Source of the DNA: Streptomyces sp. NBC_00878
Lineage (GTDB): Bacteria; Actinomycetota; Actinomycetes; Streptomycetales; Streptomycetaceae
DNA length: 64,000 bases
Assembly (NCBI RefSeq): GCF_026341515.1
Contig: NZ_JAPEOK010000001.1
Location: 4,588,001-4,652,000 of the forward strand
Direction: 5' to 3'
Shown: piece after piece, positions 1 to 64,000 of the stretch
Position numbering within the stretch: the first letter of the stretch is position 1
Layout of the letters: every line of letters begins with the position of its first letter
Program-made: the position numbers and the translations under genes
Notes under the pieces: model-generated
Database searches by the model: none
What the model was told of the DNA's origin: nothing
What the model saw: only the letters and a program-made list of their open reading frames with translations

Positions 1-183
1 CGGCTGCCGCTGAACACGAGCGGCGGCGGCCTCTCGGAGGCGTACGTCCACGGCTTCAACCTCATCAACGAGGGCGTGAAGCAACTCCGGGGCACGAGTA
101 CCGCGCAGGTTCCGGGCGCGGCAACCTGCCTGGTCACGGCGGGGGAGGGCGTACCGACGTCGGCCCTGCTCCTGAGGACCTGA
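1..183 (+). CDS. Thiolase-like / lipid-transfer protein, C-terminal fragment
   Basis: Only the last 60 codons are present; the gene enters from the left edge. The visible end reads NTSGGGLSEAYVHGFN and then a cysteine inside ATCLVTAGEGVPTSALLL. This is the typical C-terminus of the non-decarboxylating thiolase-like (SCP-x/Ltp) family, in which the last segment carries a catalytic-type Cys/Gly region. Such proteins act on acyl-CoA or beta-hydroxyacyl-CoA intermediates late in side-chain beta-oxidation. A DUF35 gene follows after 61 bp, the arrangement known for Ltp-type aldolases that need a DUF35 partner. The family call is good; the exact reaction cannot be given from a fragment. Confidence 0.8.
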   Translation, partial: RLPLNTSGGGLSEAYVHGFNLINEGVKQLRGTSTAQVPGAATCLVTAGEGVPTSALLLRT

Positions 184-244
184 CCGTGCCCATGAACTAC
201 TGATCGACCGAGCTTCCGCCGAGCCGAGTATCCGAGGAGCCGAC

Positions 245-751
245 ATGCTGACACCTGTCGTGGACGACGACGGCGCCCCCTTCTGGGAGTACGCCTCCCG
301 GGGCGAGTTGCGGATCCAGGCCTGCGCCGAGCCCGGCTGCGGCGAACTCCGGTTCCCGCCCCGGCCCTGCTGCCCGCACTGCCACTCCTTCGACAGCGAG
401 TGGCGCAGGATGAGCGGCAAGGGGCGCGTCTGGTCGTACGTCGTTCCGCATCCGCCGCTGCTGCCCGACTACGCGGCGCAGGCCCCGTACAACGTGATCG
501 TCGTCGAACTTGCGGACGCCCCGCGCATACGGCTCGTGGGGAACCTCGTCAGCGGGCCGGAGGCGGCGCTCAACTCCGTTGCCCAGGAGCGGATCCGGAT
601 CGGGGCGAAGGTGCAGGTGGTCTTCACGGACGGCGCGGGTGGCGCGGGTGGCGTGGGCGGTGCGGGTGGCGTGGGCGGTGCGGGTGGCGTGGGCGGTGCG
701 GGTGGCGTGGGCGGTGCCGGGCTGCCCCGCTGGGTACTGGAGCGGCCATGA
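245..751 (+). CDS. Zn-ribbon/OB-fold (DUF35) protein with Gly-rich repeat tail
   Basis: A 168-residue acyl-CoA-associated zinc-ribbon and OB-fold protein. The N-terminal half has a four-cysteine zinc ribbon (CAEPGCGELRF, then CCPHCHS), followed by an OB-like strand region starting at GRVWSYVVPHPP. DUF35 proteins are partners of thiolase-like aldolases or of MaoC hydratases and help bind acyl-CoA. The start has a GAGG-like purine run (cgaggagccgac) just upstream. The last 30 or so residues are a Gly/Val/Ala repeat coded by an 18-bp tandem repeat, which is not part of the fold. The stop overlaps the ATG of the enoyl-CoA hydratase (ATGA), so the two are probably co-translated with the thiolase upstream. 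Confidence 0.87.
   Translation: MLTPVVDDDGAPFWEYASRGELRIQACAEPGCGELRFPPRPCCPHCHSFDSEWRRMSGKGRVWSYVVPHPPLLPDYAAQAPYNVIVVELADAPRIRLVGNLVSGPEAALNSVAQERIRIGAKVQVVFTDGAGGAGGVGGAGGVGGAGGVGGAGGVGGAGLPRWVLERP
641..712 (+). repeat. 18-bp tandem repeat in the DUF35 C-terminus
   Basis: Four copies of an 18-bp unit (GGTGCGGGTGGCGTGGGC, the first copy with one change) run in frame and encode the Gly-Ala-Gly-Gly-Val-Gly tail of the DUF35 protein. The unit is a multiple of three, so changes in copy number would lengthen or shorten the tail without a frameshift. Confidence 0.9.
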
Positions 752-1518
752 CCCTTCACCTCTCCACCGACAAGGACACCGGCGTCGCGGTCGTCACCCT
801 CGACCGGCCGGAGAAACTCAACGCCATCGACCTCACCACCGCCGCCGAACTGGCCGCTGCCTGGCGGGAGTTCAGGTTCGACGACTCGGTACGGGCGATC
901 GTCCTCACGGGCGCGGGCGGGCGGGCCTTCTGCACGGGCCTCGACCGGGGCGTCGATGTCCCGCAGCCCAACTCCCCCTACATGGTGGACGATCCGCTCG
1001 TCGCGATCGGCCCGAAGGCGAACGACCTGTGCAAGCCCGTCATCGCCGCCGTGAACGGGATGGCGTGCGGCGGGGCCTTCTATCTGATCGGCGAGGCGGA
1101 CTTCGTGATCGCCGACGAGACGGCCGCGTTCTTCGATCCGCACACGACGTACGGCATGGTCAGCGCGTACGAGTCGGTGTACCTGGCGCAGCGGATGCCG
1201 TTCGGGGAGGTCGCGCGGATGGCCCTGATGGGCACGGCCGAGCGGGTCTCCGCGCGGCGGGCGTACGAGGTGGGGCTGGTCAGCGAGCTGACCGCGCCCG
1301 GTGAGGCGCTGGCCGCCGCCGTGCGGTGCGCGGACGTCATCGCGTCCTACCCGACCGAGGCCGTGCAGGGGACGGTCCGGGCGTTGTGGGCGGCGAAGGA
1401 GGCGACGCGGGCGGCTGCGCTGGCGCACGCCCCCCATCTGGTGTCGATGGGCAACCTCCCGAACGAGGCCCAGGCGGGCCTGTTCGCCGACCGCAGATCG
1501 GGGTTCCGGACCCGCTGA
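748..1518 (+). CDS. Enoyl-CoA hydratase/isomerase family protein
   Basis: A 256-residue crotonase-fold protein. The N-terminus VAVVTLDRPEKLNAID and the oxyanion-hole segments (GRAFCTGLDRGVD near residue 65 and NGMACGGAFYLIGEADFVIA near residue 100) are standard for the family. It would hydrate or isomerise an enoyl-CoA in the cytoplasm. The ATG overlaps the DUF35 stop by 4 bp; longer upstream reading in this frame has no similarity and overlaps the DUF35 gene, so this start is preferred. It is the third gene of a thiolase-DUF35-hydratase set. Substrate unknown; an isomerase or dehydratase role is equally possible within the family. Confidence 0.9.
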   Translation: MTLHLSTDKDTGVAVVTLDRPEKLNAIDLTTAAELAAAWREFRFDDSVRAIVLTGAGGRAFCTGLDRGVDVPQPNSPYMVDDPLVAIGPKANDLCKPVIAAVNGMACGGAFYLIGEADFVIADETAAFFDPHTTYGMVSAYESVYLAQRMPFGEVARMALMGTAERVSARRAYEVGLVSELTAPGEALAAAVRCADVIASYPTEAVQGTVRALWAAKEATRAAALAHAPHLVSMGNLPNEAQAGLFADRRSGFRTR

Positions 1519-1667
1519 TCAGCACACCGAGCCTTCACTCGTCCGTCCTCGCTCCCGCCGGAGCGACGGCCGCCGTGAGGAGCCCCTTCCGCGCCTGGTA
1601 CGACGGCCGTCACTGACGGCACGACCGTCTCGCCGAGCCGCCGGTGCGCTGCCGAGCGGCGCTCGGA

Positions 1668-2321
1668 TCACGCCGCGGCGTAGTCGGCGAGTGACGGCTC
1701 CAGCAGGCCGAAAGCGCTGTCCGCCTCCGCGGTGACCGTGGCGGAGATCCGGGCGTTGTCCTGGCCGGCGAGGGTGAGTTCCTGGATGCGCTGGAAGAGA
1801 GTGCGGTGCACGGCGCCGAGCAGGGCGGCCGCGGCGCGGGGGGTGATGTCGTCGCGGGCTGCGCCGGTGGCCTCGGCCAGGGCGTCGGCCAGGGCCGCCT
1901 CACGCAGGTCGTGCAGGTCGCGCAGGCGAGCGGAGAGGGTGGGGCTGTCGGCGATCATGCGGGCGAAGTCGGGGCCGGAGAACCCGGCGACCGGGTCGGC
2001 GGCCGTGGCCGCGTCGGTGAAAGCGCGGCGCAGTGCCGCCAGGGCGGAGTCGCCGGCCTGACGATCGGTCACGGTGCGGGCCAGGGAGGCGATGAAGGCG
2101 TCCTGGTGGTCCATGGCCAGATCTTCCTTGCGTGGGAAGTAGTTGGTCACCGTCTTCTTGGCGACCCGTGCGGCGCCGGCGATCTCGGCGATGGTGGTCT
2201 GCTCGAAACCCTGGGCGATGAACAGGCGGGTGGCGTGGTCGGAGATGAGCTGCCGGGTCTCCTGCTTCTTCGATTCCCGCAGGCCGGCAGGGGGTGCGGA
2301 CGGGGTGGCATCAGTAGTCAT
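1668..2321 (-). CDS. TetR family transcriptional regulator
   Basis: A 217-residue regulator. The N-terminal helix-turn-helix is clear (TRLFIAQGFEQTTIAEIAGA then VAKKTVTNYFPRKEDL, about residues 30-70). The rest is helical and variable, as expected for the ligand-binding domain. It is transcribed divergently from the VOC-family gene that starts at 2487, with a 165-bp gap. TetR repressors commonly control the divergent neighbour, so the small VOC protein is the likely target (inference). The ATG follows an N-terminal Ser/Pro/Thr stretch. No effector can be predicted. Confidence 0.92.
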   Translation of the reverse strand: MTTDATPSAPPAGLRESKKQETRQLISDHATRLFIAQGFEQTTIAEIAGAARVAKKTVTNYFPRKEDLAMDHQDAFIASLARTVTDRQAGDSALAALRRAFTDAATAADPVAGFSGPDFARMIADSPTLSARLRDLHDLREAALADALAEATGAARDDITPRAAAALLGAVHRTLFQRIQELTLAGQDNARISATVTAEADSAFGLLEPSLADYAAA

Positions 2322-2486
2322 GAGGCAATCTTACACTCGTAGCATTTTTACGTTGACACCCTCGGGAGGGCTGGGATAACTTTACGCCCGTCGCAAATTT
2401 TCCACGGACCGAAGAACGGGACTACTGGCCCGCACCCGACCGGCACCCACACCTCCCCCTCGCGGGAACCACTGAGGAGAAACGCG

Positions 2487-2876
2487 TTGCAGATCACCAC
2501 CTCCACCGTCTCGCTCACCGTCGACGACGTCGCCGCCTCCCAGCAGTTCTTCACGACCCACCTGGGCTACACCGAACAGGCCGCCGCCGACGGATTCGCC
2601 TCCCTGGCCCGCCAGGACGCCGCGGTCGACATCGTCCTGCTCGCCCGCGGCCATCAGATCCTGCCGGCCGACCAGCGCGACCAGCACGCCTCCGGCCTGA
2701 TCCTCGCCTTCACCACCACCGGCATCCAGGACGAGGAGAAGCGCCTGCACGCCGAGGGCGTGGACATCACCATGCCGCTGCGCGAGGAGCCCTGGGGCGA
2801 ACGCCTCTTCCAGATCACCGACCCCAACGGCGTGATCGTCCAGTTCGTCGAGTGGGCGGCACCGGCCGCTCCCTGA
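2487..2876 (+). CDS. VOC (glyoxalase/bleomycin resistance) family protein
   Basis: A 129-residue single-module VOC protein. Paired beta-alpha-beta units are visible (STVSLTVDDVAASQQFFTTHLGY at the start; LFQITDPNGVIVQFVEW at the end with the usual metal-ligand Glu position). The start is TTG, set by a strong GAGGAGA Shine-Dalgarno 6 bp upstream and by the family start MQITTSTVSLTV. VOC proteins of this size bind toxic small molecules or act as small metal-dependent enzymes. The divergent TetR gene suggests an inducible detoxification pair, which is inference. Confidence 0.88.
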   Translation: MQITTSTVSLTVDDVAASQQFFTTHLGYTEQAAADGFASLARQDAAVDIVLLARGHQILPADQRDQHASGLILAFTTTGIQDEEKRLHAEGVDITMPLREEPWGERLFQITDPNGVIVQFVEWAAPAAP

Positions 2877-2990
2877 TCCCGCGGCTGATCCCACGACATC
2901 GGGGGCTTGCGGCAAAGCCCGGGGCGTGCCGGAAGATCACCGACCGAGGCAAAATCACCGAGGCAAGAATCTACGGAAGTGGGATGACGA

Positions 2991-4232
2991 ATGCGCGTGT
3001 TGCTGTCGGCCTACGATTCGCGCGGAGGCGTCGAACCGCTGGTGGGGCTCGCGGTGCGGTTGCGGGAACTCGGCGCGGAGGTGCGAGTGTGCGCGCCACC
3101 CGACGAGGAGTTCGCGAAGCGGCTGGCCGGGGTCGGTGTGGAGATGGTGCCGACCGGCCGGTCGGTGCGCGATCTGGTGACCGGGAAGACGCCGCCGTCG
3201 GCGGCGGGCGTGCCCCGGCGGGCGGCCGAGTTGGCCGCCGCGTTCTACGACAACGTCACCGCGGCGGCCGACGGGTGTGACGTGCTGGTGGCGACCGGCC
3301 TCGTGCCGGCCGTGGCCGGAGTGAAAGCGGCGGCCGAGAAACTGGGCATCGACTACGTGTACGTGAGTTACCAGCCGGTCAGCCTGCCGTCGCCGCACCA
3401 CCCTCCGATGCCGCGGCCCGGCCGGCCGCTTCCCTCGGACGTGACCGACAACCGGGTGTTGTGGGAGCGGGACGCCCAGGACGCGCAAGCGGTGTTCGGC
3501 GAGGCGGTCAACACCCACCGGGCGTCGATCGGGCTGCCGCCGCTGGACAACGTCCGCGACCACGTCTTCACCGACCAACCGTGGCTGGCCGCCGACCCGG
3601 TCCTGGCCCCGTGGCGGCGGCCGGCGGACCTCGACGTGGTGCAGACCGGCGCGTGGATCCTGCCGGACGAACGCCCGCTCCCGGCCGAGCTGGTGGCGTT
3701 CCTGGACGCCGGCACACCACCGGTGTACGTGGGCTTCGGCAGCATTCCCATACGCGATCCGGAGGGCGTCGCCCGGGTGGTCATCGAGTCGATCCGCGCG
3801 CAGGGGCGCCGCGCGGTCGTCTCCCGTGGCTGGGCCGACCTGGCCCTGATCGACGACCAGGACGACTGCTTCGTCGTCGGCGAGGTCAACCATCAGGCGC
3901 TGTTCGGCCGGACGGCCGCCGTCGTCCACCACGGCGGCGCGGGCACCACGACGACGGCCACCTGGGCCGGTGCGCCCCAGGTGGTGGTACCCCAGGGGGC
4001 GGACCAGCCGTACTTCGCCGGCCGGGTGGCCGACCTGGGCATCGGCGCGGCGCACAACGGTCCTGCTCCGACCGTCGAGTCCCTGTCGGCCGCGCTCAGG
4101 ACGGCCCTGACCCCCGAGACGCGCGTACGAGCACGCACGGTGGCCGGCACGTTCCGCACCGACGGGGCGGCGACGGCCGCGAAACTACTGCTCGACGCCG
4201 TCGGCCAGGAAGGGCCGCCAGCGCCTGCGTGA
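2991..4232 (+). CDS. GT1 family glycosyltransferase
   Basis: A 413-residue GT-B-fold glycosyltransferase of the UGT/MGT (GT1) type. The acceptor half starts MRVLLSAYDSRGGVEPLVGLA. The C-terminal nucleotide-sugar half contains HHGGAGTTTTATWAGAPQVV and VPQGADQPYFAGRVADLGIG near residues 310-350, the pattern seen in vancomycin-type and macrolide-type sugar transferases. It should transfer a sugar from an NDP-sugar to a small molecule or lipid. No sugar-biosynthesis or secondary-metabolite genes lie nearby, so it looks like a stand-alone resistance or tailoring enzyme. It converges on the kinase gene; the 88-bp gap holds a 17-bp direct repeat. Confidence 0.9.
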   Translation: MRVLLSAYDSRGGVEPLVGLAVRLRELGAEVRVCAPPDEEFAKRLAGVGVEMVPTGRSVRDLVTGKTPPSAAGVPRRAAELAAAFYDNVTAAADGCDVLVATGLVPAVAGVKAAAEKLGIDYVYVSYQPVSLPSPHHPPMPRPGRPLPSDVTDNRVLWERDAQDAQAVFGEAVNTHRASIGLPPLDNVRDHVFTDQPWLAADPVLAPWRRPADLDVVQTGAWILPDERPLPAELVAFLDAGTPPVYVGFGSIPIRDPEGVARVVIESIRAQGRRAVVSRGWADLALIDDQDDCFVVGEVNHQALFGRTAAVVHHGGAGTTTTATWAGAPQVVVPQGADQPYFAGRVADLGIGAAHNGPAPTVESLSAALRTALTPETRVRARTVAGTFRTDGAATAAKLLLDAVGQEGPPAPA

Positions 4233-4237
4233 ACCAC

Positions 4238-4271
4238 GCGGGACCGTCGGGTCAGCGGGACCGTCGGGTCA
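4238..4271 (+). repeat. 17-bp tandem duplication between convergent genes
   Basis: Two perfect copies of GCGGGACCGTCGGGTCA lie head to tail between the glycosyltransferase and the kinase, which converge here. No hairpin with a T-tract was found in the gap. Confidence 0.9.
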
Positions 4272-4320
4272 GGGGGAGTTCTCCGGGCGGCGGGGTTGTG
4301 ACATATGCGGCCCCGCCACG

Positions 4321-6702
4321 TCAGGAACGGGCGGTGCCCGTTCCCTTCTCCGCGTCCAGTGCGTACACGCACCGGTCCTTACTGCACGCGTACACCACCC
4401 CGTCCTTGACGACGGGCGCCCCGGTGATCTCCCCGCCCGTGGCGAGCTTCCAGCGGAGCCGGCCGTCGTCGGCCTTCAGGGTGTAGAGGAGGTGGTCGGT
4501 GGAACCGAAGTGGATGCGGCCGTCGGCGACGGCGGGGGCGCCCACGAGCTCGCCGCCCGCCTGGAAGCGCCACTTCGGTGTACCGGTGACCGCGTCCAGG
4601 GTGTAGAGCCCCTTCCCGGAGCCGACGTGGACGTGCCCCGCGGAGACGAGCACCGGGTCGAGCGAGGCACGCGACTCCGTGGCGATGCGCCAGCGGTCGC
4701 GGCCGTCGGTGGCGTCGAGCGCGTAGACCGTGCCGAGGTAGTCGGCGAGGTAGACCCCGCCGCCCGTGACGGCGGGACCCGGGGCGAAGGTGGGCGGGCT
4801 GAGGAAGACCGCGGGCGCCTCGAAGTGCCAGCGGACATGGCCGCCGGCGATGTCGATGGCGAGGACCCGGGTGCCGGCGGACACGTACACGTATCCGTCG
4901 TCGGCCTGGGTCAGCCGGACCGGGACGCCGCCGCAGGACGCCGCGTCCCCGATGGGGTACGACCAGCGCTCGTCGCCGGTACGGGCGTCCAGGGCGCGCA
5001 GGCGGGCGTCCTTCCAGACGTAGACCGTGCCATCGTGGATGACGGGTCCGGCCTCGGGCGACTCGAAGTCGGTCTGGGCGCCGGTGATCTCCCAGAGCTT
5101 CTGGCCGTTGGCGGCCTCCCAGGCCTGTACGCCACCGCCGCGGGTGCCGGTGATGACCGTGCCGCGGTCGGCCTTGAGGGAGTACACCCAGGCGTCGGTC
5201 GGCAGCCGCCACAGGTCGGTGCCCTCGCGGGCGTCCAGGGCGAAGAGGGTGGGACCGTCGGAGGCGAGAACGCGGCCGCCGGCGACCGCCATCGACCAGG
5301 CGACGTCCCGGGTCTTGAAGCGGCGCCGGCCGGTGGCCACGTCCAGGGCGTGCACCTCGAAGGAGGTGACGTAGACGAGGTCTCCAGCTACGGCGGGCGT
5401 CCCCCACACGTCGTTCGACATGCGGAAGCGCCACGGCCGCCAGGCGGAGGCCGAGTCGTGGCCGGGGCCGGGGGCCGTCGCGGGCGCGGGTACCGGGACG
5501 GGTCCGGCGCCGGGTACGACGGGGTCGGCGCCGTTCACGCCGGGGCGCGGGCGGGACCAGGAGGCGGCGAGGCCGGCCTCGGGGGGAGGTGCCTTGACGG
5601 CGGCGGCGCGGGCGTCGGCGACGCGCGGGCCCGGGCCGATGGGCACCTTCGCGCCCGCGAGGCGTACGGGACCGCCGTCGGGCGCGCCACCGTGCCGGCC
5701 GCTGCCCACGCCGACCGGGACGGGAGGCGGGTCGTGGGGCGGCGGGGGCGGCACCACGGGGGCTCCTCGTCCGCCACTGCGGCCGGACGACGGCTTCGGC
5801 GCCGGGCGGCCCCCGCGGCGCGTCTCGATGAGGCCCACGGCCCGCTCGGGCAGCCACGCGGAGGCCGTACCGCTGTCGTCGGAGCCGGAGCCGAAGAGGT
5901 GCGGGGCCAACTGGGCCTGGAGGTCGGCCGGGTTCGGGCGGGCCGTGGCCTCCATCTGCATGCAGGACTCGATGAGCGGGCGCAGCTCCTCCGGCAGGCC
6001 TTCGAGGTCCGGGCCCTCGCGGAGCAGCATGAAGACGGTCTCGACGGGGTTCGCGCCGTGGAAGGGCGCGTGGCCGGTGGCGGCGAAGACGAGCATCGAG
6101 CCGAGCGAGAAGACGTCGCTCGCGCCGGTCACGCTGCGGGAGTCCTTCGCCTGCTCGGGCGACATGTAGGCGGGCGTACCGACGGCGACGTTGGTCATCG
6201 TCAGCCGGGTGTTCGACACCCCGGAGGCGATACCGAAGTCGATGACGCGCGGTCCGTCCTCCACGACGAGGACGTTCGACGGCTTCAGGTCGCGGTGGAC
6301 GAGACCGGCGCCGTGGATGGACTGCAGGGCCTCCGCGACTCCCGCCGCGAGCCAGCGGACCGCCTGGGCGGGCATCGGCCCGCACTCGGCCACTATCTCT
6401 TCGAGGGAGGGCGCGGGCACGTACGCGGTGGCCAGCCACGGCACGGCGGCGCGCGCGTCGGCGTCGACCACGGCGGCCGTGTAGAAGCCGGACACGGCGC
6501 GTGCCGCCTCGACCTCGCGCGAGAAGCGGACCCGGAACAGCTGGTCCTCGGCGAGCTCCGTCCGGACCGTCTTGATCGCCACCCGCCGGCCCGAGGCCGA
6601 GCGCGCGAGATAGACCAGCCCCATGCCGCCGGCTCCCAGCCGTCCCAGCACCTCGAACGGCCCGATCCGCCGCGGATCGTGCTGTGTCAGCTGATCCACC
6701 AC
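4321..6702 (-). CDS. Ser/Thr protein kinase with PQQ-type beta-propeller
   Basis: A 793-residue Hanks-type kinase. The kinase domain spans about residues 10-270: glycine loop [12 protein letters not shown], lysine in VAIKTV, catalytic loop [14 protein letters not shown] in VIDFGIA, and [10 protein letters not shown] Pro/Gly/Ala-rich linker follows to about residue 420. The remaining part is a propeller of PQQ-like blades (repeated LYALDA/VYALDA and G-W/R-W motifs), with [20 protein letters not shown] at its start. This architecture matches the AfsK class, which links an external or metabolic signal to phosphorylation of regulators. There is no obvious transmembrane helix. It is monocistronic, with about 290 bp upstream. 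Confidence 0.95.
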
Positions 6703-6991
6703 TTGCCTGCCACCTCCCCGTACGCGGCCGCGCTTCCAGCCACCGTTCCATCCGCAGCTTCAGCCACTGCGCAGCGTCTCACCACCGAGCCTCTCCGGCG
6801 GCACGCACCCCGATTCTTCCTGGCCGCGGCTCCGGTTGCGAACCCAGACGCAAACCGGGATGGCTCAGAGAATCTCATGACAAAAGACCCGACCTCACCT
6901 TGCTTTTCAACGCCGCCCGGTGTTTTTCGATGCCTTTCACAGCTTTGCGCACACCGATCATCCGTCCTTCAACACTGAAGCACGGTGAATT

Positions 6992-8023
6992 TCAGGCTTG
7001 CAGCAGGGCGAAGGACGCCCCCTGATTGTCCGTGACGACCGCCACGCGCCCGTACGAGGTGTCGAAAGGCGTCGCCTGGACCCGTCCGCCGAGCCGCACC
7101 ACCGCCCCGAGGACCGCCTCGCAGTCCTCCACCCCGAAGTGGACGAGGAAATGGGGCGGCATCTCGACCGGGAAGACCTCGGAGACGAGGACCCGCCCGA
7201 AGTCGCGGGTGGTTCCCGGACCGAAGAGGGCGTCGTGGAATAGACGGGTGTAGAAGGAGTCGGCGACGGCCGTGTTCCGCGCGTACAGCTCGACCCAGCT
7301 GAAGGACCCCGGCCCGTGCCGCCTGCCGAACCCGGGGTGCGTGCCGCCCTCCCAGAGCCCGAAGACCGCGCTCTCGGAGTCGGCGGCGAGCGCGATCCTG
7401 CCGTACGGGCCCACCGGTACCGGTGTCGTGATCACCTGACCGCCCGCCGCCCGGATCCGTCCGGCCAGGGCGTCGGCGTCCGGGGTGGCGAAGTACACGG
7501 TCCACACGGTGGGCATCCGGCCGTCCCGCTTCGGTACGAGGGCGGCGACGGGGGCACCGTCGAGGCGCGCGCGGAGGGCGTCGGCGTACGGCGTGGGGCG
7601 GACGGGGGGCGTGTACGGCGTGAGGGCGACGGGGGGCGCGTCGGCAGGGGGAACGGCGGGGGTCGCGTGCGCCGAGGGGGACGGAGGCTCCGGGGAGCCC
7701 GGGGAGGGCTGGGGGGACTGGGAGCCCGGGGAGGGCTGGGGGGCCTGGGAGCCCGGGGAGGGCTGGGATGCCGGGGAGGGCCCCGCCGATGCCTCCGTCT
7801 TGCCGGAGAGGTCGACGGACTCAGCGGATTCGGGGGCCTCAGGCGCCCCAGGGGCCCCAGGGGCCTCAGGGGCCTCAGGGGCCTCGAAGGGCTCGAAGGT
7901 CCACCCGAAGAGTTCGCCGTAGAAGCGCTTGCCCGCCTCGACGTCCGGAAGCTGGGCGTCGATCCAGCAGGGGACGCCCTCGACGAAGTCGGCGAAGTCG
8001 GCAGATGCCTCAGATCCAGCCAT
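6992..8023 (-). CDS. Two-module VOC family protein with Pro/Ser repeat linker
   Basis: A 343-residue protein with two VOC-type modules. The first begins GVPCWIDAQLPDVEAGKRFYGELFGWTFE; the second ends with PFDTSYGRVAVVTDNQGASFALLQ. The family includes hydroxylase-like and antibiotic-binding proteins; enzymatic activity cannot be inferred. Between residues about 50 and 130 the first module is interrupted by a low-complexity linker rich in Pro, Ser, Ala and Glu. Part of this linker is encoded by a 27-bp tandem repeat. Homologues of about 260 residues lack such an insert, so this is likely a strain- or clade-specific expansion. The single-gene unit lies upstream of the kinase on the same strand. 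Confidence 0.85.
   Translation of the reverse strand: MAGSEASADFADFVEGVPCWIDAQLPDVEAGKRFYGELFGWTFEPFEAPEAPEAPGAPGAPEAPESAESVDLSGKTEASAGPSPASQPSPGSQAPQPSPGSQSPQPSPGSPEPPSPSAHATPAVPPADAPPVALTPYTPPVRPTPYADALRARLDGAPVAALVPKRDGRMPTVWTVYFATPDADALAGRIRAAGGQVITTPVPVGPYGRIALAADSESAVFGLWEGGTHPGFGRRHGPGSFSWVELYARNTAVADSFYTRLFHDALFGPGTTRDFGRVLVSEVFPVEMPPHFLVHFGVEDCEAVLGAVVRLGGRVQATPFDTSYGRVAVVTDNQGASFALLQA
7695..7775 (-). repeat. 27-bp tandem repeat inside the VOC gene
   Basis: Three near-perfect copies of a 27-bp unit (the last one diverging at its end) encode a 9-residue Pro/Ser/Gly/Gln repeat in the linker of the VOC protein. The unit keeps the frame. Adjacent short CCCCAGGGGCC-type repeats at about 7845-7885 extend the low-complexity stretch. 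Confidence 0.88.
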
Positions 8024-8158
8024 GCGGCCAAGCTAACGGCCTTTCACGCATCCCGCAGAGCGGGCGGCATCCCGTCCCCTCCCCCTCTCTCCAGGCCCGC
8101 GCACCCCATTTGCAGTCGGCCGAATAGCGCTCCGATCACCCCTCGGTAAGCTGACGTC

Positions 8159-8806
8159 ATGACAGGACAAGTGCGTACCGTCGACGGCCGTGTGGCCGGT
8201 CGGCGCGGGCAGGCGACGCGGCAGAAGCTGCTCGACTGCCTCAGCGAGATGCTCAGCTCCTCGCCCTACCGCGACGTCAAAGTCATCGACGTCGCGCGGA
8301 AGGCGGGCACTTCACCGGCGACCTTCTATCAATACTTCCCGGACGTCGAAGGCGCCGTCCTGGAGATTGCAGAGCAAATGGCAGCGGAGGGAGCCGGGTT
8401 GACCGAGCTCCTCGCAGGACGCTCCTGGGTCGGCAAGGCCGGCTGGCAGACCGCGCAGGAACTCGTGGACGGGTTCCTCGAGTTCTGGCGCAAAAACGAT
8501 GCCATCCTGCGCGTCGTCGACCTGGGCGCCGCCGAGGGCGACAAACGCTTCTACAAGATCCGCATGAAGATCCTGAACTCCGTGAACAACTCCCTCACGG
8601 ACACGGTCAAGGAGCTTCAGGCGAAGGGCAAGGTCGACAAGGACGTCAGTCCGGGGGCGATGGCGGGTTCCCTCGTCGCGATGCTCGCGGCGGTCGCCTC
8701 GCACCAGAAGGGCTTCCAGACCTGGGGCGTGAAGCAGGCCGAACTGAAACCGAACCTCGCCCTGTTGGTACATCTGGGCGTAACCGGCAAGAAGCCGACC
8801 AAGTAG
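8159..8806 (+). CDS. TetR family regulator, candidate regulator of the catabolic regulon
   Basis: A 215-residue TetR protein. The HTH lies at residues about 35-60 (YRDVKVIDVARKAGTSPATF, then YQYFPDVEGAV). The C-terminal domain holds GFLEFWRKNDAILRVVDLGA, usual for regulators of lipid or acyl-CoA metabolism. Its start codon overlaps the sequence CTGACGTCATGACAG, which shares the CTGAC half-site of the palindrome found before many nearby catabolic operons, so autoregulation is possible. It is the only regulator adjacent to these catabolic genes, with an oxidoreductase/acyl-CoA dehydrogenase pair converging on it. Control of the whole regulon is inference. Confidence 0.93.
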   Translation: MTGQVRTVDGRVAGRRGQATRQKLLDCLSEMLSSSPYRDVKVIDVARKAGTSPATFYQYFPDVEGAVLEIAEQMAAEGAGLTELLAGRSWVGKAGWQTAQELVDGFLEFWRKNDAILRVVDLGAAEGDKRFYKIRMKILNSVNNSLTDTVKELQAKGKVDKDVSPGAMAGSLVAMLAAVASHQKGFQTWGVKQAELKPNLALLVHLGVTGKKPTK

Positions 8807-8872
8807 GCCGACACGTCACACGGCAGATACGCCGGGCTTTCCAGGCACAAGTCCTGTCACACGGGCGGCAGT

Positions 8873-9460
8873 TCACTCCGGTGGACTGCCGCCTGTCGCG
8901 TTCCCGGAACCCCCGGGTCCGTCCCGCCGGACGATCCGGAACAGGCGGATCTCCCGCTCCACCCGCGCCTGGTACGTCGCGTACGGCGGCCAGAACTCCA
9001 GCAGCGCCTTCCAGGCGGTGTCCCGCTCCTCACCGCGCAGAAGACGGGCAGTGACCGGGATGTCCCGGCCCTTCCAGCTGACCTCCGCATCGGGATGGGC
9101 GAGCAGGTTGGCGGTCCAGGCGGGATGATCCGTACGCCCGAAGTTGGACCCGATCAAGATCCAGCTGGCTCCCTCGCTCCCCTGCCCTCCCTTCCCCTGC
9201 CCTCCTCCCTCCGGCATGCAGGCGAGAGGCGTACGCCGGGGCAGTCCGCTCTTCGCGCCCCGCGCGGTGAGGATGACGCCGGGCAGCATCTGGGCGCTGA
9301 GCAGCACCTTTCCGCGGGTGAGCCGGTGTACGGCGCGGTCGAGCGCGGGAATGAGATGAGGCGCGACCTTCGCGAACGCGGGCGTCGAGGACACCCTCTG
9401 CACGATCCGAACTCCTACTCCCACTCGTACTCCTACGCCTCCTACGCCTCCTACGCCCAT
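8873..9460 (-). CDS. Nitroreductase/deazaflavin (F420)-dependent oxidoreductase family protein
   Basis: A 195-residue split-beta-barrel protein of the Ddn type (DUF385). Typical segments are TRGKVLLSAQMLPGVILTA, RGAKSGLPRRTPL and WILIGSNFGRTDHPAWTANL, then a HPDAEVSWKGRDIPVTARLL strand. The family uses F420H2 for quinone or nitro-compound reduction. The listed ATG overlaps the stop of the acyl-CoA dehydrogenase (TGATG), which favours translational coupling. The first 17 residues are a Gly-Val-Arg repeat coded by a hexanucleotide microsatellite; family homology begins only at about IVQRVSSTPAF, so a downstream GTG start near residue 20 is a real alternative. Confidence 0.87.
   Translation of the reverse strand: MGVGGVGGVGVRVGVGVRIVQRVSSTPAFAKVAPHLIPALDRAVHRLTRGKVLLSAQMLPGVILTARGAKSGLPRRTPLACMPEGGGQGKGGQGSEGASWILIGSNFGRTDHPAWTANLLAHPDAEVSWKGRDIPVTARLLRGEERDTAWKALLEFWPPYATYQARVEREIRLFRIVRRDGPGGSGNATGGSPPE
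9415..9457 (-). repeat. GGAGTA-type hexanucleotide repeat at gene start
   Basis: On the minus strand the first codons after the ATG are a degenerate array of GGAGTA/GGAGGC/GGAGTG units. They code for alternating Gly and Val/Arg and resemble repeated Shine-Dalgarno sequences. The array sits between the coupled stop/start and the first conserved residue. Confidence 0.8.
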
Positions 9461-10680
9461 CAGACCGCCACCTCCCCGCCGCCGAACAGCCGTGCCGCGT
9501 CCGCCGCGTGCTCCCGCAGCCGGTGGACCGGCCCGAAGAGCAGCTCGTCGCCGGCCGCCCGCTTGAAGTACAGATGCGCCTCGTGCTCCCAGGTGAACCC
9601 GATGCCGCCGTGCAACTGCACGCCCTCGGACGCGGCGATCCGCAACGCCTCCAGGGCCTGGGCGAGGGCGAGCCCACCCACCCGCTCCTCCCCCACAGCG
9701 GTCGCCCAGGCCGCGTAGTACGCGGCGGACCGCGCCGCCTGGACCTGTACGTACAGATCGGCGAGCCGGTGCTTCACGGCCTGGAAGGACCCGATCGCGC
9801 GCCCGAACTGCTCACGCTGCTTGACGTATTCGACGGTCCGCTCCAGTACGCGATCGGCGGCGCCGACGGCCTCAGCGGCAAGGACGGCGGCGACCGAGTC
9901 ACCGACGCGCGCGAGCACCCCGGTCACGTCGACGGACTCATCCTCTCCCAGCAACTCGGCCGGTGCATCCCGGAGTTGAAGCCGGGACTGCGACCGCGTC
10001 TCGTCGAGGGAGGTCTGCCGTACGCGGGTCACTCCCGCACTTCCGGAACCGCCGTCGTCCCGTGCAAGAGAATCGTCCCGTACGAGAAAGAGGAGGGTCC
10101 GCGAGTGGGCGAAGCCCCCGGCGTGCGCGGCCACGACCAGCAGGCCCGCGCTGTGTCCGTCGAGCACCTGGTCGGCCTGCCCGTACAGCCGCCACGCGCC
10201 GTCGACCTGACGCGCCTGTACGCCGCCCGCGCGCCCGCCGCCCGCCCAGTCACCGCGGTTGTCGCCGGTCAGCCCGAGGGCGGTGGTCAGGCTGGGGCCC
10301 GACACCGCGAGCGCGGCGGTGAGTTCGCCGGAGGAGATACGGGGCAGCAGCGCGGCCCGCTGCCCCTCACTCCCCAGCGCCAGCAGCAGGGGCACGCTCA
10401 GCACGGCCGTGGCGAGCAGCGGCGAGGGAGCCAGCGCCCGCCCCAACTCCTCACTGGCGAGGGCGAGTTCGGTGACGGAACAACCGACCCCTCCGTATGC
10501 CTCGGGCAACGCGAGTCCGGGCAGCCCGAGTTGCCTCGCCAGGGCCTCCCAGAGCGCGGGGTCGTACCCGCCCACGGTCCGCACGGCGGTCCTGACCTCC
10601 TCAGGGCCGCAGCGTTTGAGGAGGAGCTCACGGAGGGTGCGGCGGATCTCGTCCTGCTCCGCGGTGAAGGTGGCGTCCAT
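9460..10680 (-). CDS. Acyl-CoA dehydrogenase
   Basis: A 406-residue FAD-dependent acyl-CoA dehydrogenase. It starts MDATFTAEQDEIRRTLRELL, chosen over upstream codons because an AGGAG lies 10 bp before this ATG. The C-terminal domain has REQFGRAIGSFQAVKHRLAD and QLHGGIGFTWEHEAHLYFKR, a signature of the FadE28-like group in steroid and related side-chain oxidation. This group often works as a heteromer with a second dehydrogenase. It is divergent from the lipid-transfer thiolase at 10805; a CTGAT-N5-GTCAG palindrome sits in the 124-bp gap. The deazaflavin-dependent protein follows in the same operon. Confidence 0.93.
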   Translation of the reverse strand: MDATFTAEQDEIRRTLRELLLKRCGPEEVRTAVRTVGGYDPALWEALARQLGLPGLALPEAYGGVGCSVTELALASEELGRALAPSPLLATAVLSVPLLLALGSEGQRAALLPRISSGELTAALAVSGPSLTTALGLTGDNRGDWAGGGRAGGVQARQVDGAWRLYGQADQVLDGHSAGLLVVAAHAGGFAHSRTLLFLVRDDSLARDDGGSGSAGVTRVRQTSLDETRSQSRLQLRDAPAELLGEDESVDVTGVLARVGDSVAAVLAAEAVGAADRVLERTVEYVKQREQFGRAIGSFQAVKHRLADLYVQVQAARSAAYYAAWATAVGEERVGGLALAQALEALRIAASEGVQLHGGIGFTWEHEAHLYFKRAAGDELLFGPVHRLREHAADAARLFGGGEVAV

Positions 10681-10785
10681 GGGCAGCACACTCCTTCGCA
10701 TCTGACGGCGCGTCATGTTAGAGCGGCGGCGGTCAGATGCACAGAGGCGCGACGCCTCGCATGCCGCCTGCCGAGGGCATCAAAT

Positions 10786-10800
10786 CTGATGTACCGTCAG
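10786..10800. promoter_or_regulatory. CTGAC-type palindromic operator (site 1)
   Basis: CTGATGTACCGTCAG, with AAT before and ATT after it, ends 4 bp before the ATG of the lipid-transfer gene. It lies in the divergent gap with the acyl-CoA dehydrogenase. It matches the shared palindrome at several other catabolic promoters in the window. A site so close to the start would block transcription or initiation when bound. Confidence 0.75.
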
Positions 10801-10804
10801 ATTC

Positions 10805-12097
10805 ATGACTGGGGCGACGGGCACTGGGGCTGGGGCTGGGACCGGAAGTAGAACTGGGACTGGGACTGGGACTGGGACTGGGACTGGAACCGGGAGTCGG
10901 CCTCGGGCTCGGACTCGGACACGGGGTGGGCGGAAGGTGGCGGTGGTCGGCGTGTCCCTCTCCGACTGCGGCCGGGTGGACGAGGCGACGCCGTACGCGC
11001 TGCATGCCCAGGCCGCCCGCCGGGCGCTGGCCGACTCGGGCCTGGACCGCACGGTGATCGACGGCTTCGCGTCGGCGGGCCTCGGCACGCTGGCCCCGGT
11101 CGAGGTGGCCGAGTATCTGGGCCTGCGGCCCACCTGGGTCGACTCCACGTCCGTCGGCGGATCCACCTGGGAGGTCATGGCTGCCCACGCGGCGGACGCG
11201 ATCGCCGCCGGGCACGCGAACGCGGTCCTGCTGGTGTACGGATCCACCGCCCGCGCGGACATCAAGGCGGGCCGCCGCACGGGCAACCTGTCGTTCGGCG
11301 CGCGCGGCCCGTTGCAGTTCGAAGTCCCGTACGGCCACACGCTGATCGCGAAATACGCGATGGCCGCGCGCCGCCACATGCACGAATACGGCACGACGCT
11401 GGAGCAGTTGGCGTCGGTGGCGGTGCAGGCGCGGGCCAACGCCGCGCTGAATCCGGACGCGATGTTCCGGGACCCGATCACGGTCGACGACGTCCTGTCG
11501 GGCCCGATGATCGCGGACCCCTTCACCAAGCTGCACTGCTGCATACGGTCCGACGGCGGGGCGGCGGTCCTGCTGGCGGCGGAGGAGTACGTACGGGACT
11601 GCCGTACGGCTCCCGTGTGGGTACTCGGCACCGGGGAGCACGTCTCGCACACGACGATGTCCGAGTGGCCGGACTTCACGGTGTCACCGGCGGCGGTGAG
11701 CGGCCGAACCGCGTTCCAGCGGGCGGGAGTTGGCCCGGAGGACATCGACTTCGCCGAGATCTACGACGCCTTCACCTATATGACGCTGGTGACGTTGGAG
11801 GACCTGGGCTTCTGTGCGAAGGGGGAGGGCGGGGCGTTCGTGGACGCCGCGAAGGGGCGGCTGACGGTCGGCGGCGAGTTCCCGGTCAACACGGACGGGG
11901 GTGGCCTGTCGGCCCAACACCCGGGCATGCGGGGCCTGTTCCTCCTGGTGGAGGCGGTACGTCAACTGCGCGGCGAGGCGGGCCCCCGCCAGATCCACCG
12001 CCCTGACGGCGGCCTCCCGGAACTCGGGGTGGCGTCGGGAACGGGCGGCTGGTTCTGCTCTTCGGCGACGGTGGTGCTGGGCCGAGAGATGTCGTGA
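10805..12097 (+). CDS. Lipid-transfer protein / thiolase-like acetyl-CoA acetyltransferase
   Basis: A 430-residue thiolase-fold protein of the Ltp/SCP-x type. Recognisable family sequence starts at GRKVAVVGVSLSDCGRVDE (about residue 41). It continues with SVGGSTWEVMAAHAADAIAA, DPFTKLHCCIRSDGGAAVLL, DFAEIYDAFTYMTLVTLEDL and NTDGGGLSAQHPGMRGLF. Ltp proteins catalyse thiolytic or retro-aldol cleavage of CoA thioesters, usually with a DUF35 partner; the DUF35 gene at 14900 is a candidate. The first 40 residues are a Thr/Gly-rich repeat from a GGGACT-type microsatellite and are absent from the fold, so the true start could lie downstream. The palindrome at 10786 suggests shared regulation with the divergent dehydrogenase. 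Confidence 0.88.
   Translation: MTGATGTGAGAGTGSRTGTGTGTGTGTGTGSRPRARTRTRGGRKVAVVGVSLSDCGRVDEATPYALHAQAARRALADSGLDRTVIDGFASAGLGTLAPVEVAEYLGLRPTWVDSTSVGGSTWEVMAAHAADAIAAGHANAVLLVYGSTARADIKAGRRTGNLSFGARGPLQFEVPYGHTLIAKYAMAARRHMHEYGTTLEQLASVAVQARANAALNPDAMFRDPITVDDVLSGPMIADPFTKLHCCIRSDGGAAVLLAAEEYVRDCRTAPVWVLGTGEHVSHTTMSEWPDFTVSPAAVSGRTAFQRAGVGPEDIDFAEIYDAFTYMTLVTLEDLGFCAKGEGGAFVDAAKGRLTVGGEFPVNTDGGGLSAQHPGMRGLFLLVEAVRQLRGEAGPRQIHRPDGGLPELGVASGTGGWFCSSATVVLGREMS
10818..10905 (+). repeat. GGGACT-type hexanucleotide microsatellite
   Basis: Several GGGGCT, then about six GGGACT-like units run in frame and give the Thr-Gly N-terminus of the thiolase-like protein. As with the gene across the divergent operon, the repeat lies between the predicted start and the first conserved residue. 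Confidence 0.85.
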
Positions 12098-12123
12098 GAC
12101 TGGGAGTGGGAGGGAATGGGTGG

Positions 12124-12174
12124 GGGTGGGTGGGGACTGGCCATCGTCCTGACCTGCGGGTGGGTGGGGACTGG
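12124..12174 (+). repeat. 34-bp tandem duplication
   Basis: GGGTGGGTGGGGACTGG occurs at 12124-12140 and again at 12158-12174, giving a 34-bp period. It lies downstream of the thiolase-like gene and reaches the broken end of the dihydrofolate-reductase-like fragment. Confidence 0.85.
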
Positions 12175-12178
12175 TCGC

Positions 12179-12301
12179 GCACAGCAACTGCCGTACGACC
12201 GACACGCCCATCTCGTCGTTGAAGTACGGAAAGTGCCACTGGTCGGGCGCCTCGACGACACCGTCGAGCGAGATGAACAGGCCGGCGCTGATCTTCCTCA
12301 T
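12179..12301 (-). pseudogene. Truncated dihydrofolate reductase/RibD-like protein (5' remnant)
   Basis: The minus strand starts with a good ribosome site (GGAGGAATGCC before the ATG) and encodes MRKISAGLFISLDGVVEAPD, then QWHFPYFNDEMG. This is the standard N-terminus of the small dihydrofolate reductase-like (RibD C-terminal) family of about 190 residues. Homology stops after about 40 residues, where the frame runs into low-complexity repeat sequence and then antisense to the thiolase-like gene. About 80 percent of the gene is missing. Upstream signals are intact, which suggests a fairly recent deletion or element insertion. Confidence 0.8.
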
Positions 12302-12417
12302 GGCATTCCTCCAGGTTCCGGCGGGAGCTGGTCCATGAACTCCGTGTCGTCGAGTTAGACACCAGCGTCGGAAGGAACTAATCGCCGCTGGCCGAACCCT
12401 TCAGCTCACGACCCGAT

Positions 12418-12963
12418 TCATGATCGGATCACGAGGGCAACGGGCGCGAGAACACGGTTCGACAGAAGCACCGGAACCGATACCGATACCAGTACCGGAA
12501 CGACTCGCCGCTCCCGACCCTGATCCCGTCCCCCCGCGAAGACGAACAGCCGCAGCACCATGAAGCGTCCGATCCCGGCGAGCCCCGAGGCGCTGAGGTA
12601 GACGACCTGCTCCGTGAGTACCCCCGGCGACGCCTGCACGAGGTGCAGGATCAGCATCGCGAGGGAGGTCACCGTGTACGCCGCCGTGGCCGACCCGGCG
12701 GACTGCCAGTGCCGGCGCCACCCGGCCCGCTTCCCGGTCCCGAAGGTGAAGAGCGCGTGCAACTCCGTGCAGAGGACGGTCGAGGCGACCGTGATCATCG
12801 CGTTGGCCACCGCCCAGGGCAGCACCCCGGCCAGCACCGCCACCGCACCACTGGAGAGAACCCCGATCCCGCCCCCACACACTACGAACCGCACGAAGGA
12901 GGCGAACGCCCCGGGAGCGACCCCGCCCACCGCCACCGGCTGCTGCGCGAGCTGCGACTTCAT
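12418..12963 (-). CDS. GtrA family membrane protein
   Basis: A 181-residue protein with four predicted membrane helices (about residues 20-42, 48-68, 90-110 and 118-138). The first, FVRFVVCGGGIGVLSSGAVA, is typical of GtrA/DPMS-type proteins. GtrA-like proteins help flip or position polyprenyl-linked sugars for cell-envelope glycosylation. Residues after about 150 form a Val/Pro/Ser-rich tail from imperfect repeats of ACCGGTA type, so the C-terminus may not be conserved. The gene is single, divergent from pdxH with 236 bp between them. Confidence 0.82.
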   Translation of the reverse strand: MKSQLAQQPVAVGGVAPGAFASFVRFVVCGGGIGVLSSGAVAVLAGVLPWAVANAMITVASTVLCTELHALFTFGTGKRAGWRRHWQSAGSATAAYTVTSLAMLILHLVQASPGVLTEQVVYLSASGLAGIGRFMVLRLFVFAGGRDQGRERRVVPVLVSVSVPVLLSNRVLAPVALVIRS

Positions 12964-13199
12964 GGGGGAGGTTCCTTCCGGGCGGCGGGGAGGCGGGGAG
13001 GTGAAGCAGTGGGGCAGTGGAGCAGTGGAGCAGTGGGGCAGTGAACCCTGCGATCAACTGGGTTCAACAATGCCGTCGCCCGCACGCCCCAACGAGACAG
13101 CACGCACCCGAACCCATGCTGGTGCTGGCTCCACCATGGAAGGGGGGTCCTCCTGCCGAACAGCCGGTCTGAGCCGGAGGCAGACGCGACAATCGACCC

Positions 13200-13877
13200 A
13201 TGAGCACCGAGTCTTCCTCCTCGTCCTCCGAGTTCGTACGGCTGTTGAAGGCCCAGCGGGTGTGGGACACCGAGCTGCCCCGCTTCATGCCGGACACCGC
13301 CCCGGCGGAGCCGTTGCCGCTGTTCGAGCAGTGGTTCGCGGAGGCGGTGGCGGCCAGGCAGCCCGAGCCGCACACGATGTCCCTGGCCACGGCGGACGAG
13401 GCGGGCCGGCCCGACGTGCGGATCGTGATGCTGCACGGCGCGGACGAGGAGGGCTGGCACTTCGCGTCGCACGCGGGCAGCCGGAAAGGCCGACAGCTGG
13501 CGGCCAGGCCGTACGCGGCGCTCAGCTTCTACTGGCCCGTGCAGGGGCGGCAGATCCGGGTGCGCGGCCCGGTGACGGTCGCCCCGCCCGAGGTGGCGCA
13601 CGCCGACCTGCACGCCCGCTCGACCGGAGCCCTCGCCTCCGCCCTGGTGGGCCACCAGAGCGAAGTCCTCGACTCCTACGAGGAGTTGGAACGCGCGTCG
13701 GAGGCCGCCTGGCACCGCGCCCACCAGGAACCGGACGCGCCCGCACCCTCATGGACGGTGTACGTACTGACCCCGGACGAGATCGAGTTCTTCCAGGGCG
13801 ACGCACAACGCCGCCACGTACGCCTCACTTACCACCGCACCCAGTCCACTTGGCAGAAGGAACTGCTGTGGCCGTAG
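13200..13877 (+). CDS. pdxH: Pyridoxamine 5'-phosphate oxidase
   Basis: A 225-residue FMN-dependent enzyme that oxidises pyridoxine/pyridoxamine 5'-phosphate to pyridoxal 5'-phosphate. Visible PdxH features are QPEPHTMSLATADEAGRPDVR, RIVMLHGADEEGWHFASHAG and SRKGRQLAARPYAALSFYW, and the C-terminal block RRHVRLTYHRTQSTWQKELLWP. The canonical C-terminus ends in RLAP, so the substrate tail differs; this is a common variant in Streptomyces paralogues. The length is normal. It converges with the GNAT gene, with an inverted repeat pair and a terminator between them. Confidence 0.86.
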   Translation: MSTESSSSSSEFVRLLKAQRVWDTELPRFMPDTAPAEPLPLFEQWFAEAVAARQPEPHTMSLATADEAGRPDVRIVMLHGADEEGWHFASHAGSRKGRQLAARPYAALSFYWPVQGRQIRVRGPVTVAPPEVAHADLHARSTGALASALVGHQSEVLDSYEELERASEAAWHRAHQEPDAPAPSWTVYVLTPDEIEFFQGDAQRRHVRLTYHRTQSTWQKELLWP

Positions 13878-13916
13878 GCCCGCCGGCGGGCATCCGACAC
13901 CTGCGGCCGAGTGGGA

Positions 13917-14057
13917 GCTGGTCGCGCAGTTCCCCGCGCCCCTAGGTAGGCGAGGGCTGAGGCAGGTTGTCCAGTGCCGTCCAGTGCCGCTGATCCAGTC
14001 CCGCCCAGGAAGGCCCCGCAGGGGCCTTTCAGGGGCGCGGGGAACTGCGCGACCAGC
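13917..14057. repeat. Two inverted copies of the dispersed GC-rich element
   Basis: The sequence beginning GCTGGTCGCGCAGTTCCCC at 13917-13943 is the exact reverse complement of 14031-14057. These are two copies of the dispersed intergenic element in opposite orientation, 27 bp each, separated by 87 bp. The arrangement lies between convergent genes and could form a large stem-loop in transcripts from either side. Confidence 0.92.
14010..14029. terminator. Bidirectional terminator-like hairpin
   Basis: AAGGCCCC, a 3-nt loop and GGGGCCTT followed by T form a perfect 8-bp hairpin between pdxH and the convergent GNAT gene, inside the inverted pair of dispersed elements. Confidence 0.65.
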
Positions 14058-14109
14058 CCCCACCGCCCCGCAGCCGCCCATGCAACCAAGCCCCCGCCCC
14101 ACCCGGGCG

Positions 14110-14712
14110 TCACAAAACAGCAGGCTCCCCATCCGTGGCGAGCCGCGCATGCAGATGCACATCCCGGAACGCATCCTGCTGCCCCGCCTCGAACATCGCT
14201 CCCCGCAACGTCCCCTCATACAGAAACCCGCACCGCTCAGCGATCCGGCACGACGCGTCGTGGCCAAGGGCATGCCCCAACTCCAGCCGGTGCAGGCCGA
14301 GCCCGTCGAACGCCCAGCGCCCGGCCACCGCGAGCGCCCGCGTGGCGACCTGACGCCCACGCGCCTCGGGCAGCACCCAGTAGCCGACCCGGGCGACCCG
14401 TATGACGTGGTCGATGTCGTTGACCCCGATGTGCCCGAGCGTCGCGCCGCTCTCCGGGTCGGTCACGCGGAAGGAGGCTGCGGCCCCTTCCGCGGCCGCC
14501 TTGGCCCGCGCCCGCAGCGACTCCCGCGCGCCGTCCCGGTCATCCAGCGCCTTGAGCGGCGTGTTCCACCGCTTGAACTCCGGGTCCGAACACCCCCGCA
14601 GCCACGCCTCGACATCCGCCTCGGCCTCCGCGTCCCACGCCCTCAGCGACAGCCCGTACCCGTGGAGCTCGGGAAAGGGCCGGCCGGAGCGGGACACGTA
14701 CGAGTCGGTCAT
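14110..14712 (-). CDS. GNAT family N-acetyltransferase
   Basis: A 200-residue acetyltransferase of the RimJ/RimL type. Key segments are PELHGYGLSLRAWDAEAEAD, ATLGHIGVNDIDHVIRVARV, and the acetyl-CoA loop region GYWVLPEARGRQVATRALAV, followed by LHRLELGHALGHDASCRIAE. These proteins acetylate N-termini or small amines. I chose the ATG at MTDSYVSRSGRPFP because upstream codons give Arg/Ser-rich sequence without similarity. It is monocistronic and converges with pdxH. Confidence 0.9.
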   Translation of the reverse strand: MTDSYVSRSGRPFPELHGYGLSLRAWDAEAEADVEAWLRGCSDPEFKRWNTPLKALDDRDGARESLRARAKAAAEGAAASFRVTDPESGATLGHIGVNDIDHVIRVARVGYWVLPEARGRQVATRALAVAGRWAFDGLGLHRLELGHALGHDASCRIAERCGFLYEGTLRGAMFEAGQQDAFRDVHLHARLATDGEPAVL

Positions 14713-14899
14713 TGAGCCATTCAACAACGGGCTCCGGAACGGCAGGACGCTGGGGCGCGCCGAGGTGCGGGCCCGGGCACTCGCGAGCCTGGTCGAGACA
14801 TCGAGACATCGAGACATCGAGAACGCCGAGCACGCCGAGAACTGCCAAGAGACCAGCTGACGTTGGCGACCGCCCTCGATCAGTCCCTGTCCAGCGGCG

Positions 14900-15361
14900 T
14901 TACGGCTGCTCGCGAGAAGCGGGCCGGAACACAGGAACCGTGACCGCCCCCTGTGCCTCCTCGGTTCGGAAGGCCACCTCCACCGCCATCCCCACCCTCA
15001 GCGATTCCTCCCCGCACTCCACCACCTCGGTCATCATCCGCGGCCCCTCGGAGAGGTCGACGACGGCGGCGACGTACGGCGTACGGGCCCCAAAGGGCGG
15101 CAGGTCGTTGCGGTGGACGACAGACCAGGTGTAGAGCGTGGCGCTGCCGCTCGCCCGTTCCCAGGTGACGTCCTCGCTCCAGCAGTACGGGCAGAACTCG
15201 CGGGGGTAGTGGTGGGCGCGCCCGCACGCCCCGCACCGGCGCAGGAGGAGGTGCCCCTCGGCGGCCGCTGCCCAGTAGCGGCGAGTGAAGGCGTCGACCT
15301 CCGGTACGTCGAACCGCGTCACCGTCACCGTCACCGCCGCATCCCCGTCAACTCTCGCCAC
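14900..15361 (-). CDS. Zn-ribbon/OB-fold (DUF35) protein
   Basis: A 153-residue DUF35 protein. The N-terminal helix RFDVPEVDAFTRRYWAAAAE leads into a four-cysteine zinc ribbon (RRCGACGRAHHYPREFCPYC), then an OB-fold (SATLYTWSVVHRNDLPPFGA, TPYVAAVVDL). This is the full-length form, with the helix used to contact the thiolase or hydratase partner. It lies 28 bp downstream of the DoxX-like gene on the same strand, under the CTGAC palindrome at 15865. The lipid-transfer thiolase at 10805 is the nearest complete candidate partner (inference). Confidence 0.9.
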   Translation of the reverse strand: MARVDGDAAVTVTVTRFDVPEVDAFTRRYWAAAAEGHLLLRRCGACGRAHHYPREFCPYCWSEDVTWERASGSATLYTWSVVHRNDLPPFGARTPYVAAVVDLSEGPRMMTEVVECGEESLRVGMAVEVAFRTEEAQGAVTVPVFRPASREQP

Positions 15362-15389
15362 CGCGCCTCCGCCAGAACAGGGCCGGCCA

Positions 15390-15839
15390 TCAGAAGAACC
15401 CCAGCGCGCTGTCCAGCGACCACGTCTGCCACGACATCCCGAAGAGAGCCACCAGGGAGATCAGCGCCATCATCGCGTTCTGCCCCTGCTCGGCCCAGTC
15501 GTGGATCATCAGCACGAGGTAGAGGCCGTTGAGAAGCAGCCCGCCGACCAGGGCGATCGGGGTCAGGAAGCCCACGACCAGACCGAGCCCGAGGGCAAGT
15601 TCCGCGTACACGACGACGTACGCCATCGTGCGCGGACGCGGCGCGACCACGACGTCGAAGCCGCTGCGCACCGCGTGCCACCGGTGCTTCGCGGCGACGC
15701 CCGCCGCCCACGCGATCCCGGTCCCGCGCTCGAACCAGCCCTTCTTGTCCTTGTGCCGCCAGCTCTCCAGCCACCACAGCCCGAGGCCGATACGCAGCAC
15801 GGCGACCCATTCCGCACCGGTGAGCCAGATCGTGTCCAT
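15390..15839 (-). CDS. DoxX family membrane protein
   Basis: A 149-residue membrane protein with four hydrophobic segments: WVAVLRIGLGLWWLESWRHK, then YVVVYAELALGLGLVVGFLT, IALVGGLLLNGLYLVLMI and NAMMALISLVALFGMSW. The layout matches the DoxX/DoxD group, whose members donate or accept electrons at the quinone pool or support oxidative pathways; actual function is often unknown. It is the first gene of a two-gene unit with the DUF35 gene, under a catabolic palindrome, so it probably belongs to the same pathway. Confidence 0.85.
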   Translation of the reverse strand: MDTIWLTGAEWVAVLRIGLGLWWLESWRHKDKKGWFERGTGIAWAAGVAAKHRWHAVRSGFDVVVAPRPRTMAYVVVYAELALGLGLVVGFLTPIALVGGLLLNGLYLVLMIHDWAEQGQNAMMALISLVALFGMSWQTWSLDSALGFF

Positions 15840-15864
15840 GAACTCCCCTGCCGCTGAACGAAAT

Positions 15865-15879
15865 CTGACGGAACGTCAG
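15865..15879. promoter_or_regulatory. CTGAC-type palindromic operator (site 2)
   Basis: CTGACGGAACGTCAG, preceded by AAT and followed by TT, lies 26 bp upstream of the DoxX start. One central base breaks perfect symmetry. Confidence 0.78.
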
Positions 15880-16198
15880 TTCAGCGGATACGGGGGCCGA
15901 CGCGCAAGACACGCGCAGACATGATCTCCCTGGCCCGGGATCCACGAAACGCCTTGCCGTAGGCCGCACCCTGCCGCGACAGCGGTGGTCCGGGGCGCCC
16001 GATGAGGCCCGAGAGCACCCAAGGGCACCCGCTCGCCGCGCTCCCGCCGTACATCCGTCGCGCATCCGCCCCCGCCGCACGGTCCAAGACAACTACGTCA
16101 CCAGTCCCACCCACTTCTCCTACAGTCGTGATCAATCCGCAACCAATTCCGGGCTTGACCGAGACCCATCAAGTGACGGCGCGCATACGCTCTGGCAC
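15880..16198. other. Intergenic region before the flavin monooxygenase
   Basis: About 320 bp separate the DoxX operator from the monooxygenase start. I see no ORF with coding bias, no repeat and no clear hairpin. A TTGACC at about 16153 could be a -35 element, but no -10 at proper spacing was convincing. Confidence 0.5.
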
Positions 16199-17425
16199 AT
16201 GGCCGACTCCGACTCCACAGCCTCCGACTCCGCGGCGCCCGCGAACCCCGCGGCGCAGTTCCGCGCCGACCGTCCCGTGTACGTCATCGGCGGCGGACCG
16301 GGCGGTCTCGCGGCGGCGCACGCGTTGCGCGCGCAGGGCGTACGGGCCGTCGTGCTCGAGAAGTCCGAGCGCGTCGGGGCATCCTGGCGGCAGCATTACG
16401 ACCGGCTGCGGCTGCACACCACGCGGCGGCTGTCCGGGCTGCCGGGGCTGCCGATGCCGCGCTCGTTCGGGCGGTGGGTGTCGCGCGACGACGTGGTGCG
16501 GTACCTGGAGAAGTACGCCGAGTACCACGAACTGGAGATCGTCACGGGTGTCGAGGTCTCCCGCGTGGAACGCTCCACCGACGGCAGCCGCTGGCTGCTG
16601 CGCGCCACCGGCGGACGCGAACTGACCGGCAGCGCGGTCGTCGTCGCCACCGGCTACAACCACACACCGCACGTGCCCGACTGGCCCGGCCGCGACGCGT
16701 ACAAGGGCGAACTCCTGCACGCGGGCGCGTACCGCAACCCCGCCCCCTACACCGGACGCGACGTCCTCGTCGTCGGGGTCGGCAACACCGGTGCCGAGAT
16801 CGCCGTCGACCTCGTCGAGGGCGGCGCCTCGCGCGTACGGCTCTCGGTGCGGACCGCGCCGCACATCGTGCGCCGGTCGACGGCCGGCTGGGCGGCCCAG
16901 TTCACCGGGATCCTCTGCCGGCGGCTGCCGGTCGCGCTGGTGGACCGGTTGGCCGGGCCGCTGGCCAAGGTCAGCGTGCCCGACCTGTCGGAGCAGGGGC
17001 TGCCGAGGCCCGACACCGGGCTGTACTCCCGCGTGAAAGAGGGGGCCGTCCCCGTGCAGGACGTCGGTCTCATCGACGCCGTCCGCAAGGGGCGCGTCGA
17101 GGTGGTGGCCGCCGTCGACGGCTTCGAGGACGGCCAGGTCGTCCTCGCGAACGGCGACCGCGTCGAGCCCGACGTCGTGATCGCCGCGACCGGTTACCGG
17201 CGTTCCCTGGAGGGCGTCGTCGGACACCTCGGCGTACTGGACGGACGGGGGCGGCCGGTCGTGCACGGGGCGCGCTCCCCGAAGAACGCGCCCGGCCTGT
17301 ACTTCACCGGCTTCACCAACCCCATCAGCGGCATGTTCCGCGAACTGGCCATCGACGCAGAGAAGATCGCGAAAACGATCGCGCGCGACGCGGAACGAAG
17401 GCGTCCGTCCCGCATCGCGCGCTGA
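16199..17425 (+). CDS. Flavin-containing monooxygenase / NAD(P)-binding oxidoreductase
   Basis: A 408-residue two-dinucleotide-domain flavoprotein. The FAD Rossmann motif is VYVIGGGPGGLAAAHALRAQ, the NADPH motif is VLVVGVGNTGAEIAVDLVEG near residue 190, and the ATG-type motifs are VVATGYN and VIAATGYRRS. The layout matches the YUCCA-like/FMO group that hydroxylates or oxidises small organic substrates. The C-terminus has NAPGLYFTGFTNPISGMFRE. It stands alone between the DoxX promoter and the convergent secreted protein. No catabolic palindrome was found directly before it, so membership of the regulon is uncertain. Confidence 0.9.
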   Translation: MADSDSTASDSAAPANPAAQFRADRPVYVIGGGPGGLAAAHALRAQGVRAVVLEKSERVGASWRQHYDRLRLHTTRRLSGLPGLPMPRSFGRWVSRDDVVRYLEKYAEYHELEIVTGVEVSRVERSTDGSRWLLRATGGRELTGSAVVVATGYNHTPHVPDWPGRDAYKGELLHAGAYRNPAPYTGRDVLVVGVGNTGAEIAVDLVEGGASRVRLSVRTAPHIVRRSTAGWAAQFTGILCRRLPVALVDRLAGPLAKVSVPDLSEQGLPRPDTGLYSRVKEGAVPVQDVGLIDAVRKGRVEVVAAVDGFEDGQVVLANGDRVEPDVVIAATGYRRSLEGVVGHLGVLDGRGRPVVHGARSPKNAPGLYFTGFTNPISGMFRELAIDAEKIAKTIARDAERRRPSRIAR

Positions 17426-17436
17426 TCGCGACAGCA

Positions 17437-17466
17437 ACCGCGACCGCGACCGCGACCGCGACCGCT
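17437..17466 (+). repeat. ACCGCG hexanucleotide repeat
   Basis: Four ACCGCG units and a final ACCGCT lie just after the stop of the flavin monooxygenase, in the convergent gap. Confidence 0.88.
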
Positions 17467-17491
17467 GAGCTCAACTCGTTGGCGTTTCCGC

Positions 17492-18820
17492 CTAGTTGAC
17501 GACCAGGCTCGCCGAGTTGTTCGTGCTGTCCGGGTCGAACGGGAAGCCCTCGCCCCACTCCGGGCGGAGCGTGACCGCCCCGCTCGCCCCGGGCACCACC
17601 GTGTCGACGCGCAGCCTGAAGTCGTACGTCGTCTCCGAGTTCTCCGTCACCCAGTGCGGCAGGGCGCAGACGTAGCGCGGGGCACCCGTCGAGCCCGGGT
17701 AGTAGCCGCCCTCCAGCGTGCGCGGGGAGCAGTCGGACGGAACGCCGGTGACCGTCGTGCCCTGCGGGACGCGCAGGTCGACGAGGGCCACCGCGTCGCC
17801 GGAGCCGAGGTTGGCGACCCAGGCCGGACCCTTGTTCCGGAAGGCCAGCGTGGCCGTCACCGTGTCACCGGCCGCGCCCGTGACCTCGGCGCCGCGCACC
17901 GCGAAGTCCGCCGTGTTGTCGGCGCCGATCTGCAGCGCCACGTAGTTGTCGTCGTCCCAGAGGTCGGTGGCACCGGCGCCGGGTTCGACAGAGAGATCCA
18001 GCCGCTCGTTGAACGCGTGCGCCGCGATCGCCACCTTCAGCGGCTCGGGCAGCTCGAAGGAGTCACCGGGCGCGAGGACCTCGTCGAAGGTGCAGGTGGC
18101 GTGCGCGACCGGGATCGAGGCCGTGTACGTGCACTCGGGGTACTTCGACACGAAGTCGAGCCCGTACGACGCGTACATCGTCAGCGTGAAGCCGTTCGAT
18201 GTCTCGTTGCCCTTGTTGGACAGGGCGAACGGGATCGTCTCCGTCGTCCCCGGCTCGGTCTCGCCGATCGGGGCCTCGTCACGGATGGAGAGGTCGGGGC
18301 CCGAGGCGACCGTGAGCGTCGTCTCGGAGCTTTCCTCCGCCACGAGAACGCCGCCCGGGCCGCCGGTGGCCGTCGCCTCGTACGTGATCCGGCCCTGCGC
18401 ACCGCGCTCGGCGCCGTCGGCCGCCCGGACCGTCAGGTGGATCTGCTTGTTGTCGCCCTCCCCGACGACGGGCACGTCCGGCATGACGCACACCGCGGTC
18501 GTGCCGCTCGGTGTGCAGTTCTCCGGCCAGGTCACCTCGGCGACCCCCGCGAGCCCCGAGACGTCCACGGTGATCCTGCCGTCGGTCACCGTGAAGGTGC
18601 TGTTGTCGTGGTACAGGCCCAGGTCGAGTTGGCGGGTCGCCGGTTCACCGCCGTCCGTGCCGAGCGGCAGGCTCTGCTCGTACGGCGCGTTGATCCACAG
18701 CTGGTCGGTCTCCGGTTCGGCGGCTGCCGCGGGCAGGGCCAGGCCCACCGTCAGCAGACCGGCCACCGCACCGGCACAGGCTCCTAGGCGCGCAGCGCGC
18801 CGGACGGAGTCGGGTCTCAT
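17492..18820 (-). CDS. Secreted protein with CARDB/DUF11-like repeats
   Basis: A 442-residue exported protein. The signal peptide is RRAARLGACAGAVAGLLTVG, then LALPAAAAEPETD with an AAA cleavage site. The mature part has several beta-sandwich repeats of the DUF11/CARDB kind (for example DLSIRDEAPIGETEPGTTET and ADFAVRGAEVTGAAGDTVTA). The C-terminus is FDPDSTNNSASLVVN with no LPxTG motif or final helix, so it is probably released rather than anchored. The ATG at 18820 has GGGGGA 6 bp upstream and is preferred over upstream starts. Function unknown; adhesion or cell-wall binding is a guess from domain type. Confidence 0.85.
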   Translation of the reverse strand: MRPDSVRRAARLGACAGAVAGLLTVGLALPAAAAEPETDQLWINAPYEQSLPLGTDGGEPATRQLDLGLYHDNSTFTVTDGRITVDVSGLAGVAEVTWPENCTPSGTTAVCVMPDVPVVGEGDNKQIHLTVRAADGAERGAQGRITYEATATGGPGGVLVAEESSETTLTVASGPDLSIRDEAPIGETEPGTTETIPFALSNKGNETSNGFTLTMYASYGLDFVSKYPECTYTASIPVAHATCTFDEVLAPGDSFELPEPLKVAIAAHAFNERLDLSVEPGAGATDLWDDDNYVALQIGADNTADFAVRGAEVTGAAGDTVTATLAFRNKGPAWVANLGSGDAVALVDLRVPQGTTVTGVPSDCSPRTLEGGYYPGSTGAPRYVCALPHWVTENSETTYDFRLRVDTVVPGASGAVTLRPEWGEGFPFDPDSTNNSASLVVN

Positions 18821-18937
18821 GTTTCCCCCAAGGGACTCGGTCGTCTCCTTCAACATGGTCAACACGTAGACATCCGGGCGTGGTTGAGGGTTGTCCTGGA
18901 ACGCTGCGCGATCCTTGCGTGATCTGTGCGCCGTATG

Positions 18938-19046
18938 TGCGTGGTTCTTGGCGATCCGTGCGTGGTTCGTGGCGATCCGTGCGTGGCCCGCGTTGGCCGG
19001 GGTCGGCCCGGGTGCGTCGGGGCCGACCCGGATGCGTCGGGGTCGG
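18938..19046. repeat. 21-bp and 20-bp tandem repeats upstream of the acyl-CoA synthetase
   Basis: Two and a half copies of a 21-bp unit beginning TGCGTGGTTC lie at about 18938-18990. Two copies of a 20-bp unit beginning CCCGGGTGCGTCGG lie at 19007-19046. They sit in the 370-bp gap between the secreted protein and the NDP-forming synthetase, before the operator pair. No ORF is supported here. Confidence 0.85.
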
Positions 19047-19119
19047 GTGCGTTCCCGGACGGGTTCCGGCGGGTACGAACCCTGTGTTCGCCACAAGTTC
19101 TTTGCGTGCAGACCAGTTC

Positions 19120-19158
19120 CTGACAGGGCGTCAGTTAAGTAATCTGACACTGCGTCAG
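19120..19158. promoter_or_regulatory. Paired CTGAC-type operators (site 3)
   Basis: CTGACAGGGCGTCAG (19120-19134) and CTGACACTGCGTCAG (19144-19158) lie 24 bp apart centre to centre, about two helical turns. They lie 33 bp upstream of the NDP-forming synthetase ATG. Pairs on the same face of DNA usually allow cooperative binding. Confidence 0.82.
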
Positions 19159-19190
19159 TTATTGGCAGCCACTCAGGAGCGGGCGGACCG

Positions 19191-21416
19191 ATGCTTGGAT
19201 CAACCCACGGCACTCTCACCACCGACTCCCGCCGGGCCCGCGTCATCGCCTGCGGTGAGCAACCGGCCCCTGCCGTGCACGGCAGGCCCGCCGCCACCGA
19301 CGACCTCGACGTCAGCGGCCGGCCGCTGTACGCCGGCGTACCCGATCTGGACCGCTTCTTCCGCCCCGAGTGCGTGGCCGTCGTCGGCGCCTCGGACGCC
19401 GAGGGGCGACCGAACACCGGCATCACAAGTCAGCTGCTCGCCTGGGCCGAGCGGGTCGGCGCGCGGCTGCATCCGGTGCACCCGACGCGTGAGTCGGTCT
19501 TCGGCATTCCGTGCGTCGCCGCTGTCGGGGATCTGCCCGAACAGGTCGACCTTGCCGTGCTGTTGGTCTCCGACCCACTGCCCGTGATCGAGGAACTCGC
19601 CGAGTCCAAGGTGAAGTTCGCGGTCGCGTTCGCCTCCGGGTTCGCCGAGACGGGCGCGGAGGGCGCCGCCGCGCAGGCCCGGCTGGCCGCCGCCGTGGGG
19701 CGCTCCGGGCTGCGCCTGCTCGGCCCGAACACCAACCTCAATGCTTTTGAGAGGTTCCGCGAGGATTTGGATGGCCCCGCGATCGCGCTGATCACCCAGT
19801 CCGGCCACCAGGGGCGTCCCGTCTTCACCATGCAGGAACTGGGCGTACGGCTCTCGCACTGGGCGCCAACCGGCAACGAGGCCGACCTGGAGACCGCCGA
19901 CTTCATCTCCTACTTCGCCGAGCAGCCGGAGGTCGGCGCCATCGCCTGCTACGTCGAGGGGCTGAAGGACGGGCGGTCCTTCCTGCTCGCCGCGGACCGG
20001 GCGGCGCGGCGCGGGGTGCCGGTGGTGGCGGTGAAGGTCGGCCGCACCGAGACCGGCGCCCGTACGGCCGCCTCGCACACCGGGAAACTGACCGGCGCGG
20101 ATGATGTGGTGGACGCGGCGATGCGGCAGTACGGGGTGATCCGGGTCGACGGGCTCGACGAACTCCAGGACACGGCGGCGCTGTTGGCGCGTGCCCGGCC
20201 TTCGGCCGCCGACGGTGTCGTCGTCTACTCGATCTCGGGCGGCACGGGTGCGCACTTCTCGGACCTCGCGACGGAGGCGGGGCTGTCGCTCCCCAGGCTG
20301 TCGCCCGGCAAGCAGGCCGAGTTGCACGAGTGGATCCCCGAGTACCTCGACGTGTCCAACCCCGTCGACAACGGCGGGCATCCCGTGGGCGACTGGCGCG
20401 GGCGGAAGATCATCGACGCGATCCTCGCCGATCCGGAGGTGGGGGTGTTGATCTGTCCGATCACGGGCCCCTTCCCGCCGATGAGCGACAAGCTGGCGCT
20501 CGACCTGGTGGCGGCGGCGGAGGAGACCGACAAGCTGGTGTGTGTGGTGTGGGGGTCGCCGGTGGGGACGGAGGCCGCGTACCGGGAGACGCTGCTCGGG
20601 TCGTCCCGGGTGGCCACCTTCCGTACGTTCGCGAACTGCATCACGGCGGTTCGGGCGTATCTGGAGCACGGGCGGTTCGCCGCGTCCTACCGGTCGCCCT
20701 TCGACGAGGCGCCGCGTACGTCGTCTCCCTCGTTCCGCAAGGCCCAGGCGTTGATGCGGCCGGGGCAGCGGTTGAGCGAGCACGCGGCGAAGCAGTTGCT
20801 GCGCGCGTACGGGATACGGGTGCCGCGGGAGCAGTTGGTGACCAGTGCGGCAGCGTCCGTGCGGGCGGCCGGGCTCGTCGGCTACCCCGTGGTGATGAAG
20901 GCGTCCGGTGCGCAGCTCGCCCACAAGACCGAACTCGGGCTGGTGAAGATCGGGTTGACGTCGGCGAGTCAGGTTCGTGACGCGTATCGGGAGCTGACGG
21001 ATATCGCGCGGTACGAGGAGGTGCCGCTCGACGGGGTGCTGGTGTGTCAGATGGTGGAGCCCGGGGTCGAGATGGTCGTGGGGGTCACGCAGGACGCGCT
21101 GTTCGGGCCGACGGTGACGGTGGGGCTGGGCGGGGTGCTGGTGGAGGTCCTGCGGGATTCCGCTGTGCGGGTGCCGCCGTTCGGGGAGGAGCAGGCGCGG
21201 TCGATGTTCGATGAACTGCGGGGGCGGGCGTTGTTGGACGGGGTGCGGGGGCGGCCGCCGGCCGATCTCGACGCGCTCGTGGAGGTTGTGCTGCGGGTGC
21301 AGCGGATGGCGCTCGAACTGGACGGGGAGTTGTCCGAGCTGGACATCAATCCGTTGATGGTGTTGCCGCGGGGGCAGGGGGCGGTTGCGTTGGATGCGCT
21401 GGCGGTGTGTCGCTGA
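19191..21416 (+). CDS. NDP-forming acyl-CoA synthetase / acetate-CoA ligase family protein
   Basis: A 741-residue fusion of the two subunits of ADP-forming acyl-CoA synthetases. It has an N-terminal CoA-binding Rossmann domain (FRPECVAVVGASDAEGRPNT), then a ligase-CoA domain with the phospho-His region AASHTGKLTGADDVVDAAMR. The C-terminal ATP-grasp_5 domain has VGYPVVMKASGAQLAHKTEL and LSELDINPLMVLP. The family interconverts acyl-CoA and free acid with ATP or GTP. Here it could activate the substrate or recover energy from a product such as acetyl- or propionyl-CoA. It is preceded by two catabolic palindromes and is the only gene in its unit. Confidence 0.93.
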   Translation: MLGSTHGTLTTDSRRARVIACGEQPAPAVHGRPAATDDLDVSGRPLYAGVPDLDRFFRPECVAVVGASDAEGRPNTGITSQLLAWAERVGARLHPVHPTRESVFGIPCVAAVGDLPEQVDLAVLLVSDPLPVIEELAESKVKFAVAFASGFAETGAEGAAAQARLAAAVGRSGLRLLGPNTNLNAFERFREDLDGPAIALITQSGHQGRPVFTMQELGVRLSHWAPTGNEADLETADFISYFAEQPEVGAIACYVEGLKDGRSFLLAADRAARRGVPVVAVKVGRTETGARTAASHTGKLTGADDVVDAAMRQYGVIRVDGLDELQDTAALLARARPSAADGVVVYSISGGTGAHFSDLATEAGLSLPRLSPGKQAELHEWIPEYLDVSNPVDNGGHPVGDWRGRKIIDAILADPEVGVLICPITGPFPPMSDKLALDLVAAAEETDKLVCVVWGSPVGTEAAYRETLLGSSRVATFRTFANCITAVRAYLEHGRFAASYRSPFDEAPRTSSPSFRKAQALMRPGQRLSEHAAKQLLRAYGIRVPREQLVTSAAASVRAAGLVGYPVVMKASGAQLAHKTELGLVKIGLTSASQVRDAYRELTDIARYEEVPLDGVLVCQMVEPGVEMVVGVTQDALFGPTVTVGLGGVLVEVLRDSAVRVPPFGEEQARSMFDELRGRALLDGVRGRPPADLDALVEVVLRVQRMALELDGELSELDINPLMVLPRGQGAVALDALAVCR

Positions 21417-21444
21417 CCGTGTCGCTGACTGCGGGTTGTGTGTG

Positions 21445-21475
21445 GCTGATCGCGCCGTTCCCCGCGCCCCTAAAG
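21445..21475 (-). repeat. Dispersed GC-rich element, inverted copy
   Basis: A minus-strand copy of the dispersed element lies 30 bp after the synthetase stop, ending CCCGCGCCCCTAAAG. One base differs from the main consensus (CGCCGTTCC). Confidence 0.88.
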
Positions 21476-21662
21476 ACGCGCCAGCGGTCTGTTGCCGGGT
21501 CGGGGCCGCGACGGGGCATCCGATCGCAGCTGTGTCATCCCCTGCCTACTGGTTGCTCACGGGAGGTCGTGCTGCGATCGGAAACCCCGACACGACCCCT
21601 TGCGCCGGGGGGCGGCTGCCGCCCAGTGGGGCCACTTGTAGAGACACGACCACCACAGGCGC

Positions 21663-21793
21663 CTTTAGGGGCGCGGGGAACTGCGCGACCAGCCCACGAC
21701 GGCTCGCGCTTGCGCACCGGCCCCAGGCACATCTTTCAGGGGCGCGGGGAACGGCGCAGTCCTTTAGGGGCGCGGGGAACTGCGCGACCAGCC
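21663..21793 (+). repeat. Three dispersed GC-rich elements in tandem orientation
   Basis: Plus-strand copies at 21663-21694, 21733-21759 (truncated at its 3' end) and 21762-21793 lie in the 416-bp gap before the hydratase. The second and third abut: the second ends inside GGCGCAGTC and the third begins CTTTAGGGGCGCGG. No gene is visible in this gap. Confidence 0.9.
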
Positions 21794-21832
21794 ACAGACG
21801 GCCCGCACCCACTCCACGGACGGAGGCACCCC

Positions 21833-22612
21833 TTGATACTCCACACCACCGCCACCCACGTCTCATGGATCACCCTCAACCGCCCCGAAGCCATGAACGC
21901 CCTCACCCCCGACCAACGCGACCACCTGATCCAGCTGTTCGAGGCCGCCTCCGCGAACCCGGACGTACGGGCGGTCGTCATCACGGCGACCGGTCGCGGA
22001 TTCTGCGCGGGCGCAGACCTCCGCGGCGGCCCGCCGGCAGGCGACCGCGTCGCCGGCGACGTAGCCCGAGTCATCCGCCAAGGCGCCCAGCGCCTGATCA
22101 CCGCCGTCCTCGACTGCGAGAAGCCGGTGATCGCCGCGGTGAACGGCACCGCAGCAGGCATCGGCGCCCACCTCGCCTACGCCTGCGACCTGGTCATCGC
22201 CGCCGAATCGGCCCGTTTCATCGAGGTGTTCGTACGCCGCGGCCTCGTCCCGGACGGCGCCGGCGCCTACCTCCTGCCCCGCCTGATCGGTCCCCAGCGA
22301 GCAAAGGAGCTGATGTTCTTCGGCGACGCCCTGACCGCCGCGGACGCGGAACGCCTCGGGCTCGTCAACCGCGTCGTACCGGACGAGGAGTTGGAGAAGA
22401 CGGCCCGCACCTGGGCCGAACGCCTCGCCACCGGCCCCACCCGCTCGCTCGCCCTCACGAAGCACCTGGTGAACGCGTCCCTGGACACCGACCGGTCGAC
22501 CGCCTTGACCGCCGAGGCCACCGCACAGGAGATCAACATGACGACGGCGGACGCGAAGGAGGGGGTGACGTCGTTCGTGGAGCGGCGGAGCCCGGATTTC
22601 CGTGGTCGCTGA
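21833..22612 (+). CDS. Enoyl-CoA hydratase/isomerase family protein
   Basis: A 259-residue crotonase-fold protein starting at TTG, with GGAGG 6 bp upstream and the family N-terminus LHTTATHVSWITLNRPEAMN. Oxyanion-hole blocks are GRGFCAGADLRGGPPAGDRV and VNGTAAGIGAHLAYACDLVI. An acidic residue follows in FVRRGLVPDGAGAYLLPRLI. It would act on an enoyl-CoA intermediate. A longer reading from further upstream would run through the dispersed repeats and is rejected. The flavin reductase follows after 77 bp. Confidence 0.9.
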   Translation: MILHTTATHVSWITLNRPEAMNALTPDQRDHLIQLFEAASANPDVRAVVITATGRGFCAGADLRGGPPAGDRVAGDVARVIRQGAQRLITAVLDCEKPVIAAVNGTAAGIGAHLAYACDLVIAAESARFIEVFVRRGLVPDGAGAYLLPRLIGPQRAKELMFFGDALTAADAERLGLVNRVVPDEELEKTARTWAERLATGPTRSLALTKHLVNASLDTDRSTALTAEATAQEINMTTADAKEGVTSFVERRSPDFRGR

Positions 22613-22669
22613 CCCCTCGTCCTCCCCCTCACGCTGTCGTTGCCGCCAGGTCAGGAAACCCCTTCCCAT

Positions 22670-22684
22670 CTGACACTCCGTCAG
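22670..22684. promoter_or_regulatory. CTGAC-type palindromic operator (site 4)
   Basis: CTGACACTCCGTCAG ends 5 bp before the ATG proposed for the flavin reductase. Together with the gap after the hydratase, it suggests that the reductase has its own promoter. Confidence 0.78.
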
Positions 22685-22689
22685 CTTCA

Positions 22690-23337
22690 ATGGGCAATGT
22701 GATGGGACATGCAGGGATGGCCGCCGCGGCCGTCCGGTATCTCAGGTCGGCCGGCGTCCCGGACACCACGGGCCGGGTCGAACCGCTCCCACGCCCGGAC
22801 CTGCGCGCGGTGGGCGACGACGAGCGCGCACCGATCGATCCGGCCGAATTCCGGCGCGTACTGGGCAACTTCGCGACGGGCGTCACGGTCGTCACCGCAC
22901 CGGCCACCGAAGGCGAGCGTGAGGACGGGCCGACAGGTCCGGCCGGATTCGCCTGCCAGTCGTTTTCGTCCCTCTCTCTTGACCCGCCGCTGATCGCGTT
23001 CATGGTCGCGCGTACGTCGACGACCTGGCCGCGCATCGCCCGCGCGGGCGTCTTCTGCGTGAACGTCCTCGGCGCGCACCAGGGCGACCTGTGCCGCGGT
23101 TTCGCGGTGAGCGGCTCCGACAAGTTCGCCGGGGTCGTCTACGACGCGGCCCCGGTCTCCGGCTCACCACGCCTCGCCGGCGCCCCCGCCTGGATCGACT
23201 GCACGGTCCACGCCGTCCACACGGGCGGCGACCACCTGATCGTGGTGGGCAGGGTGGACGCCCTGGGTACGGCGGACGGCGAGGAGGCGCCCCTGCTGTT
23301 CCATCGGGGGCGGTTCGGCGGACTCGCGGCCAACTGA
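22690..23337 (+). CDS. Flavin reductase family protein
   Basis: A 215-residue FMN-binding split-barrel reductase. Conserved blocks are FRRVLGNFATGVTVVTAPAT, GFACQSFSSLSLDPPLIAFM and ARAGVFCVNVLGAHQGDLCR, plus GDHLIVVGRVDAL. Family members (HpaC/HsaB-like) supply reduced flavin to two-component monooxygenases in aromatic or steroid ring oxidation. No large oxygenase partner lies next to it, so the partner must be elsewhere. The start is uncertain: MGNVMGHAG at 22690 or the ATG at 22702; the operator overlaps the leader, and a leaderless or very short 5' end is possible. Confidence 0.87.
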   Translation: MGNVMGHAGMAAAAVRYLRSAGVPDTTGRVEPLPRPDLRAVGDDERAPIDPAEFRRVLGNFATGVTVVTAPATEGEREDGPTGPAGFACQSFSSLSLDPPLIAFMVARTSTTWPRIARAGVFCVNVLGAHQGDLCRGFAVSGSDKFAGVVYDAAPVSGSPRLAGAPAWIDCTVHAVHTGGDHLIVVGRVDALGTADGEEAPLLFHRGRFGGLAAN

Positions 23338-23467
23338 CGCCGATAGCCCACTTCTTGACGCCTGTGGACGCCCGTATCGGCGGAACCGTTTCTTCGGCCG
23401 TCGTGTCCTCTTTCCCGGAGGGTGGTTCCACGCCGCGGATCCACCTGTGGAGGTGGAGGGGGATGCC

Positions 23468-23914
23468 ATGGGGCAGGTACGCGAGGGGGCACGGTTAGGG
23501 GCTTGGGCCGTCGCCGGAGTCATCGGCCTGGCGGTGTTGTACGTGATCGGCGCGTTCGCCTTCGGCGGCGCGGGGTGGATCACCGCCCCGTTCCGCGGTG
23601 AGGCGGACGAGCGCAACAACACGGTCGGCTCGGGCGAGTTCCGGCAGACCACGTACGAGGAGTTCTTCGATCTGTGCGAGGCCGTGCAGAACGCCGAAGG
23701 AACGATCCAGGTGCTCCAGGACGAGCGGAAGGCCGCTTCGGAGACCCGCAGGACGCAGATCGACCAGTCGGTCACCGCGCTGAAGGCCACGCGGATCGAG
23801 TCGGTCAACGACTACAACTCGAAGGCCGCCCAGGAGCATCGCGCGCCCTTCCGTGACAAGGACCTGCCATACCGGCTGAGTGTCGAGGCCGAGCGCACGA
23901 CGTGCACCAACTGA
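23468..23914 (+). CDS. Small membrane-anchored protein, unknown function
   Basis: A 148-residue protein with one N-terminal helix (LGAWAVAGVIGLAVLYVIGA) and a soluble helical remainder (EEFFDLCEAVQNAEGTIQVL). The start ATG is set by a GGAGGTGGAGGGGG run. Two cysteines (near the helix in FFDLCEAV and at the C-terminal TTCTN) could pair outside the cell. The lipoprotein gene follows after 35 bp, and the two are probably co-expressed. I do not recognise the family. It resembles tail-fibre or phage-cargo adaptors of mobile elements only in size. Confidence 0.7.
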   Translation: MGQVREGARLGAWAVAGVIGLAVLYVIGAFAFGGAGWITAPFRGEADERNNTVGSGEFRQTTYEEFFDLCEAVQNAEGTIQVLQDERKAASETRRTQIDQSVTALKATRIESVNDYNSKAAQEHRAPFRDKDLPYRLSVEAERTTCTN

Positions 23915-23949
23915 TCCCCGTCTCATCCCGGGAAAGAGGGCAGCACCTC

Positions 23950-24504
23950 ATGAAGAAGTTCGCACGCATGGCTCTGGCCGGCATCGTCGCGCTCGTCGTG
24001 GGCCTCGCCCTGACGTCCTGCACCGACTCCAGCCAGGACAAGGAGAACAAGGCCAAGCAGGAAGGCTACGACCACCTCGTGGCCCAGCAGCCGGCGGGCC
24101 GCATGGAGTACTCGCCGACCCGCGAAGCGATCAACCAGTGGGTCAAGACGTGGGGGAAGCGGGGCAAACTCTCGTACGTCTACATCCAGAACGCCAAGGG
24201 CGAGTACGGGTACTTCATCATGAAGGGCCTGCCGGTGCCGCGCTGCAAGATGCTCACCCCGACGGAGAAGGTGGAGCACTCCGACAGCGGCGTCGCGGTC
24301 CTCGCGCAGCCCGGCATGGACGGCACGTACACCACGGGTTCCACCTGCAACGCGTACTACGGTTTCGACGCCACGACGGGCGCGTACATGGAGTTCACGG
24401 TCGGCACGAACCAGTCGTTCTTCCTGTTCGACAAGCCCATGACGATGCCGGAGTACGCCAGTGCCAAGCAGTTGGGGCCGACCTCGGTGAAGGACCTCAA
24501 GTAG
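23950..24504 (+). CDS. Putative lipoprotein, unknown function
   Basis: A 184-residue protein with a signal peptide (MKKFARMALAGIVALVVGLA) and lipobox LTSC, giving a lipid-modified Cys near residue 24. The mature region contains GKLSYVYIQNAKGEYGYFIM and FFLFDKPMTMPEYASAKQL, a compact beta-rich fold. GAGGG lies 11 bp before the ATG. It lies directly downstream of the membrane-anchored protein and converges on the MFS gene. Function unknown; the pair could form an envelope complex. Confidence 0.82.
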   Translation: MKKFARMALAGIVALVVGLALTSCTDSSQDKENKAKQEGYDHLVAQQPAGRMEYSPTREAINQWVKTWGKRGKLSYVYIQNAKGEYGYFIMKGLPVPRCKMLTPTEKVEHSDSGVAVLAQPGMDGTYTTGSTCNAYYGFDATTGAYMEFTVGTNQSFFLFDKPMTMPEYASAKQLGPTSVKDLK

Positions 24505-24544
24505 CGAGCGAGCGGCGTCGATGGTGCCGGTGATTCACGGGGTC

Positions 24545-25864
24545 TCAGGCCAGTGCCGGGCGGGTCTCCGTCCGCTTTCGTCGGATCACCAGCGCCATCA
24601 GCGCCGCCGCGGCGCACAGCGCGCCCGAGGCGTACCACATCACGTCGTACGAGCCGAAGGTGTCGCGCGCGACGCCGCCGAGGAAGGCGACCAGGGCCGC
24701 GCCGACCTGGTGGGAGGCGAGGACCCAGCCGAAGACGATGGCGCTGTCGTCGCCGTACTGCTCACGGCACAGGGCGATGGTGGGCGGGACCGTGGCGACC
24801 CAGTCGAGGCCGTAGAAGACGATGAAGAAGATCATCGGCGGGTGGACCGAGGGGGCCAGCAGCATCGGGAGGAAGAGGAGGGAGATACCTCGCAGGGCGT
24901 AGTAGGCGGCGAGTAGCCGGCGTGGGTCGAAGCGGTCCGTGAACCAGCCGGAGGCGATCGTGCCGACGACGTCGAAGACGCCGATGACCGCGAGGAGCGA
25001 CGCGGCGGCCGTGATCGGCATGCCGTGGTCGTGGGCGGCGGGCACGAAGTGGGTCTGGATCAGGCCGTTGGTCGAGGCCCCGCAGATCGCGAAGGTTCCG
25101 GCGAGCAGCCAGAAGGGTCCCGTGCGCGCGGCGGAGGAGAGGACCTTCACCGCGCGTCGTGCGGCGCCGGGCACGGGCGGCGGCTTCTCGACGAACTCCG
25201 TTGCCCCGTACGGCTTCAGGCCCACGTCCGCCGGGTGGTCGCGCAGCAGCAGCCAGACGAAGGGCACTACCGCGAGGGCCGCCAGGGCGACGGTGACAGC
25301 GGCCGGACGCCAGCGGTGTTCCTCCACGATCCAGGAGAGGAGGGGCAGGAAGATCAGCTGCCCGGAGGCGGAGGCCGCGGTGAGGATGCCCGTGACCAGT
25401 CCGCGCCGCTCGGTGAACCAGCGGTTCGTGACGGTGGCGGCGAAGGCAAGGGCCATCGATCCGGATCCGAGGCCGACCAACAGGCCCCAGCACAGCAGCA
25501 GTTGCCACGCGGCCGTCATCCACACCGTCGCGCCGGAGCCGACCGCGATCACGATCAGGGCAGCCGCGACCACTCGTCGGATGCCGAACCGGTCCATCAG
25601 CGCGGCGGCGAACGGCGCCGTCAGCCCGTACAGCGCGAGGTTGACGGAGACCGCGAGCCCGATCGTGCCGCGCGACCAGTGGAACTCCTGGTGCAGCGGG
25701 TCGATCAGCAGCCCCGGCAGCGAACGGAAGGCCGCGGCCCCGATGATCGTCACGAAGGTCACGGCGGCGACGAACCAGGCCCGGTGTATCCGCCGGCGCC
25801 GCTTCCCGGGCACGGAATCCTGAAGGGCTTCGGCTGCGGCTGCGGCATCGGTTGTCTGTGTCAC
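24545..25864 (-). CDS. MFS transporter (monocarboxylate/OFA-like)
   Basis: A 439-residue major facilitator with 12 predicted helices. Helices begin at FVAAVTFVTIIGAAAF, and the signature loop is MDRFGIRRVVAAALI. The first half carries LALYGLTAPFAAALMDRFGI, and GLVTGILTAASASGQLIF is typical of the oxalate/formate or monocarboxylate group. GTG at 25864 (MTQTTDAA...) is the preferred start because upstream sequence is Arg/Pro-rich and antisense to the next gene. The GlxA-type regulator is divergent with only 71 bp between, so it probably controls this transporter. Confidence 0.87.
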   Translation of the reverse strand: MTQTTDAAAAAEALQDSVPGKRRRRIHRAWFVAAVTFVTIIGAAAFRSLPGLLIDPLHQEFHWSRGTIGLAVSVNLALYGLTAPFAAALMDRFGIRRVVAAALIVIAVGSGATVWMTAAWQLLLCWGLLVGLGSGSMALAFAATVTNRWFTERRGLVTGILTAASASGQLIFLPLLSWIVEEHRWRPAAVTVALAALAVVPFVWLLLRDHPADVGLKPYGATEFVEKPPPVPGAARRAVKVLSSAARTGPFWLLAGTFAICGASTNGLIQTHFVPAAHDHGMPITAAASLLAVIGVFDVVGTIASGWFTDRFDPRRLLAAYYALRGISLLFLPMLLAPSVHPPMIFFIVFYGLDWVATVPPTIALCREQYGDDSAIVFGWVLASHQVGAALVAFLGGVARDTFGSYDVMWYASGALCAAAALMALVIRRKRTETRPALA

Positions 25865-25935
25865 GTCATAGAGCGTCCGGCCTGCGGACTTCCGGAACGA
25901 GTGGCCAGAAGGACAGCATTCGCTAGGATCGGGCC

Positions 25936-26916
25936 ATGGGTACTCGCACCGCTGTCCGCCGCCACCGGGTGGTCGTCCTCGCCCTGGACGGCCTCCTCCC
26001 CTTCGAGCTGGGCATCCCGCAGCGGATCTTCGGCCGCGCCAAGGACGCGGAGGGCCGCGAGCTGTACGAGGTGGTGACCTGCTCGATCCGGCCACCGGGC
26101 CGGGTCGAGGCGGAGGCGGACTTCTCCATCCTCGTCGAGAACGGCCCGGAGGCCCTGGCCACCGCCGACACCGTCGTTGTCCCGGCCTCGTACGAACTCG
26201 GCCCGGTGCACGACGAGGGCGTACTCACGGACGAGCTGGCCGCGGCCCTGGCTCTGATCCCGCCGGGCACCCGGCTCGTCTCCATCTGCACGGGCGGGTA
26301 CGTGCTCGCCGCCGCCGGATATCTCGACGGCCGCCCGGCGACCACGCACTGGGCGTCCGCGGAACACTTCCAGCGTCTCTTCCCGAAGGTGCGGGTGGAC
26401 GCGGACGTGCTGTTCATCGACGACGGTGACGTGCTGACGTCCGCCGGTGTCGCGGCCGGCATCGACCTGTGCATCCACATCGTGCGCCGCGACCACGGGA
26501 CGGCGGTCGCCAACGACGTGGCACGTCGTACGGTCGTGCCGCCGCACCGGGACGGCGGGCAGGCGCAGTACATCCAACGCCCTGTTCCCGAGCCGCAGTT
26601 GGCGACCACGACCGCCGCCCGGGCCTGGGCGCTGGCGCGTCTGCACGAACCGATCCAACTGCGCGACATGGCCGGGCAGGAGTCCATGTCGGTACGCACC
26701 TTCACGCGCCGCTTCCGTGAGGAGGCCGGGATCAGCCCCGGCCAGTGGCTCACCCAACAACGCGTCGAGCGAGCCCGCCACCTCCTGGAATCCACCGACC
26801 TCTCGATAGACCAGATCGCCCAGAACGCGGGCTTCGGCACGGCCCAGTCCATGCGCCAACACCTGCAAACGGCCCTGGGAGTGACCCCGACCGCGTATCG
26901 CCGCACGTTCCGGTGA
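25936..26916 (+). CDS. GlxA family (DJ-1/PfpI + AraC) transcriptional regulator
   Basis: A 326-residue regulator. Residues 5-175 form a DJ-1/PfpI-like domain with LVSICTGGYVLAAAGYLDGR, where Cys sits at the nucleophile elbow, and TTHWASAEHFQRLFPKVRVD. Residues about 220-326 are an AraC-type double HTH (MSVRTFTRRFREEAGISPGQ and IDQIAQNAGFGTAQSMRQHL). These proteins sense metabolites, often amino-acid or nitrogen-rich ligands. The tight divergent spacing with the MFS gene makes that gene the first-choice target. Confidence 0.93.
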   Translation: MGTRTAVRRHRVVVLALDGLLPFELGIPQRIFGRAKDAEGRELYEVVTCSIRPPGRVEAEADFSILVENGPEALATADTVVVPASYELGPVHDEGVLTDELAAALALIPPGTRLVSICTGGYVLAAAGYLDGRPATTHWASAEHFQRLFPKVRVDADVLFIDDGDVLTSAGVAAGIDLCIHIVRRDHGTAVANDVARRTVVPPHRDGGQAQYIQRPVPEPQLATTTAARAWALARLHEPIQLRDMAGQESMSVRTFTRRFREEAGISPGQWLTQQRVERARHLLESTDLSIDQIAQNAGFGTAQSMRQHLQTALGVTPTAYRRTFR

Positions 26917-27250
26917 CGGGAATTTCCCCCCGCGAAGGGGAGCGGCACAAGAGGGTTCTCCCTCCGACCTGGGTGGGCGAGTACTTTGGCGAGTTTTGCG
27001 CCGCCCGGAAACCGTGACCCTTCCGCAGCCGTTCGGCGTGATCCGGCACGCGGACAAGAGGCCCCCAACTGCGGTCCTTACGCGCGCAGTTGGGGGCATT
27101 GCCCGCCCGAACGGGGGCACCGGGGCGGGGGTCTAGCGGTTGCTGCCCTGCGAGTTCACCGGCCAGGAGGTTCGGATTCTCCCGAGGGGCCGGTTCATCG
27201 TGAAGTACCCGCCCGTGGGCCACTGCTCAGCGCCCCACGGGAACGGTTGG
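26917..27250. other. Convergent intergenic region with terminator
   Basis: About 330 bp separate the GlxA-type gene from the convergent RidA gene. It contains the hairpin at 27061-27097. One plus-strand frame beginning at 27140 encodes CEFTGQEVRILPRGRFIVKY with fairly gene-like composition, but it runs antisense into RidA and has no good start. It may be a remnant; no function is supported. Confidence 0.5.
27061..27097. terminator. 13-bp perfect stem-loop
   Basis: GCCCCCAACTGCG at 27061-27073 pairs perfectly with CGCAGTTGGGGGC at 27085-27097, with an 11-nt loop. No T-tract follows. It is probably the shared terminator of the GlxA-type gene and the convergent RidA operon. Confidence 0.75.
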
Positions 27251-27721
27251 TCAGTTTTCAGGAGTGTCTTCGATCCTGACGATCACTTCGACCTCCACCG
27301 GTGCGCCCATGGGCAGCTCGGCCATACCGACTGCCGAGCGCGCGTGCTGGCCGGCGGCCCCGAACACCTCCTCGAAGAGGGCTGAGGCGCCGTTGACCAC
27401 GGCCGGCTGGTCGGTGAAGCCGTCAGCCGACGAGACGAATCCCAGGACTTTGATCACCTCTGCCACGGAGTCGATTCCGACTTCCTTGTCGATCACGGCA
27501 AGGGCGTTGATGGCGCACGCGCGCGCCAACTCCTGCGCTCGCACCACGTCGACCTCGGCTCCGACCTTGCCCGTGGTGCGAAGCACGCCGTCTTCGTACG
27601 GCATCTGGCCAGAAGTGAAGAGAAGGTTCCCCGCCCTCTTCGCCGGCACGTATATCGCCGTGGGCGGTGCCACTGGCGGAAGGACGATGCCCAGGTCGGT
27701 CAGCCGCTGGCTGGCGCTCAT
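27251..27721 (-). CDS. RidA family enamine/imine deaminase
   Basis: A 156-residue RidA/YjgF-like protein, the last gene of a transporter-amidase-RidA operon. Conserved segments are RAGNLLFTSGQMPYEDGVLR and the active-site block ARSAVGMAELPMGAPVEVEV, where the Arg normally binds the carboxylate. RidA enzymes remove reactive enamine or imine intermediates, for example from amino-acid catabolism. The longer than usual N-terminus (TDLGIVLPPVAPPTAIYVPA) is typical of the subgroup in catabolic operons. Its ATG overlaps the amidase stop by 4 bp (ATGA). Confidence 0.93.
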   Translation of the reverse strand: MSASQRLTDLGIVLPPVAPPTAIYVPAKRAGNLLFTSGQMPYEDGVLRTTGKVGAEVDVVRAQELARACAINALAVIDKEVGIDSVAEVIKVLGFVSSADGFTDQPAVVNGASALFEEVFGAAGQHARSAVGMAELPMGAPVEVEVIVRIEDTPEN

Positions 27722-29061
27722 GTCAATGCACCTCTTTCGTCGTTGATCACTTGTTCAACCCACTCGGCGACCGCGAAGGCCTGTGCGTTCTCGGCCGCGA
27801 TGAGTTGCAGGCCCACAGGGAGCCTTGATGCCGCCGGTACGGGCAGGCTCAGAGCCGGGTGCCCAGTGAGGTTCGCCGGCCGTGTATTGCGCAGCAGCAC
27901 CTCTCGTACCGGTAGTCGTTGTCCGGCCTCGCCGACGTCTGTCGCTTCGAGGGGAGGAGCGACGATGGGTACGGTCGGCAGGACAATGGCGTCCACGGTC
28001 CGCAGCAACTGGTCGACCGTGGCCGCTAGTTCGGCGGCACGATGCCGGGCGCGTTCATAGCGCCGGGCGGAAATCTCGGCTCCGGCACGGAGCCGCTCAA
28101 GGACGTCGCTCTGGTAGTCCTCGGCATGGCCGGCCATGCTCTCGGCATGGACCCTGTTCGCCTCGGGGCCTTGCAGGTCCAGCGCGGTCGCGGTCATCTC
28201 CGGCCACTCCGGCAGCGTGATCTCGACGATCGAGGCACCCGCGGCGACCAGTCGATCGATGCTTGCGCTGTAGGCGTCGCCAACTGTCGTGGAACAGTCC
28301 AAGGGCTCGGGGTTGGCCAGGATTCCCAACGTCGGTGCCCCGGGCAGCGACCAAGTGGAAAGGTCGACACCGCCGAGTACTTCGGTGGCGAGCCGGGCAT
28401 CGGCCACGGATGCGGTGAGCACCCCAACGTGGTCGAGGCTCGGAGACAGGGGGAAGACGCCGTCCAGTGGCAGTGTTCCGCGGGCCGGTTTCGCGCCGAC
28501 GACACCGCACAGGGCCGCCGGGATACGTACCGAGCCCGCCGTGTCGGAGCCGAGTGCCAGTGGCACTACGCCGGCCGCCACCGCGGCCGCCGATCCGGCA
28601 CTTGAGCCGCCGGCCATGCGGGACGGGTCGTGCGGATTCCGGCACGGCCCGATCCTGTTCGATGTGCCCGTGCAGCCGTACGCGAACTCGTGGCTGTGGC
28701 TCAGTCCGATGATGACCGCGCCTGCCTCCCTGGCCTGACGCACCACTGCGGCATCGGATGTCCCCACCCTGTCGGCGAAGACTCGCGAACCGCAGCGGTG
28801 TGGCAGCCCCCGCACTTCGATGATTTCCTTGACCAGCAGGGGAACACCTGCCAGGGGTCCCGTCCGGGTGCCTGCGACGGCCTGCGCGGCTTGTCGGGCC
28901 CCGTCGACGTCGATATGGACCACAGCACCGAGGCCGCTGACCCGTTGGGCCTGGTCCATCGCGCGTTCCGCCAGTTCGACGGGATCGAGTTCACCGAGCC
29001 GCACTCCGCGGGCGATCGACTCCAGCGAGCCCGTGACGCCCTGCTCGTACGGTGTCTTCAC
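27718..29061 (-). CDS. Amidase (amidase signature family)
   Basis: A 447-residue amidase. The Ser-cisSer-Lys triad region is visible: Lys in LLVKEIIEVRGLPH, the glycine/serine-rich block MAGGSSAGSAAAVAAGVVPL, and GSDTAGSVRIPAALCGVVGA. It would hydrolyse an amide, urethane or similar C-N bond, releasing ammonia or amine. I start it at GTG 29061 (MKTPYEQGVTGSLE), which overlaps the transporter stop (GTGA); upstream sequence in frame is antisense to the transporter. Its position between a transporter and RidA suggests use of an imported amide. Confidence 0.92.
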   Translation of the reverse strand: MKTPYEQGVTGSLESIARGVRLGELDPVELAERAMDQAQRVSGLGAVVHIDVDGARQAAQAVAGTRTGPLAGVPLLVKEIIEVRGLPHRCGSRVFADRVGTSDAAVVRQAREAGAVIIGLSHSHEFAYGCTGTSNRIGPCRNPHDPSRMAGGSSAGSAAAVAAGVVPLALGSDTAGSVRIPAALCGVVGAKPARGTLPLDGVFPLSPSLDHVGVLTASVADARLATEVLGGVDLSTWSLPGAPTLGILANPEPLDCSTTVGDAYSASIDRLVAAGASIVEITLPEWPEMTATALDLQGPEANRVHAESMAGHAEDYQSDVLERLRAGAEISARRYERARHRAAELAATVDQLLRTVDAIVLPTVPIVAPPLEATDVGEAGQRLPVREVLLRNTRPANLTGHPALSLPVPAASRLPVGLQLIAAENAQAFAVAEWVEQVINDERGALT

Positions 29062-30386
29062 GCCGGGACCTCTTTGACCGCCGCCGGCGAGGGGAAACGC
29101 ACCTTCGCGCCCGGGTCCACGAAGAGCATGGCCAGCATGCCCAGCGTGCAGGCGACCCCGGCGCCGATGAACATCGCGCCGTACCCGTAGTCGGCGACAA
29201 GGAACCCGGTCAGCGTCGGCGCCAGAATCGTCGCGATGTTGGCAAAGAAGTGCATGATTCCACTGAATGTGCCGGCGCGCGCCGCCGCGACATCGACGAC
29301 CACGGCCCAGTACACGGTGTCGGGCAGGAAGTTGAGGGCGTTTCCCAGAGCGAGAAGCGCCAGCACGGCACCTGGGCTGTCGACCAACGGGATGCACAGG
29401 AAAACGGCACCGGTCAGCGCAAGGCTGACCACCGCCAGCCAGGAGCGGGCGATCTTCAGATTGCCCGTCCGGCGTGCCAACCAGTCGGAGATCTTGCCGC
29501 CCAGAAGGATCGTGACGCACGCCCCTGCCCACGGCACCATGCCGAGGTACCAGAGCGATGACAGGCTGAAGCCGAACTCGTCCTGGAGGTACTTCGGTGT
29601 CCATGTCAGCAACAGGAAGTTGACATAGAGGAAGGCGAAGAAGCCCACGGTGTTGGCAACGAGCGTGCGGCTGGCGAAGAACGTGCGCCAGGTGTCGGCA
29701 CCCAGCTGGTTCCCCTTGGGCTGTCCGGATACCGTCGCCGCGCCGGCTGCCAGAAGTTCCCGTTCCTCACGTCCGACCTTCGGGTGATCAGACGGCCGGT
29801 CGGTGAACACCCGCAGCCATATCGCCACCCAGACAAGGCCCAGAACACCCAGCACGACGAACATCACACGCCAGCTGGTTATGGCCAGCAGACCGACGGC
29901 GATGGGCGCGGTCAGCAGGGCACCCAGCGGCGTTCCAAGAACACCGAGGCCGATAGCGGTACCACGCTCCGACGGTGCCGCCCAGACCACCAACGAGCGG
30001 TTGATCGTGACGAACGCGGGTCCTTCGGCGAGCCCGAAGAGCACTCGGAACATGGCGAAACCAGCCAGGGCGGACCCACCGAACAGCGCGATGCCGATGT
30101 CACCGGCAAAGATCATGCAGATCTCCAGCACTGACCACGCGGTCCCCGCGACAATCCACATCCATTTCGGGCCTTTGGCGTCCGCCAGCGCACCACCCAG
30201 CAGGGCTCCGACCATGTAGCCGTAGCCGAAGTAGCCGAGCACGGCACCCCATGCCGCCGCGTCCAGGCCGAACTCGCTGGTGATGGGGCCCGACGCGTAC
30301 GCGATCGCACCCCGGTCGACATAGTTGATGACCACCATCAGGGCCATCAGGGCCATCACCAGGTACCGATAGTTCCGAATCACCAC
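29058..30386 (-). CDS. MFS transporter, anion:cation symporter-like
   Basis: A 442-residue MFS protein with about 12 helices. YLVMALMALMVVINYVDRGA at the start is the characteristic ACS-type motif, followed by the loop GGALADAKGPKWMWIVAG and PSERGTAIGLGVLGTPLGAL. The first gene of the operon should import the carboxylate or amide substrate. GTG at 30386 has GGAGG 6 bp upstream and is preferred; longer starts lack a ribosome site. The divergent LacI gene and the two operators between them make induction by the substrate very likely. Confidence 0.92.
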   Translation of the reverse strand: MVIRNYRYLVMALMALMVVINYVDRGAIAYASGPITSEFGLDAAAWGAVLGYFGYGYMVGALLGGALADAKGPKWMWIVAGTAWSVLEICMIFAGDIGIALFGGSALAGFAMFRVLFGLAEGPAFVTINRSLVVWAAPSERGTAIGLGVLGTPLGALLTAPIAVGLLAITSWRVMFVVLGVLGLVWVAIWLRVFTDRPSDHPKVGREERELLAAGAATVSGQPKGNQLGADTWRTFFASRTLVANTVGFFAFLYVNFLLLTWTPKYLQDEFGFSLSSLWYLGMVPWAGACVTILLGGKISDWLARRTGNLKIARSWLAVVSLALTGAVFLCIPLVDSPGAVLALLALGNALNFLPDTVYWAVVVDVAAARAGTFSGIMHFFANIATILAPTLTGFLVADYGYGAMFIGAGVACTLGMLAMLFVDPGAKVRFPSPAAVKEVPA

Positions 30387-30415
30387 TGCACACCTCCACG
30401 CGGTCACGGCGACCC

Positions 30416-30429
30416 TGCAATCGATTGCA
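30416..30429. promoter_or_regulatory. LacI-type operator 1
   Basis: A perfect 14-bp palindrome TGCAATCGATTGCA with the central CG step typical of LacI-family operators. It lies 30 bp before the transporter start. Confidence 0.85.
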
Positions 30430-30437
30430 AGTAGACA

Positions 30438-30451
30438 CGCAATCGATTGCA
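30438..30451. promoter_or_regulatory. LacI-type operator 2
   Basis: A near-perfect second copy (CGCAATCGATTGCA) lies 22 bp from the first, centre to centre. It lies in the divergent promoter region of the transporter and the lacI-like gene, so both genes can be repressed. Confidence 0.83.
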
Positions 30452-30517
30452 GGCAAGTTAGGCCCCGGCTACAAGCGAGGTCAATGGGGCCGGACGAGGT
30501 CCACTAAAATCGTTGTC

Positions 30518-31531
30518 GTGGACAACTCGGGTACACGCAGAGTCACGCTCGATGACATTGCCCAGGCAGCCGGCGTGCACAAATCGACGGTGTCGCGGGC
30601 CCTGCGCTCGACCGGCGGAGGGCCTCATGCGCTCCGCATCAGGGAACTGGCCGCGGAACTGGGATGGATGCCCGACCTGATCGCGGCCGGCCTGCGCAAC
30701 CAGCGCATGCAATTGATCGGGATTCTGGTTCCCCGGCTCACCGACCAGGTACTGTCCACGATCTTCGAGGGCATCGACCACGCACTGGCCCAGCAAGGTT
30801 GGCAAGCGGTCGTGGCAAGCACCTGGGACGATCCCGCGCGGCAACGCTCGCGAGCGAGGATGCTGCTCGCCCACCGGGTGGACGGACTGATCGTGGCGGA
30901 CAACCGGGAAGACAACCCGTACATCGTCGATGTCGCCAGCCACGGCGTCCCGATACTGCTGGTGAACCGTTCCTACCCCGGGTTTCCGTCGATCACCTGC
31001 GACGACGAACTCGGCGGAAGACTCGCGGCCGACCACCTGATCGATCTGGGGCACCGCCGGCTCGGGGTCATCGCCGGGATGCCCTACGCGCGTAGCCTGG
31101 CCAACCGGGTTCGCGGGTTTCGCGATGCGGCCCGAGCACGTGGGGTCGACGTGGACGACGAATTGATCGTTCACTCGACCATCTACCCGTCCGCCGGGCG
31201 CGAGGCGGGCGCTCGGCTGCTGGCACTCCCCCATCCACCGACGGCGTTCTTCGCCGTCAACGACGCCGCCGCGATCGGGCTGATGGGACTCCTTCGGGAA
31301 CGCGGTCGGACAGTCGGCGACGATGTCAGCGTCATCGGATTCAACGACGTCCCCGAGGCGGCCGAACTTCATGTGCCGTTGACTACAGTGCGTTCTCCCA
31401 TGCGCGCGCTGGGGTCAGCGGCCGCAGCCGAGGTGCTGCGCATGGTGGAAGGGCAAACGGTGCACAGCCAAGTGTTGCCAACCGAGCTGATAAGGCGCGC
31501 CAGCACCGGACAGGCACCCGTGTCAGCCTGA
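30518..31531 (+). CDS. LacI family transcriptional regulator
   Basis: A 337-residue repressor. The HTH and hinge helix are RVTLDDIAQAAGVHKSTVSR and ALRSTGGGPHALRIRELAAE; the periplasmic-binding-like domain has LIGILVPRLTDQVLSTIFEG and the final PTELIRR. GTG at 30518 (MVDNSGTRRV) gives the normal N-terminus; no ribosome site is close, so leaderless or weak translation is likely. Two CAATCGATTG-core palindromes upstream are its predicted operators, controlling the divergent MFS-amidase-RidA operon. The effector is unknown, probably the transported amide or a product. Confidence 0.94.
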   Translation: MDNSGTRRVTLDDIAQAAGVHKSTVSRALRSTGGGPHALRIRELAAELGWMPDLIAAGLRNQRMQLIGILVPRLTDQVLSTIFEGIDHALAQQGWQAVVASTWDDPARQRSRARMLLAHRVDGLIVADNREDNPYIVDVASHGVPILLVNRSYPGFPSITCDDELGGRLAADHLIDLGHRRLGVIAGMPYARSLANRVRGFRDAARARGVDVDDELIVHSTIYPSAGREAGARLLALPHPPTAFFAVNDAAAIGLMGLLRERGRTVGDDVSVIGFNDVPEAAELHVPLTTVRSPMRALGSAAAAEVLRMVEGQTVHSQVLPTELIRRASTGQAPVSA

Positions 31532-31657
31532 CGAACCCGAAGGCCCCGTCAGCCCCAACGGCCCGCTTCACCCGACTCGGTGCGCACCATCCGGCGCACC
31601 GGTGCCGCATCGCCCCGTTCCGTCGGCGCACCGGACGCACAGTGGTGCGGCAGGTTC

Positions 31658-31689
31658 CCCCTGGACCGCGCCCGTGGTCCAGGGGTTTT
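31658..31689 (+). terminator. Rho-independent terminator after the lacI-like gene
   Basis: CCCCTGGACC and GGTCCAGGGG form a perfect 10-bp stem with an 8-nt loop, followed directly by TTTTCC. This is a strong intrinsic terminator for a high-GC genome. Confidence 0.88.
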
Positions 31690-31820
31690 CCGGTGATGCG
31701 CACTGTGTGCGCCGCATCGCCGGGACGGTACGGCGCACACCTCCGGGACGATGCAGTTCACTGCCAAGCGGTTGATCGCCGCACCGGCAGTAGGGGTGTG
31801 GACCTTGTACGACTCGTACT

Positions 31821-34472
31821 GTGGCCCTGTTCGACGCGGCGGTCGGCCAGCTGCGCGAGCGCCGGGTGCTGCTGCCCCGCGTGACGACGCTGACCCGCCT
31901 GGTCGCCTCGGTGCGGGAGGCGGCGAACCAGCGGCTGTGGGACACCCTGTACGGGATGCTGAGCATTGGCCAGCGGGCGGTGCTGGACTCCTTGTTGACC
32001 GTGCCGTCCGGCGCCCGGGTGTCCGAGCTGGACCGGCTGCGGCGGGGTCCGGTGCGAGTGTCCGGACCGCAGATGAAGTGGGTTCTGGACCGGGCCGAGG
32101 AGATCGCCGACCTGGATATGCGGGCGCTGGATGTGTCGGGGATACCGCCGCGGCGCCTCGCGGAGCTGTCGCGGTACGGGGTGGACGGCAAGGCGTCCTT
32201 GCTCAAGCGGCACGGCGACTCGCGCCGCTTGGCGACGCTGCTGGCCACCGCGGTCTACCTGACGACCCGGGCTGTGGAGTACGCAGTGGATCTGCTCGAA
32301 GTGCTGATCGCGACGAAGCTGTTGGCCACGGCCGAGCGGGAGACGGTCAAGGAGAAGATCAAGACGCTGCCGAAGGTGGAGCGGGCCGGCGCGAAACTGG
32401 CGACGGCGTTCCAGGTCGTCTTCGACACCACGAGCGAGCAGGTCGACACCGACACCGGGGAGGTCAGCCCGCCGAAGGTGGAGACGCTGACGGCGATGTG
32501 GGATCGGATCGAGGCGGTGGTGCCGCGCCACGAGCTGGCGGCCGCGATTGCCGCGCTGCTCGACTCCGACGCGGACGAGGCATGGCGGGCGATGCTGGTC
32601 AACGGGTTCGGCACCGTACGGCCGTTCCTCAGGCTCCTGGTCAAGGTCGTCGATTTCGGCGCGACCCCGGAAGGGCTGCCGGTGCTCACGGCCCTGAAGT
32701 CGCTGCCGGACCTGATGGGCCGCAAGAAGGTCGGTCCGAAGGAGATCGATACCGATCTCCTCATCGGCTCCTGGCGGCGCCTGGTCCATTCGGCCCCGCA
32801 CCTGGAGCTAGGCACGGTGGACTGGAAGGCGTACACGTTCTGCGTCCTGGAGCAGTTCCACCGGATGCTGCGCCGACGGGAGGTGTTCGCGAAGAACTCC
32901 TCCAAGTGGGGCGATCCCAGGGCGAAGCTGCTGGCTGGTGAGGCGTGGGAGCAGGCCAAGCCCATCGTGCTGGCCTCGCTGAATCTGCCTGCCGGAGCGA
33001 GCGAGCACCTGACCGCGCGTGCCGCGCTGCTGGATGGGACGTAGCGCGAGGTCGCCGGGCGGCTGCCGGACAACGCGCAGATTGCCTTCGATGACGGCAG
33101 ACGGCTGCACTTCGCCGCCCTGGAGCCGGAGCCGGAACCCGCCTCGCTGCTCGACCTGCGGGCCGCAGTGAACGCGATGCGTCCCCGCGTCGATCTGCCC
33201 GAGGTCCTGCTGGAAGTCTTCTCCTGGACCGGAGCCGACCAGGCGTTCACCTCGATCACCGGCGGCGAGGCCCGCCTCAAGGACCTGCCCGTGACGATCG
33301 CGGCGCTGCTGGTCGCGCACGGCTGCAACGTCGGCTATACCCCGGTCATCGGCTGCATCGACGCGCTGAAGTACGGGCGGCTCTCCCACGTAGACCAGAC
33401 GTATCTGCGGCTCGGGACGTACCGGGCCGCGAACGCCACGCTGATCGAGCACCAGGCGGCCATCGGGCTCGCGAGCGCGTGGGGCGGCGGGCTGATCGCC
33501 TCGGTCGACGGGATGCGGTTCGTCGTCCCCGTTCCAAGCGTGTACGCACGGCCGAACCCGAAGTTCTTCGGGCGCCGGGGCGGCGCCACCTGGCTCAACA
33601 TGATCAATGACCAGGCGGCTGGGCTCGGCGGGAAGGTTGTGGCTGGCTCCCCTCGCGACTCGCTGTGCGTACTGGATGTGCTCTACGACCGCGACGGCGG
33701 CAGGCGCCCGGAGATGATCGTCACGGATACCGCCTCGTACTCCGACATCGTGTTTGGTCTCCTGACCCTGGCGGGATTCGCGTACGCGCCCCCGCTCGTC
33801 GACCTGCCGGACCAGAAGATGTGGCGCATTGACCGCGCCGCCGACTACGGCGCCTTCCAGGACTCGGCCCGCGGCCGGGTCGACCTCGCCCGGATCGAGC
33901 GGCACTGGAAGGACGTCCTGCGGATCATCGGCTCCATCCACACCGGGGCCGTACGCGCCTACGACGTGATCCGGATGTTGTCCCGGGACGGCCGTCCCAC
34001 CCCGCTCGGCGACGCGATCGCGCACTACGGGCGGATCGCCAAGACCCTGCACATCCTGCGCCTGGCCGACGAGCCCGGATACCGCAGGCAGATCAAGGTG
34101 CAGGCCAACCTCCAAGAGGGCCGCCATGCGCTTGCCCGGAAGATCTTCCACGGTCGGGCCGGACAGCTCTACCAGCGCTACCAGGACGGCATGGAGGACC
34201 AGATCGGTGCCCTCGGACTGGTCCTCAACGCCCTGGTGCTCTTCAACACGAGGTACATGGACGCCGCCGTCACTCAGCTGCGCGAGGACGGGTTCGACGT
34301 CCGCGACGAGCACGTGGCCCGCCTCTCCCCGTTCGTCCGCCATCACGTCAACATGCTCGGCCGGTATTCCTTCCAACTCCCCGACCTGCCCGGGGGCCTG
34401 CGTCCGCTGCGCGATCCGGACGCTGACGACCCCTCTCACCGGGCTCAGGGCTGGAGGCGATCGGAAACCTAA
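31821..34472 (+). pseudogene. Tn3 family transposase, N-truncated with internal amber stop
   Basis: Two open segments in the same frame (31821-33044 and 33168-34472) form one Tn3-type transposase interrupted only by TAG at 33042-33044. The first reads ALFDAAVGQLRERRVLLPRV, the second contains ASVDGMRFVVPVPSVYARPN, IVTDTASYSDIVFGLLTLAG and MEDQIGALGLVLNALVLFNT, the DDE transposase core. Reading continues across the stop as REVAGRLPDNAQIAFDDGRR, so the stop is a point mutation, probably TAC to TAG. About 120-150 N-terminal residues are missing, as an in-frame stop closes the frame just upstream. There are no recognisable terminal repeats, and the 3' end directly abuts the MFS gene. The element is certainly immobile by itself. 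Confidence 0.9.
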
Positions 34473-35761
34473 CCAGCGGTCGCCGCCGCGTCGGCGACCG
34501 CAGGGACGGTCGGCTTCGCGGCAGCAGGCGGCGTGCGGTAGGCGCGAAGGGGCGCGTTGGTCGCGGCCACGGCGGCGATCGTCAGGATGGCGGACAGTCC
34601 GCCGAAGACCAGGGAGAAGGAGGCGGAGGTGGCCGACGCCAACAGGCCACCACGGAAGTTGCCGAGTTCGGGGCCCGCGACACCGATGACGTGTTCTACC
34701 GAGGAGACCCGCCCCCGGTACGCGTCCGGGGTCTCCAATTGGACCAGGGCACTGCGGGTGACGACAGACACGGTGTCGGCAGCGCCCGCCACGGCCAGGC
34801 ATCCGAGCGCCAGCCACAACGGCCCCGCCAGACCGAAACAGGCCAGCGCCAGGCCCCAGACACCGGCTGCGGACAGCTGGACCAGGCCGCCACGGCGCCA
34901 GCGCGTCACCGTACCGGAGAGCAGACCGGCCGTGATCCCCCCGACCGCGACGGCCGAGAGGAACAGGCCGAGGGTCTGCGGGTTTCCCCCGAAGCGGATC
35001 TCGTTGACCAGCGGGAAGAGTGCGATGGGCATGGCGAGCAGCGTTGCGGACAGGTCGGTGGCCATCGAGCCCCACAGCGTCGGGCGGCGCAGCACGATAC
35101 GCCACCCGCCACGCTCCGGCCGGCGCCTGCCGCCTACCGCGTCGGCGCCTTCGGGCCGCATGGCAGGCAGGCGGATCACCGCGAGCATCGAGACTGCCAG
35201 GGCCACGGCCTGGGTTGCGTATGCGGCAGGGAAATCCCAGCGGGCGATGATCAGCCCGGCCATCGCGGGCCCGGCCAGCATCGCTGCCTGGAAGGAGACG
35301 TTGGTCAGCGCAAGACCGGCCGCGACCTGGTCGCCCGGCAAAAGCCGGACCGGGAAGGTGCGCCGGGCAGGAGCTCCGAGAGCGCTGCAGCTCGTCCCCA
35401 TGGCTACCAGGGCGAACAGCAGCAACACGTTGCGGTTGTCCGCCAGGGCCTGGGCACACAGCCCTGCGGCGGCCAGCAGTTGGCCTGCGGTGGTGGATCG
35501 CACCACCGCACGGCGGTCAACGGTATCGGCCAACGTGCCGCCAAGCAGCCCGAACAGCACCATCGGCAGGCCAGTGGCGAGCCCGATGGCGCCGGTGCCC
35601 ACTGGGCTGCCGGTCAGGTCCCAGACCTGGGCCAGCACCGCCACATTGGCTATCTGTCCGCCGAGTTGAGAGACCGAGGTACCGATCCACAGGTCGCGAA
35701 ACGGCTGACTGCTACACAGCGGGCGGGTGTCGAGAAACCGGACACGGACATGCCCCCTCAT
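34469..35761 (-). CDS. MFS efflux transporter
   Basis: A 430-residue MFS protein of the enterobactin-exporter-like group. It starts MRGHVRVRFLDTRPLCSSQP, then RDLWIGTSVSQLGGQIANVA, with GLLGGTLADTVDRRAVVRST as the cytoplasmic motif. The ATG overlaps the MarR stop by 4 bp (ATGA). Such pairs usually act as drug or siderophore efflux under MarR repression. The gene end overlaps the transposase end by 4 bp on the opposite strand, so it is probably cargo or a neighbour trimmed by the decayed transposon. Confidence 0.9.
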   Translation of the reverse strand: MRGHVRVRFLDTRPLCSSQPFRDLWIGTSVSQLGGQIANVAVLAQVWDLTGSPVGTGAIGLATGLPMVLFGLLGGTLADTVDRRAVVRSTTAGQLLAAAGLCAQALADNRNVLLLFALVAMGTSCSALGAPARRTFPVRLLPGDQVAAGLALTNVSFQAAMLAGPAMAGLIIARWDFPAAYATQAVALAVSMLAVIRLPAMRPEGADAVGGRRRPERGGWRIVLRRPTLWGSMATDLSATLLAMPIALFPLVNEIRFGGNPQTLGLFLSAVAVGGITAGLLSGTVTRWRRGGLVQLSAAGVWGLALACFGLAGPLWLALGCLAVAGAADTVSVVTRSALVQLETPDAYRGRVSSVEHVIGVAGPELGNFRGGLLASATSASFSLVFGGLSAILTIAAVAATNAPLRAYRTPPAAAKPTVPAVADAAATAG

Positions 35762-36246
35762 CGCGGTGGCTCGACAAGGTGATGGAGGACCCGCTGCCGC
35801 ATCGACCGGTGTTCCAGCGCCCGCCGCACCTCCTCGACAACGGTGGTCATCGCGTACGGGACCTCGCTGTCCAGCTCGGCGACGGTCTCGTGGGTAGCGC
35901 GCCACTCCGCCTCCAGGAACGGCACCAGCGACCGGCCGCGCTCAGTCAGGTCGATCCGCCGGGTGCGGGCGTCAGGGCCCGGCTCGGAGGTGACCAGATC
36001 CTCCTTGCGCATGGCGGCGATGGTCTGGCTGATCGCGGAGTGCGAGCGGTCCAGGGACTTCGCAAGCTCGCGAATGGTCAGTGGCCCGGTGTGGGCGAGC
36101 CGGATCAGCGGATAGGCGAACCGCGGCCGCACCCCCTCGATGCCCCGCTCGACGTAGACCTGCTCGATCTCGGCGTCCATGGCTGCCAGAAGCTCGTGCA
36201 GGGAGTGCCAGGGATCGGGTCGGGCTGTGGGATCCGATGGTGTCAC
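35758..36246 (-). CDS. MarR family transcriptional regulator
   Basis: A 162-residue winged-helix regulator. The DNA-binding part is THAGPLTIRELAKSLDRSHS-like (LTIRELAKSLDRSHSAISQT, then PDARTRRIDLTERGRSLVPF). GTG at 36246 (MTPSDPTARPD) is chosen because a TATATT box lies about 6 bp upstream, consistent with a leaderless transcript. The same spot carries an inverted repeat (36246-36268) that could be its own operator. It is co-transcribed with the MFS exporter, probably as a self-repressing efflux unit. Confidence 0.9.
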   Translation of the reverse strand: MTPSDPTARPDPWHSLHELLAAMDAEIEQVYVERGIEGVRPRFAYPLIRLAHTGPLTIRELAKSLDRSHSAISQTIAAMRKEDLVTSEPGPDARTRRIDLTERGRSLVPFLEAEWRATHETVAELDSEVPYAMTTVVEEVRRALEHRSMRQRVLHHLVEPPR

Positions 36247-36267
36247 AGCGCTAATATAACAGCGCTG
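36245..36267. promoter_or_regulatory. MarR operator/promoter with leaderless start
   Basis: CAGCGCT and AGCGCTG are inverted copies separated by 8 bp (AATATAAC). Read on the minus strand, the spacer contains TATATT, a good -10 box, 7 bp before the GTG. Operator, -10 and start thus overlap. Confidence 0.75.
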
Positions 36268-36349
36268 CGATAACCGATGCCAGTGATCGAACCTAAGAGC
36301 CTGCGGCTGTACCGCTGGTCCCAATTCCGGGAAGGCACCCCGCCCGCGG

Positions 36350-36526
36350 TCAGCGCCGGCGATCGCCCGGCGCGAGCAGGCTGGTAACTTCGGCGATCGC
36401 CTCCGGGGAGGGGTGGAAGTACTTCCGTACGTTCTCTGCCTTCCTGTGCCGGGACTTCGCCATCAGCATCAGCAGGCTCGCCCCTCCCTCGCCGAGGTGG
36501 GTCAGGCCGGAGTGTCTTGTGTCCGC
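36350..36526 (-). pseudogene. Tyrosine recombinase, C-terminal remnant
   Basis: The last 58 codons of a frame encode [20 protein letters not shown] and [20 protein letters not shown]. This matches the C-terminal catalytic part of phage-type integrases, with R-H, a second His and the Tyr in KYF. No in-frame upstream recombinase sequence survives. It lies between the MarR operon and the Nudix gene inside the accessory island. Confidence 0.8.
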
Positions 36527-36700
36527 AGAGACCGTGTGCAGATGACATCGTGTCGCGATTGAGCAGGCCAGGCATCGAGGCCGCATTCGCGACGCAGATC
36601 GTCGATCGTGTTGCTTTCCACGGGATTTCCTGTGATGCGGATCACTCGTCGCTGGTGCTCGTGGGGCCGTGTTGTCAGTGAGGGCTGAGATCGTGCCTCC
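36527..36700. other. Gap between recombinase remnant and Nudix gene
   Basis: This short stretch carries lower-GC sequence and the upstream signals of the Nudix gene. The segment GGATTTCCTGTGATGCGG (about 36622) resembles GGTTTTCCGGTGATGCG near 31684, next to the transposase remnant; this may be an old insertion boundary or coincidence. Confidence 0.4.
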
Positions 36701-37198
36701 GTGAGCGAACTGGTTGAGCATGTCGATGAGCATGACCGCGTGTTGGGGGTCGTCGAGCGAGACGAGGCGGTGCGCGAGAACTGGCCGCATCGCATTGCAG
36801 CGACGATCTGCCGTGATCGCGAGGGGCGGATCTTGGTCCTGCGGCGGTCCGAGGTGCTGTCCCGGTTCCCGGGCCACTACGACGTGATGGTCGGCGGCGC
36901 CGTGGACGTGGGCGAGTCGTATGAGGAAGCGGCGGCCCGGGAACTGTCCGAAGAGCTGGGCGTTCGTGTGCCGGTGCGCTTCATGTTCAAGTTCCTCTGC
37001 CGGGAGGGGATCAGCCCCGTATGGATTGGGGTGCATGAGGCTGTCGTGACGGAACCCCTGGTCCCGGACCCAGGCGAGATCGCCTGGCAGGGCTGGCTGG
37101 CCATGGCCGAATTGTGCAAGGTCATCGATCGATGGCTCTTCGTTCCAGGAGGACGGGAAGCTCTGCGACGATTTCTGGAGCCCGGATGCGGCAGCTGA
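36701..37198 (+). CDS. Nudix hydrolase
   Basis: A 165-residue Nudix protein. The Nudix box is complete: [20 protein letters not shown] then ELGV, matching G-x5-E-x7-R-E-U-x-E-E-x-G-U. It starts [20 protein letters not shown], typical of the isopentenyl-diphosphate isomerase-like/YfcD group that hydrolyses nucleotide or other diphosphate-linked compounds. The GTG start has no clear ribosome site. It lies in the mobile-element island, so it is probably cargo. Confidence 0.9.
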
Positions 37199-37252
37199 AG
37201 AGCGTCTCCCTGACGATCCGGCAATGTCAGTGGCGGCTGCGATGCTGGCGGC

Positions 37253-37660
37253 ATGATCCCTTGGAATCTGCTGGCCATCGACAAAGCCCTGCGAGCCAGT
37301 TGGGCCGCCGACACCTGTTCCCCGGACGACCTCGCTCGCGCCGAGTGGCATCCGGGCAACCCGGCGTGGGGCCACTGTGACATCACGGCTTTGATCGTCA
37401 ACGACATCTTCGGCGGCGACCTCACGGTCGGGGAGGTCCACTGCAGCGGGGAACAGCATGGATTTCACTGGTGGAATCGACTGCCCGGTGGCGTGGAGCT
37501 CGACCTGACCCGCGAGCAGTTCCGAGACGGCCAGACCATCACTGCAGCCCGTGTCGTCAAACGTCCGCCGGGGCCTCTGCCCCGGCGCTGGGAGGAGTAC
37601 CTCCTCCTGCGTGAGCGCGTTATCAAGCACCTCGGTCACCTCCCCGAGCCTGCCGTCTGA
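37253..37660 (+). CDS. YunG-like conserved protein
   Basis: A 135-residue cytoplasmic protein of the YunG-like group of small conserved proteins with unknown activity. Features are [40 protein letters not shown], and [20 protein letters not shown]. The Cys, His and Trp arrangement in AWGHCDIT and GFHWWNRL looks like an enzyme site related to transglutaminase-like folds; that is only inference. It follows the Nudix gene by 54 bp, same strand, and may be co-transcribed. Confidence 0.78.
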
Positions 37661-37725
37661 CCGAGCGGAGATCGTCTTTCAACTGCAGGTTCCGATCACC
37701 GTGCTCCGCGGCGAAGGGAGACGAC

Positions 37726-38138
37726 TCACCCGGCTGGTCCCAGCGGCGGCTTCGCGGAGTCGGACGATCTCTTCATGTCGGGCGGCGAGCCGGGCCAGGG
37801 TCTGGCTGCGGAAGTCGGTGAGCTCGTCAACCGTCTGCTCCGACTGGGCCAGCCATTGCCTGAGCTGGTGTTCTCTGCCTCGAGCCGGGAGATCTGGACC
37901 TCGCGAGGGTCGGGTATCTCGCCGGCCTCGCGCATGGCGTTCAGGCGTCGTTCGACTCGACGCGGAGGTGAGAGTAGGGGCGGGTGCCGTAGAGCGCGGC
38001 GCGGTCGACTGCGGCCTCGCTGGCGAGTGTCTTGATGTCGCACTTTCCGCCGGGCGGGATTTCGCCTCGGAGGAGCCTGTCCATGGCGGCCCGGATGCGG
38101 TTCTCGTTCTCGGTCCGTTGGGCTGCGGAGATTCTCAT
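37726..38138 (-). pseudogene. DUF6262-type (TnpC-like) protein, frameshifted
   Basis: It starts MRISAAQRTENENRIRAAMD, then IPPGGKCDIKTLASEAAVDR, the N-terminus of the small third protein of Tn554-like recombinase triplets. The frame closes at 37941, and the continuation (ERRLNAMREAGEIPDPREVQ) is in another frame, followed by a further shift after about 30 residues. At least two frameshifts remove function. Its start overlaps the stop of the preceding recombinase remnant (ATGA). Confidence 0.8.
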
Positions 38139-38748
38139 GCGGACTCCTCGTCCATGGTGTTAGCGGCGTCGATCTCGGGACCACACGCATCGCCCGGTCG
38201 TAATCGGCTTGGAGTCGGGTGCGTTCGGTCTTGCGGGGGGCGCCGAGCTGGCCGAGGAAGGTGTTGGTGCGTTCGGCGTGCTCGGCCCAGACGAGGCGGT
38301 GGCAGGGGTGATGGGTGGCCTGCGGGCAGCGGGCGGAGTCACACATCCCGACGAGCGGGCGGTCGGCGGTGGGGGTGCCGGCGAGTTTGAGGCAGAGCGC
38401 GCGGGACGGGTCGGTGAACCAGCAGTAGTTCGCGGGACCGAGATGGAGGGTCTTGGCCCGCTTGGTCAGCAGGTTGAGCACGTCGCGGTCACTGCGCTGG
38501 GTCTTCGGCGCCGACGCTGCCATCGGTTCGAGCTTGGCGTCGATGCTGGCGAAGAATTCGGTCAGTCTCCGGGCTCCTGGCCCGGATGGGAGGATGCCCT
38601 GTTGGTAGTTGCGGAACTCTTCCAGAACCAGGTCGAAGTTGCGGTCGCCTTCCAGCTTGTTGACCTCGGCCAGCAGTTCGGCTTGGGCTCCGCCGGGGCG
38701 AGATAGCGGTGGAGTCGGGTATTGGAACCCTCGGAATACCCCGCTCAC
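38135..38748 (-). pseudogene. Tn554 TnpB-like recombinase, internally deleted
   Basis: A GTG start encodes MSGVFRGFQYPTPP, a typical N-terminus of the second recombinase. It then jumps directly to the C-terminal part (ELLAEVNKLEGDRNFDLVLE, TKRAKTLHLGPANYCWFTDP, RPLVGMCDSARCPQATHHPC with its Cys pattern). Several hundred residues, including the catalytic core, are missing. A -1/+1 slip at about 38187 also disrupts the last 17 residues before the stop. The start overlaps a stop that ends in SQRGRS, the last residues of a lost upstream recombinase. Confidence 0.78.
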
Positions 38749-38768
38749 GATCTTCCTCTCTGGCTGAC
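38720..38768. repeat. Recombinase-junction repeat, copy 1
   Basis: A 49-bp stretch with GGAACCCTCGGAA and TCTCTGGCTGAC cores matches 39754-39802 in 40 of 49 positions, in the same orientation. It covers the end of one recombinase gene and the start of the next (the TnpA-TnpB stop/start junction). The phosphotransferase gene lies between the two copies. Confidence 0.85.
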
Positions 38769-38862
38769 TGCTCTGTACTTCACCCGGAAGAGTTGTGCGA
38801 GCCGGCGTGAAGGCCGGTGCTGGGCGAAAAGAAGGTGCACTGGGCAAGGCGGTGTCGGCAGG

Positions 38863-39717
38863 ATGCCTGGCGTGACTGAGCTGCCGAGCAACGCCGTTCC
38901 CGCCCCTACCGTCCTCGATGCCTTCGGTGTGAAGGGCACTCCTGTCCCGCTGGTTGGCGGGCAAGGACGAAGCGTTCTCGTCGGTGGGTTTGTGTTCAAG
39001 CCTGCGGAGGGAGCTGAGGACGAGGCCGAGTGGGCTGCTTCCCTGTTCGGGACGCTGACACCGGGCAGTGGATTCCGCGTCCCGTTGCCGCTCCGGGCTG
39101 TCGGCGGGCGGAGCGTCGTGGACGGCTGGACGGCCAGCGAGTTCCTGATCGGCGAGCCTGGTCCGCAGGAACACTGGACTGGTGTGCTCAGCGCCGGCCG
39201 TGCCTTCCATGCCGCCCTGCGACAGGTGCCCCGGCCCGACTTCCTTGATCGGCATACCCACCCCTGGGCCGTGGCCGACCGCGTCGCGTGGAACGAACAG
39301 GACATCGACGTGATCCAGGACCTCGCCGCGCCGTTCTCGGCTCTGCTGGAGTTAAGGCGCCCGGTGAAGCAGGACGCAGCTCAGCTCATCCACGGCGATC
39401 TCACCGGCAATGTGCTCTTCGGTGCGGGCGAAGTGCCTGCTGTGATCGACTTTTCGCCGTATTGGCGACCTCCGGTGTTCGCCGAGGCCATCGTGGTCGC
39501 AGATGGTCTGCTGTGGTTCGATCTTCTGTCCGACCTGCTGACGGGTGGCCGCGATCATCCTGACTGGCAGCAGATGCTGATTCGCGCACTGATCTTCAGG
39601 CTCGTCGCACACAGCGAGAGCGTAGGACCGTTGGGGCGGGCTCAGCCTGGTGAGCCAGAGCGGTATGCAAGGGCAACCGACGTTGTGGTAAGGACGTTGG
39701 CATCGCTTCGGGGTTAG
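38863..39717 (+). CDS. Phosphotransferase (TIGR02569/APH-like kinase)
   Basis: A 284-residue small-molecule kinase-like protein. It starts near ELPSNAVPAPTVLDAFGVKG, and holds the catalytic Brenner-type block QLIHGDLTGNVLFGAGEVPA followed by VIDFSPYWRPPVFAEAIVVA. The family is related to aminoglycoside phosphotransferases but usually has unknown substrates. The ATG at 38863 is one candidate; a GTG at 38872 has AGGA 8 bp upstream and is as likely. It is intact and lies between two recombinase junction repeats, opposite to all recombinase remnants, so it is cargo. Confidence 0.86.
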   Translation: MPGVTELPSNAVPAPTVLDAFGVKGTPVPLVGGQGRSVLVGGFVFKPAEGAEDEAEWAASLFGTLTPGSGFRVPLPLRAVGGRSVVDGWTASEFLIGEPGPQEHWTGVLSAGRAFHAALRQVPRPDFLDRHTHPWAVADRVAWNEQDIDVIQDLAAPFSALLELRRPVKQDAAQLIHGDLTGNVLFGAGEVPAVIDFSPYWRPPVFAEAIVVADGLLWFDLLSDLLTGGRDHPDWQQMLIRALIFRLVAHSESVGPLGRAQPGEPERYARATDVVVRTLASLRG

Positions 39718-39782
39718 TCCTCTCGGGTGGTTTCCAGCTGAACGAGCTCGGAGTATCGGAACCCTCGGAACGCCTCGGTCAT
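39714..39782 (-). pseudogene. TnpB-like recombinase, 22-codon N-terminal stub
   Basis: MTEAFRGFRYSELVQLETTR begins in overlap with the stop of the TnpA-like pseudogene and ends at a TAA immediately at the 3' end of the phosphotransferase gene. The same start region occurs at 38748 in the other element copy. Only the start of the gene survives. Confidence 0.7.
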
Positions 39783-39802
39783 GCTCTTTGTCTCTGGCTG
39801 AC
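39754..39802. repeat. Recombinase-junction repeat, copy 2
   Basis: The second copy of the 49-bp junction sequence, 1034 bp from the first and in the same orientation. It brackets the phosphotransferase gene on its downstream side. Confidence 0.85.
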
Positions 39803-41038
39803 CTCGGCGGCGTAGGCGGCCCAGTCGCCAGCGGATGCCTTCTGCCGTTGGACGGCGACTTGGATGTGGACGCCGAGCATCCGGGCGAGGATGGCGGCGG
39901 GCAGTTCGGCGGCGAGGGTGAACAGGGCTGTGGAGCGGTCCTGTTGGGGCCGGATGCCGATCTTGTGCAGCCGCAGACCGACCTGACTGTCGCTGAGCGG
40001 ACGCCCTGGTTGTCCTCCGGGGAAGAGCCAAGGGGCGTCGTCCGGAGTGCCGATCTTGGCTTTGCCGCGTCGGGTCGCGATGAGCTCGTGGACCAGGGCG
40101 CCAAGCGGCATCGGCAGGATGACGGGCGAGATTCCGAAGGTGATCGCGACGGTCTCGACGGTGATGTCGACGTCCTCGACGGTGAGTTGGCTGATGGTGG
40201 AGATCTTCTGCGCGTAGAGAACAGCAGCAGTCCAGCGACTCGGTCCGCGGTGGGTAGCGTGTCGTCGTTGAGGAGGCGGCGTGCGTCGGTCCAGCGTTTC
40301 TCGCTGTCGATGGTGCCCTGCGGGCGGCGCCGCAGGTGAGGCCGTGGGCATGGCGATGCTGTACGGACCAGCGGACGAAGTTGCCGGTCTCGTCCCGGTA
40401 GCGGAAGGCGGGATCGGTCATCCAGCGTTCCAGGTCGGCTTGTGTGCAGGTATCCAGGGTGAGACCTTCGCCGGCGAGCCAGGCGAGGAAGTTGTCGGCC
40501 GCGGTGACGTGGCAGCGCACGTTCATGTCCTGCAGCTGAGTGGTGTGCTGTTCGCAGACTCGGCGACGGAGTCGGCGCAGGTGGTGCCAGACCGCGTAAC
40601 CGTGCAGGATCCGGCGTTCGGCGAGGTCCGTGCGAGCCTGGACGGTTGTGGTGATCCATTTCTCCAGAGCGACGAGCCGTTCGTCGCGCGGCGGCAGGGC
40701 GCCCGTCGCGACGAGGACGCTGCGAAGGTGAGCCAGCGCCTTGCCCGGCGGAACTTCGTCGAGGACGTCGTGGGTGACGGGACGCTCGTCGCGGCCGGCC
40801 TCTCGTATCTGCTCGGCGAGCGTGATGGTGTGCGGGCCGAATGCTGCCGGCAGGTAGAGAGCGGCGGCGAGCATCGGCCGCAGCACGCCGTCCTCGACGG
40901 GCTGGGTCTTGTTCTCGTCCCTTCCGTTGGGCATCTGGGCGACGGCCGAAGGGGTGGCACCGCCCACGGAATCAGGTCGGCGGCAGGCTGGTCGGCGGTG
41001 AATAGTTCGCGGTAGTTGACCAAGTCGACCGGGACCAT
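39779..41038 (-). pseudogene. Tn554 TnpA-like tyrosine recombinase, multiple frameshifts
   Basis: A single recombinase is spread over three frames. It starts MVPVDLVNYRELFTADQPAA in one frame, and continues as QPVEDGVLRPMLAAALYLPA and ADLERWMTDPAFRYRDETGN in a second. It then shifts near 40340 (GTIDSEKRWTDARRLLNDDT) and again near 40225 (YAQKISTISQLTVEDVDITV), to end at AAYAAEVSQRQRA. At least three frameshifts are required, so it is inactive. The order TnpA-TnpB stub-lost TnpC resembles Tn554-type elements. Confidence 0.82.
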
Positions 41039-41114
41039 GGCGGCAGCCCGCCGGGTTGCCGGGCTCCCCGCTGCGGATGTTGTCGGCATGCTGCTCGTCG
41101 CAGCTCTGCCCTTC

Positions 41115-41170
41115 TTCCTGCTTCCTGCTTCCTGCTTCCTGCTTCCTGCTTCCTGCTTCCTGCTTCCTGC
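41115..41170. repeat. 7-bp microsatellite (TTCCTGC)8
   Basis: Eight perfect consecutive copies of TTCCTGC (minus strand GCAGGAA) lie about 75 bp upstream of the TnpA-like pseudogene start. Seven is not a multiple of three, so copy changes would shift any frame that reads through it. Confidence 0.95.
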
Positions 41171-41382
41171 TGACTCGGAGGTATTCGCGGCCGGTGAGTT
41201 CCCGGGCGGCGGTGAGGGCGGCGGTGAGGGCGCCGGAGACTGCGGCCGGGCTGGTGTCTGCGCTGGTGCAAGCCATGCATCACCGTGCCAAAGTGGGTCC
41301 CCAAGATGCTGCGTTCCCGAGCCGAGAGTGGGGGAGGTAGGGGCGGCGGGCGAAATCCCTCCGGATCCCCCCGCGGCGTGGC

Positions 41383-42432
41383 TCAGAACGTCAGGACAGC
41401 CCGGGCGACCCGCCCGGCCGACGCATCGGCGGCAGCCTTCTCAAAGTCCTCCACCGGATACGTCTCCGTCACCAACTCGTCCAGCAACAACCGCCCCTCC
41501 CGATACAGCTGCGCATACAGCGCGATATCCCGCTGCGGCCGAGCCGCCCCATACCGGCACCCCAGAATCGACTTGTCCAGATACATCGACGAGACAAGAA
41601 AGGACGCCTCGGCCGCAGCCGGCGGAACACCGAGCAGAACCGCCTGCCCGTGACGGTCGAGCAAGTCGATGGCCTGCCGCACCAGTTCCACCCTCCCCAC
41701 ACACTCGAAGGCATGGTCCGCCCCCGTGGGCAGAATCTCCCGCACCCCCTCCGTCGAAGACAGAAAGTGCGTCGCCCCGAACCGCCGCGCCACCCCCTCC
41801 TTCGCCGGATTCGAGTCCACCGCCACCACCGTCAGCGCCCCGGCGAGCCGCGCCCCCTGAATCACGTTGAGGCCGATCCCACCCGTACCGATCACGACGA
41901 CACTCTCCCCGCGATCGACCCGCGCCCGGTTCAGCACGGCCCCGACCCCGGTGAGCACCCCGCACCCGATCAACGCGGCGGACGCCATCGGAATGTCCTT
42001 CGGAATCCGTACCGCCTGCACGGCCTTCACCAGCGTCCGTTCCGCGAAGGCGGAGTTGGACGCGAACTGGTACAACGACTGCCCCGCCCGCGTGAACGGC
42101 CGCTGCGGCATCCCGATGGCCTTGCGGCACATGGTGGGCCGCCCCCGGTCGCACTCCGCGCACGTCCCGCAGTTCGCGAGTGTGGACAGGGAGACATGGT
42201 CTCCGGGCTCGACATGGGTGACGCCCACACCCACCGCCTCCACGACACCCGCACCCTCATGACCGAGCACCACAGGTACGGGGAAAGGTATGGTCCCGTC
42301 CACCACAGAGAGATCGCTGTGGCACAGCCCCGCCGCCGAGATCGCGACCAGCACCTCTCCCGGCCCCGGCTCCCGTATCTCCAGGTCGTCGACCACCTGG
42401 GTCTGCTTCCCATCGAAGATCACACCCCGCAT
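41383..42432 (-). CDS. Zn-dependent alcohol dehydrogenase (MDR family)
   Basis: A 349-residue medium-chain dehydrogenase. Zinc ligands are seen in AAGLCHSDLSVVDG (catalytic Cys) and GHEGAGVVEAVG, and the structural site in CGTCAECDRGRPTMC. The NAD-binding loop is VVVIGTGGIGLNVIQGARLA. It should oxidise an alcohol or hydroxyacid-derived alcohol to the aldehyde or ketone. It starts 10 bp after the acyl-CoA dehydrogenase, as the third gene of an SDR-dehydrogenase-alcohol dehydrogenase operon governed by the palindrome at 44663. The adjacent mobile island ends just downstream. Confidence 0.93.
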   Translation of the reverse strand: MRGVIFDGKQTQVVDDLEIREPGPGEVLVAISAAGLCHSDLSVVDGTIPFPVPVVLGHEGAGVVEAVGVGVTHVEPGDHVSLSTLANCGTCAECDRGRPTMCRKAIGMPQRPFTRAGQSLYQFASNSAFAERTLVKAVQAVRIPKDIPMASAALIGCGVLTGVGAVLNRARVDRGESVVVIGTGGIGLNVIQGARLAGALTVVAVDSNPAKEGVARRFGATHFLSSTEGVREILPTGADHAFECVGRVELVRQAIDLLDRHGQAVLLGVPPAAAEASFLVSSMYLDKSILGCRYGAARPQRDIALYAQLYREGRLLLDELVTETYPVEDFEKAAADASAGRVARAVLTF

Positions 42433-42442
42433 GGCGCCCACC

Positions 42443-43621
42443 TCAACCCTTCGGTTCCCTGGGAAGGCCGAGCACCCGCTCGGCGATGATCGTGCGCTGG
42501 ACCTCGTCCGAACCGCCGTAGATCGTGTCGGCCCGGCTGAACAGGAACAGGTGCTGCAACGCGTCCAGTTCGTAGGGCGCCGAAGCCGACCACTCCACCG
42601 GCCCCACCGCCCCCGCCGTTCCCCGCACCCGCATCGCCAGCTCCCCGAGCCGCTGATGCCACCGCCCCCACAACAACTTGGCCACACTGGGAGCACCCAG
42701 GCTCTGCCCCTGGCCCTGGCCCCCCGAACTCCCCAGCGTCCGCAGAGCGTTCCACCGCATGACCCGCAACTCGGCCCACTGCCGCACGAGACAGTCCCGT
42801 ACGACCGGATCGTCCACCGCACCCGTCGACACGGCCGCCTCCACCACCCGCCCCAACTCCTGGGCGAAGCCGATCTGCTGGGCGAGCGTGGACACACCCC
42901 GCTCGAAGCCGAGCAGGCTCATCGCGACCTGCCACCCGTTGCCCTCGCCCCCGACGACGTGCTCCACGCGCGCGTGCGCCCCGTCGAAGAAGACCTCGTT
43001 GAACTCGCTCGTCCCCGTCATCTGGCGAATCGGCCGCACCTCGATCCGCCCCGGCTGGTCCATCGGTACGAGCAGAAAACTCAGCCCGCGATGCCGCCGC
43101 GACCCCGCCTCCGTACGGGCCAACACGAAGCACCAGTCCGCCTCGTGCGCGAGCGAGGTCCAGATCTTCTGCCCGGTGACCCGGTACCCGCCCGCGTCGC
43201 CGTCCCGTACGGCCGCCGTACGGACACCCGCGAGGTCGGACCCCGCACCCGGCTCGCTGTACCCCTGACACCAGAGCTCGTCCCCGGCAGCTATCGGCGG
43301 CAGGAAACGGGACTTCTGCTCGTCGCTGCCGTGGGCGATGAGGGTGGGGGCAAGCAGGTTCTCCCCGATGTGCCCGGTACGGGCGGGAGCCCGGGACCGC
43401 GCATACTCCTCGGCCCAGACAACCTGCTGACTGAGCCCGGCGAGCCGATTCCCATACCCACCCTCGCCCCACCCGAGCCCGATCCACCCGGCCGCACCCA
43501 ACGTCCGTTCCCACGCCCCGCGTTCCCCGGCTCCGGCTCCGGCTCCGGCTACGTGCTCGGCCAGCCAGGCACGCGCCTCGGCCCGAAACGCCGCATCCTC
43601 CAACGTGAACCCGAAATCCAA
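42443..43621 (-). CDS. Acyl-CoA dehydrogenase
   Basis: A 392-residue acyl-CoA dehydrogenase. It contains WCQGYSEPGAGSDLAGVRTA, QKIWTSLAHEADWCFVLART and the C-terminal FLFSRADTIYGGSDEVQRTI, then IAERVLGLPREPKG. The YGGSDEVQ pattern marks the FadE29-like half of alpha/beta dehydrogenases, whose partner carries the GGIGFTWE type. The partner could be either of the dehydrogenases at 9460 or 47325. A short Ala-Gly repeat near residue 25 comes from a CCGGCT microsatellite. Operon position is after the SDR gene; a copy of the dispersed element lies in the 94-bp gap. Confidence 0.93.
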   Translation of the reverse strand: MDFGFTLEDAAFRAEARAWLAEHVAGAGAGAGERGAWERTLGAAGWIGLGWGEGGYGNRLAGLSQQVVWAEEYARSRAPARTGHIGENLLAPTLIAHGSDEQKSRFLPPIAAGDELWCQGYSEPGAGSDLAGVRTAAVRDGDAGGYRVTGQKIWTSLAHEADWCFVLARTEAGSRRHRGLSFLLVPMDQPGRIEVRPIRQMTGTSEFNEVFFDGAHARVEHVVGGEGNGWQVAMSLLGFERGVSTLAQQIGFAQELGRVVEAAVSTGAVDDPVVRDCLVRQWAELRVMRWNALRTLGSSGGQGQGQSLGAPSVAKLLWGRWHQRLGELAMRVRGTAGAVGPVEWSASAPYELDALQHLFLFSRADTIYGGSDEVQRTIIAERVLGLPREPKG

Positions 43622-43638
43622 GGTGCCCTCCCACCGCC

Positions 43639-43670
43639 CTTAAGGGGCGCGGGGAACTGCGCGCTCAGCC
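43639..43670 (+). repeat. Dispersed GC-rich element
   Basis: A plus-strand copy (CCTTAAGGGGCGCGGGGAAC core, with GCTCAGCC end) sits between the SDR and dehydrogenase genes of one operon, so it is transcribed with them. Confidence 0.85.
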
Positions 43671-43715
43671 ACAGCCAACCCGCACCCACCAACCAGCCCA
43701 GCCCCTACGGCGCGC

Positions 43716-44639
43716 TCACTCCTGCCCAGCCGCGCGCCGCGCAGTTCGCGCAGCGGCCCGCGCCATCTCCTCCACCCGCTCAAGCAACGGCATCGGATCC
43801 ACCCCCACCGTCCCCGGCAGAAAGTCCGCGATCCTCTCCGGCGTCCACGCCGCCCCCTCCGCGTACCCCGAACGGAGTTCCCTCGGCTGCGCCCACACCG
43901 CGATCTTCGGCCCCGCGATGGTGTAGACCTGCCCGGTGATCCGCTCCTCCCGCGCCCGCTCGGACAGCAGGTACACCACGAGCGCGGCCACATCCTCGGG
44001 CTCGCCGATCTCCTTCAACTCCATCGGCACGTTCGCCGACATGCGCGTACGGGCGACCGGCGCGACCGCGTTCGCCGTGACCCCGTACTTGTGGAGCCCG
44101 AGCGCGGCGCTCCGTACGAGCGAGATGATCCCGCCCTTCGCGGCGCTGTAGTTGGCCTGGGAGACGGACCCCTGGTGGTTGCCGCTGGTGAAGCCGATGA
44201 GCGTGCCGGAGCCCTGCCGCCGCATCACGGCGGACGCCGCGCGGAAGACCGTGAACGTGCCCTTCAGGTGCGTGGCGATGACCGGATCCCACTCCTCCTC
44301 GGACATGTTGAAGAGCATCCGCTCGCGCAGGATCCCGGCCACGCACACGACCCCGTCGAGTTGCCCGTACGTCTCCAGTGCCGTGTCGACGACCCGCTGT
44401 CCGCCCGCCATCGTCGAGATGTCGTCGGCCACCGCGACCGCGCTTCCGTCGGCCGCCTCGATCTCCTTGACCACGGCGTCGGCGATCTCGCTGGTCGGTT
44501 CCGCGCCCTCGATCGACACCCCGTAGTCGTTGACGACGACCCGTGCGCCCTCGGCCGCGGCCGACAGCGCCACCGCGCGCCCGATGCCCCGGCCCGCCCC
44601 GGTCACGGCGACGACCTTGCCTGCCAAGAAGTTCCCCAC
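43716..44639 (-). CDS. SDR family oxidoreductase
   Basis: A 307-residue short-chain dehydrogenase. The cofactor motif is VVAVTGAGRGIGRAVALSAA, and the catalytic Ser and Tyr-Lys are in FTSGNHQGSVSQANYSAAKG. The C-terminal extension of about 50 residues (ELRSGYAEGAAWTPERIADF) resembles the multifunctional 17beta-HSD4-like group that oxidises 3-hydroxyacyl-CoA. It is the first gene of an operon and is preceded by a CTGAC palindrome 24 bp from the ATG. The cyclase gene is divergent with 97 bp between. Confidence 0.93.
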   Translation of the reverse strand: MGNFLAGKVVAVTGAGRGIGRAVALSAAAEGARVVVNDYGVSIEGAEPTSEIADAVVKEIEAADGSAVAVADDISTMAGGQRVVDTALETYGQLDGVVCVAGILRERMLFNMSEEEWDPVIATHLKGTFTVFRAASAVMRRQGSGTLIGFTSGNHQGSVSQANYSAAKGGIISLVRSAALGLHKYGVTANAVAPVARTRMSANVPMELKEIGEPEDVAALVVYLLSERAREERITGQVYTIAGPKIAVWAQPRELRSGYAEGAAWTPERIADFLPGTVGVDPMPLLERVEEMARAAARTARRAAGQE

Positions 44640-44662
44640 GCCCCGGCCCCTTCCCGCAGTTT

Positions 44663-44677
44663 CTGACGGTCCGTTAG
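44663..44677. promoter_or_regulatory. CTGAC-type palindromic operator (site 5)
   Basis: CTGACGGTCCGTTAG lies 24 bp before the SDR start. One base breaks the right half (GTTAG). Confidence 0.72.
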
Positions 44678-44691
44678 ATTCGTACTCGGAT

Positions 44692-44706
44692 TCTACGACC
44701 CGTCAG
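44692..44706. promoter_or_regulatory. Weak CTGAC-type operator (site 6)
   Basis: TCTACGACCCGTCAG has a good right half-site but a poor left one. It lies 31 bp before the cyclase start and 29 bp from site 5, so the divergent promoters may share a protein. Confidence 0.5.
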
Positions 44707-44736
44707 ATACCTGGAGACAAGCCCCGGGGAGTACTC

Positions 44737-45663
44737 ATGTCGATGCCGGCCGAGTTCCACGAGATCGCCAAGCGCGTGAACAACTGGGGCCGTTGGGGGG
44801 CCGACGACGAGATCGGCACGCTGAACCTGATCACCGACGAGGTCATGCGCGAAGCCGCGGCGACGGTACGTACGGGCCGCCGCGTTCCGCTCGCGCTGCC
44901 GCTCCGGGAGGACGGTGTGCAGACCGGGATGATGCCGGGCCGGATCAACCCGCTGCACGCGATGGTGCAGATCAACCAGGAGCTGTTCGGGCCCGGCACG
45001 GTCGCGTGCAGCGATGACGCCGTGACGATGGGCCTCCAGGCGGCCACCCACTGGGACGCGCTGACCCATGTCTCGCACTCGGGAAAGATCTACAACGGCC
45101 GCCCGGCCGGCACCGTCACGGCCCACGGCGGCGCCGAGTTCAGCGGCATCGACAAGCCCCGCCACATCGTCTCGCGCGGCGTCCTCCTCGACGTGGCCCG
45201 CGCGCTCGGCAAGGACCGCCTCGACGGCGGACACGCGGTGACCCCGGAAGACCTCGAAGCGGCCGAGGAGATGAGCGGCACGAGGGTCCGCTCGGGCGAC
45301 ATCGTCCTCGTACGCACCGGCCAGATCCAGCTCTATCTGGCGGGCGACAAGCACGCGTACGCGTTCCCGTCGCCCGGCCTGTCCGTCCGCACCCCGGAGT
45401 GGTTCCACGCGCGCGATGTGGCCGCCGTCGCGAACGACACCCTCACCTTTGAGATATTTCCGCCGGAAATAGAGGACTTGTGGCTTCCCGTGCACGCCCT
45501 CGATCTGGTCGACATGGGCATGCTCCAGGGCCAGAACTGGAATCTCGAAGACTTGTCCACAGCCTGTGGACAAGTCGGCCGCCATGCGTTCCTACTGTCG
45601 GCGATGCCCGAACCGTTCGTCGGCGCCACGGGGACGCCGGTGGCACCGGTCGCGATCCTCTGA
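44737..45663 (+). CDS. Cyclase family protein (kynurenine formamidase-like)
   Basis: A 308-residue metal-dependent hydrolase of the cyclase family. The metal site is visible as ATHWDALTHVSHSGKIYNGR (H-x-D-x3-H). The N-terminus EFHEIAKRVNNWGRWGADDE and C-terminal LPVHALDLVDMGMLQGQNWN are typical. Family members hydrolyse formyl or lactone-type bonds, or dehydrate; this form is common next to steroid and aromatic degradation genes. The ATG has GGGGAG 5 bp upstream. It is divergent from the SDR operon under the paired palindromes. Confidence 0.9.
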   Translation: MSMPAEFHEIAKRVNNWGRWGADDEIGTLNLITDEVMREAAATVRTGRRVPLALPLREDGVQTGMMPGRINPLHAMVQINQELFGPGTVACSDDAVTMGLQAATHWDALTHVSHSGKIYNGRPAGTVTAHGGAEFSGIDKPRHIVSRGVLLDVARALGKDRLDGGHAVTPEDLEAAEEMSGTRVRSGDIVLVRTGQIQLYLAGDKHAYAFPSPGLSVRTPEWFHARDVAAVANDTLTFEIFPPEIEDLWLPVHALDLVDMGMLQGQNWNLEDLSTACGQVGRHAFLLSAMPEPFVGATGTPVAPVAIL

Positions 45664-45669
45664 CCCCTG

Positions 45670-45721
45670 GGGACGTCCCGCTGGCCCCTGGGGACGTCCC
45701 GCCGACCCCTGGGGACGCCCC
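45670..45721 (+). repeat. 21-bp tandem repeat with GGGACGTCCC core
   Basis: Three copies at a 21-bp spacing follow the cyclase stop. The first two carry the perfect palindrome GGGACGTCCC (45670-45679 and 45691-45700), the third GGGACGCCCC. Two helical turns per unit suits cooperative protein binding, though the position is downstream of a gene. Confidence 0.88.
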
Positions 45722-45724
45722 GCC

Positions 45725-46117
45725 GACCTCCGGGACTCTCCACCGACCAGGTTCGGCTGGCGGCGCGGCGGTGCTGACCCCGAGCACGGCACCGCGCGCC
45801 GCCATCCGGCTCCGGCGCACCCGCCCCGCTCCTGGCCCTGGAGGAGCCGACGCCGAATCGCGACCCACGCTCGCCAAGGGCCCCCGTCACCGGAACCCTC
45901 GCCGTCCCCTCACAGCGAATCGCTGAACACAAGCGTGATCAAACGGACACCTCACGTCAACACCCGTTCGGTGATTAGTGGCTTACGCGCCCTTTGTGAC
46001 GCCATGGATGGAAGCACGATCCGGCGCATCGGGCGGCACGGGGCAAGTAGGGCGCGGGCCCCGTGCTTCCGTGCTCCGCCCGGAGGTCCGGATGCCACGT
46101 GCGGGGCACAGGGGGGC
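45725..46117. other. Intergenic region, no gene seen
   Basis: About 390 bp after the 21-bp repeats show no convincing coding frame; the possible frames have poor third-position bias and no ribosome site. The stretch near 45945-45990 is unusually AT-rich and may hold a promoter, but no defined box pair was found. Confidence 0.5.
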
Positions 46118-46145
46118 GGTCGCGCAGTTCCCCGCGCCCCTAAAA
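46118..46145 (-). repeat. Dispersed GC-rich element, inverted copy
   Basis: A minus-strand copy (GGTCGCGCAGTTCCCCGCG, then CCCCTAAAA) lies in the long gap before the HATPase gene. Confidence 0.9.
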
Positions 46146-46300
46146 GGGGCACGCCCGCCCGGCCAGAAGGGGTACGCCCGCTCGCCCCAGAAGGACACCG
46201 TCCGCACGCCCCCGAAAGGACACGGTCGCACGCCCCGAAAGGACACTGCGGCCCGCCCTGAAGGGGCACTGCGGCCAGCCCTGAAGGAACACGAACGGCC
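46146..46300. repeat. Degenerate tandem array after the HATPase gene
   Basis: About six imperfect units of 19-23 bp, each with AAAGGACAC/AAGGGGCAC and CGCACGCCCC-like parts, follow directly on the dispersed element. They end at the 3' end of the HATPase gene. No ORF with support crosses them. Confidence 0.7.
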
Positions 46301-46304
46301 CGGC

Positions 46305-46844
46305 TCAGACCACCTCGTACGCCAAGTCCCCGTACGCCGCCAGCGCCGCGTCGTACGTCATGGCGCCCGCCGCCCTCGCCGAACAGCGGTCCACCTCGCA
46401 CCAGATGCGCTTGCCCGCACCCTCCGCGCTCCAGCCCCAGCGATCCGCGAGGCCGTCGACGAGCGCCAGGCCGCGGCCGTTGGTCTCGTCGCGGTCCGCG
46501 CAGCGGGGGCGCGGCGGACGGGTGCAGGCGTCGAGCACCTCCAGGCGGACGGTGGCGACGGCCTCCCCCACGGCCCGCTCCCCTACGGCCCGCTCCCCGG
46601 CGGTCAGCCCCTCGCCCGTCGGCCCGGTCACCGCACCCGGCAGCGACAGACGCAGCACGGCCGGACGGCCGGTGTGCACCACGGCGTTGGTGACCAGTTC
46701 GGAGACAAGCAGGATCAACGTCTCGGCAAGTGGCTCATCGACCTCTATCCCGGACCCGGCGAGGCGCGAACGAGCCCATCTCCGGGCTCGCCCCACCTCT
46801 GCTGGGTCGGGCCGGATTTCCAGCTGCACTTGAAGCACCTGCAC
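46305..46844 (-). CDS. ATP-binding protein (anti-sigma factor-type HATPase)
   Basis: A 179-residue histidine-kinase-like ATPase of the RsbW/SpoIIAB group. The N-box is TLILLVSELVTNAVVHTGRP and the G-box region is DRDETNGRGLALVDGLADRW. An Ala/Gly/Glu-rich insert (near residue 80, from a CTCCCC-type repeat) splits the domain. Such proteins bind sigma factors or STAS antagonists; the STAS gene at 53102 and ECF sigma at 53928 are candidate partners by distance only. GTG at 46844 is the start; no clear ribosome site. It is monocistronic. Confidence 0.86.
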   Translation of the reverse strand: MQVLQVQLEIRPDPAEVGRARRWARSRLAGSGIEVDEPLAETLILLVSELVTNAVVHTGRPAVLRLSLPGAVTGPTGEGLTAGERAVGERAVGEAVATVRLEVLDACTRPPRPRCADRDETNGRGLALVDGLADRWGWSAEGAGKRIWCEVDRCSARAAGAMTYDAALAAYGDLAYEVV

Positions 46845-47324
46845 CGCTCACACCATCCGAACCGGCGGACACATCGCCTCGCGCCTCGCAAGGGCCACGA
46901 TCGTGGTCAGAAAAGGGCTCACGGAACGTGATTCCCTTAGGAGACAGCATGGTTGACGTACAGTCACCCCAACAAGCGCTTCGGGCATATTCCAGCGCGA
47001 AGGAGTACGCGTGCGGCATACTGTGCGACGCTCGTCGCGGGGAGTCGAACAGGCAGGAACGGTCCTGCTCCCTGCCTCGCGAGCGGTACGCATCGCCGGA
47101 TCCGGAGTTGCCTCAGGGGCAACACCGTGATGACTCGGCCTCAGCACCACTCGCATCTCACACAAGGTACCGGAGCACAGCTCCGACTCCAGGCCGTCAC
47201 GAGTCACGCCTAGGACACAACCCGATATCAACGCTCGGTAATTCCGGTATGCCACGTTCAGTGACATCCGTCCGTTCAGGGCCGTTCCGTCGTGCCACGA
47301 TCGGCGGCAATGATCGTGCACAGT
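46845..47324. other. Intergenic region, AT-richer than neighbours
   Basis: This 480-bp gap holds the promoter side of the HATPase gene and the tail of the dehydrogenase operon. One plus-strand ATG at 46949 has AGGAG 7 bp upstream (MVDVQSPQQALRAYSSAKEY), but codon use is poor and no domain is seen. The gap may be a former gene or foreign DNA. Confidence 0.5.
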
Positions 47325-48218
47325 TCATGTCCGGGGCCCCGGCGCGGCGGATTGCAGATCCTCGGCGAGCGCCTCCTCCGCCTCGGCCGCGCTCTGCCCG
47401 CGACGCGCCCGCAACCAGGCACGTTTGAGGTGAAGGTGCACGTCGGACTCCCACGTGAATCCCATCCCGCCGTGCACCTGGAGGCAGTCGCGGGCGCCGC
47501 GCTCGGCGGCCTCGTCGGCCAGCAGCCCGGCCGCCGCGATGTCGAGCGGATCGGCCGTGACGGCGGCCGCGTACACCGCGCCACGCGCCACCTCCACGCG
47601 CACCAGCATCTCGGAGCACAGGTGTTTCACCGCCTGGAAGGCCCCGATCGGCTGCCCGAACTGCTCACGGGTCCGGGCGTGTTGCACGGCCAGTTCGCAG
47701 GTGCGGGCGGCGGAGCCCAACTGCTCGGCGGCGGTCAGCAGCGCGGCCACCGGGTCGGGCGGCGCGGCGCGGGGCACCCGGTGCAGCGGTGTCAGCGGGT
47801 CCGCCGAGCGCATCGGGACGGCTCCGGTCACGTCTCCGCGTACGACGTCGGCGGCGTCCAGCCATTCGACGAGTGTGCCGTCGACGGCCGCGACGACGGT
47901 CTCTCCGGTGGCGGCACCGGGTACCTCGCCGGCCGCGAGGTGCGTGGCCACGAGCGGTCCGGTCAGCAGCGCCCGGCCGGCCTCCTCGAAGGCCAGCACC
48001 GCCTCCGGGAGCCCCAGTCCGACCCCGCCCGCCGACTCGGGCAGCCGCAGCGCGAAGAAGCCCGCCTCGCCCAACTCCCGCCAGAGCGCACGGTCGAGGT
48101 TCGGGGCGTCCGGGGCGTCCACGGCGGCCCGCAGCCGCTCCCGTCCGAAGCGCCGGACCAGCAGTTCGCGTACCCCCGCCCGCAATGCCCGTTGATCATC
48201 AGTGAGTTGGAAATCCAT
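47325..48218 (-). CDS. Short acyl-CoA dehydrogenase
   Basis: A 297-residue dehydrogenase, shorter than the usual 380 residues. It has MDFQLTDDQRALRAGVRELL and the C-terminal EQFGQPIGAFQAVKHLCSEM and QVHGGMGFTWESDVHLHLKR. The middle beta-domain is reduced, as in the ChsE1/FadE28-like subunits that need a longer partner for the FAD and substrate site. The gene lies 4 bp after the larger dehydrogenase at 48223, so a heterotetramer from one operon is the best model. It is the last gene after the amidohydrolase. Confidence 0.9.
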   Translation of the reverse strand: MDFQLTDDQRALRAGVRELLVRRFGRERLRAAVDAPDAPNLDRALWRELGEAGFFALRLPESAGGVGLGLPEAVLAFEEAGRALLTGPLVATHLAAGEVPGAATGETVVAAVDGTLVEWLDAADVVRGDVTGAVPMRSADPLTPLHRVPRAAPPDPVAALLTAAEQLGSAARTCELAVQHARTREQFGQPIGAFQAVKHLCSEMLVRVEVARGAVYAAAVTADPLDIAAAGLLADEAAERGARDCLQVHGGMGFTWESDVHLHLKRAWLRARRGQSAAEAEEALAEDLQSAAPGPRT

Positions 48219-48222
48219 ACGG

Positions 48223-49377
48223 TCACCGCCCCTTCGGGAGGCCCAGGATCCGTTCGGCCACGATGTTCCGCTGGATCTGCGAGGTGCCGGCCGCGATGGT
48301 GTACGAGAGGGACGACAGCCGGTCGAGCGTCCACCGGCTGTCGAGGTCGAGCGCCTCGGGGCCGAGGACCTCCGCCGCCGCGTCGTACAGCTCCTGCCGC
48401 GCGCGCGAGTACCTCAGTTTGAAAACCGAACCCCCGATGCCCGGCACTCCGCCCGCCCGCTCCGACTCGCTGACGTTCCACTGCGTGAGCCGCCACAGCG
48501 CGCGGAACTCGGCATTGAGACGACCGAGCCCGCGGCGCAGCACGGCGTCGTCCCAGCGGCCGTTCTTCCGCGCCTCGCGGGCGAGTTCGCCGAGGACGCG
48601 CCGGCAGGCCACCACCTCGCCCACGAAGGCCGTACCGCGCTCGAACGACAGCGTCACCATGGTCACGCGCCAGCCGTCGTTCTCCGCACCGACCCGGTTG
48701 GCGACGGGCACCCGCACCTCGTCGAGGAACACTTCCGCGAACTCGGTCGAGCCCGCGAGCGTACGCAGTGGACGTACCGTGATCCCCGGCGCGTCCATCG
48801 GCATCGCGAGCCACGAAATCCCCCGGTGCTTGGGCGCCTTCGCATCCGTCCGCACCAACAGCTCGCACCAGTCGGCGACTTCCGCGTGGGAGGTCCAGAT
48901 CTTGGAGCCGCTCACCACGTAGTCGTCGCCGTCCCGCCACGCGCGCGTGCGCAGCGCCGCGAGGTCCGAGCCGGCGTCCGGCTCGCTGAACCCCTGGCAC
49001 CACACCTCCTCGCCGCGCAGCACGGGCGGCAGCCAGCGCGCCCGCTGTTCGGCGCTCCCCTCGGCCGCGATGGTGGGCCCGGCGTGCAGCAGTCCGACGA
49101 AATTGGCCCCTACGTAGGGCGCGCCCGCGTTTTCCGTCTCCTCCAGGAAGATCAGATGCTGCGTGGGCGTGGCCCCGCGGCCCCCCGCGTCGATGGGCCA
49201 GTGAAGCCCCGCGTACCCGGCGTCGTACAGCGTGCGCTGCCATCCGAGGTCGTACGCGCGCCTGCCGGGCCAGTCGTCGGGCGAGGGCTTCGGAGGCAGC
49301 CCGGGGAGCACCTTGGCGAGCCACTCCCGCAGCCGCCCCCGGAAGTCCTCCTCCTCGGGCGTGTAGGAGAGGTCCAT
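48223..49377 (-). CDS. Acyl-CoA dehydrogenase
   Basis: A 384-residue dehydrogenase of the FadE29/ChsE2-like type. Characteristic parts are WCQGFSEPDAGSDLAALRTR, SGSKIWTSHAEVADWCELLV, and the C-terminal SSLSYTIAAGTSQIQRNIVA, then ERILGLPKGR. It pairs with the short subunit downstream to form an alpha/beta enzyme (inference from order and sequence). Substrates of this group include CoA thioesters of steroid or branched side chains. It starts 13 bp after the amidohydrolase stop; the junction holds a 14-bp tandem duplication of the start region. Confidence 0.93.
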   Translation of the reverse strand: MDLSYTPEEEDFRGRLREWLAKVLPGLPPKPSPDDWPGRRAYDLGWQRTLYDAGYAGLHWPIDAGGRGATPTQHLIFLEETENAGAPYVGANFVGLLHAGPTIAAEGSAEQRARWLPPVLRGEEVWCQGFSEPDAGSDLAALRTRAWRDGDDYVVSGSKIWTSHAEVADWCELLVRTDAKAPKHRGISWLAMPMDAPGITVRPLRTLAGSTEFAEVFLDEVRVPVANRVGAENDGWRVTMVTLSFERGTAFVGEVVACRRVLGELAREARKNGRWDDAVLRRGLGRLNAEFRALWRLTQWNVSESERAGGVPGIGGSVFKLRYSRARQELYDAAAEVLGPEALDLDSRWTLDRLSSLSYTIAAGTSQIQRNIVAERILGLPKGR

Positions 49378-49396
49378 TACTTGAGGTCCATCACTT
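49369..49396. repeat. 14-bp tandem duplication at an operon junction
   Basis: GAGGTCCATTACTT is followed at once by GAGGTCCATCACTT, and a third partial GAGGTCC follows. The duplication covers the start codon of the acyl-CoA dehydrogenase and the stop of the amidohydrolase, so two alternative ATGs exist in different frames; one yields only MDLK. Confidence 0.88.
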
Positions 49397-50584
49397 GTCG
49401 AGGTCCAGGCTCAGCATGCGGATGGCGTTCCCGCGCATCAGCTTGTAGACCGTCTCGTCGTCGAGGCCCTTCACATGGTCGAGGGCGACCTCCTTGGTGT
49501 GCGGGAAGGTCGAGTCGACGTGCGGGTAGTCGGTCTCGAAGGTCGCGTTGTCCCGGCCCACCACGTCCAGCGACGCGACGCCGTGCTTGTCGCGGAAGAA
49601 GCAGCAGAAGATCTGCCGGTAGTAGTAGGTGGAGGGCGGCTCGGGGATCAGGTCCCTGACCCCGCCCCAGGCCCGGTGCTCCTCCCACACGTCGTCGGCG
49701 CGCTCCAGGGCGTACGGGATCCAGCCCATCTGCCCTTCGGAGTAGGCGAGTTTGAGCTGCGGGAACTTCACCAGCACCCCGCTGAACAGGAAGTCCATCA
49801 TCGAGGCCATGGCGTTGTTGAAGCTGAGCGAGGCCTGAACGGCGGGCGGGGCGTCCGGGGACGCGGCGGGCATCTGGCTGCTGCTGCCGATGTGCATGTT
49901 GACGACCGTGCCGGTCTCCTGGCAGACCGCGAAGAACGGGTCCCAGTAGCCGGAGTGGATGGACGGCAGCCCGAGGTGGGTCGGGATCTCGGAGAAGGTC
50001 ACGGCCCGCACTCCCCGGGCCGCGTTGTGCCGGATCTCGGCGACCGCGAGGTCGATGTCCCAGAGCGGGATGATGCACAGCGGGATGAGCCGGCCGCCGC
50101 TGTCGCCGCACCACTCCTCGACCATGAAGTCGTTGTACGCGCGCACGCAGGCCAGCGCGACCTCCTTGTCGTGCGCCTCGGCAAAGGTCTGCCCGCAGAA
50201 CCGCGGGAAGGTCGGGAAGCAGAGCGAACCCTCGACGTGGTTCGCGTCCATGTCCTTGAGCCGCTCGGCCGGATCCCAGCACCCCGGCCGCATCTCCGCG
50301 CGCGTGATGCCCTCAAGGGTCATCTCGTCGCGGTCGAAGCCGACGGCGGCGATGTTGCGCTTGTACGGGAACTTGAGGTCCTCGTAGATCCACCAGTCGG
50401 TCGGCGGCCCGTCCGGGTCCATCGTGATCCGGTACTTGCCCGCCACGTAGGCGAGTTCACCGATCCCGGCCGTCAGCGGCTTGGGCCCGCGGTCCTGGTA
50501 CTTCTTCGGCAGCCAGGTCTCGAAGAGGTTCGCGGGCTCGATCACATGGTCGTCGACGCTGATGATGCGGGGCAGTTCGGTCAT
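49391..50584 (-). CDS. Amidohydrolase family protein (ACMSD-like)
   Basis: A 397-residue TIM-barrel metal hydrolase. The N-terminus IISVDDHVIEPANLFETWLP contains the D-x-H metal motif of ACMSD-like decarboxylases/hydrolases. Further metal ligands lie at VVNMHIGSSSQMPAASPDAP (His) and NATFETDYPHVDSTFPHTKE (Asp). It may decarboxylate or hydrolyse a cyclic intermediate. It is the first gene of the amidohydrolase-dehydrogenase-dehydrogenase operon and lies 33 bp from a perfect CTGAC palindrome. Confidence 0.93.
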   Translation of the reverse strand: MTELPRIISVDDHVIEPANLFETWLPKKYQDRGPKPLTAGIGELAYVAGKYRITMDPDGPPTDWWIYEDLKFPYKRNIAAVGFDRDEMTLEGITRAEMRPGCWDPAERLKDMDANHVEGSLCFPTFPRFCGQTFAEAHDKEVALACVRAYNDFMVEEWCGDSGGRLIPLCIIPLWDIDLAVAEIRHNAARGVRAVTFSEIPTHLGLPSIHSGYWDPFFAVCQETGTVVNMHIGSSSQMPAASPDAPPAVQASLSFNNAMASMMDFLFSGVLVKFPQLKLAYSEGQMGWIPYALERADDVWEEHRAWGGVRDLIPEPPSTYYYRQIFCCFFRDKHGVASLDVVGRDNATFETDYPHVDSTFPHTKEVALDHVKGLDDETVYKLMRGNAIRMLSLDLDK

Positions 50585-50616
50585 GAGTCCCCTCCGCCTT
50601 GGCCAACTGCAAGTAT

Positions 50617-50631
50617 CTGACGGACCGTCAG
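50617..50631. promoter_or_regulatory. CTGAC-type palindromic operator (site 7, perfect)
   Basis: CTGACGGACCGTCAG is a perfect 15-bp palindrome around a central A. It lies 32 bp before the amidohydrolase start, on the promoter shared with the divergent ligase region. Confidence 0.83.
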
Positions 50632-50705
50632 TTATCGGCCCCTTAGAAGGCTAGCCCCGCACCCCTGGACCGACAAGCCACCTGGCTCTACGCTCTCCAG
50701 CCAAT

Positions 50706-50720
50706 CTGACTACCCGTCAG
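50706..50720. promoter_or_regulatory. CTGAC-type palindromic operator (site 8)
   Basis: CTGACTACCCGTCAG lies directly before the structured leader of the acyl-CoA ligase. Its distance (89 bp) from site 7 gives each divergent gene its own site. Confidence 0.78.
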
Positions 50721-50739
50721 CCAAGGCGAGTGAGCCGAA

Positions 50740-50854
50740 GGGGCGCGCCTGTGTCGAGATGGCTGGGGCCCCCGGACGGAGTCTGGGGGAGCGCGGAGGC
50801 CCGACGAAGGAGGGTCGAGCACGATCGCCGTCTCGACACAGGCTTCTGCGCCCC
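50740..50854 (+). ncRNA. Candidate structured leader RNA of the acyl-CoA ligase
   Basis: About 115 nt between the operator and the ribosome site can fold into a long helix. GGGGCGC (50740-50746) pairs with GCGCCCC (50848-50854), and GCCTGTGTCGAGA (50747-50759) pairs perfectly with TCTCGACACAGGC (50831-50843), with a 4-nt bulge. The helix encloses a hairpin CCCCC-GAC/GTC-GGGGG (50769-50789) and a smaller CGAC/GTCG stem. This three-way-junction layout, just before AAAAAAAGGGG and the ATG, fits a cis-acting regulatory RNA. It does not match a riboswitch I know, so a class cannot be given; a mobile hairpin is the alternative. Confidence 0.6.
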
Positions 50855-50887
50855 GGAGGCGAACCGAGCCGCAAAAAAAGGGGCCGC

Positions 50888-52399
50888 ATGCCTACCGACA
50901 CCGCACACGCACTGGGCGCCTCCCGCACCTTCTGGGAACTCGTCGAGCGTCGCGCCGCGCTCACCCCCGACCGCCCCGTCCTCCTCCAGGACGACCGCAC
51001 GCTCACCTTCGAGGAGCTGCGCGCGGGCGCCGAGCGAACCGCGGCCGGTCTCCACGACCTTGGCGTACGCCCAGGCACGGTGGCCGCCTGGCAACTGCCG
51101 ACCCGCATCGAGACGGTCGTGCTCGCGATGGCACTGGCCCGGCTCGGGGCCGTGCAGTCCCCGGTGATCCCCTTCTACCGCGACCGCGAAGTCGCCTTCG
51201 CCGTACGGGAGTCCGGGGCCGCCCATTTCGCCGTACCGGGCGAGTGGCGCGGCTTCGACCACACGGCGATGGCGGAACGCATCGGCGCACGCGGCGTCTT
51301 CGAGGCGTACGACTCCCTCCCCGAAGGGGACCCGTCCGTGCTGCCCCCGCCGCCCACCACCGGCACGGACGTGCGCTGGATCTACTGGACCTCCGGGACG
51401 ACGTCCGACCCCAAGGGCGTACTGCACACGGACCGTTCGCTGATCGCCGGCGGCTCCTGCCTCGCCCACGCGCTACGCCTGTCGGCCGACGACATCGGCT
51501 CGATCGCGTTCCCCTTCGCGCACATCGGCGGCCCCGACTACCTGGTCATGCTGCTGCTGTACGGGTTCCCGGCGGTCCTCTTCGAGAAGTTCGCGCTGCC
51601 GGACGCCCTGGAGGGCTATCGCAAGCACGGGGTGACGGTGGCGGGCGGTTCGACGGCGTTCTACTCGATGTTCCTGGCCGAACAGCGCAAGCGGCCGGGC
51701 ACCAGACTCATCCCCACCCTGCGCCTCCTCGCGGGCGGCGGAGCGCCGAAGCCGCCCGAGGTCCACCACGCCGTCGTACGCGAGATGGGTGTCCAACTGA
51801 CCCATGGATACGGCATGACCGAGGTCCCGATGATCACGATGGGCTCGCCCGACGACTCCGAGGACAACCTCGCGACGACCGAGGGAAGGCCCCCGGAGGG
51901 CATGGAGATACGGATCATGGACGGGGAGGTGCACCTGCGCGGAGAGGCCGTCTGCCAGGGCTACTTGGACCCCGCGCAGACGGCGGAGGCCTTCGACGAG
52001 GACGGCTTCCTGATCACCGGCGACCTCGGACACCTCACACCCGGCGGCCATCTCGTCCTGACCGGCCGCCTGAAGGACGTCATCATCCGCAAGGGCGAGA
52101 ACATCTCGGCGAAGGAGATAGAGGACCTCCTGCACCGCCACCCGGCGGTCGACGACGTCGCGGTGATCGGCCTGCCGGACGCGGAACGCGGCGAGCGGGT
52201 CTGCGCGGTGATCGAACAGCAGGCCGCGACCCCGGAGTTGACCCTGCAGTCCCTGACCGCCTACCTACGCGCGGAAGGGCTGTCCGTGCACAAGCTGCCG
52301 GAGCAACTGGAGGTGGTGGACGCCCTTCCGCGCAACGAGACCTTGCGGAAGGTGCTCAAGTACAAGCTCAGGGAACGCTATTCGGGCACCGTGAAATAG
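50888..52399 (+). CDS. Acyl-CoA ligase (class I adenylate-forming)
   Basis: A 503-residue AMP-forming CoA ligase. Core motifs are IYWTSGTTSDPKGVLHTDRS (P-loop), THGYGMTEVPM, TGDLGHLTPGG and GRLKDVIIRKGENISAKEIE, and the catalytic Lys near NETLRKVLKYKLRE. It is nearest to cyclohexanecarboxylate- or fatty-acid-type ligases and probably performs the first activation step of the pathway. The ATG at 50888 has GGGG 4 bp upstream. It carries a long leader, preceded by operator site 8. The 3' end overlaps the convergent EF-hand gene by 22 bp. Confidence 0.94.
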   Translation: MPTDTAHALGASRTFWELVERRAALTPDRPVLLQDDRTLTFEELRAGAERTAAGLHDLGVRPGTVAAWQLPTRIETVVLAMALARLGAVQSPVIPFYRDREVAFAVRESGAAHFAVPGEWRGFDHTAMAERIGARGVFEAYDSLPEGDPSVLPPPPTTGTDVRWIYWTSGTTSDPKGVLHTDRSLIAGGSCLAHALRLSADDIGSIAFPFAHIGGPDYLVMLLLYGFPAVLFEKFALPDALEGYRKHGVTVAGGSTAFYSMFLAEQRKRPGTRLIPTLRLLAGGGAPKPPEVHHAVVREMGVQLTHGYGMTEVPMITMGSPDDSEDNLATTEGRPPEGMEIRIMDGEVHLRGEAVCQGYLDPAQTAEAFDEDGFLITGDLGHLTPGGHLVLTGRLKDVIIRKGENISAKEIEDLLHRHPAVDDVAVIGLPDAERGERVCAVIEQQAATPELTLQSLTAYLRAEGLSVHKLPEQLEVVDALPRNETLRKVLKYKLRERYSGTVK

Positions 52400-52890
52400 C
52401 GGGCGAAGGCGCTCACGATCTCCGGCTCGGTGACCCGGCCGTCGGCGTCCGTGTCGAGCGCGCCGGCCGCGGCGGCGGCGATGGTCTCGGGCGTACCGAG
52501 GGCCTTGAGGGCCCGCGCGATCTCGTCCACGGTGGCCACGGCGTCCCCGTCGCCGTCCGCGATGGCGAGCGCCGCGTCCAGGAAGGGGCGGGCGATCTCG
52601 GCGAACCGGTCGGGGTTGTCCCGCAGCCGCTTCACCGCGCCGCCCACGAACTCCTCGCGGGTGATCCGCTGGTCGCCGTCCCGGTCCGCAATGCCGGCCA
52701 TGCCCTGCCAGAAGGCCTCCGCGCCGATGTAGAGGGCCTGGCCCTTGTCGGACCGGGCCGCGATGCCGAACTCGGCGAGCAGCGCCTTGGTCGCCGCGTT
52801 GAAGTCCTCGCGGTCGATATAGCCGTTGCCGTCCTGATCGAAGGTGGCGAACCGCGCGGCGATCTTTCGCTCGTACTCGGTGCTGACCAT
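52378..52890 (-). CDS. EF-hand calcium-binding protein (calerythrin-like)
   Basis: A 170-residue protein with four EF-hand motifs, three of which have good loops: FDQDGNGYIDREDF, ADRDGDQRITREEFV and LDTDADGRVTEPEI; a further one (IADGDGDAVATVDEI) is less regular. The architecture matches calerythrin/CabB-type Ca2+ sensors of actinobacteria. They buffer Ca2+ or switch binding partners. It converges on the ligase gene with a 22-bp coding overlap. Confidence 0.93.
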   Translation of the reverse strand: MVSTEYERKIAARFATFDQDGNGYIDREDFNAATKALLAEFGIAARSDKGQALYIGAEAFWQGMAGIADRDGDQRITREEFVGGAVKRLRDNPDRFAEIARPFLDAALAIADGDGDAVATVDEIARALKALGTPETIAAAAAGALDTDADGRVTEPEIVSAFARYFTVPE

Positions 52891-53011
52891 GTCTTTTCGG
52901 GCCGCCTTACATCACGTGGGTACGTCTGGCAGGAGCGTACGACGAGCGGGCCCCCCGGGGAGCGGGAAAACGACCCTTGTGCCAAGACCGGGGGAAATCC
53001 GCGACAACGGC

Positions 53012-53051
53012 GTCACGGAGTCACGGAGTCACGGAGTCACGGAGTCACGAG
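53012..53051 (+). repeat. 8-bp microsatellite GTCACGGA
   Basis: Four perfect copies of GTCACGGA (53012-53043) followed by GTCACGAG lie in the gap between the EF-hand and STAS genes. A GTGACCCCGCA-type duplication follows at about 53069-53095. Confidence 0.92.
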
Positions 53052-53101
53052 ACGATCTTCCCCGTACGTGACCCCGCATGTGACCCCGCACGTGACGGGA
53101 A

Positions 53102-53512
53102 TCACGCCGACAGAGACCCCGGCTCGTCGTCGACGGCGGCGTCGACATCGGGATACACGTCGAAGAGCCGACGTACGCCGAGGGCGCCGAGCACCCGGTT
53201 GACGTGGGCCCCTCCCCCAATCTCGAATTCACTCGATCGGGAGGTGCCCCCATCGGCCCCCTGCACGGGCAGGATCAAGCGGAGGCTCCCCTGACAGGAG
53301 CGGATGAGCCGCCGGGTGGCGATCAGCACCCCGACGCCACTGGAGTCGCAGAACAGGACTCCGGAGAGATCGAGGACAAGTCGGTGCCGTCCCTCGGCCA
53401 CGGCGTCGTGCACGCGCTGCCGCAGCACCGGTGACGTCACCAGATCCAGTTCGCCTGACACCCGGAGCACGGCCCAGCCGCCCTGCTCGCCGTCGGTCAC
53501 CCTGAGCGTCAC
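53102..53512 (-). CDS. STAS-domain anti-sigma factor antagonist with insertion
   Basis: A 136-residue STAS protein. The core is GGWAVLRVSGELDLVTSPVL and RLVLDLSGVLFCDSSGVGVL, with the phosphorylatable Ser in DSSGVG. After RLILPVQGAD there is a segment of about 19 residues (GGTSRSSEFEIGGGAHVN) that breaks the usual strand before RVLGALGVRRLFDV. This part is coded by an imperfect palindrome (about 53203-53266), like a small repeat inserted in frame. The start is GTG at 53512, giving the family N-terminus. It may serve the HATPase at 46305 or the sigma module next door. Confidence 0.85.
   Translation of the reverse strand: MTLRVTDGEQGGWAVLRVSGELDLVTSPVLRQRVHDAVAEGRHRLVLDLSGVLFCDSSGVGVLIATRRLIRSCQGSLRLILPVQGADGGTSRSSEFEIGGGAHVNRVLGALGVRRLFDVYPDVDAAVDDEPGSLSA
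53203..53266. repeat. Palindromic insertion inside the STAS gene
   Basis: GGGCCCCTCCCCC-AATCTCGA on one side and TCGATCGGGAGGTGCCCCC on the other form an imperfect inverted repeat about ATTC. It lies in the only part of the gene without family similarity, and keeps the reading frame. Confidence 0.7.
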
Positions 53513-53927
53513 ACGCCTGCCTCTCGCTCGACGTTGTCGGACCCGGACGGCCCGACGACGTCGGACCGGAAACGGAAACGGAAGCGGAAGTGGTGCTGTC
53601 ACTTCCCTGGTGCGCGGCTGCCCCACCCTCACTCCATGAAACACCGGATGCCGCATCGAATCGTGCCCCAGTTGGGCTGTTTCGTTCGAGAACGGTCTAG
53701 TACGGTCAAGCCTGATCAGACTGACCTAGGCAGCCACACGCACAACGTGACGAGCCGCACGCACAGTGTGATCAGGGCACTACCACCCACGGCCCCGCGA
53801 GGGGCGCGCATTGCCACAAAGGGGCGTGCACGGCCAGGGGTGCCGACTACATTCGGAAGGAAGCCGGAGAGGAGAATCCGGTGGACACAGGGACAGGCGC
53901 ACCGCACGACCGGGGTGAGGGGGCCGC

Positions 53928-54509
53928 ATGACCAAGAAGGACGCGCCGCCCCGCTGGGACCGCAAGATGCAGCAGCGGCTCGCACGCGGGGAGGCGGCCG
54001 CGCTCGGTGAGCTGTACGACCGATTCGCTTCGCTCGTGCACGGTCTCGCCCATCGTGTGCTCGGAGACGAGCGAGCCGCCGACGGCGTCACCCGCGAGGT
54101 CTTCGCCCACGTCTGGGAGAACCCCGAGACATACGACCCCAAACAGGGCCCTCTGCGCTCCTGGGTCGCCACGCTGACCCACCGCCTCGCCGTGCAGCGC
54201 CTGCGCGCGACGGAGACCGCCGCGCTCGCCGGCGGCGGCCCGGGCAGCACCGAGGAACTGGAGCGCAAGGTCCGCCGCGCCTCGGTGGCGGCCCGCGCCG
54301 ACTACATCGTCCAGTCGATGCCCACCCCACTGCACGCGGCCCTGGAGCTCGCCTACTTCCAGCGCCGCGACTACCGACAGACCGCCGTCGACCTCGGCGT
54401 CACCGAGGACGAGGCCCGCCGCCGCCTCCGCCTGGGCCTCCAGCTCCTGTCCACGGCCAACGACACCGGCCCGTCCGGGGCACCGCCCGAGTACGGGGGC
54501 GCCCGATGA
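53928..54509 (+). CDS. ECF-type RNA polymerase sigma factor
   Basis: A 193-residue sigma factor with region 2 (ALGELYDRFASLVHGLAHRV, LGDERAADGVTREVFAHVWE) and region 4 (ALELAYFQRRDYRQTAVDLG, VTEDEARRRLRLGLQLL). It should direct transcription of a small regulon, held in check by the downstream zinc-finger protein. Its stop overlaps the next ATG (ATGA), so both are translated together. The promoter gap to the divergent STAS gene (about 415 bp with the STAS start) shows TGATCAG-type repeats at about 53713 and 53768 but no certain sigma box. Confidence 0.93.
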   Translation: MTKKDAPPRWDRKMQQRLARGEAAALGELYDRFASLVHGLAHRVLGDERAADGVTREVFAHVWENPETYDPKQGPLRSWVATLTHRLAVQRLRATETAALAGGGPGSTEELERKVRRASVAARADYIVQSMPTPLHAALELAYFQRRDYRQTAVDLGVTEDEARRRLRLGLQLLSTANDTGPSGAPPEYGGAR

Positions 54510-55909
54510 AGGGCACGAACCCCTTCGAGGCACACGACGACGGGTACGCGGACAAGCCGGACCCGGCGGAAGACCACACAGGCCGAACGGGCCCCCAGAA
54601 GGACACCCCCGGACCAGACAGCTCTCCGGGCGCCCCGCGCACCCCGCACGGCCCGGGCGGCCCGACGGGCCCGAGGCCCCCGGAACCCCCCACCCCCACC
54701 CCCACCTCCCGCAACCCCGACGAGCCACCGCGCATACCGATGCCACGCTCGTCCATCGAGGACACGGGCCTCCCCCTCCCCGCTCCCACCCTCACCCCGC
54801 TCCTCCTCGACCACCGGGTCCTGAAGGCCCTGCTCGGCGCCTGGGCGCTGGCGGCCTGCTCGCCCGAGGAGGCGGCGGCCGTCGAGGACCACCTGGGCAC
54901 CTGCGGCGCGTGCGCGGACGAGGCCCTGCGCCTGCGCGACGCGGTGGGCCTCCTGCACCCGCCGGAAAGCCTCGACCTGGACCCCACCCTCCGCACCCGG
55001 ATCCTGGAGGGCTGCCTGGACCGCCGCCCGCCGCGCATCCCGGTCCCCGAATGGGCAACGCCGTACGACGCGGAGACGGCCCGCCTGGACGCCCTCCTCC
55101 AGGACATCGGCGACGCGGAGTGGCACGCCCCCGTACGCCTGCGCTGGTTCGAGGGCGACGAACAGACCAGCCGCCGCACCACCGTCGCGGGCGTGATCGC
55201 CCACCTCCTGACCGTGGACGGCCTGGTCGCCGTGACCCTGGGCCTGGACGACCCCCTGGAAGCCCCGGCGGACACCCCCACCCCGGCGGCCCGCACGGAG
55301 GCCTACTGGACCGCCTCCCACTTCCCGCCCACCCGTTCCGTACGCGGGCCCTGGCGCGAGCAGGCCCACAACCTGGTCCGCACGGCGGCCTTCGCGGGCG
55401 GAGGCTCGGGCCGCCTCCCCGTCTCGTACGGCGCCTTCGAACTCCCCCTCCGGGACGCGATGCTGGACCGCGCCTTCGAGACCTGGGTCCACGCGGGAGA
55501 CATCGCCGAAGCGGTCGACTACCCCTACGAGCCACCGTCGCCCCGCCACCTGCACGCGATGATCGACCTGGGCGCCCGCATGCTCCCCATGGCCCTGGCC
55601 GCCCGCCGCCAGGCCGGCCTCGCCACCCCCGGCCAGACCCGCCACCTGGTCCCGGCGGGCACCCCCGGCCGCAGCCTCCGCCTGGAGATCGAGGGCCTGG
55701 GCGGCGGCGAATGGCTCATCCCCCTGGACTCCCCCGGCGCACTGGCCTCCCCCGACCACGAGGTGGCGCACATAGCCCTGGACGGCGTCGAGTTCTGCCA
55801 ACTGGCCGCGGGCCACGTCTCCCCGGCAGAGGCGGCAGCGGGCCAGCTGGGCGACCGAGAAGCCATCCGCGACGTCCTCTTCGCGGCAGCATCACTGAGC
55901 CGCATGTAG
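54506..55909 (+). CDS. Zinc-finger anti-sigma-like protein with mycothiol-dependent isomerase-like domain
   Basis: A 467-residue cytoplasmic protein. The middle has a ZAS-like motif: VLKALLGAWALAACSPEEAA, then VEDHLGTCGACADEALRLRD (H-x3-C-x2-C). From about residue 180 it follows the DinB-like/maleylpyruvate isomerase N-terminal fold (ETARLDALLQDIGDAEWHAP, TTVAGVIAHLLTVDGLVAVT, DRAFETWVHAGDIAEAVDYP), where metal ligands are His. The first 100 residues are disordered and Pro/Gly-rich. Coupling to the ECF sigma gene makes it the cognate anti-sigma factor, probably redox- or mycothiol-responsive (inference). Confidence 0.9.
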   Translation: MKGTNPFEAHDDGYADKPDPAEDHTGRTGPQKDTPGPDSSPGAPRTPHGPGGPTGPRPPEPPTPTPTSRNPDEPPRIPMPRSSIEDTGLPLPAPTLTPLLLDHRVLKALLGAWALAACSPEEAAAVEDHLGTCGACADEALRLRDAVGLLHPPESLDLDPTLRTRILEGCLDRRPPRIPVPEWATPYDAETARLDALLQDIGDAEWHAPVRLRWFEGDEQTSRRTTVAGVIAHLLTVDGLVAVTLGLDDPLEAPADTPTPAARTEAYWTASHFPPTRSVRGPWREQAHNLVRTAAFAGGGSGRLPVSYGAFELPLRDAMLDRAFETWVHAGDIAEAVDYPYEPPSPRHLHAMIDLGARMLPMALAARRQAGLATPGQTRHLVPAGTPGRSLRLEIEGLGGGEWLIPLDSPGALASPDHEVAHIALDGVEFCQLAAGHVSPAEAAAGQLGDREAIRDVLFAAASLSRM

Positions 55910-55953
55910 CGCGCAAGCCGCCCCCCGGCCCGCACCCGCCCCACACACGGGAG

Positions 55954-56071
55954 CGGGCCGTGCCGGTACGTCGAAAGTCCGCCGCATACGGCTCCTCCAG
56001 GAACGGTCTTCCTCGAAAGCCAACAGCCGTATACCCCGCCGCGGCGGACTCGACGTACCGGCGCGGCCCGC
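55954..56071. repeat. Long imperfect inverted repeat (118 bp)
   Basis: The left arm 55954-55992 (GCGGGCCG-T-GCCGGTACG, TCGA, GTCCGCCGC, then ATACGGCT) matches the reverse complement of the right arm 56024-56071 almost fully, with a few bulges. The loop is about 30 nt. It lies between the convergent sigma operon and purU, so it may terminate both. The arms are far longer than a normal terminator, and the shape is that of a mobile MITE or structured RNA. Confidence 0.8.
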
Positions 56072-56102
56072 GCCCCCACGACAACGCAGGGCGCGACGCA
56101 CC

Positions 56103-56969
56103 TCAGTCAAAAACGACGGTCCGCCGCCCGTTCAACAGAATCCGCCGCTCCGCATGCCACTTCACGGCCCGAGCCAGCGCCTGGCACTCCACATCGCGCC
56201 CCACAGCGACCAGCTGCTCCGGCGTGACCTGGTGCCCCACCCGCTCGACCTCCTGCTCGATGATCGGCCCCTCGTCGAGGTCGGCCGTCACATAGTGCGC
56301 GGTGGCACCGATGAGCTTCACACCACGAACGTGCGCCTGGTGGTACGGCTTCGCACCCTTGAAGCTGGGCAGGAACGAGTGATGGATGTTGATGATCCGC
56401 CCGCTCAACTGCTTGCAGAGATCATCGGAGAGCACCTGCATGTACCGCGCGAGCACCACGAGCTCGACGCCCTTCTCCCGCACCAGCTCAAGCAACTGCG
56501 CCTCGGCCTGCGGCTTATTGTCCTTGGTGACCGGAATGTGGTGGAACGGCACATCGTACGAAGCCACGAGTTCGGCGAAATCCGTGTGATTGGACACCAC
56601 GGCCGCGATCTCGACGGGCAACGCCCCGATCCGCGCCCGGAACAGCAGATCGTTCAGGCAGTGCCCGAACCTGCTGACCATGAGCACGATCCGCATCTTG
56701 TCCTCGGCCCGGTTGAGCTGCCACTCCATCTGAAAGGAGTCACCGATCGCCGCGAAGCTGGCCCGCAGCTTCTCCACCGTCACCGGCGGCTCCGCCGAGA
56801 AGTGGACCCGCATGAAGAACAGCCCCGTGTCGTGGTCACCGAACTGCTGGCTGTCCTCGATGTTGCACCCGGTCATGAAGAGATAACTCGACACGGCGTG
56901 CACGATGCCCTGCTTGTCAGGACAGGAAAGCGTAAGGACGTACTGCTCGGGCGCGACCTGCTCGTTCAT
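56103..56969 (-). CDS. purU: Formyltetrahydrofolate deformylase
   Basis: A 288-residue enzyme releasing formate from 10-formyl-THF. The N-terminal ACT domain (YVLTLSCPDKQGIVHAVSSY) is followed by the hydrolase domain with ELVVLARYMQVLSDDLCKQL, INIHHSFLPSFKGAKPYHQA and GATAHYVTADLDEGPIIEQE, including catalytic His and Asp. Length and layout are normal for PurU. It is monocistronic; transcripts from the sigma operon end in the inverted repeat just downstream. Confidence 0.97.
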   Translation of the reverse strand: MNEQVAPEQYVLTLSCPDKQGIVHAVSSYLFMTGCNIEDSQQFGDHDTGLFFMRVHFSAEPPVTVEKLRASFAAIGDSFQMEWQLNRAEDKMRIVLMVSRFGHCLNDLLFRARIGALPVEIAAVVSNHTDFAELVASYDVPFHHIPVTKDNKPQAEAQLLELVREKGVELVVLARYMQVLSDDLCKQLSGRIINIHHSFLPSFKGAKPYHQAHVRGVKLIGATAHYVTADLDEGPIIEQEVERVGHQVTPEQLVAVGRDVECQALARAVKWHAERRILLNGRRTVVFD

Positions 56970-57011
56970 GCACGCCAGGGTCCCATAAATCAGCCAGCAC
57001 CGAACACGCGC

Positions 57012-57044
57012 CCTTTAGGGGCGCGGGGAACGGCGCGACAAGCC
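57012..57044 (+). repeat. Dispersed GC-rich element
   Basis: A plus-strand copy (CCTTTAGGGGCGCGGGGAAC core, CGGCGCGACAAGCC end) lies 43 bp upstream of purU. Two copies of a CACCCCACCGCCGGAGGC-like unit follow at about 57110-57140. Confidence 0.88.
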
Positions 57045-57141
57045 CACACCCACCCGCACCCGCCCACGCAGGAATTCACCCACCCCCATAGGCGCCCACC
57101 CCACCGCCGGAGGCATACGCGCCCACCCCACCGCCGGAGGC

Positions 57142-57642
57142 CTACGCGGACCGAGTCATGATCTGCAGGACCTCGAGCGTCCGAGGCGCAGCATCGGGAT
57201 CCTCCCCGTCACTCACCGCCATCCGCACGTGCGCGTCCCGAGCGGCCCGCACAGCCTCGGGCCACCCCTGATGTTCGAGATACACGGAGACAGCGGCATC
57301 AGGCCCCACCTGATGCATGATCCGCAGCACCCGAAGCACGGCGCTGTCGACGAGCGCCGCCTCCTGCGAGTCCCGGAAGATCGTCCCCACGTATTTCTCG
57401 GCGGACCAGTTGTCCAGCCAGGTGTCCTCGACGAGGCGATAGACGGCGTCGGTGACATCCCCGTACCCGTCGACCCCCGCGAGCCAGACCCCTCGCTGGA
57501 ACTCGGTGTCGGAAAGCATGTGCAGCGCGGAGCGCACATTGCTGCGCCAGCGCCACCACGGCATATCGTTCAGTGGCATGCCGCCCATGGTGGATGAGCG
57601 ACGCCCGCGACGGGAAGAGTTCTCCGAACCTTGCACGGTCAC
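57142..57642 (-). CDS. Conserved actinobacterial protein (SCO4402-like), unknown function
   Basis: A 166-residue soluble protein. The conserved core is MPWWRWRSNVRSALHMLSDT, FQRGVWLAGVDGYGDVTDAV, YRLVEDTWLDNWSAEKYVGT. It resembles the small conserved Streptomyces family next to purU in other genomes. The start is unclear: GTG 57642 gives MTVQGSENSS..., while two ATG codons further in (57588 and 57579) lie closer to the conserved core. No catalytic residues or membrane segments are seen. It is upstream of purU on the same strand, with about 170 bp between. Confidence 0.8.
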   Translation of the reverse strand: MTVQGSENSSRRGRRSSTMGGMPLNDMPWWRWRSNVRSALHMLSDTEFQRGVWLAGVDGYGDVTDAVYRLVEDTWLDNWSAEKYVGTIFRDSQEAALVDSAVLRVLRIMHQVGPDAAVSVYLEHQGWPEAVRAARDAHVRMAVSDGEDPDAAPRTLEVLQIMTRSA

Positions 57643-57759
57643 CGATCGTACGTTCTCGGCGAATCGCCCCGCCTCGCACCCCGGTGTTCACCTTCACGTC
57701 ACCGAGCATTGACCAAGGGTCACACAGGCCGTAGTCATGTAACGGAATCGTGCGTGTCC

Positions 57760-59055
57760 ATGACCGGTCGGCGACCCACCCGCACCTTCCTCCCCGCCCA
57801 CCATCGTCCCGCCAAGGCCAGAGTGCTGTTCGCGGGCGCGTTGGCGGCGTGTGCGTCGCTGGCCGTCGGATGTGGTGTCGTCCCCGGTACCACGGGGGGT
57901 TCCGGGGACGGCACCATCACGGTCATGACGTGGGCGCCCCAGGACACGAAGGCGACCAACAAGCCGGGCATGCCCGCCATGGCCCTGGCGTACGCGCGCT
58001 GGATCAATGCCAAGGGCGGCATCAACGGCCACAAACTCAAGGTCCTCACCTGCAACGACCACAACGACACGGTGTCCGCCGCCAACTGCGCCCGCCGCGC
58101 GGTCGACGAGAACGCCGTCGCGGTCGTCGGCTCGTACAGCCAGCACGCCCGCTCGTTCTTCTCCCCGCTGGAAGCGGCCGGCATCCCGTACCTCGGCGGG
58201 TACGGCGTCACCGACGACGAGTTCACCAGCCCGCTCTCCTACCCGGTCAACGGCGGCCAGCCCGCCCTCCTGGCAGGCCTCGGCCAGCAGCTCGCCGCCA
58301 ACTGCGGACCCGTCACCCTCGTACGCCCCGACACGATCGCCGGTGACGAGCTGCCGGTCCTGCTCGACTCCGGTCTGACCGCCGGAGGGCACTCGGTCGC
58401 CGTCGACCAGCGGGCCGCCGAGGACGCCACGGAGTACACGAACCACGCCGAGCAGGCGCTGCGGCGCGTGACGTCGGACCCGACGGAGGAGGGATGTGTG
58501 GTGCCCGCGCTCGGGGACCGCACGGGCACCTTCATGGACTCGTTCCGGCGTGCCCGCGAGGACTACCCGACGGTGCGGACGGCGTCCGTGCTGGGCAGCG
58601 TCGACCAGTCGGTGATCGACTCGACGGGCAACGCGTACGAGGGGTCGTACGTCACCGGCTGGTACCCGGCATCGCGCGACAAGCGGTGGAAGCCGATGCA
58701 GGACGTCATCCGCCAGGAGGCCTTCGGCGACAACCGGATCGACACGGCCGACCCGGGAGTGCAGACGACCTGGGTCGCGTACACGGCGCTGAAGAAGGCC
58801 ATCGAGTCCCTGGGCGACGGCGAGGTGTCCTCGCGGACGCTCCGGCGGACGCTCGACGACGGCTTGAAGATCACCACGGACGGGCTGACGCCCACGCTCA
58901 GCTGGAGCTTCGACAACCTGACCGCGGCGAGCGGCTTCCCCCGGCTGGTCAACTCGGACGTGTCGTTCCAGGTGGTACGCAAGGGCCAACTGGTCTCGGC
59001 CCGCAAGGGGTTCGTGAACGTGTCGAAGGTGCTGGAGACAACGGACGCGTCCTGA
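57760..59055 (+). CDS. ABC transporter substrate-binding lipoprotein (branched-chain amino acid type)
   Basis: A 431-residue Peripla_BP_6-like protein. The signal peptide ends in a lipobox (ACASLAVGC), giving lipid attachment at Cys about 37. The ligand-binding part has MALAYARWINAKGGINGHKL, VAVVGSYSQHARSFFSPLEA and DRTGTFMDSFRRAREDYPTV. Permease and ATPase genes are not adjacent, so the transporter or another partner is elsewhere. The ATG at 57760 gives a normal signal peptide; GTG 57754 has GGA 6 bp before it and is also possible. Confidence 0.88.
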   Translation: MTGRRPTRTFLPAHHRPAKARVLFAGALAACASLAVGCGVVPGTTGGSGDGTITVMTWAPQDTKATNKPGMPAMALAYARWINAKGGINGHKLKVLTCNDHNDTVSAANCARRAVDENAVAVVGSYSQHARSFFSPLEAAGIPYLGGYGVTDDEFTSPLSYPVNGGQPALLAGLGQQLAANCGPVTLVRPDTIAGDELPVLLDSGLTAGGHSVAVDQRAAEDATEYTNHAEQALRRVTSDPTEEGCVVPALGDRTGTFMDSFRRAREDYPTVRTASVLGSVDQSVIDSTGNAYEGSYVTGWYPASRDKRWKPMQDVIRQEAFGDNRIDTADPGVQTTWVAYTALKKAIESLGDGEVSSRTLRRTLDDGLKITTDGLTPTLSWSFDNLTAASGFPRLVNSDVSFQVVRKGQLVSARKGFVNVSKVLETTDAS

Positions 59056-59143
59056 CGGCGCCGACACCGGCCCTGCCGAATCGGCCGGAAACCGACCCCG
59101 TCGAATCGGTCGGACGCCGCCCCCGCCCCGAACCAGTCGCCCG

Positions 59144-61372
59144 TTACAGCTGGCCGGGCTGGCGTTCCGTCAATCCGTAGGTCTGGGCGATGGTGTTCCA
59201 CAGCTGCGCGGCCTTGGCCTTCTGCGTGGTCGCGATGCCGCTCTGGCGGTTGCCCGCCGCGGTCTGGCCCGTGGCGCGGGCCTGCCCCTTGTTGCAGCCC
59301 TTCTTGCCGGCGACCTGGCCGGCCCAGGCGGCGTAGTGGTTGTCCGCCGCGGCCGAGGCCTTCCACGCGCTGTTGAGCGCGGTGGTCAGCCGAGCGTGGT
59401 CCGGCAGCTTGTCGACCGAGAGGGCCGCGAGGCTGGTGACCAGTCCGTCGCGCTGCTTGGCCGCGTCGCGCAGATCCGTGGCGGCCTGGGCGAGGTTGGC
59501 GCACTTGCGTACGTTGTCGACGGCCTTGACCACCGAGTCGCGGCTGTCGCCGCTGTCCGCCAGGAGCTTGTCCAGGGCCACGGCCTGCTCCTTGGCCGGG
59601 TCGGCGCCCCCGGAGCCCGATTCGCCCGTGGCGGGCGCGGTCGCCGCCACCGGCTTGTTGTCGTCGCCCTTGTCGTCTCCGCCGCCGCTGAGCAGGGCGC
59701 CCGCGCCGATGCCGAGTACGGCGATCCCGACGCCGACCGCGGCGATGACGGGCACGCGGGAACTAGTGCGGCCGCCACGGCCGTTGTCACCGTCCCCCGC
59801 GCCTCGGCGTCCACCACGACCGGCGGGACCGGACGGACCGGCAGGACCGGCAGGACCGGCCGAACCGGGGAAGCCGGCCGGTGCGCCGCCCGGGCCGCCC
59901 AGCCCGACGGGACGGCCCGGGGTGCCGAAGCCGGACGCGGCGCCCAGTCTTACTTGCGGCTGCCTTGCCCGGGGCAGCTGCTGCGTGGAGCCTCCGGCGT
60001 CGCCGGCGTCGGCCCGGAAGAGGTTGTCGAACTCGGCCGGCGGCTGCTGCTGCCGGTCCTCCGGTACACCCGCGCGCGCCCCGTACGGCGCCGCGCCCGG
60101 CTGGGCCGGGACGGGCGGGATGAACTGCGTGGGCTGGGCGTCGGGGTCGACGGCCGGAGGCAGAGGTCCGGCTCCGCTTCCCCCGGACGTCGGCCCCGGC
60201 CCGTCCTGCCGGGCCCGGCCGAGGAACCGGGTGGATTCGGCGGACATCGACGCGGGTGACGACGCCCCTGCGGCGGGCATCTCGGGCGGCAGCGCACCGG
60301 GGCCCACGGGCGGGAGGAACTGCGTGGCGCCCTCGTCCACGGCCGGCGCGGCGGGGACCGGCGGCAGAAACTGGGTCGCACCCTCATCCATGGGAGCGGC
60401 GGGCGGCAACGCACCGGCACCGGCTCCCGTACCCACACCGGCACCGGCACCGGCACCGGCACCGGCGGGCGGTAGTGGTGCGGCGGTCTGGCCGCCGGAG
60501 GCGTACGGCACCGGCGCCTGGCCGCCAGAGGCCTGCGGGTAGCCGTAACCGCCCGGAGCCTGCGCCCCGGCAGAACCCTGTGGCTGGGCTTGGGCCTGTG
60601 CGCTGTCGGGCGCGTACATACCCGGAGTCTGCGGAGTCTGCGGGGCGCCGTACCCGTTCGTCGGCGTGCCCTCCTGCGGGAGAGGTGTCGCGCCGTCCGA
60701 CCGCTGGTCGGGCACGGAACCCGGTCCGGCGGCCTGCGGGCCACCCCAGGCGGCGCCCGCGCCGTGCGTCCCGTACGGGGCGGCCGGCGCGGCGTACTGC
60801 GACGACTGTCCGGCGTACCCGCCTCCGCCCTGCGCGCCGGAGCCGGGAGCCGACCCGTCCCATCCGGGAGTCTGAGCTGCCGGACCGCCTTGACCTCCCT
60901 GGCCTCCCTGGCCGCTTTGGCCTCCCGGACCCGAAGGGGTCGTGTTCCAGCCGGACGTCTGTGCGCCCCCGGCCGGCGGCGGGGCGGTCCAACTCGAAAT
61001 CTGCGGGGGCGCGTCCTGGGCCGGGGCGCCCGAAGCCGCAGCGGCCCCGCCCGCGTCGGCGGGCCGCGTGCCCCAGCCGGGCGCCTGCGCACCCTGGCCT
61101 TGGCCTTGACCTTGACCTTGGCCGCGACCTTGCCCCTGGTCCTGGCCCGCATTACCCCACTCGGGGGCCGGTGTCCAACCCGGTCCCGGCTCCGGAGAGG
61201 TCCCCGGAGCGGGCCCCGGTCCCCACGGCTGGTCCCAGGCCTGGCCGCCCGCCGGGATCGCGCGGTCGCCCGTCTGGCCCGGCAGGAGGGGTTCGCCGCC
61301 GTCGGACGGCAGCACGATGCCTTCGCGCGCGGGCCGCGCCGAGGGCTCGTCGCCCTGTCCGTTGTGCGTCAC
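59144..61372 (-). CDS. Large low-complexity membrane protein, unknown function
   Basis: A 742-residue protein in three parts. Residues 1 to about 535 are disordered and rich in Gly, Pro, Gln and Ala with short repeats (GQGQGQGQGQG, TPQTPGMYAP, ATQFLPPVPAAPAVDEGATQ, the latter present three times). A single helix follows (VPVIAAVGVGIAVLGIGAGA). The C-terminal 150 residues are extracellular and helical, ending in NTIAQTYGLTERQPGQL, with cysteines at CANLAQ and KKGCNK. Streptomyces relatives have similar layout without known function. It has an upstream CCCCGGA-rich gap with no operon partner. Confidence 0.82.
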   Translation of the reverse strand: MTHNGQGDEPSARPAREGIVLPSDGGEPLLPGQTGDRAIPAGGQAWDQPWGPGPAPGTSPEPGPGWTPAPEWGNAGQDQGQGRGQGQGQGQGQGAQAPGWGTRPADAGGAAAASGAPAQDAPPQISSWTAPPPAGGAQTSGWNTTPSGPGGQSGQGGQGGQGGPAAQTPGWDGSAPGSGAQGGGGYAGQSSQYAAPAAPYGTHGAGAAWGGPQAAGPGSVPDQRSDGATPLPQEGTPTNGYGAPQTPQTPGMYAPDSAQAQAQPQGSAGAQAPGGYGYPQASGGQAPVPYASGGQTAAPLPPAGAGAGAGAGVGTGAGAGALPPAAPMDEGATQFLPPVPAAPAVDEGATQFLPPVGPGALPPEMPAAGASSPASMSAESTRFLGRARQDGPGPTSGGSGAGPLPPAVDPDAQPTQFIPPVPAQPGAAPYGARAGVPEDRQQQPPAEFDNLFRADAGDAGGSTQQLPRARQPQVRLGAASGFGTPGRPVGLGGPGGAPAGFPGSAGPAGPAGPSGPAGRGGRRGAGDGDNGRGGRTSSRVPVIAAVGVGIAVLGIGAGALLSGGGDDKGDDNKPVAATAPATGESGSGGADPAKEQAVALDKLLADSGDSRDSVVKAVDNVRKCANLAQAATDLRDAAKQRDGLVTSLAALSVDKLPDHARLTTALNSAWKASAAADNHYAAWAGQVAGKKGCNKGQARATGQTAAGNRQSGIATTQKAKAAQLWNTIAQTYGLTERQPGQL

Positions 61373-61576
61373 CGGGACTCCTACGAATGGGGGACCTTCG
61401 GAATCGTCGGTTCACGCTACCGGGTCCCCCCAACCCGGTGCCACGCAGCACAGGACGTGACGCCCGTCTCCGGGGGCGGCAGTAACGAAACCGCCCCCCA
61501 AGACGCTGTTTATGCCTCCTTTCGCCCCACAACCCTTCAGTTCACCCCGCGTTCACGCCCGCGTACCCGTGTCTAT

Positions 61577-61627
61577 CCGCGTACCGCGTACCCGCGTACC
61601 GCGTACCCGCGTACCCGCGTACCCGCG
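61577..61627. repeat. GCGTACC(C) microsatellite
   Basis: Alternating CGCGTAC/CCGCGTAC units repeat about seven times between the large membrane protein and the TPR regulator. It lies in a 281-bp gap with no ORF support. Confidence 0.88.
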
Positions 61628-61653
61628 AGCACCTAAGTCCTAGGCCGCCGCTC

Positions 61654-63039
61654 CTAGGCCGCCGCCTGCAACTCCATGCGCGCCCCGAACTCCCGTACCA
61701 CCGGCTCGTCCCGGTACGGCTCCAGGCGCTGCTGGAGGTCGTCCAGGTACTCCGCCCCGCGGTTCGACCGCAGGGTGCCGAGGAGTTCGACCGCGCGCAG
61801 ACCCGTGTGGCAGGCCTCCTCGATCTCGCGCTGCTGGACCTGCGCGGTGGCCAGCAGTACGTACCCGATGGCGCGGCGCCTCGCCCGCGACTCGGGGTGC
61901 CCGGCGAGGGACTCCGACGCACACCGCGCGGCCGCCTCCGACTGCCCCAGGTCACGGTGGCAATGCGCCAACTCGTCGGCCAGATAGGCCTCGTCGAAGT
62001 GCGCGATCCACCGCGGGTCGTCGCCGGACTCCGGATCGGCCTGCTCCAGCGCCGCCACGGCCCGCCCGGACGCCGCCTGCGCCGAGCGCGCGTCACCCAT
62101 CAACGCGTGCCCCCGCGCCTCCGCGGCGTGGAACATCGACTCCGCGCGCGGTGTGACCCGCCCCCGCGCGCCCTCCTGTGCCGCGCGCGCCAACTGCGCG
62201 ATCTCCCGCGGATTCCCGAGCTGCGCCGCGAGGTGGCTCATGGACGCGGCGAGCACGTACCCGCCGTACCCGCGGTCGCCCGCGGCCTGTGCGAGCCGCA
62301 GCGCCTGGATGTAGTAGCGCTGCGCGAGCCCGGGCTGTCCGGTGTCGATCGCCATGTAGCCGGCCAGCTCCGTCAACCGCGCGACCGCCGCGAAGAGTTC
62401 ACGCCCGACCGCTTCCCGGTACGAACCAGCCAGCAGCCCGGACACGACACTGTTCAGGTAGTGCACGACGACCGGGCGTACGTGCCCGCTGCCGTACTGA
62501 TGGTCGAGGTCGACCAGCGCCTGGGTCATCGCGCTCACCGCGGCCACGTCGGACTGCCCGACCCGGGGCCCGGCGGCACGCGACACCTGCGCGTCCGGCG
62601 AGGAGATCAGCCAGTCCCGGCTCGGCTCGACGAGCGCGGAGGCCGCGACGGAGGAGCCGGACAGGAAGTCCCGCCGCCCCACGTCGCTGCGCCACAGCTC
62701 GCAGACCTGCTCGATCGCCCCGAGGACGGTCGGCGAGAACTGCAAGCCCACCCCGGAGGCGAGGTTCTTGCCGTTCGCCATGCCGATCTCGTCGATCGTG
62801 ACGGTCCGGCCCAGCTTGCGGCCGAGCGCCTCGGCGATGATGGCGGGCGCCCGCCCGCGCGGCTGCTGACCTCGCAGCCAACGCGCCACGGACGTCTTGT
62901 CGTAGCGCAGATCGAGACCGTGCTCCGCGCCGCACATGTTGACCCGGCGGGCCAGCCCTGCGTTGGAACAGCCCGCTTCCTGGATGAGCGCCTGCAGTCG
63001 TTCGTTCGGCTGCCGCGCGACGAGAGGCCTTGCGGCCAT
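61654..63039 (-). CDS. NsdA-like TPR regulator
   Basis: A 461-residue regulator. The N-terminus carries a lambda-repressor-like HTH (ERLQALIQEAGCSNAGLARR, then YDKTSVARWLRGQQPRGRAP). The rest is helical with TPR-like repeats (YYIQALRLAQAAGDRGYGGY, RWIAHFDEAYLADELAHCHR, RRAIGYVLLATAQVQQREIE). The architecture matches the NsdA group, which represses sporulation and antibiotic production in Streptomyces, though this copy is probably a paralogue. ATG 63039 has AGGGGG 9 bp upstream and is preferred to the earlier GTG-type starts. It is divergent from the primase-like gene, sharing about 380 bp. Confidence 0.88.
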   Translation of the reverse strand: MAARPLVARQPNERLQALIQEAGCSNAGLARRVNMCGAEHGLDLRYDKTSVARWLRGQQPRGRAPAIIAEALGRKLGRTVTIDEIGMANGKNLASGVGLQFSPTVLGAIEQVCELWRSDVGRRDFLSGSSVAASALVEPSRDWLISSPDAQVSRAAGPRVGQSDVAAVSAMTQALVDLDHQYGSGHVRPVVVHYLNSVVSGLLAGSYREAVGRELFAAVARLTELAGYMAIDTGQPGLAQRYYIQALRLAQAAGDRGYGGYVLAASMSHLAAQLGNPREIAQLARAAQEGARGRVTPRAESMFHAAEARGHALMGDARSAQAASGRAVAALEQADPESGDDPRWIAHFDEAYLADELAHCHRDLGQSEAAARCASESLAGHPESRARRRAIGYVLLATAQVQQREIEEACHTGLRAVELLGTLRSNRGAEYLDDLQQRLEPYRDEPVVREFGARMELQAAA

Positions 63040-63418
63040 GGCGTACCCCCTGTGGCTGCGGTGCCTGCCCACGCACCGAGTTGACGAGTCCTCAGCGGCC
63101 GGGGCCTCCCGCACCCGTGAAGAGAACGAAAAGATCCGGCCTCGAAGATCAATGCCCCGCGGATATACCGAAGATGCGAGACATGTGAGGATTGCCGGGG
63201 TAAAGGCTGCTGCCTGCCCCTCCGGTGGCTACCCCGCACCCGCTGCCGCCTCCCATGCGCGCCCCCACAGATGCATCCATGCGCCCCACATGTGGAATCG
63301 GTGCTCCTCCCCCGCGCGCGCAGGAAAAACGGTGCAAGCCCGAAGGGCTTTCCCAAGAAGGGCGGTGGTGGGAGACGGGTGGGCGTAACCCCTGGTGGGT
63401 GGGGGAGTTGAGTTCAGC
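63040..63418. other. Divergent promoter region of regulator and primase-like gene
   Basis: The 380-bp gap has AT-rich pockets (AAGATCAATGCC, GGATATACCGAAG) and a hairpin AAGCCCGAAGGGCTT at about 63336-63350. No ORF is supported. Promoters for both divergent genes must lie here, but boxes are not certain. Confidence 0.5.
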
Positions 63419-64000
63419 GTGGAAGAGACGATCGCAGGCACCCAGACCGCCCAGATCCCGAAGCAGCGAGGCGAATCGCTGCAGGACACCGCCGTGCGCT
63501 ATGCCGAGGAGCGCCATTGGGACGTGTTCCCAGGCACTTGGCTGGAAGCCGTCGACGGGGTGCAGCGCTGCTCGTGCGGCGAGCCCTCGTGCGCCGTGCC
63601 CGGCGCGCATCCGGCGCGTGAGGACTGGGCGACGCAGGCCACGGGCAGTGCGACCGTCGCGCGCCGACTGTGGGCGAAGCAGCCGTCGGCGTCGATCCTG
63701 TTGCCCACGGGGCGGACTTTCGACGCGATCGACGTTCCTGAGACCTCGGGATTTCTCGCGCTCGCCCGGATGAGGCGGATGGAGCTGACGCTCGGGCCGG
63801 TGACGTGCACGCCGGATCGGCGGATGCAGTTCTTCGTGCTGCCGGGTGCTGCCGTGAAGGTGCCTGATCTTGTACGGAAGCTGGGGTGGCCGCTCACCTC
63901 TCTTGATCTGAACGTGCTGGGGGAAGGGACGTATGTGGCTGCGCCGCCTACGCGGTTCGGGGCGCGGGGGGCTGTGCAGTGGGCCTGTCGGCCGACTCCG
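63419..64000 (+). CDS. Bifunctional DNA primase/polymerase-like protein, N-terminal part
   Basis: The frame is open from GTG 63419 to the right edge (194 codons). It begins VEETIAGTQTAQIPKQRGES, then LQDTAVRYAEERHWDVFPGT, the usual N-terminus of Prim-Pol-type proteins. A Cys-rich metal motif (VQRCSCGEPSCAVPGAHPAR) and LLPTGRTFDAIDVPETSGFL follow, with the Asp of the active-site strand. Streptomyces has chromosomal copies of unknown role. A GGGGGAG lies 11 bp before the GTG. Incomplete here. Confidence 0.8.
   Translation, partial: MEETIAGTQTAQIPKQRGESLQDTAVRYAEERHWDVFPGTWLEAVDGVQRCSCGEPSCAVPGAHPAREDWATQATGSATVARRLWAKQPSASILLPTGRTFDAIDVPETSGFLALARMRRMELTLGPVTCTPDRRMQFFVLPGAAVKVPDLVRKLGWPLTSLDLNVLGEGTYVAAPPTRFGARGAVQWACRPTP

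Follow-up and report, generated by a model that had tools for sequence, protein, structure and literature searches.

The palindromes dispersed through this window (the whole stretch of DNA analysed, 64,000 nucleotides) are quite probably operators of one dispersed acyl-CoA catabolic regulon, read most likely by the TetR-family protein encoded at 8159..8806 (+), hereafter TetR-8159, which would repress as a homodimer until released by a ligand. The 15-bp core reads CTGAC-N5-GTCAG; with two more bases on either side it becomes the 19-bp element ATCTGAC-N5-GTCAGAT. The observation is confirmed, and chance falls far short of explaining it: the window holds six exact copies of the core, whereas 100 order-3 Markov simulations gave a mean of 0.05 and a maximum of 1. 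At up to two mismatches the window count of 37 shows no excess over the chance mean of 41.5. The spacer is fixed. Among spacers 0–15 in 159 kb around the window, enrichment was limited to spacer 5, where CTGAC and GTCAG arms were found 12 times; one copy each was found at spacers 11 and 15, and none at the remaining spacers.

The sequence-only reading had listed nine 15-bp sites with both arms. Sequences are present at all nine coordinates, but both arms are exact in only six: 15865..15879 (29.5 bits in our operator matrix), 19120..19134 (21.1 bits) and its pair 19144..19158 (29.3 bits), 22670..22684 (26.0 bits), 50617..50631 (33.0 bits, the best in the window) and 50706..50720 (22.0 bits); these and all sites below are given on the + strand. 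One arm mismatch was found at 10786..10800 (CTGAT...GTCAG, CTGATGTACCGTCAG, with AT flanks; 30.8 bits) and at 44663..44677 (CTGAC...GTTAG, CTGACGGTCCGTTAG; 28.9 bits), and 44692..44706, rightly called weaker, is operator-like with 13.2 bits. The remark that no further copies were noticed in the window is true for exact copies, but two mismatched sites had been overlooked, namely 10702..10716 (CTGAC...GTCAT, CTGACGGCGCGTCAT; 21.7 bits) and a weak operator over the TetR start codon at 8151..8165 (CTGAC...GACAG, CTGACGTCATGACAG; 10.2 bits). Because 14 sites of the same cluster served to train the matrix, its top scores there are circular. All 19 matrix matches of at least 10 bits in the 159 kb lie outside predicted genes, including five not used in training; gene starts come from a simple codon-usage predictor and may be some codons off (for TetR-8159, the predicted start is 8171 and the ORF start 8159). 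A one-mismatch site at 2058, within a TetR-family ORF, looks like a chance match.

The cluster sites are promoter-proximal, mostly between divergent genes, and prefer AT flanks. Sites 10702 and 10786, both conserved in Streptomyces, adjoin an acyl-CoA dehydrogenase gene (9460..10716, −; start 10716 or 10689; Pfam match, IpdE2/PimD likeness below cut-off) and a gene for a thiolase/lipid-transfer-type protein (10805..12097, +; Thiolase_C_1; start may be 10937). Site 10702 falls within the dehydrogenase ORF if its start is 10716. The claim that all sites lie directly upstream of CoA genes was too broad. The first gene below site 15865 encodes a small MauE-like membrane protein (15390..15839, −; Pfam match below cut-off), and a DUF35 (ChsH2-type) gene comes second (14900..15361, −; PF01796 and PF12172). 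The 19120/19144 pair is flanked on one side by a gene for a protein with weak matches to DUF11/CARDB repeats (17492..19096, −) and on the other by the divergent gene of an ADP-forming acyl-CoA synthetase (19191..21416, +; PF13549, PF13607, PF13380). Site 22670 lies between an enoyl-CoA hydratase/isomerase gene (21833..22612, +; PF00378; ORF opens at 21407) and that of a flavin reductase (22690..23337, +; PF01613), whose HsaB likeness of 187.9 bits is below the cut-off of 230. Sites 44663 and 44692 separate an SDR oxidoreductase gene (43716..44639, −), with an acyl-CoA dehydrogenase gene downstream in the putative target operon (42443..43621, −), from that of a putative cyclase-family hydrolase (44737..45663, +; PF04199; ORF scanned from 44530). 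Sites 50617 and 50706 lie between the genes of an amidohydrolase_2 family hydrolase (49391..50584, −) and an AMP-forming acyl-CoA ligase (50759..52399, +; PF00501; start may be 50888); below the former are genes for an acyl-CoA dehydrogenase, PimC-like below cut-off (48223..49377, −), and an acyl-CoA dehydrogenase-like protein with matches below cut-off (47325..48218, −).

Throughout the 159 kb, acyl-CoA dehydrogenase, CoA-ligase, thiolase, SDR, monooxygenase and hydrolase genes adjoin the arms, and the regulon continues beyond the window for about 60 kb in the upstream direction. Strong sites are adjoined by 38 genes. With two IS110 genes left out, the 36 scanned include four AMP-ligases, three acyl-CoA dehydrogenases, three SDRs, three luciferase-like monooxygenases, two thiolases and two amidohydrolases. 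In 79 of 237 control genes, no such target family had two or more members among the 25 of 108 families listed; among these controls is at least one member of a putative target operon, the acyl-CoA dehydrogenase at 42443–43621. One control gene carries a succinyl-CoA-ligase-type ATP-grasp domain. The targets also include non-CoA genes, encoding a transposase, PhoX, a SARP-type regulator and proteins without Pfam matches. A steroid pathway was considered and set aside: IpdE2 and HsaB likeness is below cut-off despite a FadD3-family ligase above it (775 against 657), and PMC4810484 describes steroid pathways as lacking in 55 of 57 Streptomyces genomes. A link to an Mce transporter at locus L048 was also dropped, the ATPase there best matching DrrA-type ABC families, with no Mce among the best 25 of 190 matches.

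Genome-wide, the exact core was found 61 times, against four for the reversed control, and the 19-bp element at up to two mismatches 63 times, against one. An even spread among unrelated genes had been named beforehand as the outcome that would speak against a regulon. The palindrome is not evenly spread: 12 of the 61 exact copies lie within the 159 kb, where 0.87 are expected by length, and several CoA-metabolism families occur at strong sites. The exact 15-bp word alone is nevertheless not specific, and many copies outside the cluster are background. Among the 57 exact copies examined, 25 were promoter-proximal, 20 in ORFs, seven in other intergenic positions and five in IS110 copies, and the bare word was rejected as a definition of the regulon. 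Site-to-start distances were at most 75 bp in 24 of 44 cases, with some sites overlapping start codons.

TetR-8159 was found in all 75 distinct genomes of the same genus (37/37 and 40/40 in the two sets). Of 80 Streptomyces loci, 69 were readable, and in 68 of these the dehydrogenase promoter beside it retains one or more sites; orthologous promoters thus keep the palindrome, the loss of which had been the other outcome named against the regulon. At the TetR start, CTGACnnnATGACAG (at the 8151 site) is present in 80/80 Streptomyces loci. However, the leader holding this site is conserved as a whole (0–5 differences in 57 bp across the 80 loci), so its conservation in Streptomyces is not independent evidence. 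With 10.2 bits, this own site is the weakest in Streptomyces. Few sites despite the presence of TetR were observed in some Streptomyces, with 1–11 exact copies in 5 of 40 genomes. A Tn3 transposase gene (33168–34472) was found in a partial check of the mobile island, and no tRNA was found in the part of it examined. The regulon would be older than the island because the TetR-locus sites are conserved in other Streptomyces, an argument that does not come from dating the island.

Outside the genus, 18 of the 20 ortholog loci examined have a site scoring 11 bits or more at the TetR start, compared with 25 of 157 other genes there. These 20 were drawn from 43 orthologs, several of the loci are mutually close relatives, and the 25 other genes with sites include likely targets. 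Operator-bearing genes beside the orthologs were of acyl-CoA type in nine of the ten scanned (from 26), which comprised three acyl-CoA dehydrogenases, two CoA ligases, two thiolases, one ECH, one SDR and one ALAD. TetR and operator co-occur in several families. The ortholog is present in all 14 genomes of family f3 and was not found in the sole f2 genome. In family f16, seven genomes with the ortholog have 10–24 exact sites and five without it have 1, 2, 3, 6 and 15 (p = 0.009, in a rank test that, like those for f20, ignores relatedness of genomes); the genome with 15 sites, G200, is 68% complete, and TetR was not detected in it. Family f20 has orthologs and its core is enriched (p = 0.0003), but for the 19-bp form 2.03 per Mb compares with 1.83, no enrichment (p = 0.23). 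Neither f20 group includes five genomes whose TetR matches are weak (E 1e-22 to 1e-26). Families f14, f24 and f6 have orthologs without high exact counts, and some genomes without a TetR match have 26–36 copies of the 19-bp form (G411, 36; G250, 26; G259, 26).

TetR-8159 belongs to the TetR family by its PF00440 (TetR_N helix-turn-helix) match of 26.7 bits against a cut-off of 24, and its C-terminal part matches TetR_C_38 (PF19352) with 246.7 bits. The predicted structure (pLDDT 92.8) is an all-helical TetR fold with a C-terminal domain, resembling EthR, FasR, SaFadR and DesT. The best fold match, EthR from Mycobacterium tuberculosis, has 17–19% identity, and the sequence match covers part of the protein. 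The EthR operator and target (ethA) are unlike those found here. The segment GTSPATFYQYF-D is invariant in 60 homologs. The proposal of TetR-8159 as candidate regulator is backed by its distribution and by the operator at its start in other families, and this single-copy TetR_C_38 protein is likely the operator reader. The operator consensus would be about (A)ATCTGAC-N5-GTCAGAT(T), and DNA with ATCTGACGGTCCGTCAGAT is a predicted target. We infer that a TetR-8159 homodimer binds operators, its own included, mostly at most 75 bp upstream of or over start codons, and that transcription would thereby be blocked. Release may then follow when the C-terminal pocket takes up an acyl-CoA or a comparable lipophilic intermediate. 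The acids broken down would be activated as acyl-CoA and would be lipid-like, probably with a ring or a branch, through a pathway whose completeness, as proposed in the sequence-only reading, is putative.

KstR and KstR2, whose cholesterol regulons include dehydrogenase, FadD3, thiolase and hydratase genes, have the operators TNNAACNNGTTNNA and AAGCAAGNNCTTGCTT, respectively. The likeness lies in a TetR-type protein over a large lipid-degradation regulon and in the FadD3-family ligase found here, whereas the element shared here, ATCTGAC-N5-GTCAGAT, differs from the KstR/KstR2 consensus. Both are repressors in mycobacteria and Rhodococcus (PMC3068626, PMC1995591), and KstR2 is treated together with C/D-ring genes in PMC4810484. 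The operators of SAV151, a TetR regulator of Streptomyces avermitilis, also have CTGAC and GTCAG arms, but the two sites given for it have ten bases between the arms (PMC10933834), a spacing found 0 times in the 159 kb, against 12 at spacer 5. AccR of the same species is a TetR repressor acting on fadE and echA genes, with the different operator GTTAA-N6-TTAAC (PMC10933834). SbtR (TTHA0167) and PfmR (TTHB023) from the distant host Thermus thermophilus are TetR proteins with TGAC...GTCA operators, those of PfmR at fatty-acid biosynthesis genes, but with a six-base gap instead of five (PMC7022988); CTGAC/GTCAG arms at spacer 6 were likewise absent from the 159 kb. The SCO3201 site as given in PMC7324645 also differs from the N5 palindrome. 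The sequence-only reading recognised no named motif, and our search of the open-access literature gave no paper on the N5 motif or on PF19352 regulators.

The same operators might be read by another regulator, for instance one of the other TetR_N matches in the genome (more than 120 in all), such as a SAV151-like protein. We consider this quite unlikely. In its favour, the cluster and its surroundings contain at least four further TetR genes (4555081, 4578189, 4590118 and 4663324; 150 of 399 candidates scored), the own site of TetR-8159 is weak in Streptomyces, and SAV151 shares the arms. However, none of the four carries a matrix match of 9 bits or more at its start, unlike the TetR-8159 orthologs, which also adjoin operator-bearing CoA genes, and the ten-base gap of SAV151 does not occur in the 159 kb. 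It is unlikely, too, that the regulator activates instead of repressing, or that the regulon serves CoA homeostasis and not growth on one substrate class; the targets are diverse, but the short site-to-start distances, with some sites over start codons, are the usual position of a repressor.

A hairpin, terminator or mobile repeat lying near genes by chance, with no protein bound, is very improbable. The word is able to form a short hairpin, and IS110 copies of the same genome bear it. In Sporichthyaceae it reaches 232–473 exact copies per genome at gene 3′ ends, and the same word is found at gene ends in family f15; the Sporichthyaceae counts were set aside as support because of this position. 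On the other hand, the promoter-proximal position and AT flanks of the cluster sites, and the retention of the site in nearly all diverged dehydrogenase promoters, argue for a protein operator.

We see about even chances that lipid-type acyl-CoA catabolism is under an uncharacterised master regulator, TetR-8159, single-copy in every sampled Streptomyces-like genome, more conserved than the dehydrogenase under its control, with an operator shared across several actinobacterial families and in control of a pathway for a new natural substrate. Neither the N5 operator nor its candidate regulator is named in the open-access literature found. For a catabolic network present throughout the sampled Streptomyces-like genomes, the analysis supplies the operator, a candidate for its regulator and several dozen promoters. 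Polyketides, too, draw starter and extender units from acyl-CoAs (PMC8546615); therefore, a genus-wide switch over acyl-CoA breakdown, if true, would bear on antibiotic supply.

The window (C1:4588001-4652000 of an 11.1-Mb genome) contained six exact copies of the palindrome CTGAC-N5-GTCAG; 100 order-3 Markov simulations averaged 0.05. At two mismatches there was no excess in the window (37 matches versus 41.5 by chance). The sequence-only reading had credited eight sites with both arms; six are indeed exact, whereas those at 10786 and 44663 each carry one mismatch. The scan was extended to the whole genome, where the exact core occurred 61 times and its reversed control four times. Of 57 exact copies set on predicted genes, 25 were promoter-proximal, 20 lay in ORFs, seven were otherwise intergenic, and five fell in IS110 copies. 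The 159-kb cluster around the window held 12 exact copies (length-based expectation 0.87), and AT flanks were common to its sites; the resulting 19-bp form, ATCTGAC-N5-GTCAGAT, matched the genome 63 times with up to two mismatches, against one control match. For spacers of 0-15 bp in this cluster, the arms recurred, apart from spacer 5, only once at spacer 11 and once at spacer 15.

The 21-bp operator matrix was built on 14 sites of the 159-kb cluster, where it gave 19 matches of at least 10 bits, none within predicted genes. Site 10702 would fall inside the acyl-CoA dehydrogenase ORF (9460..10716, minus strand) if that gene starts at 10716 and not at 10689. Of the 15 matches scoring 19 bits or more, 14 belong to the training set, which makes their scores circular; the five non-training matches likewise lay outside genes. 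Column-permuted matrices yielded a mean of 2.06 matches at 10 bits or more (maximum 23) and 0.02 at 19 bits or more.

Strong sites neighboured genes for acyl-CoA dehydrogenases, AMP- and ADP-forming CoA ligases, thiolases or lipid-transfer proteins, enoyl-CoA hydratases, a MaoC hydratase, SDRs, luciferase-like monooxygenases, a flavin reductase and amidohydrolases, with DUF35 partners downstream in the same apparent operons. The distance from site to gene start was 1 to 244 bp, and at most 75 bp in 24 of 44 cases. The earlier claim that all sites precede CoA-metabolism genes was borne out in part: 12 of the 36 scanned target genes (38 minus two IS110 genes) fell into families of acyl-CoA ligases, dehydrogenases, thiolases or hydratases, but strong sites also adjoin genes for a transposase, PhoX and a SARP-type regulator, and others that have no Pfam match. 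One ligase exceeded the FadD3 family cut-off. Among the control genes (79 of 237 scanned), no such family had two or more members within the best 25 of 108 families; the control set includes at least one acyl-CoA dehydrogenase from a putative target operon and one gene with a succinyl-CoA-ligase-type domain.

Five exact copies, each near position 4001 of its fetched locus (L020, L025, L040, L046, L055), had similar contexts, and the L020 copy, in the only one of these loci scanned for domains, sits between two IS110-type transposase genes. An identical strong site, next to genes for an AMP-ligase and a hydratase, was found at the end of contig C1 (L146, near 7665) and the start of C3 (L147, near 448), reflecting either a terminal repeat or an assembly overlap.

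The proposed reader, TetR-8159 (8159..8806, plus strand), belongs to the TetR_C_38 family, and its presumed recognition helix showed no variation across 60 homologs. The predicted structure was confident (pLDDT 92.8); its closest structural neighbour was EthR, followed by, among others, FasR, SaFadR and palmitoyl-CoA-bound DesT, a pattern compatible with a lipophilic or acyl-CoA ligand. TetR-8159 was 92-99% identical to the best 80 of 577 relatives, all titled Streptomyces. In the Streptomyces loci fetched via TetR, the promoter of the neighbouring dehydrogenase at 10689 was readable in 69 of 80, and 68 of these 69 orthologous promoters kept at least one palindrome-type site of 15 bits or more (at least two sites in 47), with the dehydrogenases themselves merely 63-87% identical. 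CTGACnnnATGACAG spans the TetR start codon in 80/80 loci; it is no independent footprint, since the 57 bp 5′ of the gene differ from the window at only 0-5 positions. We also observed that 8102-8170 is conserved beyond what the operator alone requires, perhaps owing to additional regulatory elements or because the transcript is leaderless.

Orthologs (E up to 1e-20) were present in 37/37 and 40/40 sampled Streptomyces-like genomes (75 distinct), and in 14/14 genomes of family f3; across the class sample they were found in 69 of 394 genomes. Exact sites numbered 15-67 in 35 of the 40 Streptomyces-like genomes of that sample (1-11 in the other five) and 15-95 in f3. Seven f16 genomes with an ortholog had 10-24 sites, versus 1, 2, 3, 6 and 15 in the five without, the last being G200, which is 68% complete. 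In f20 the core alone was enriched; f14, f24 and f6 have orthologs, yet their exact counts were not high, and 26-36 copies of the 19-bp form were counted in some genomes that gave no TetR match (G411, G250, G259). TTCTGATCCGTAGTCAGAT, presumably a piece of a conserved RNA gene, recurred in many genomes whose match places are listed in the class-wide scan and raises two-mismatch counts. Of the 43 ortholog loci outside the Streptomyces-like genomes, 20 were fetched (f3, f14, f15, f16, f20, f24), and 18 of these had a site scoring 11 bits or more in the TetR start region, compared to 25 of 157 other genes in those loci; in f16 it may fall inside the first codons. Besides TetR, 26 genes there bore operators, and the ten scanned encode three acyl-CoA dehydrogenases, two CoA ligases, two thiolases, one ECH, one SDR and one ALAD (site 15.9 bits).

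In Sporichthyaceae (f15), the palindrome occurred 232-473 times per genome in 5/5 genomes (control 2-7). In a 400-kb sample (G063:C1:1706001-2106000, L213-L232), 15 of 24 exact copies were non-coding, all 15 by gene 3′ ends, and several overlapped a stop codon; exact copies occupied 8/43 convergent, 5/157 tandem and 0/59 divergent gaps. There, the word is possibly a preferred terminator hairpin or road-block site.

The proposed mode of action resembles that of KstR/KstR2-, FadR- or AccR-type regulons, but the operator is unlike theirs; KstR and KstR2 sites differ from CTGAC-N5-GTCAG. According to PMC10933834, the AccR operator is GTTAA-N6-TTAAC, and SAV151 has identical arms separated by ten bases instead of five; SbtR, according to PMC7022988, has a six-base gap. 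Searches of the open-access literature turned up nothing on either the N5 motif or the PF19352 family; the sequence-only reading had likewise recognised no named motif in it. Given these operator differences and search results, we regard the CTGAC-N5-GTCAG sites as a candidate large, conserved, unnamed TetR regulon of a known kind, with TetR-8159 as a strong candidate regulator.
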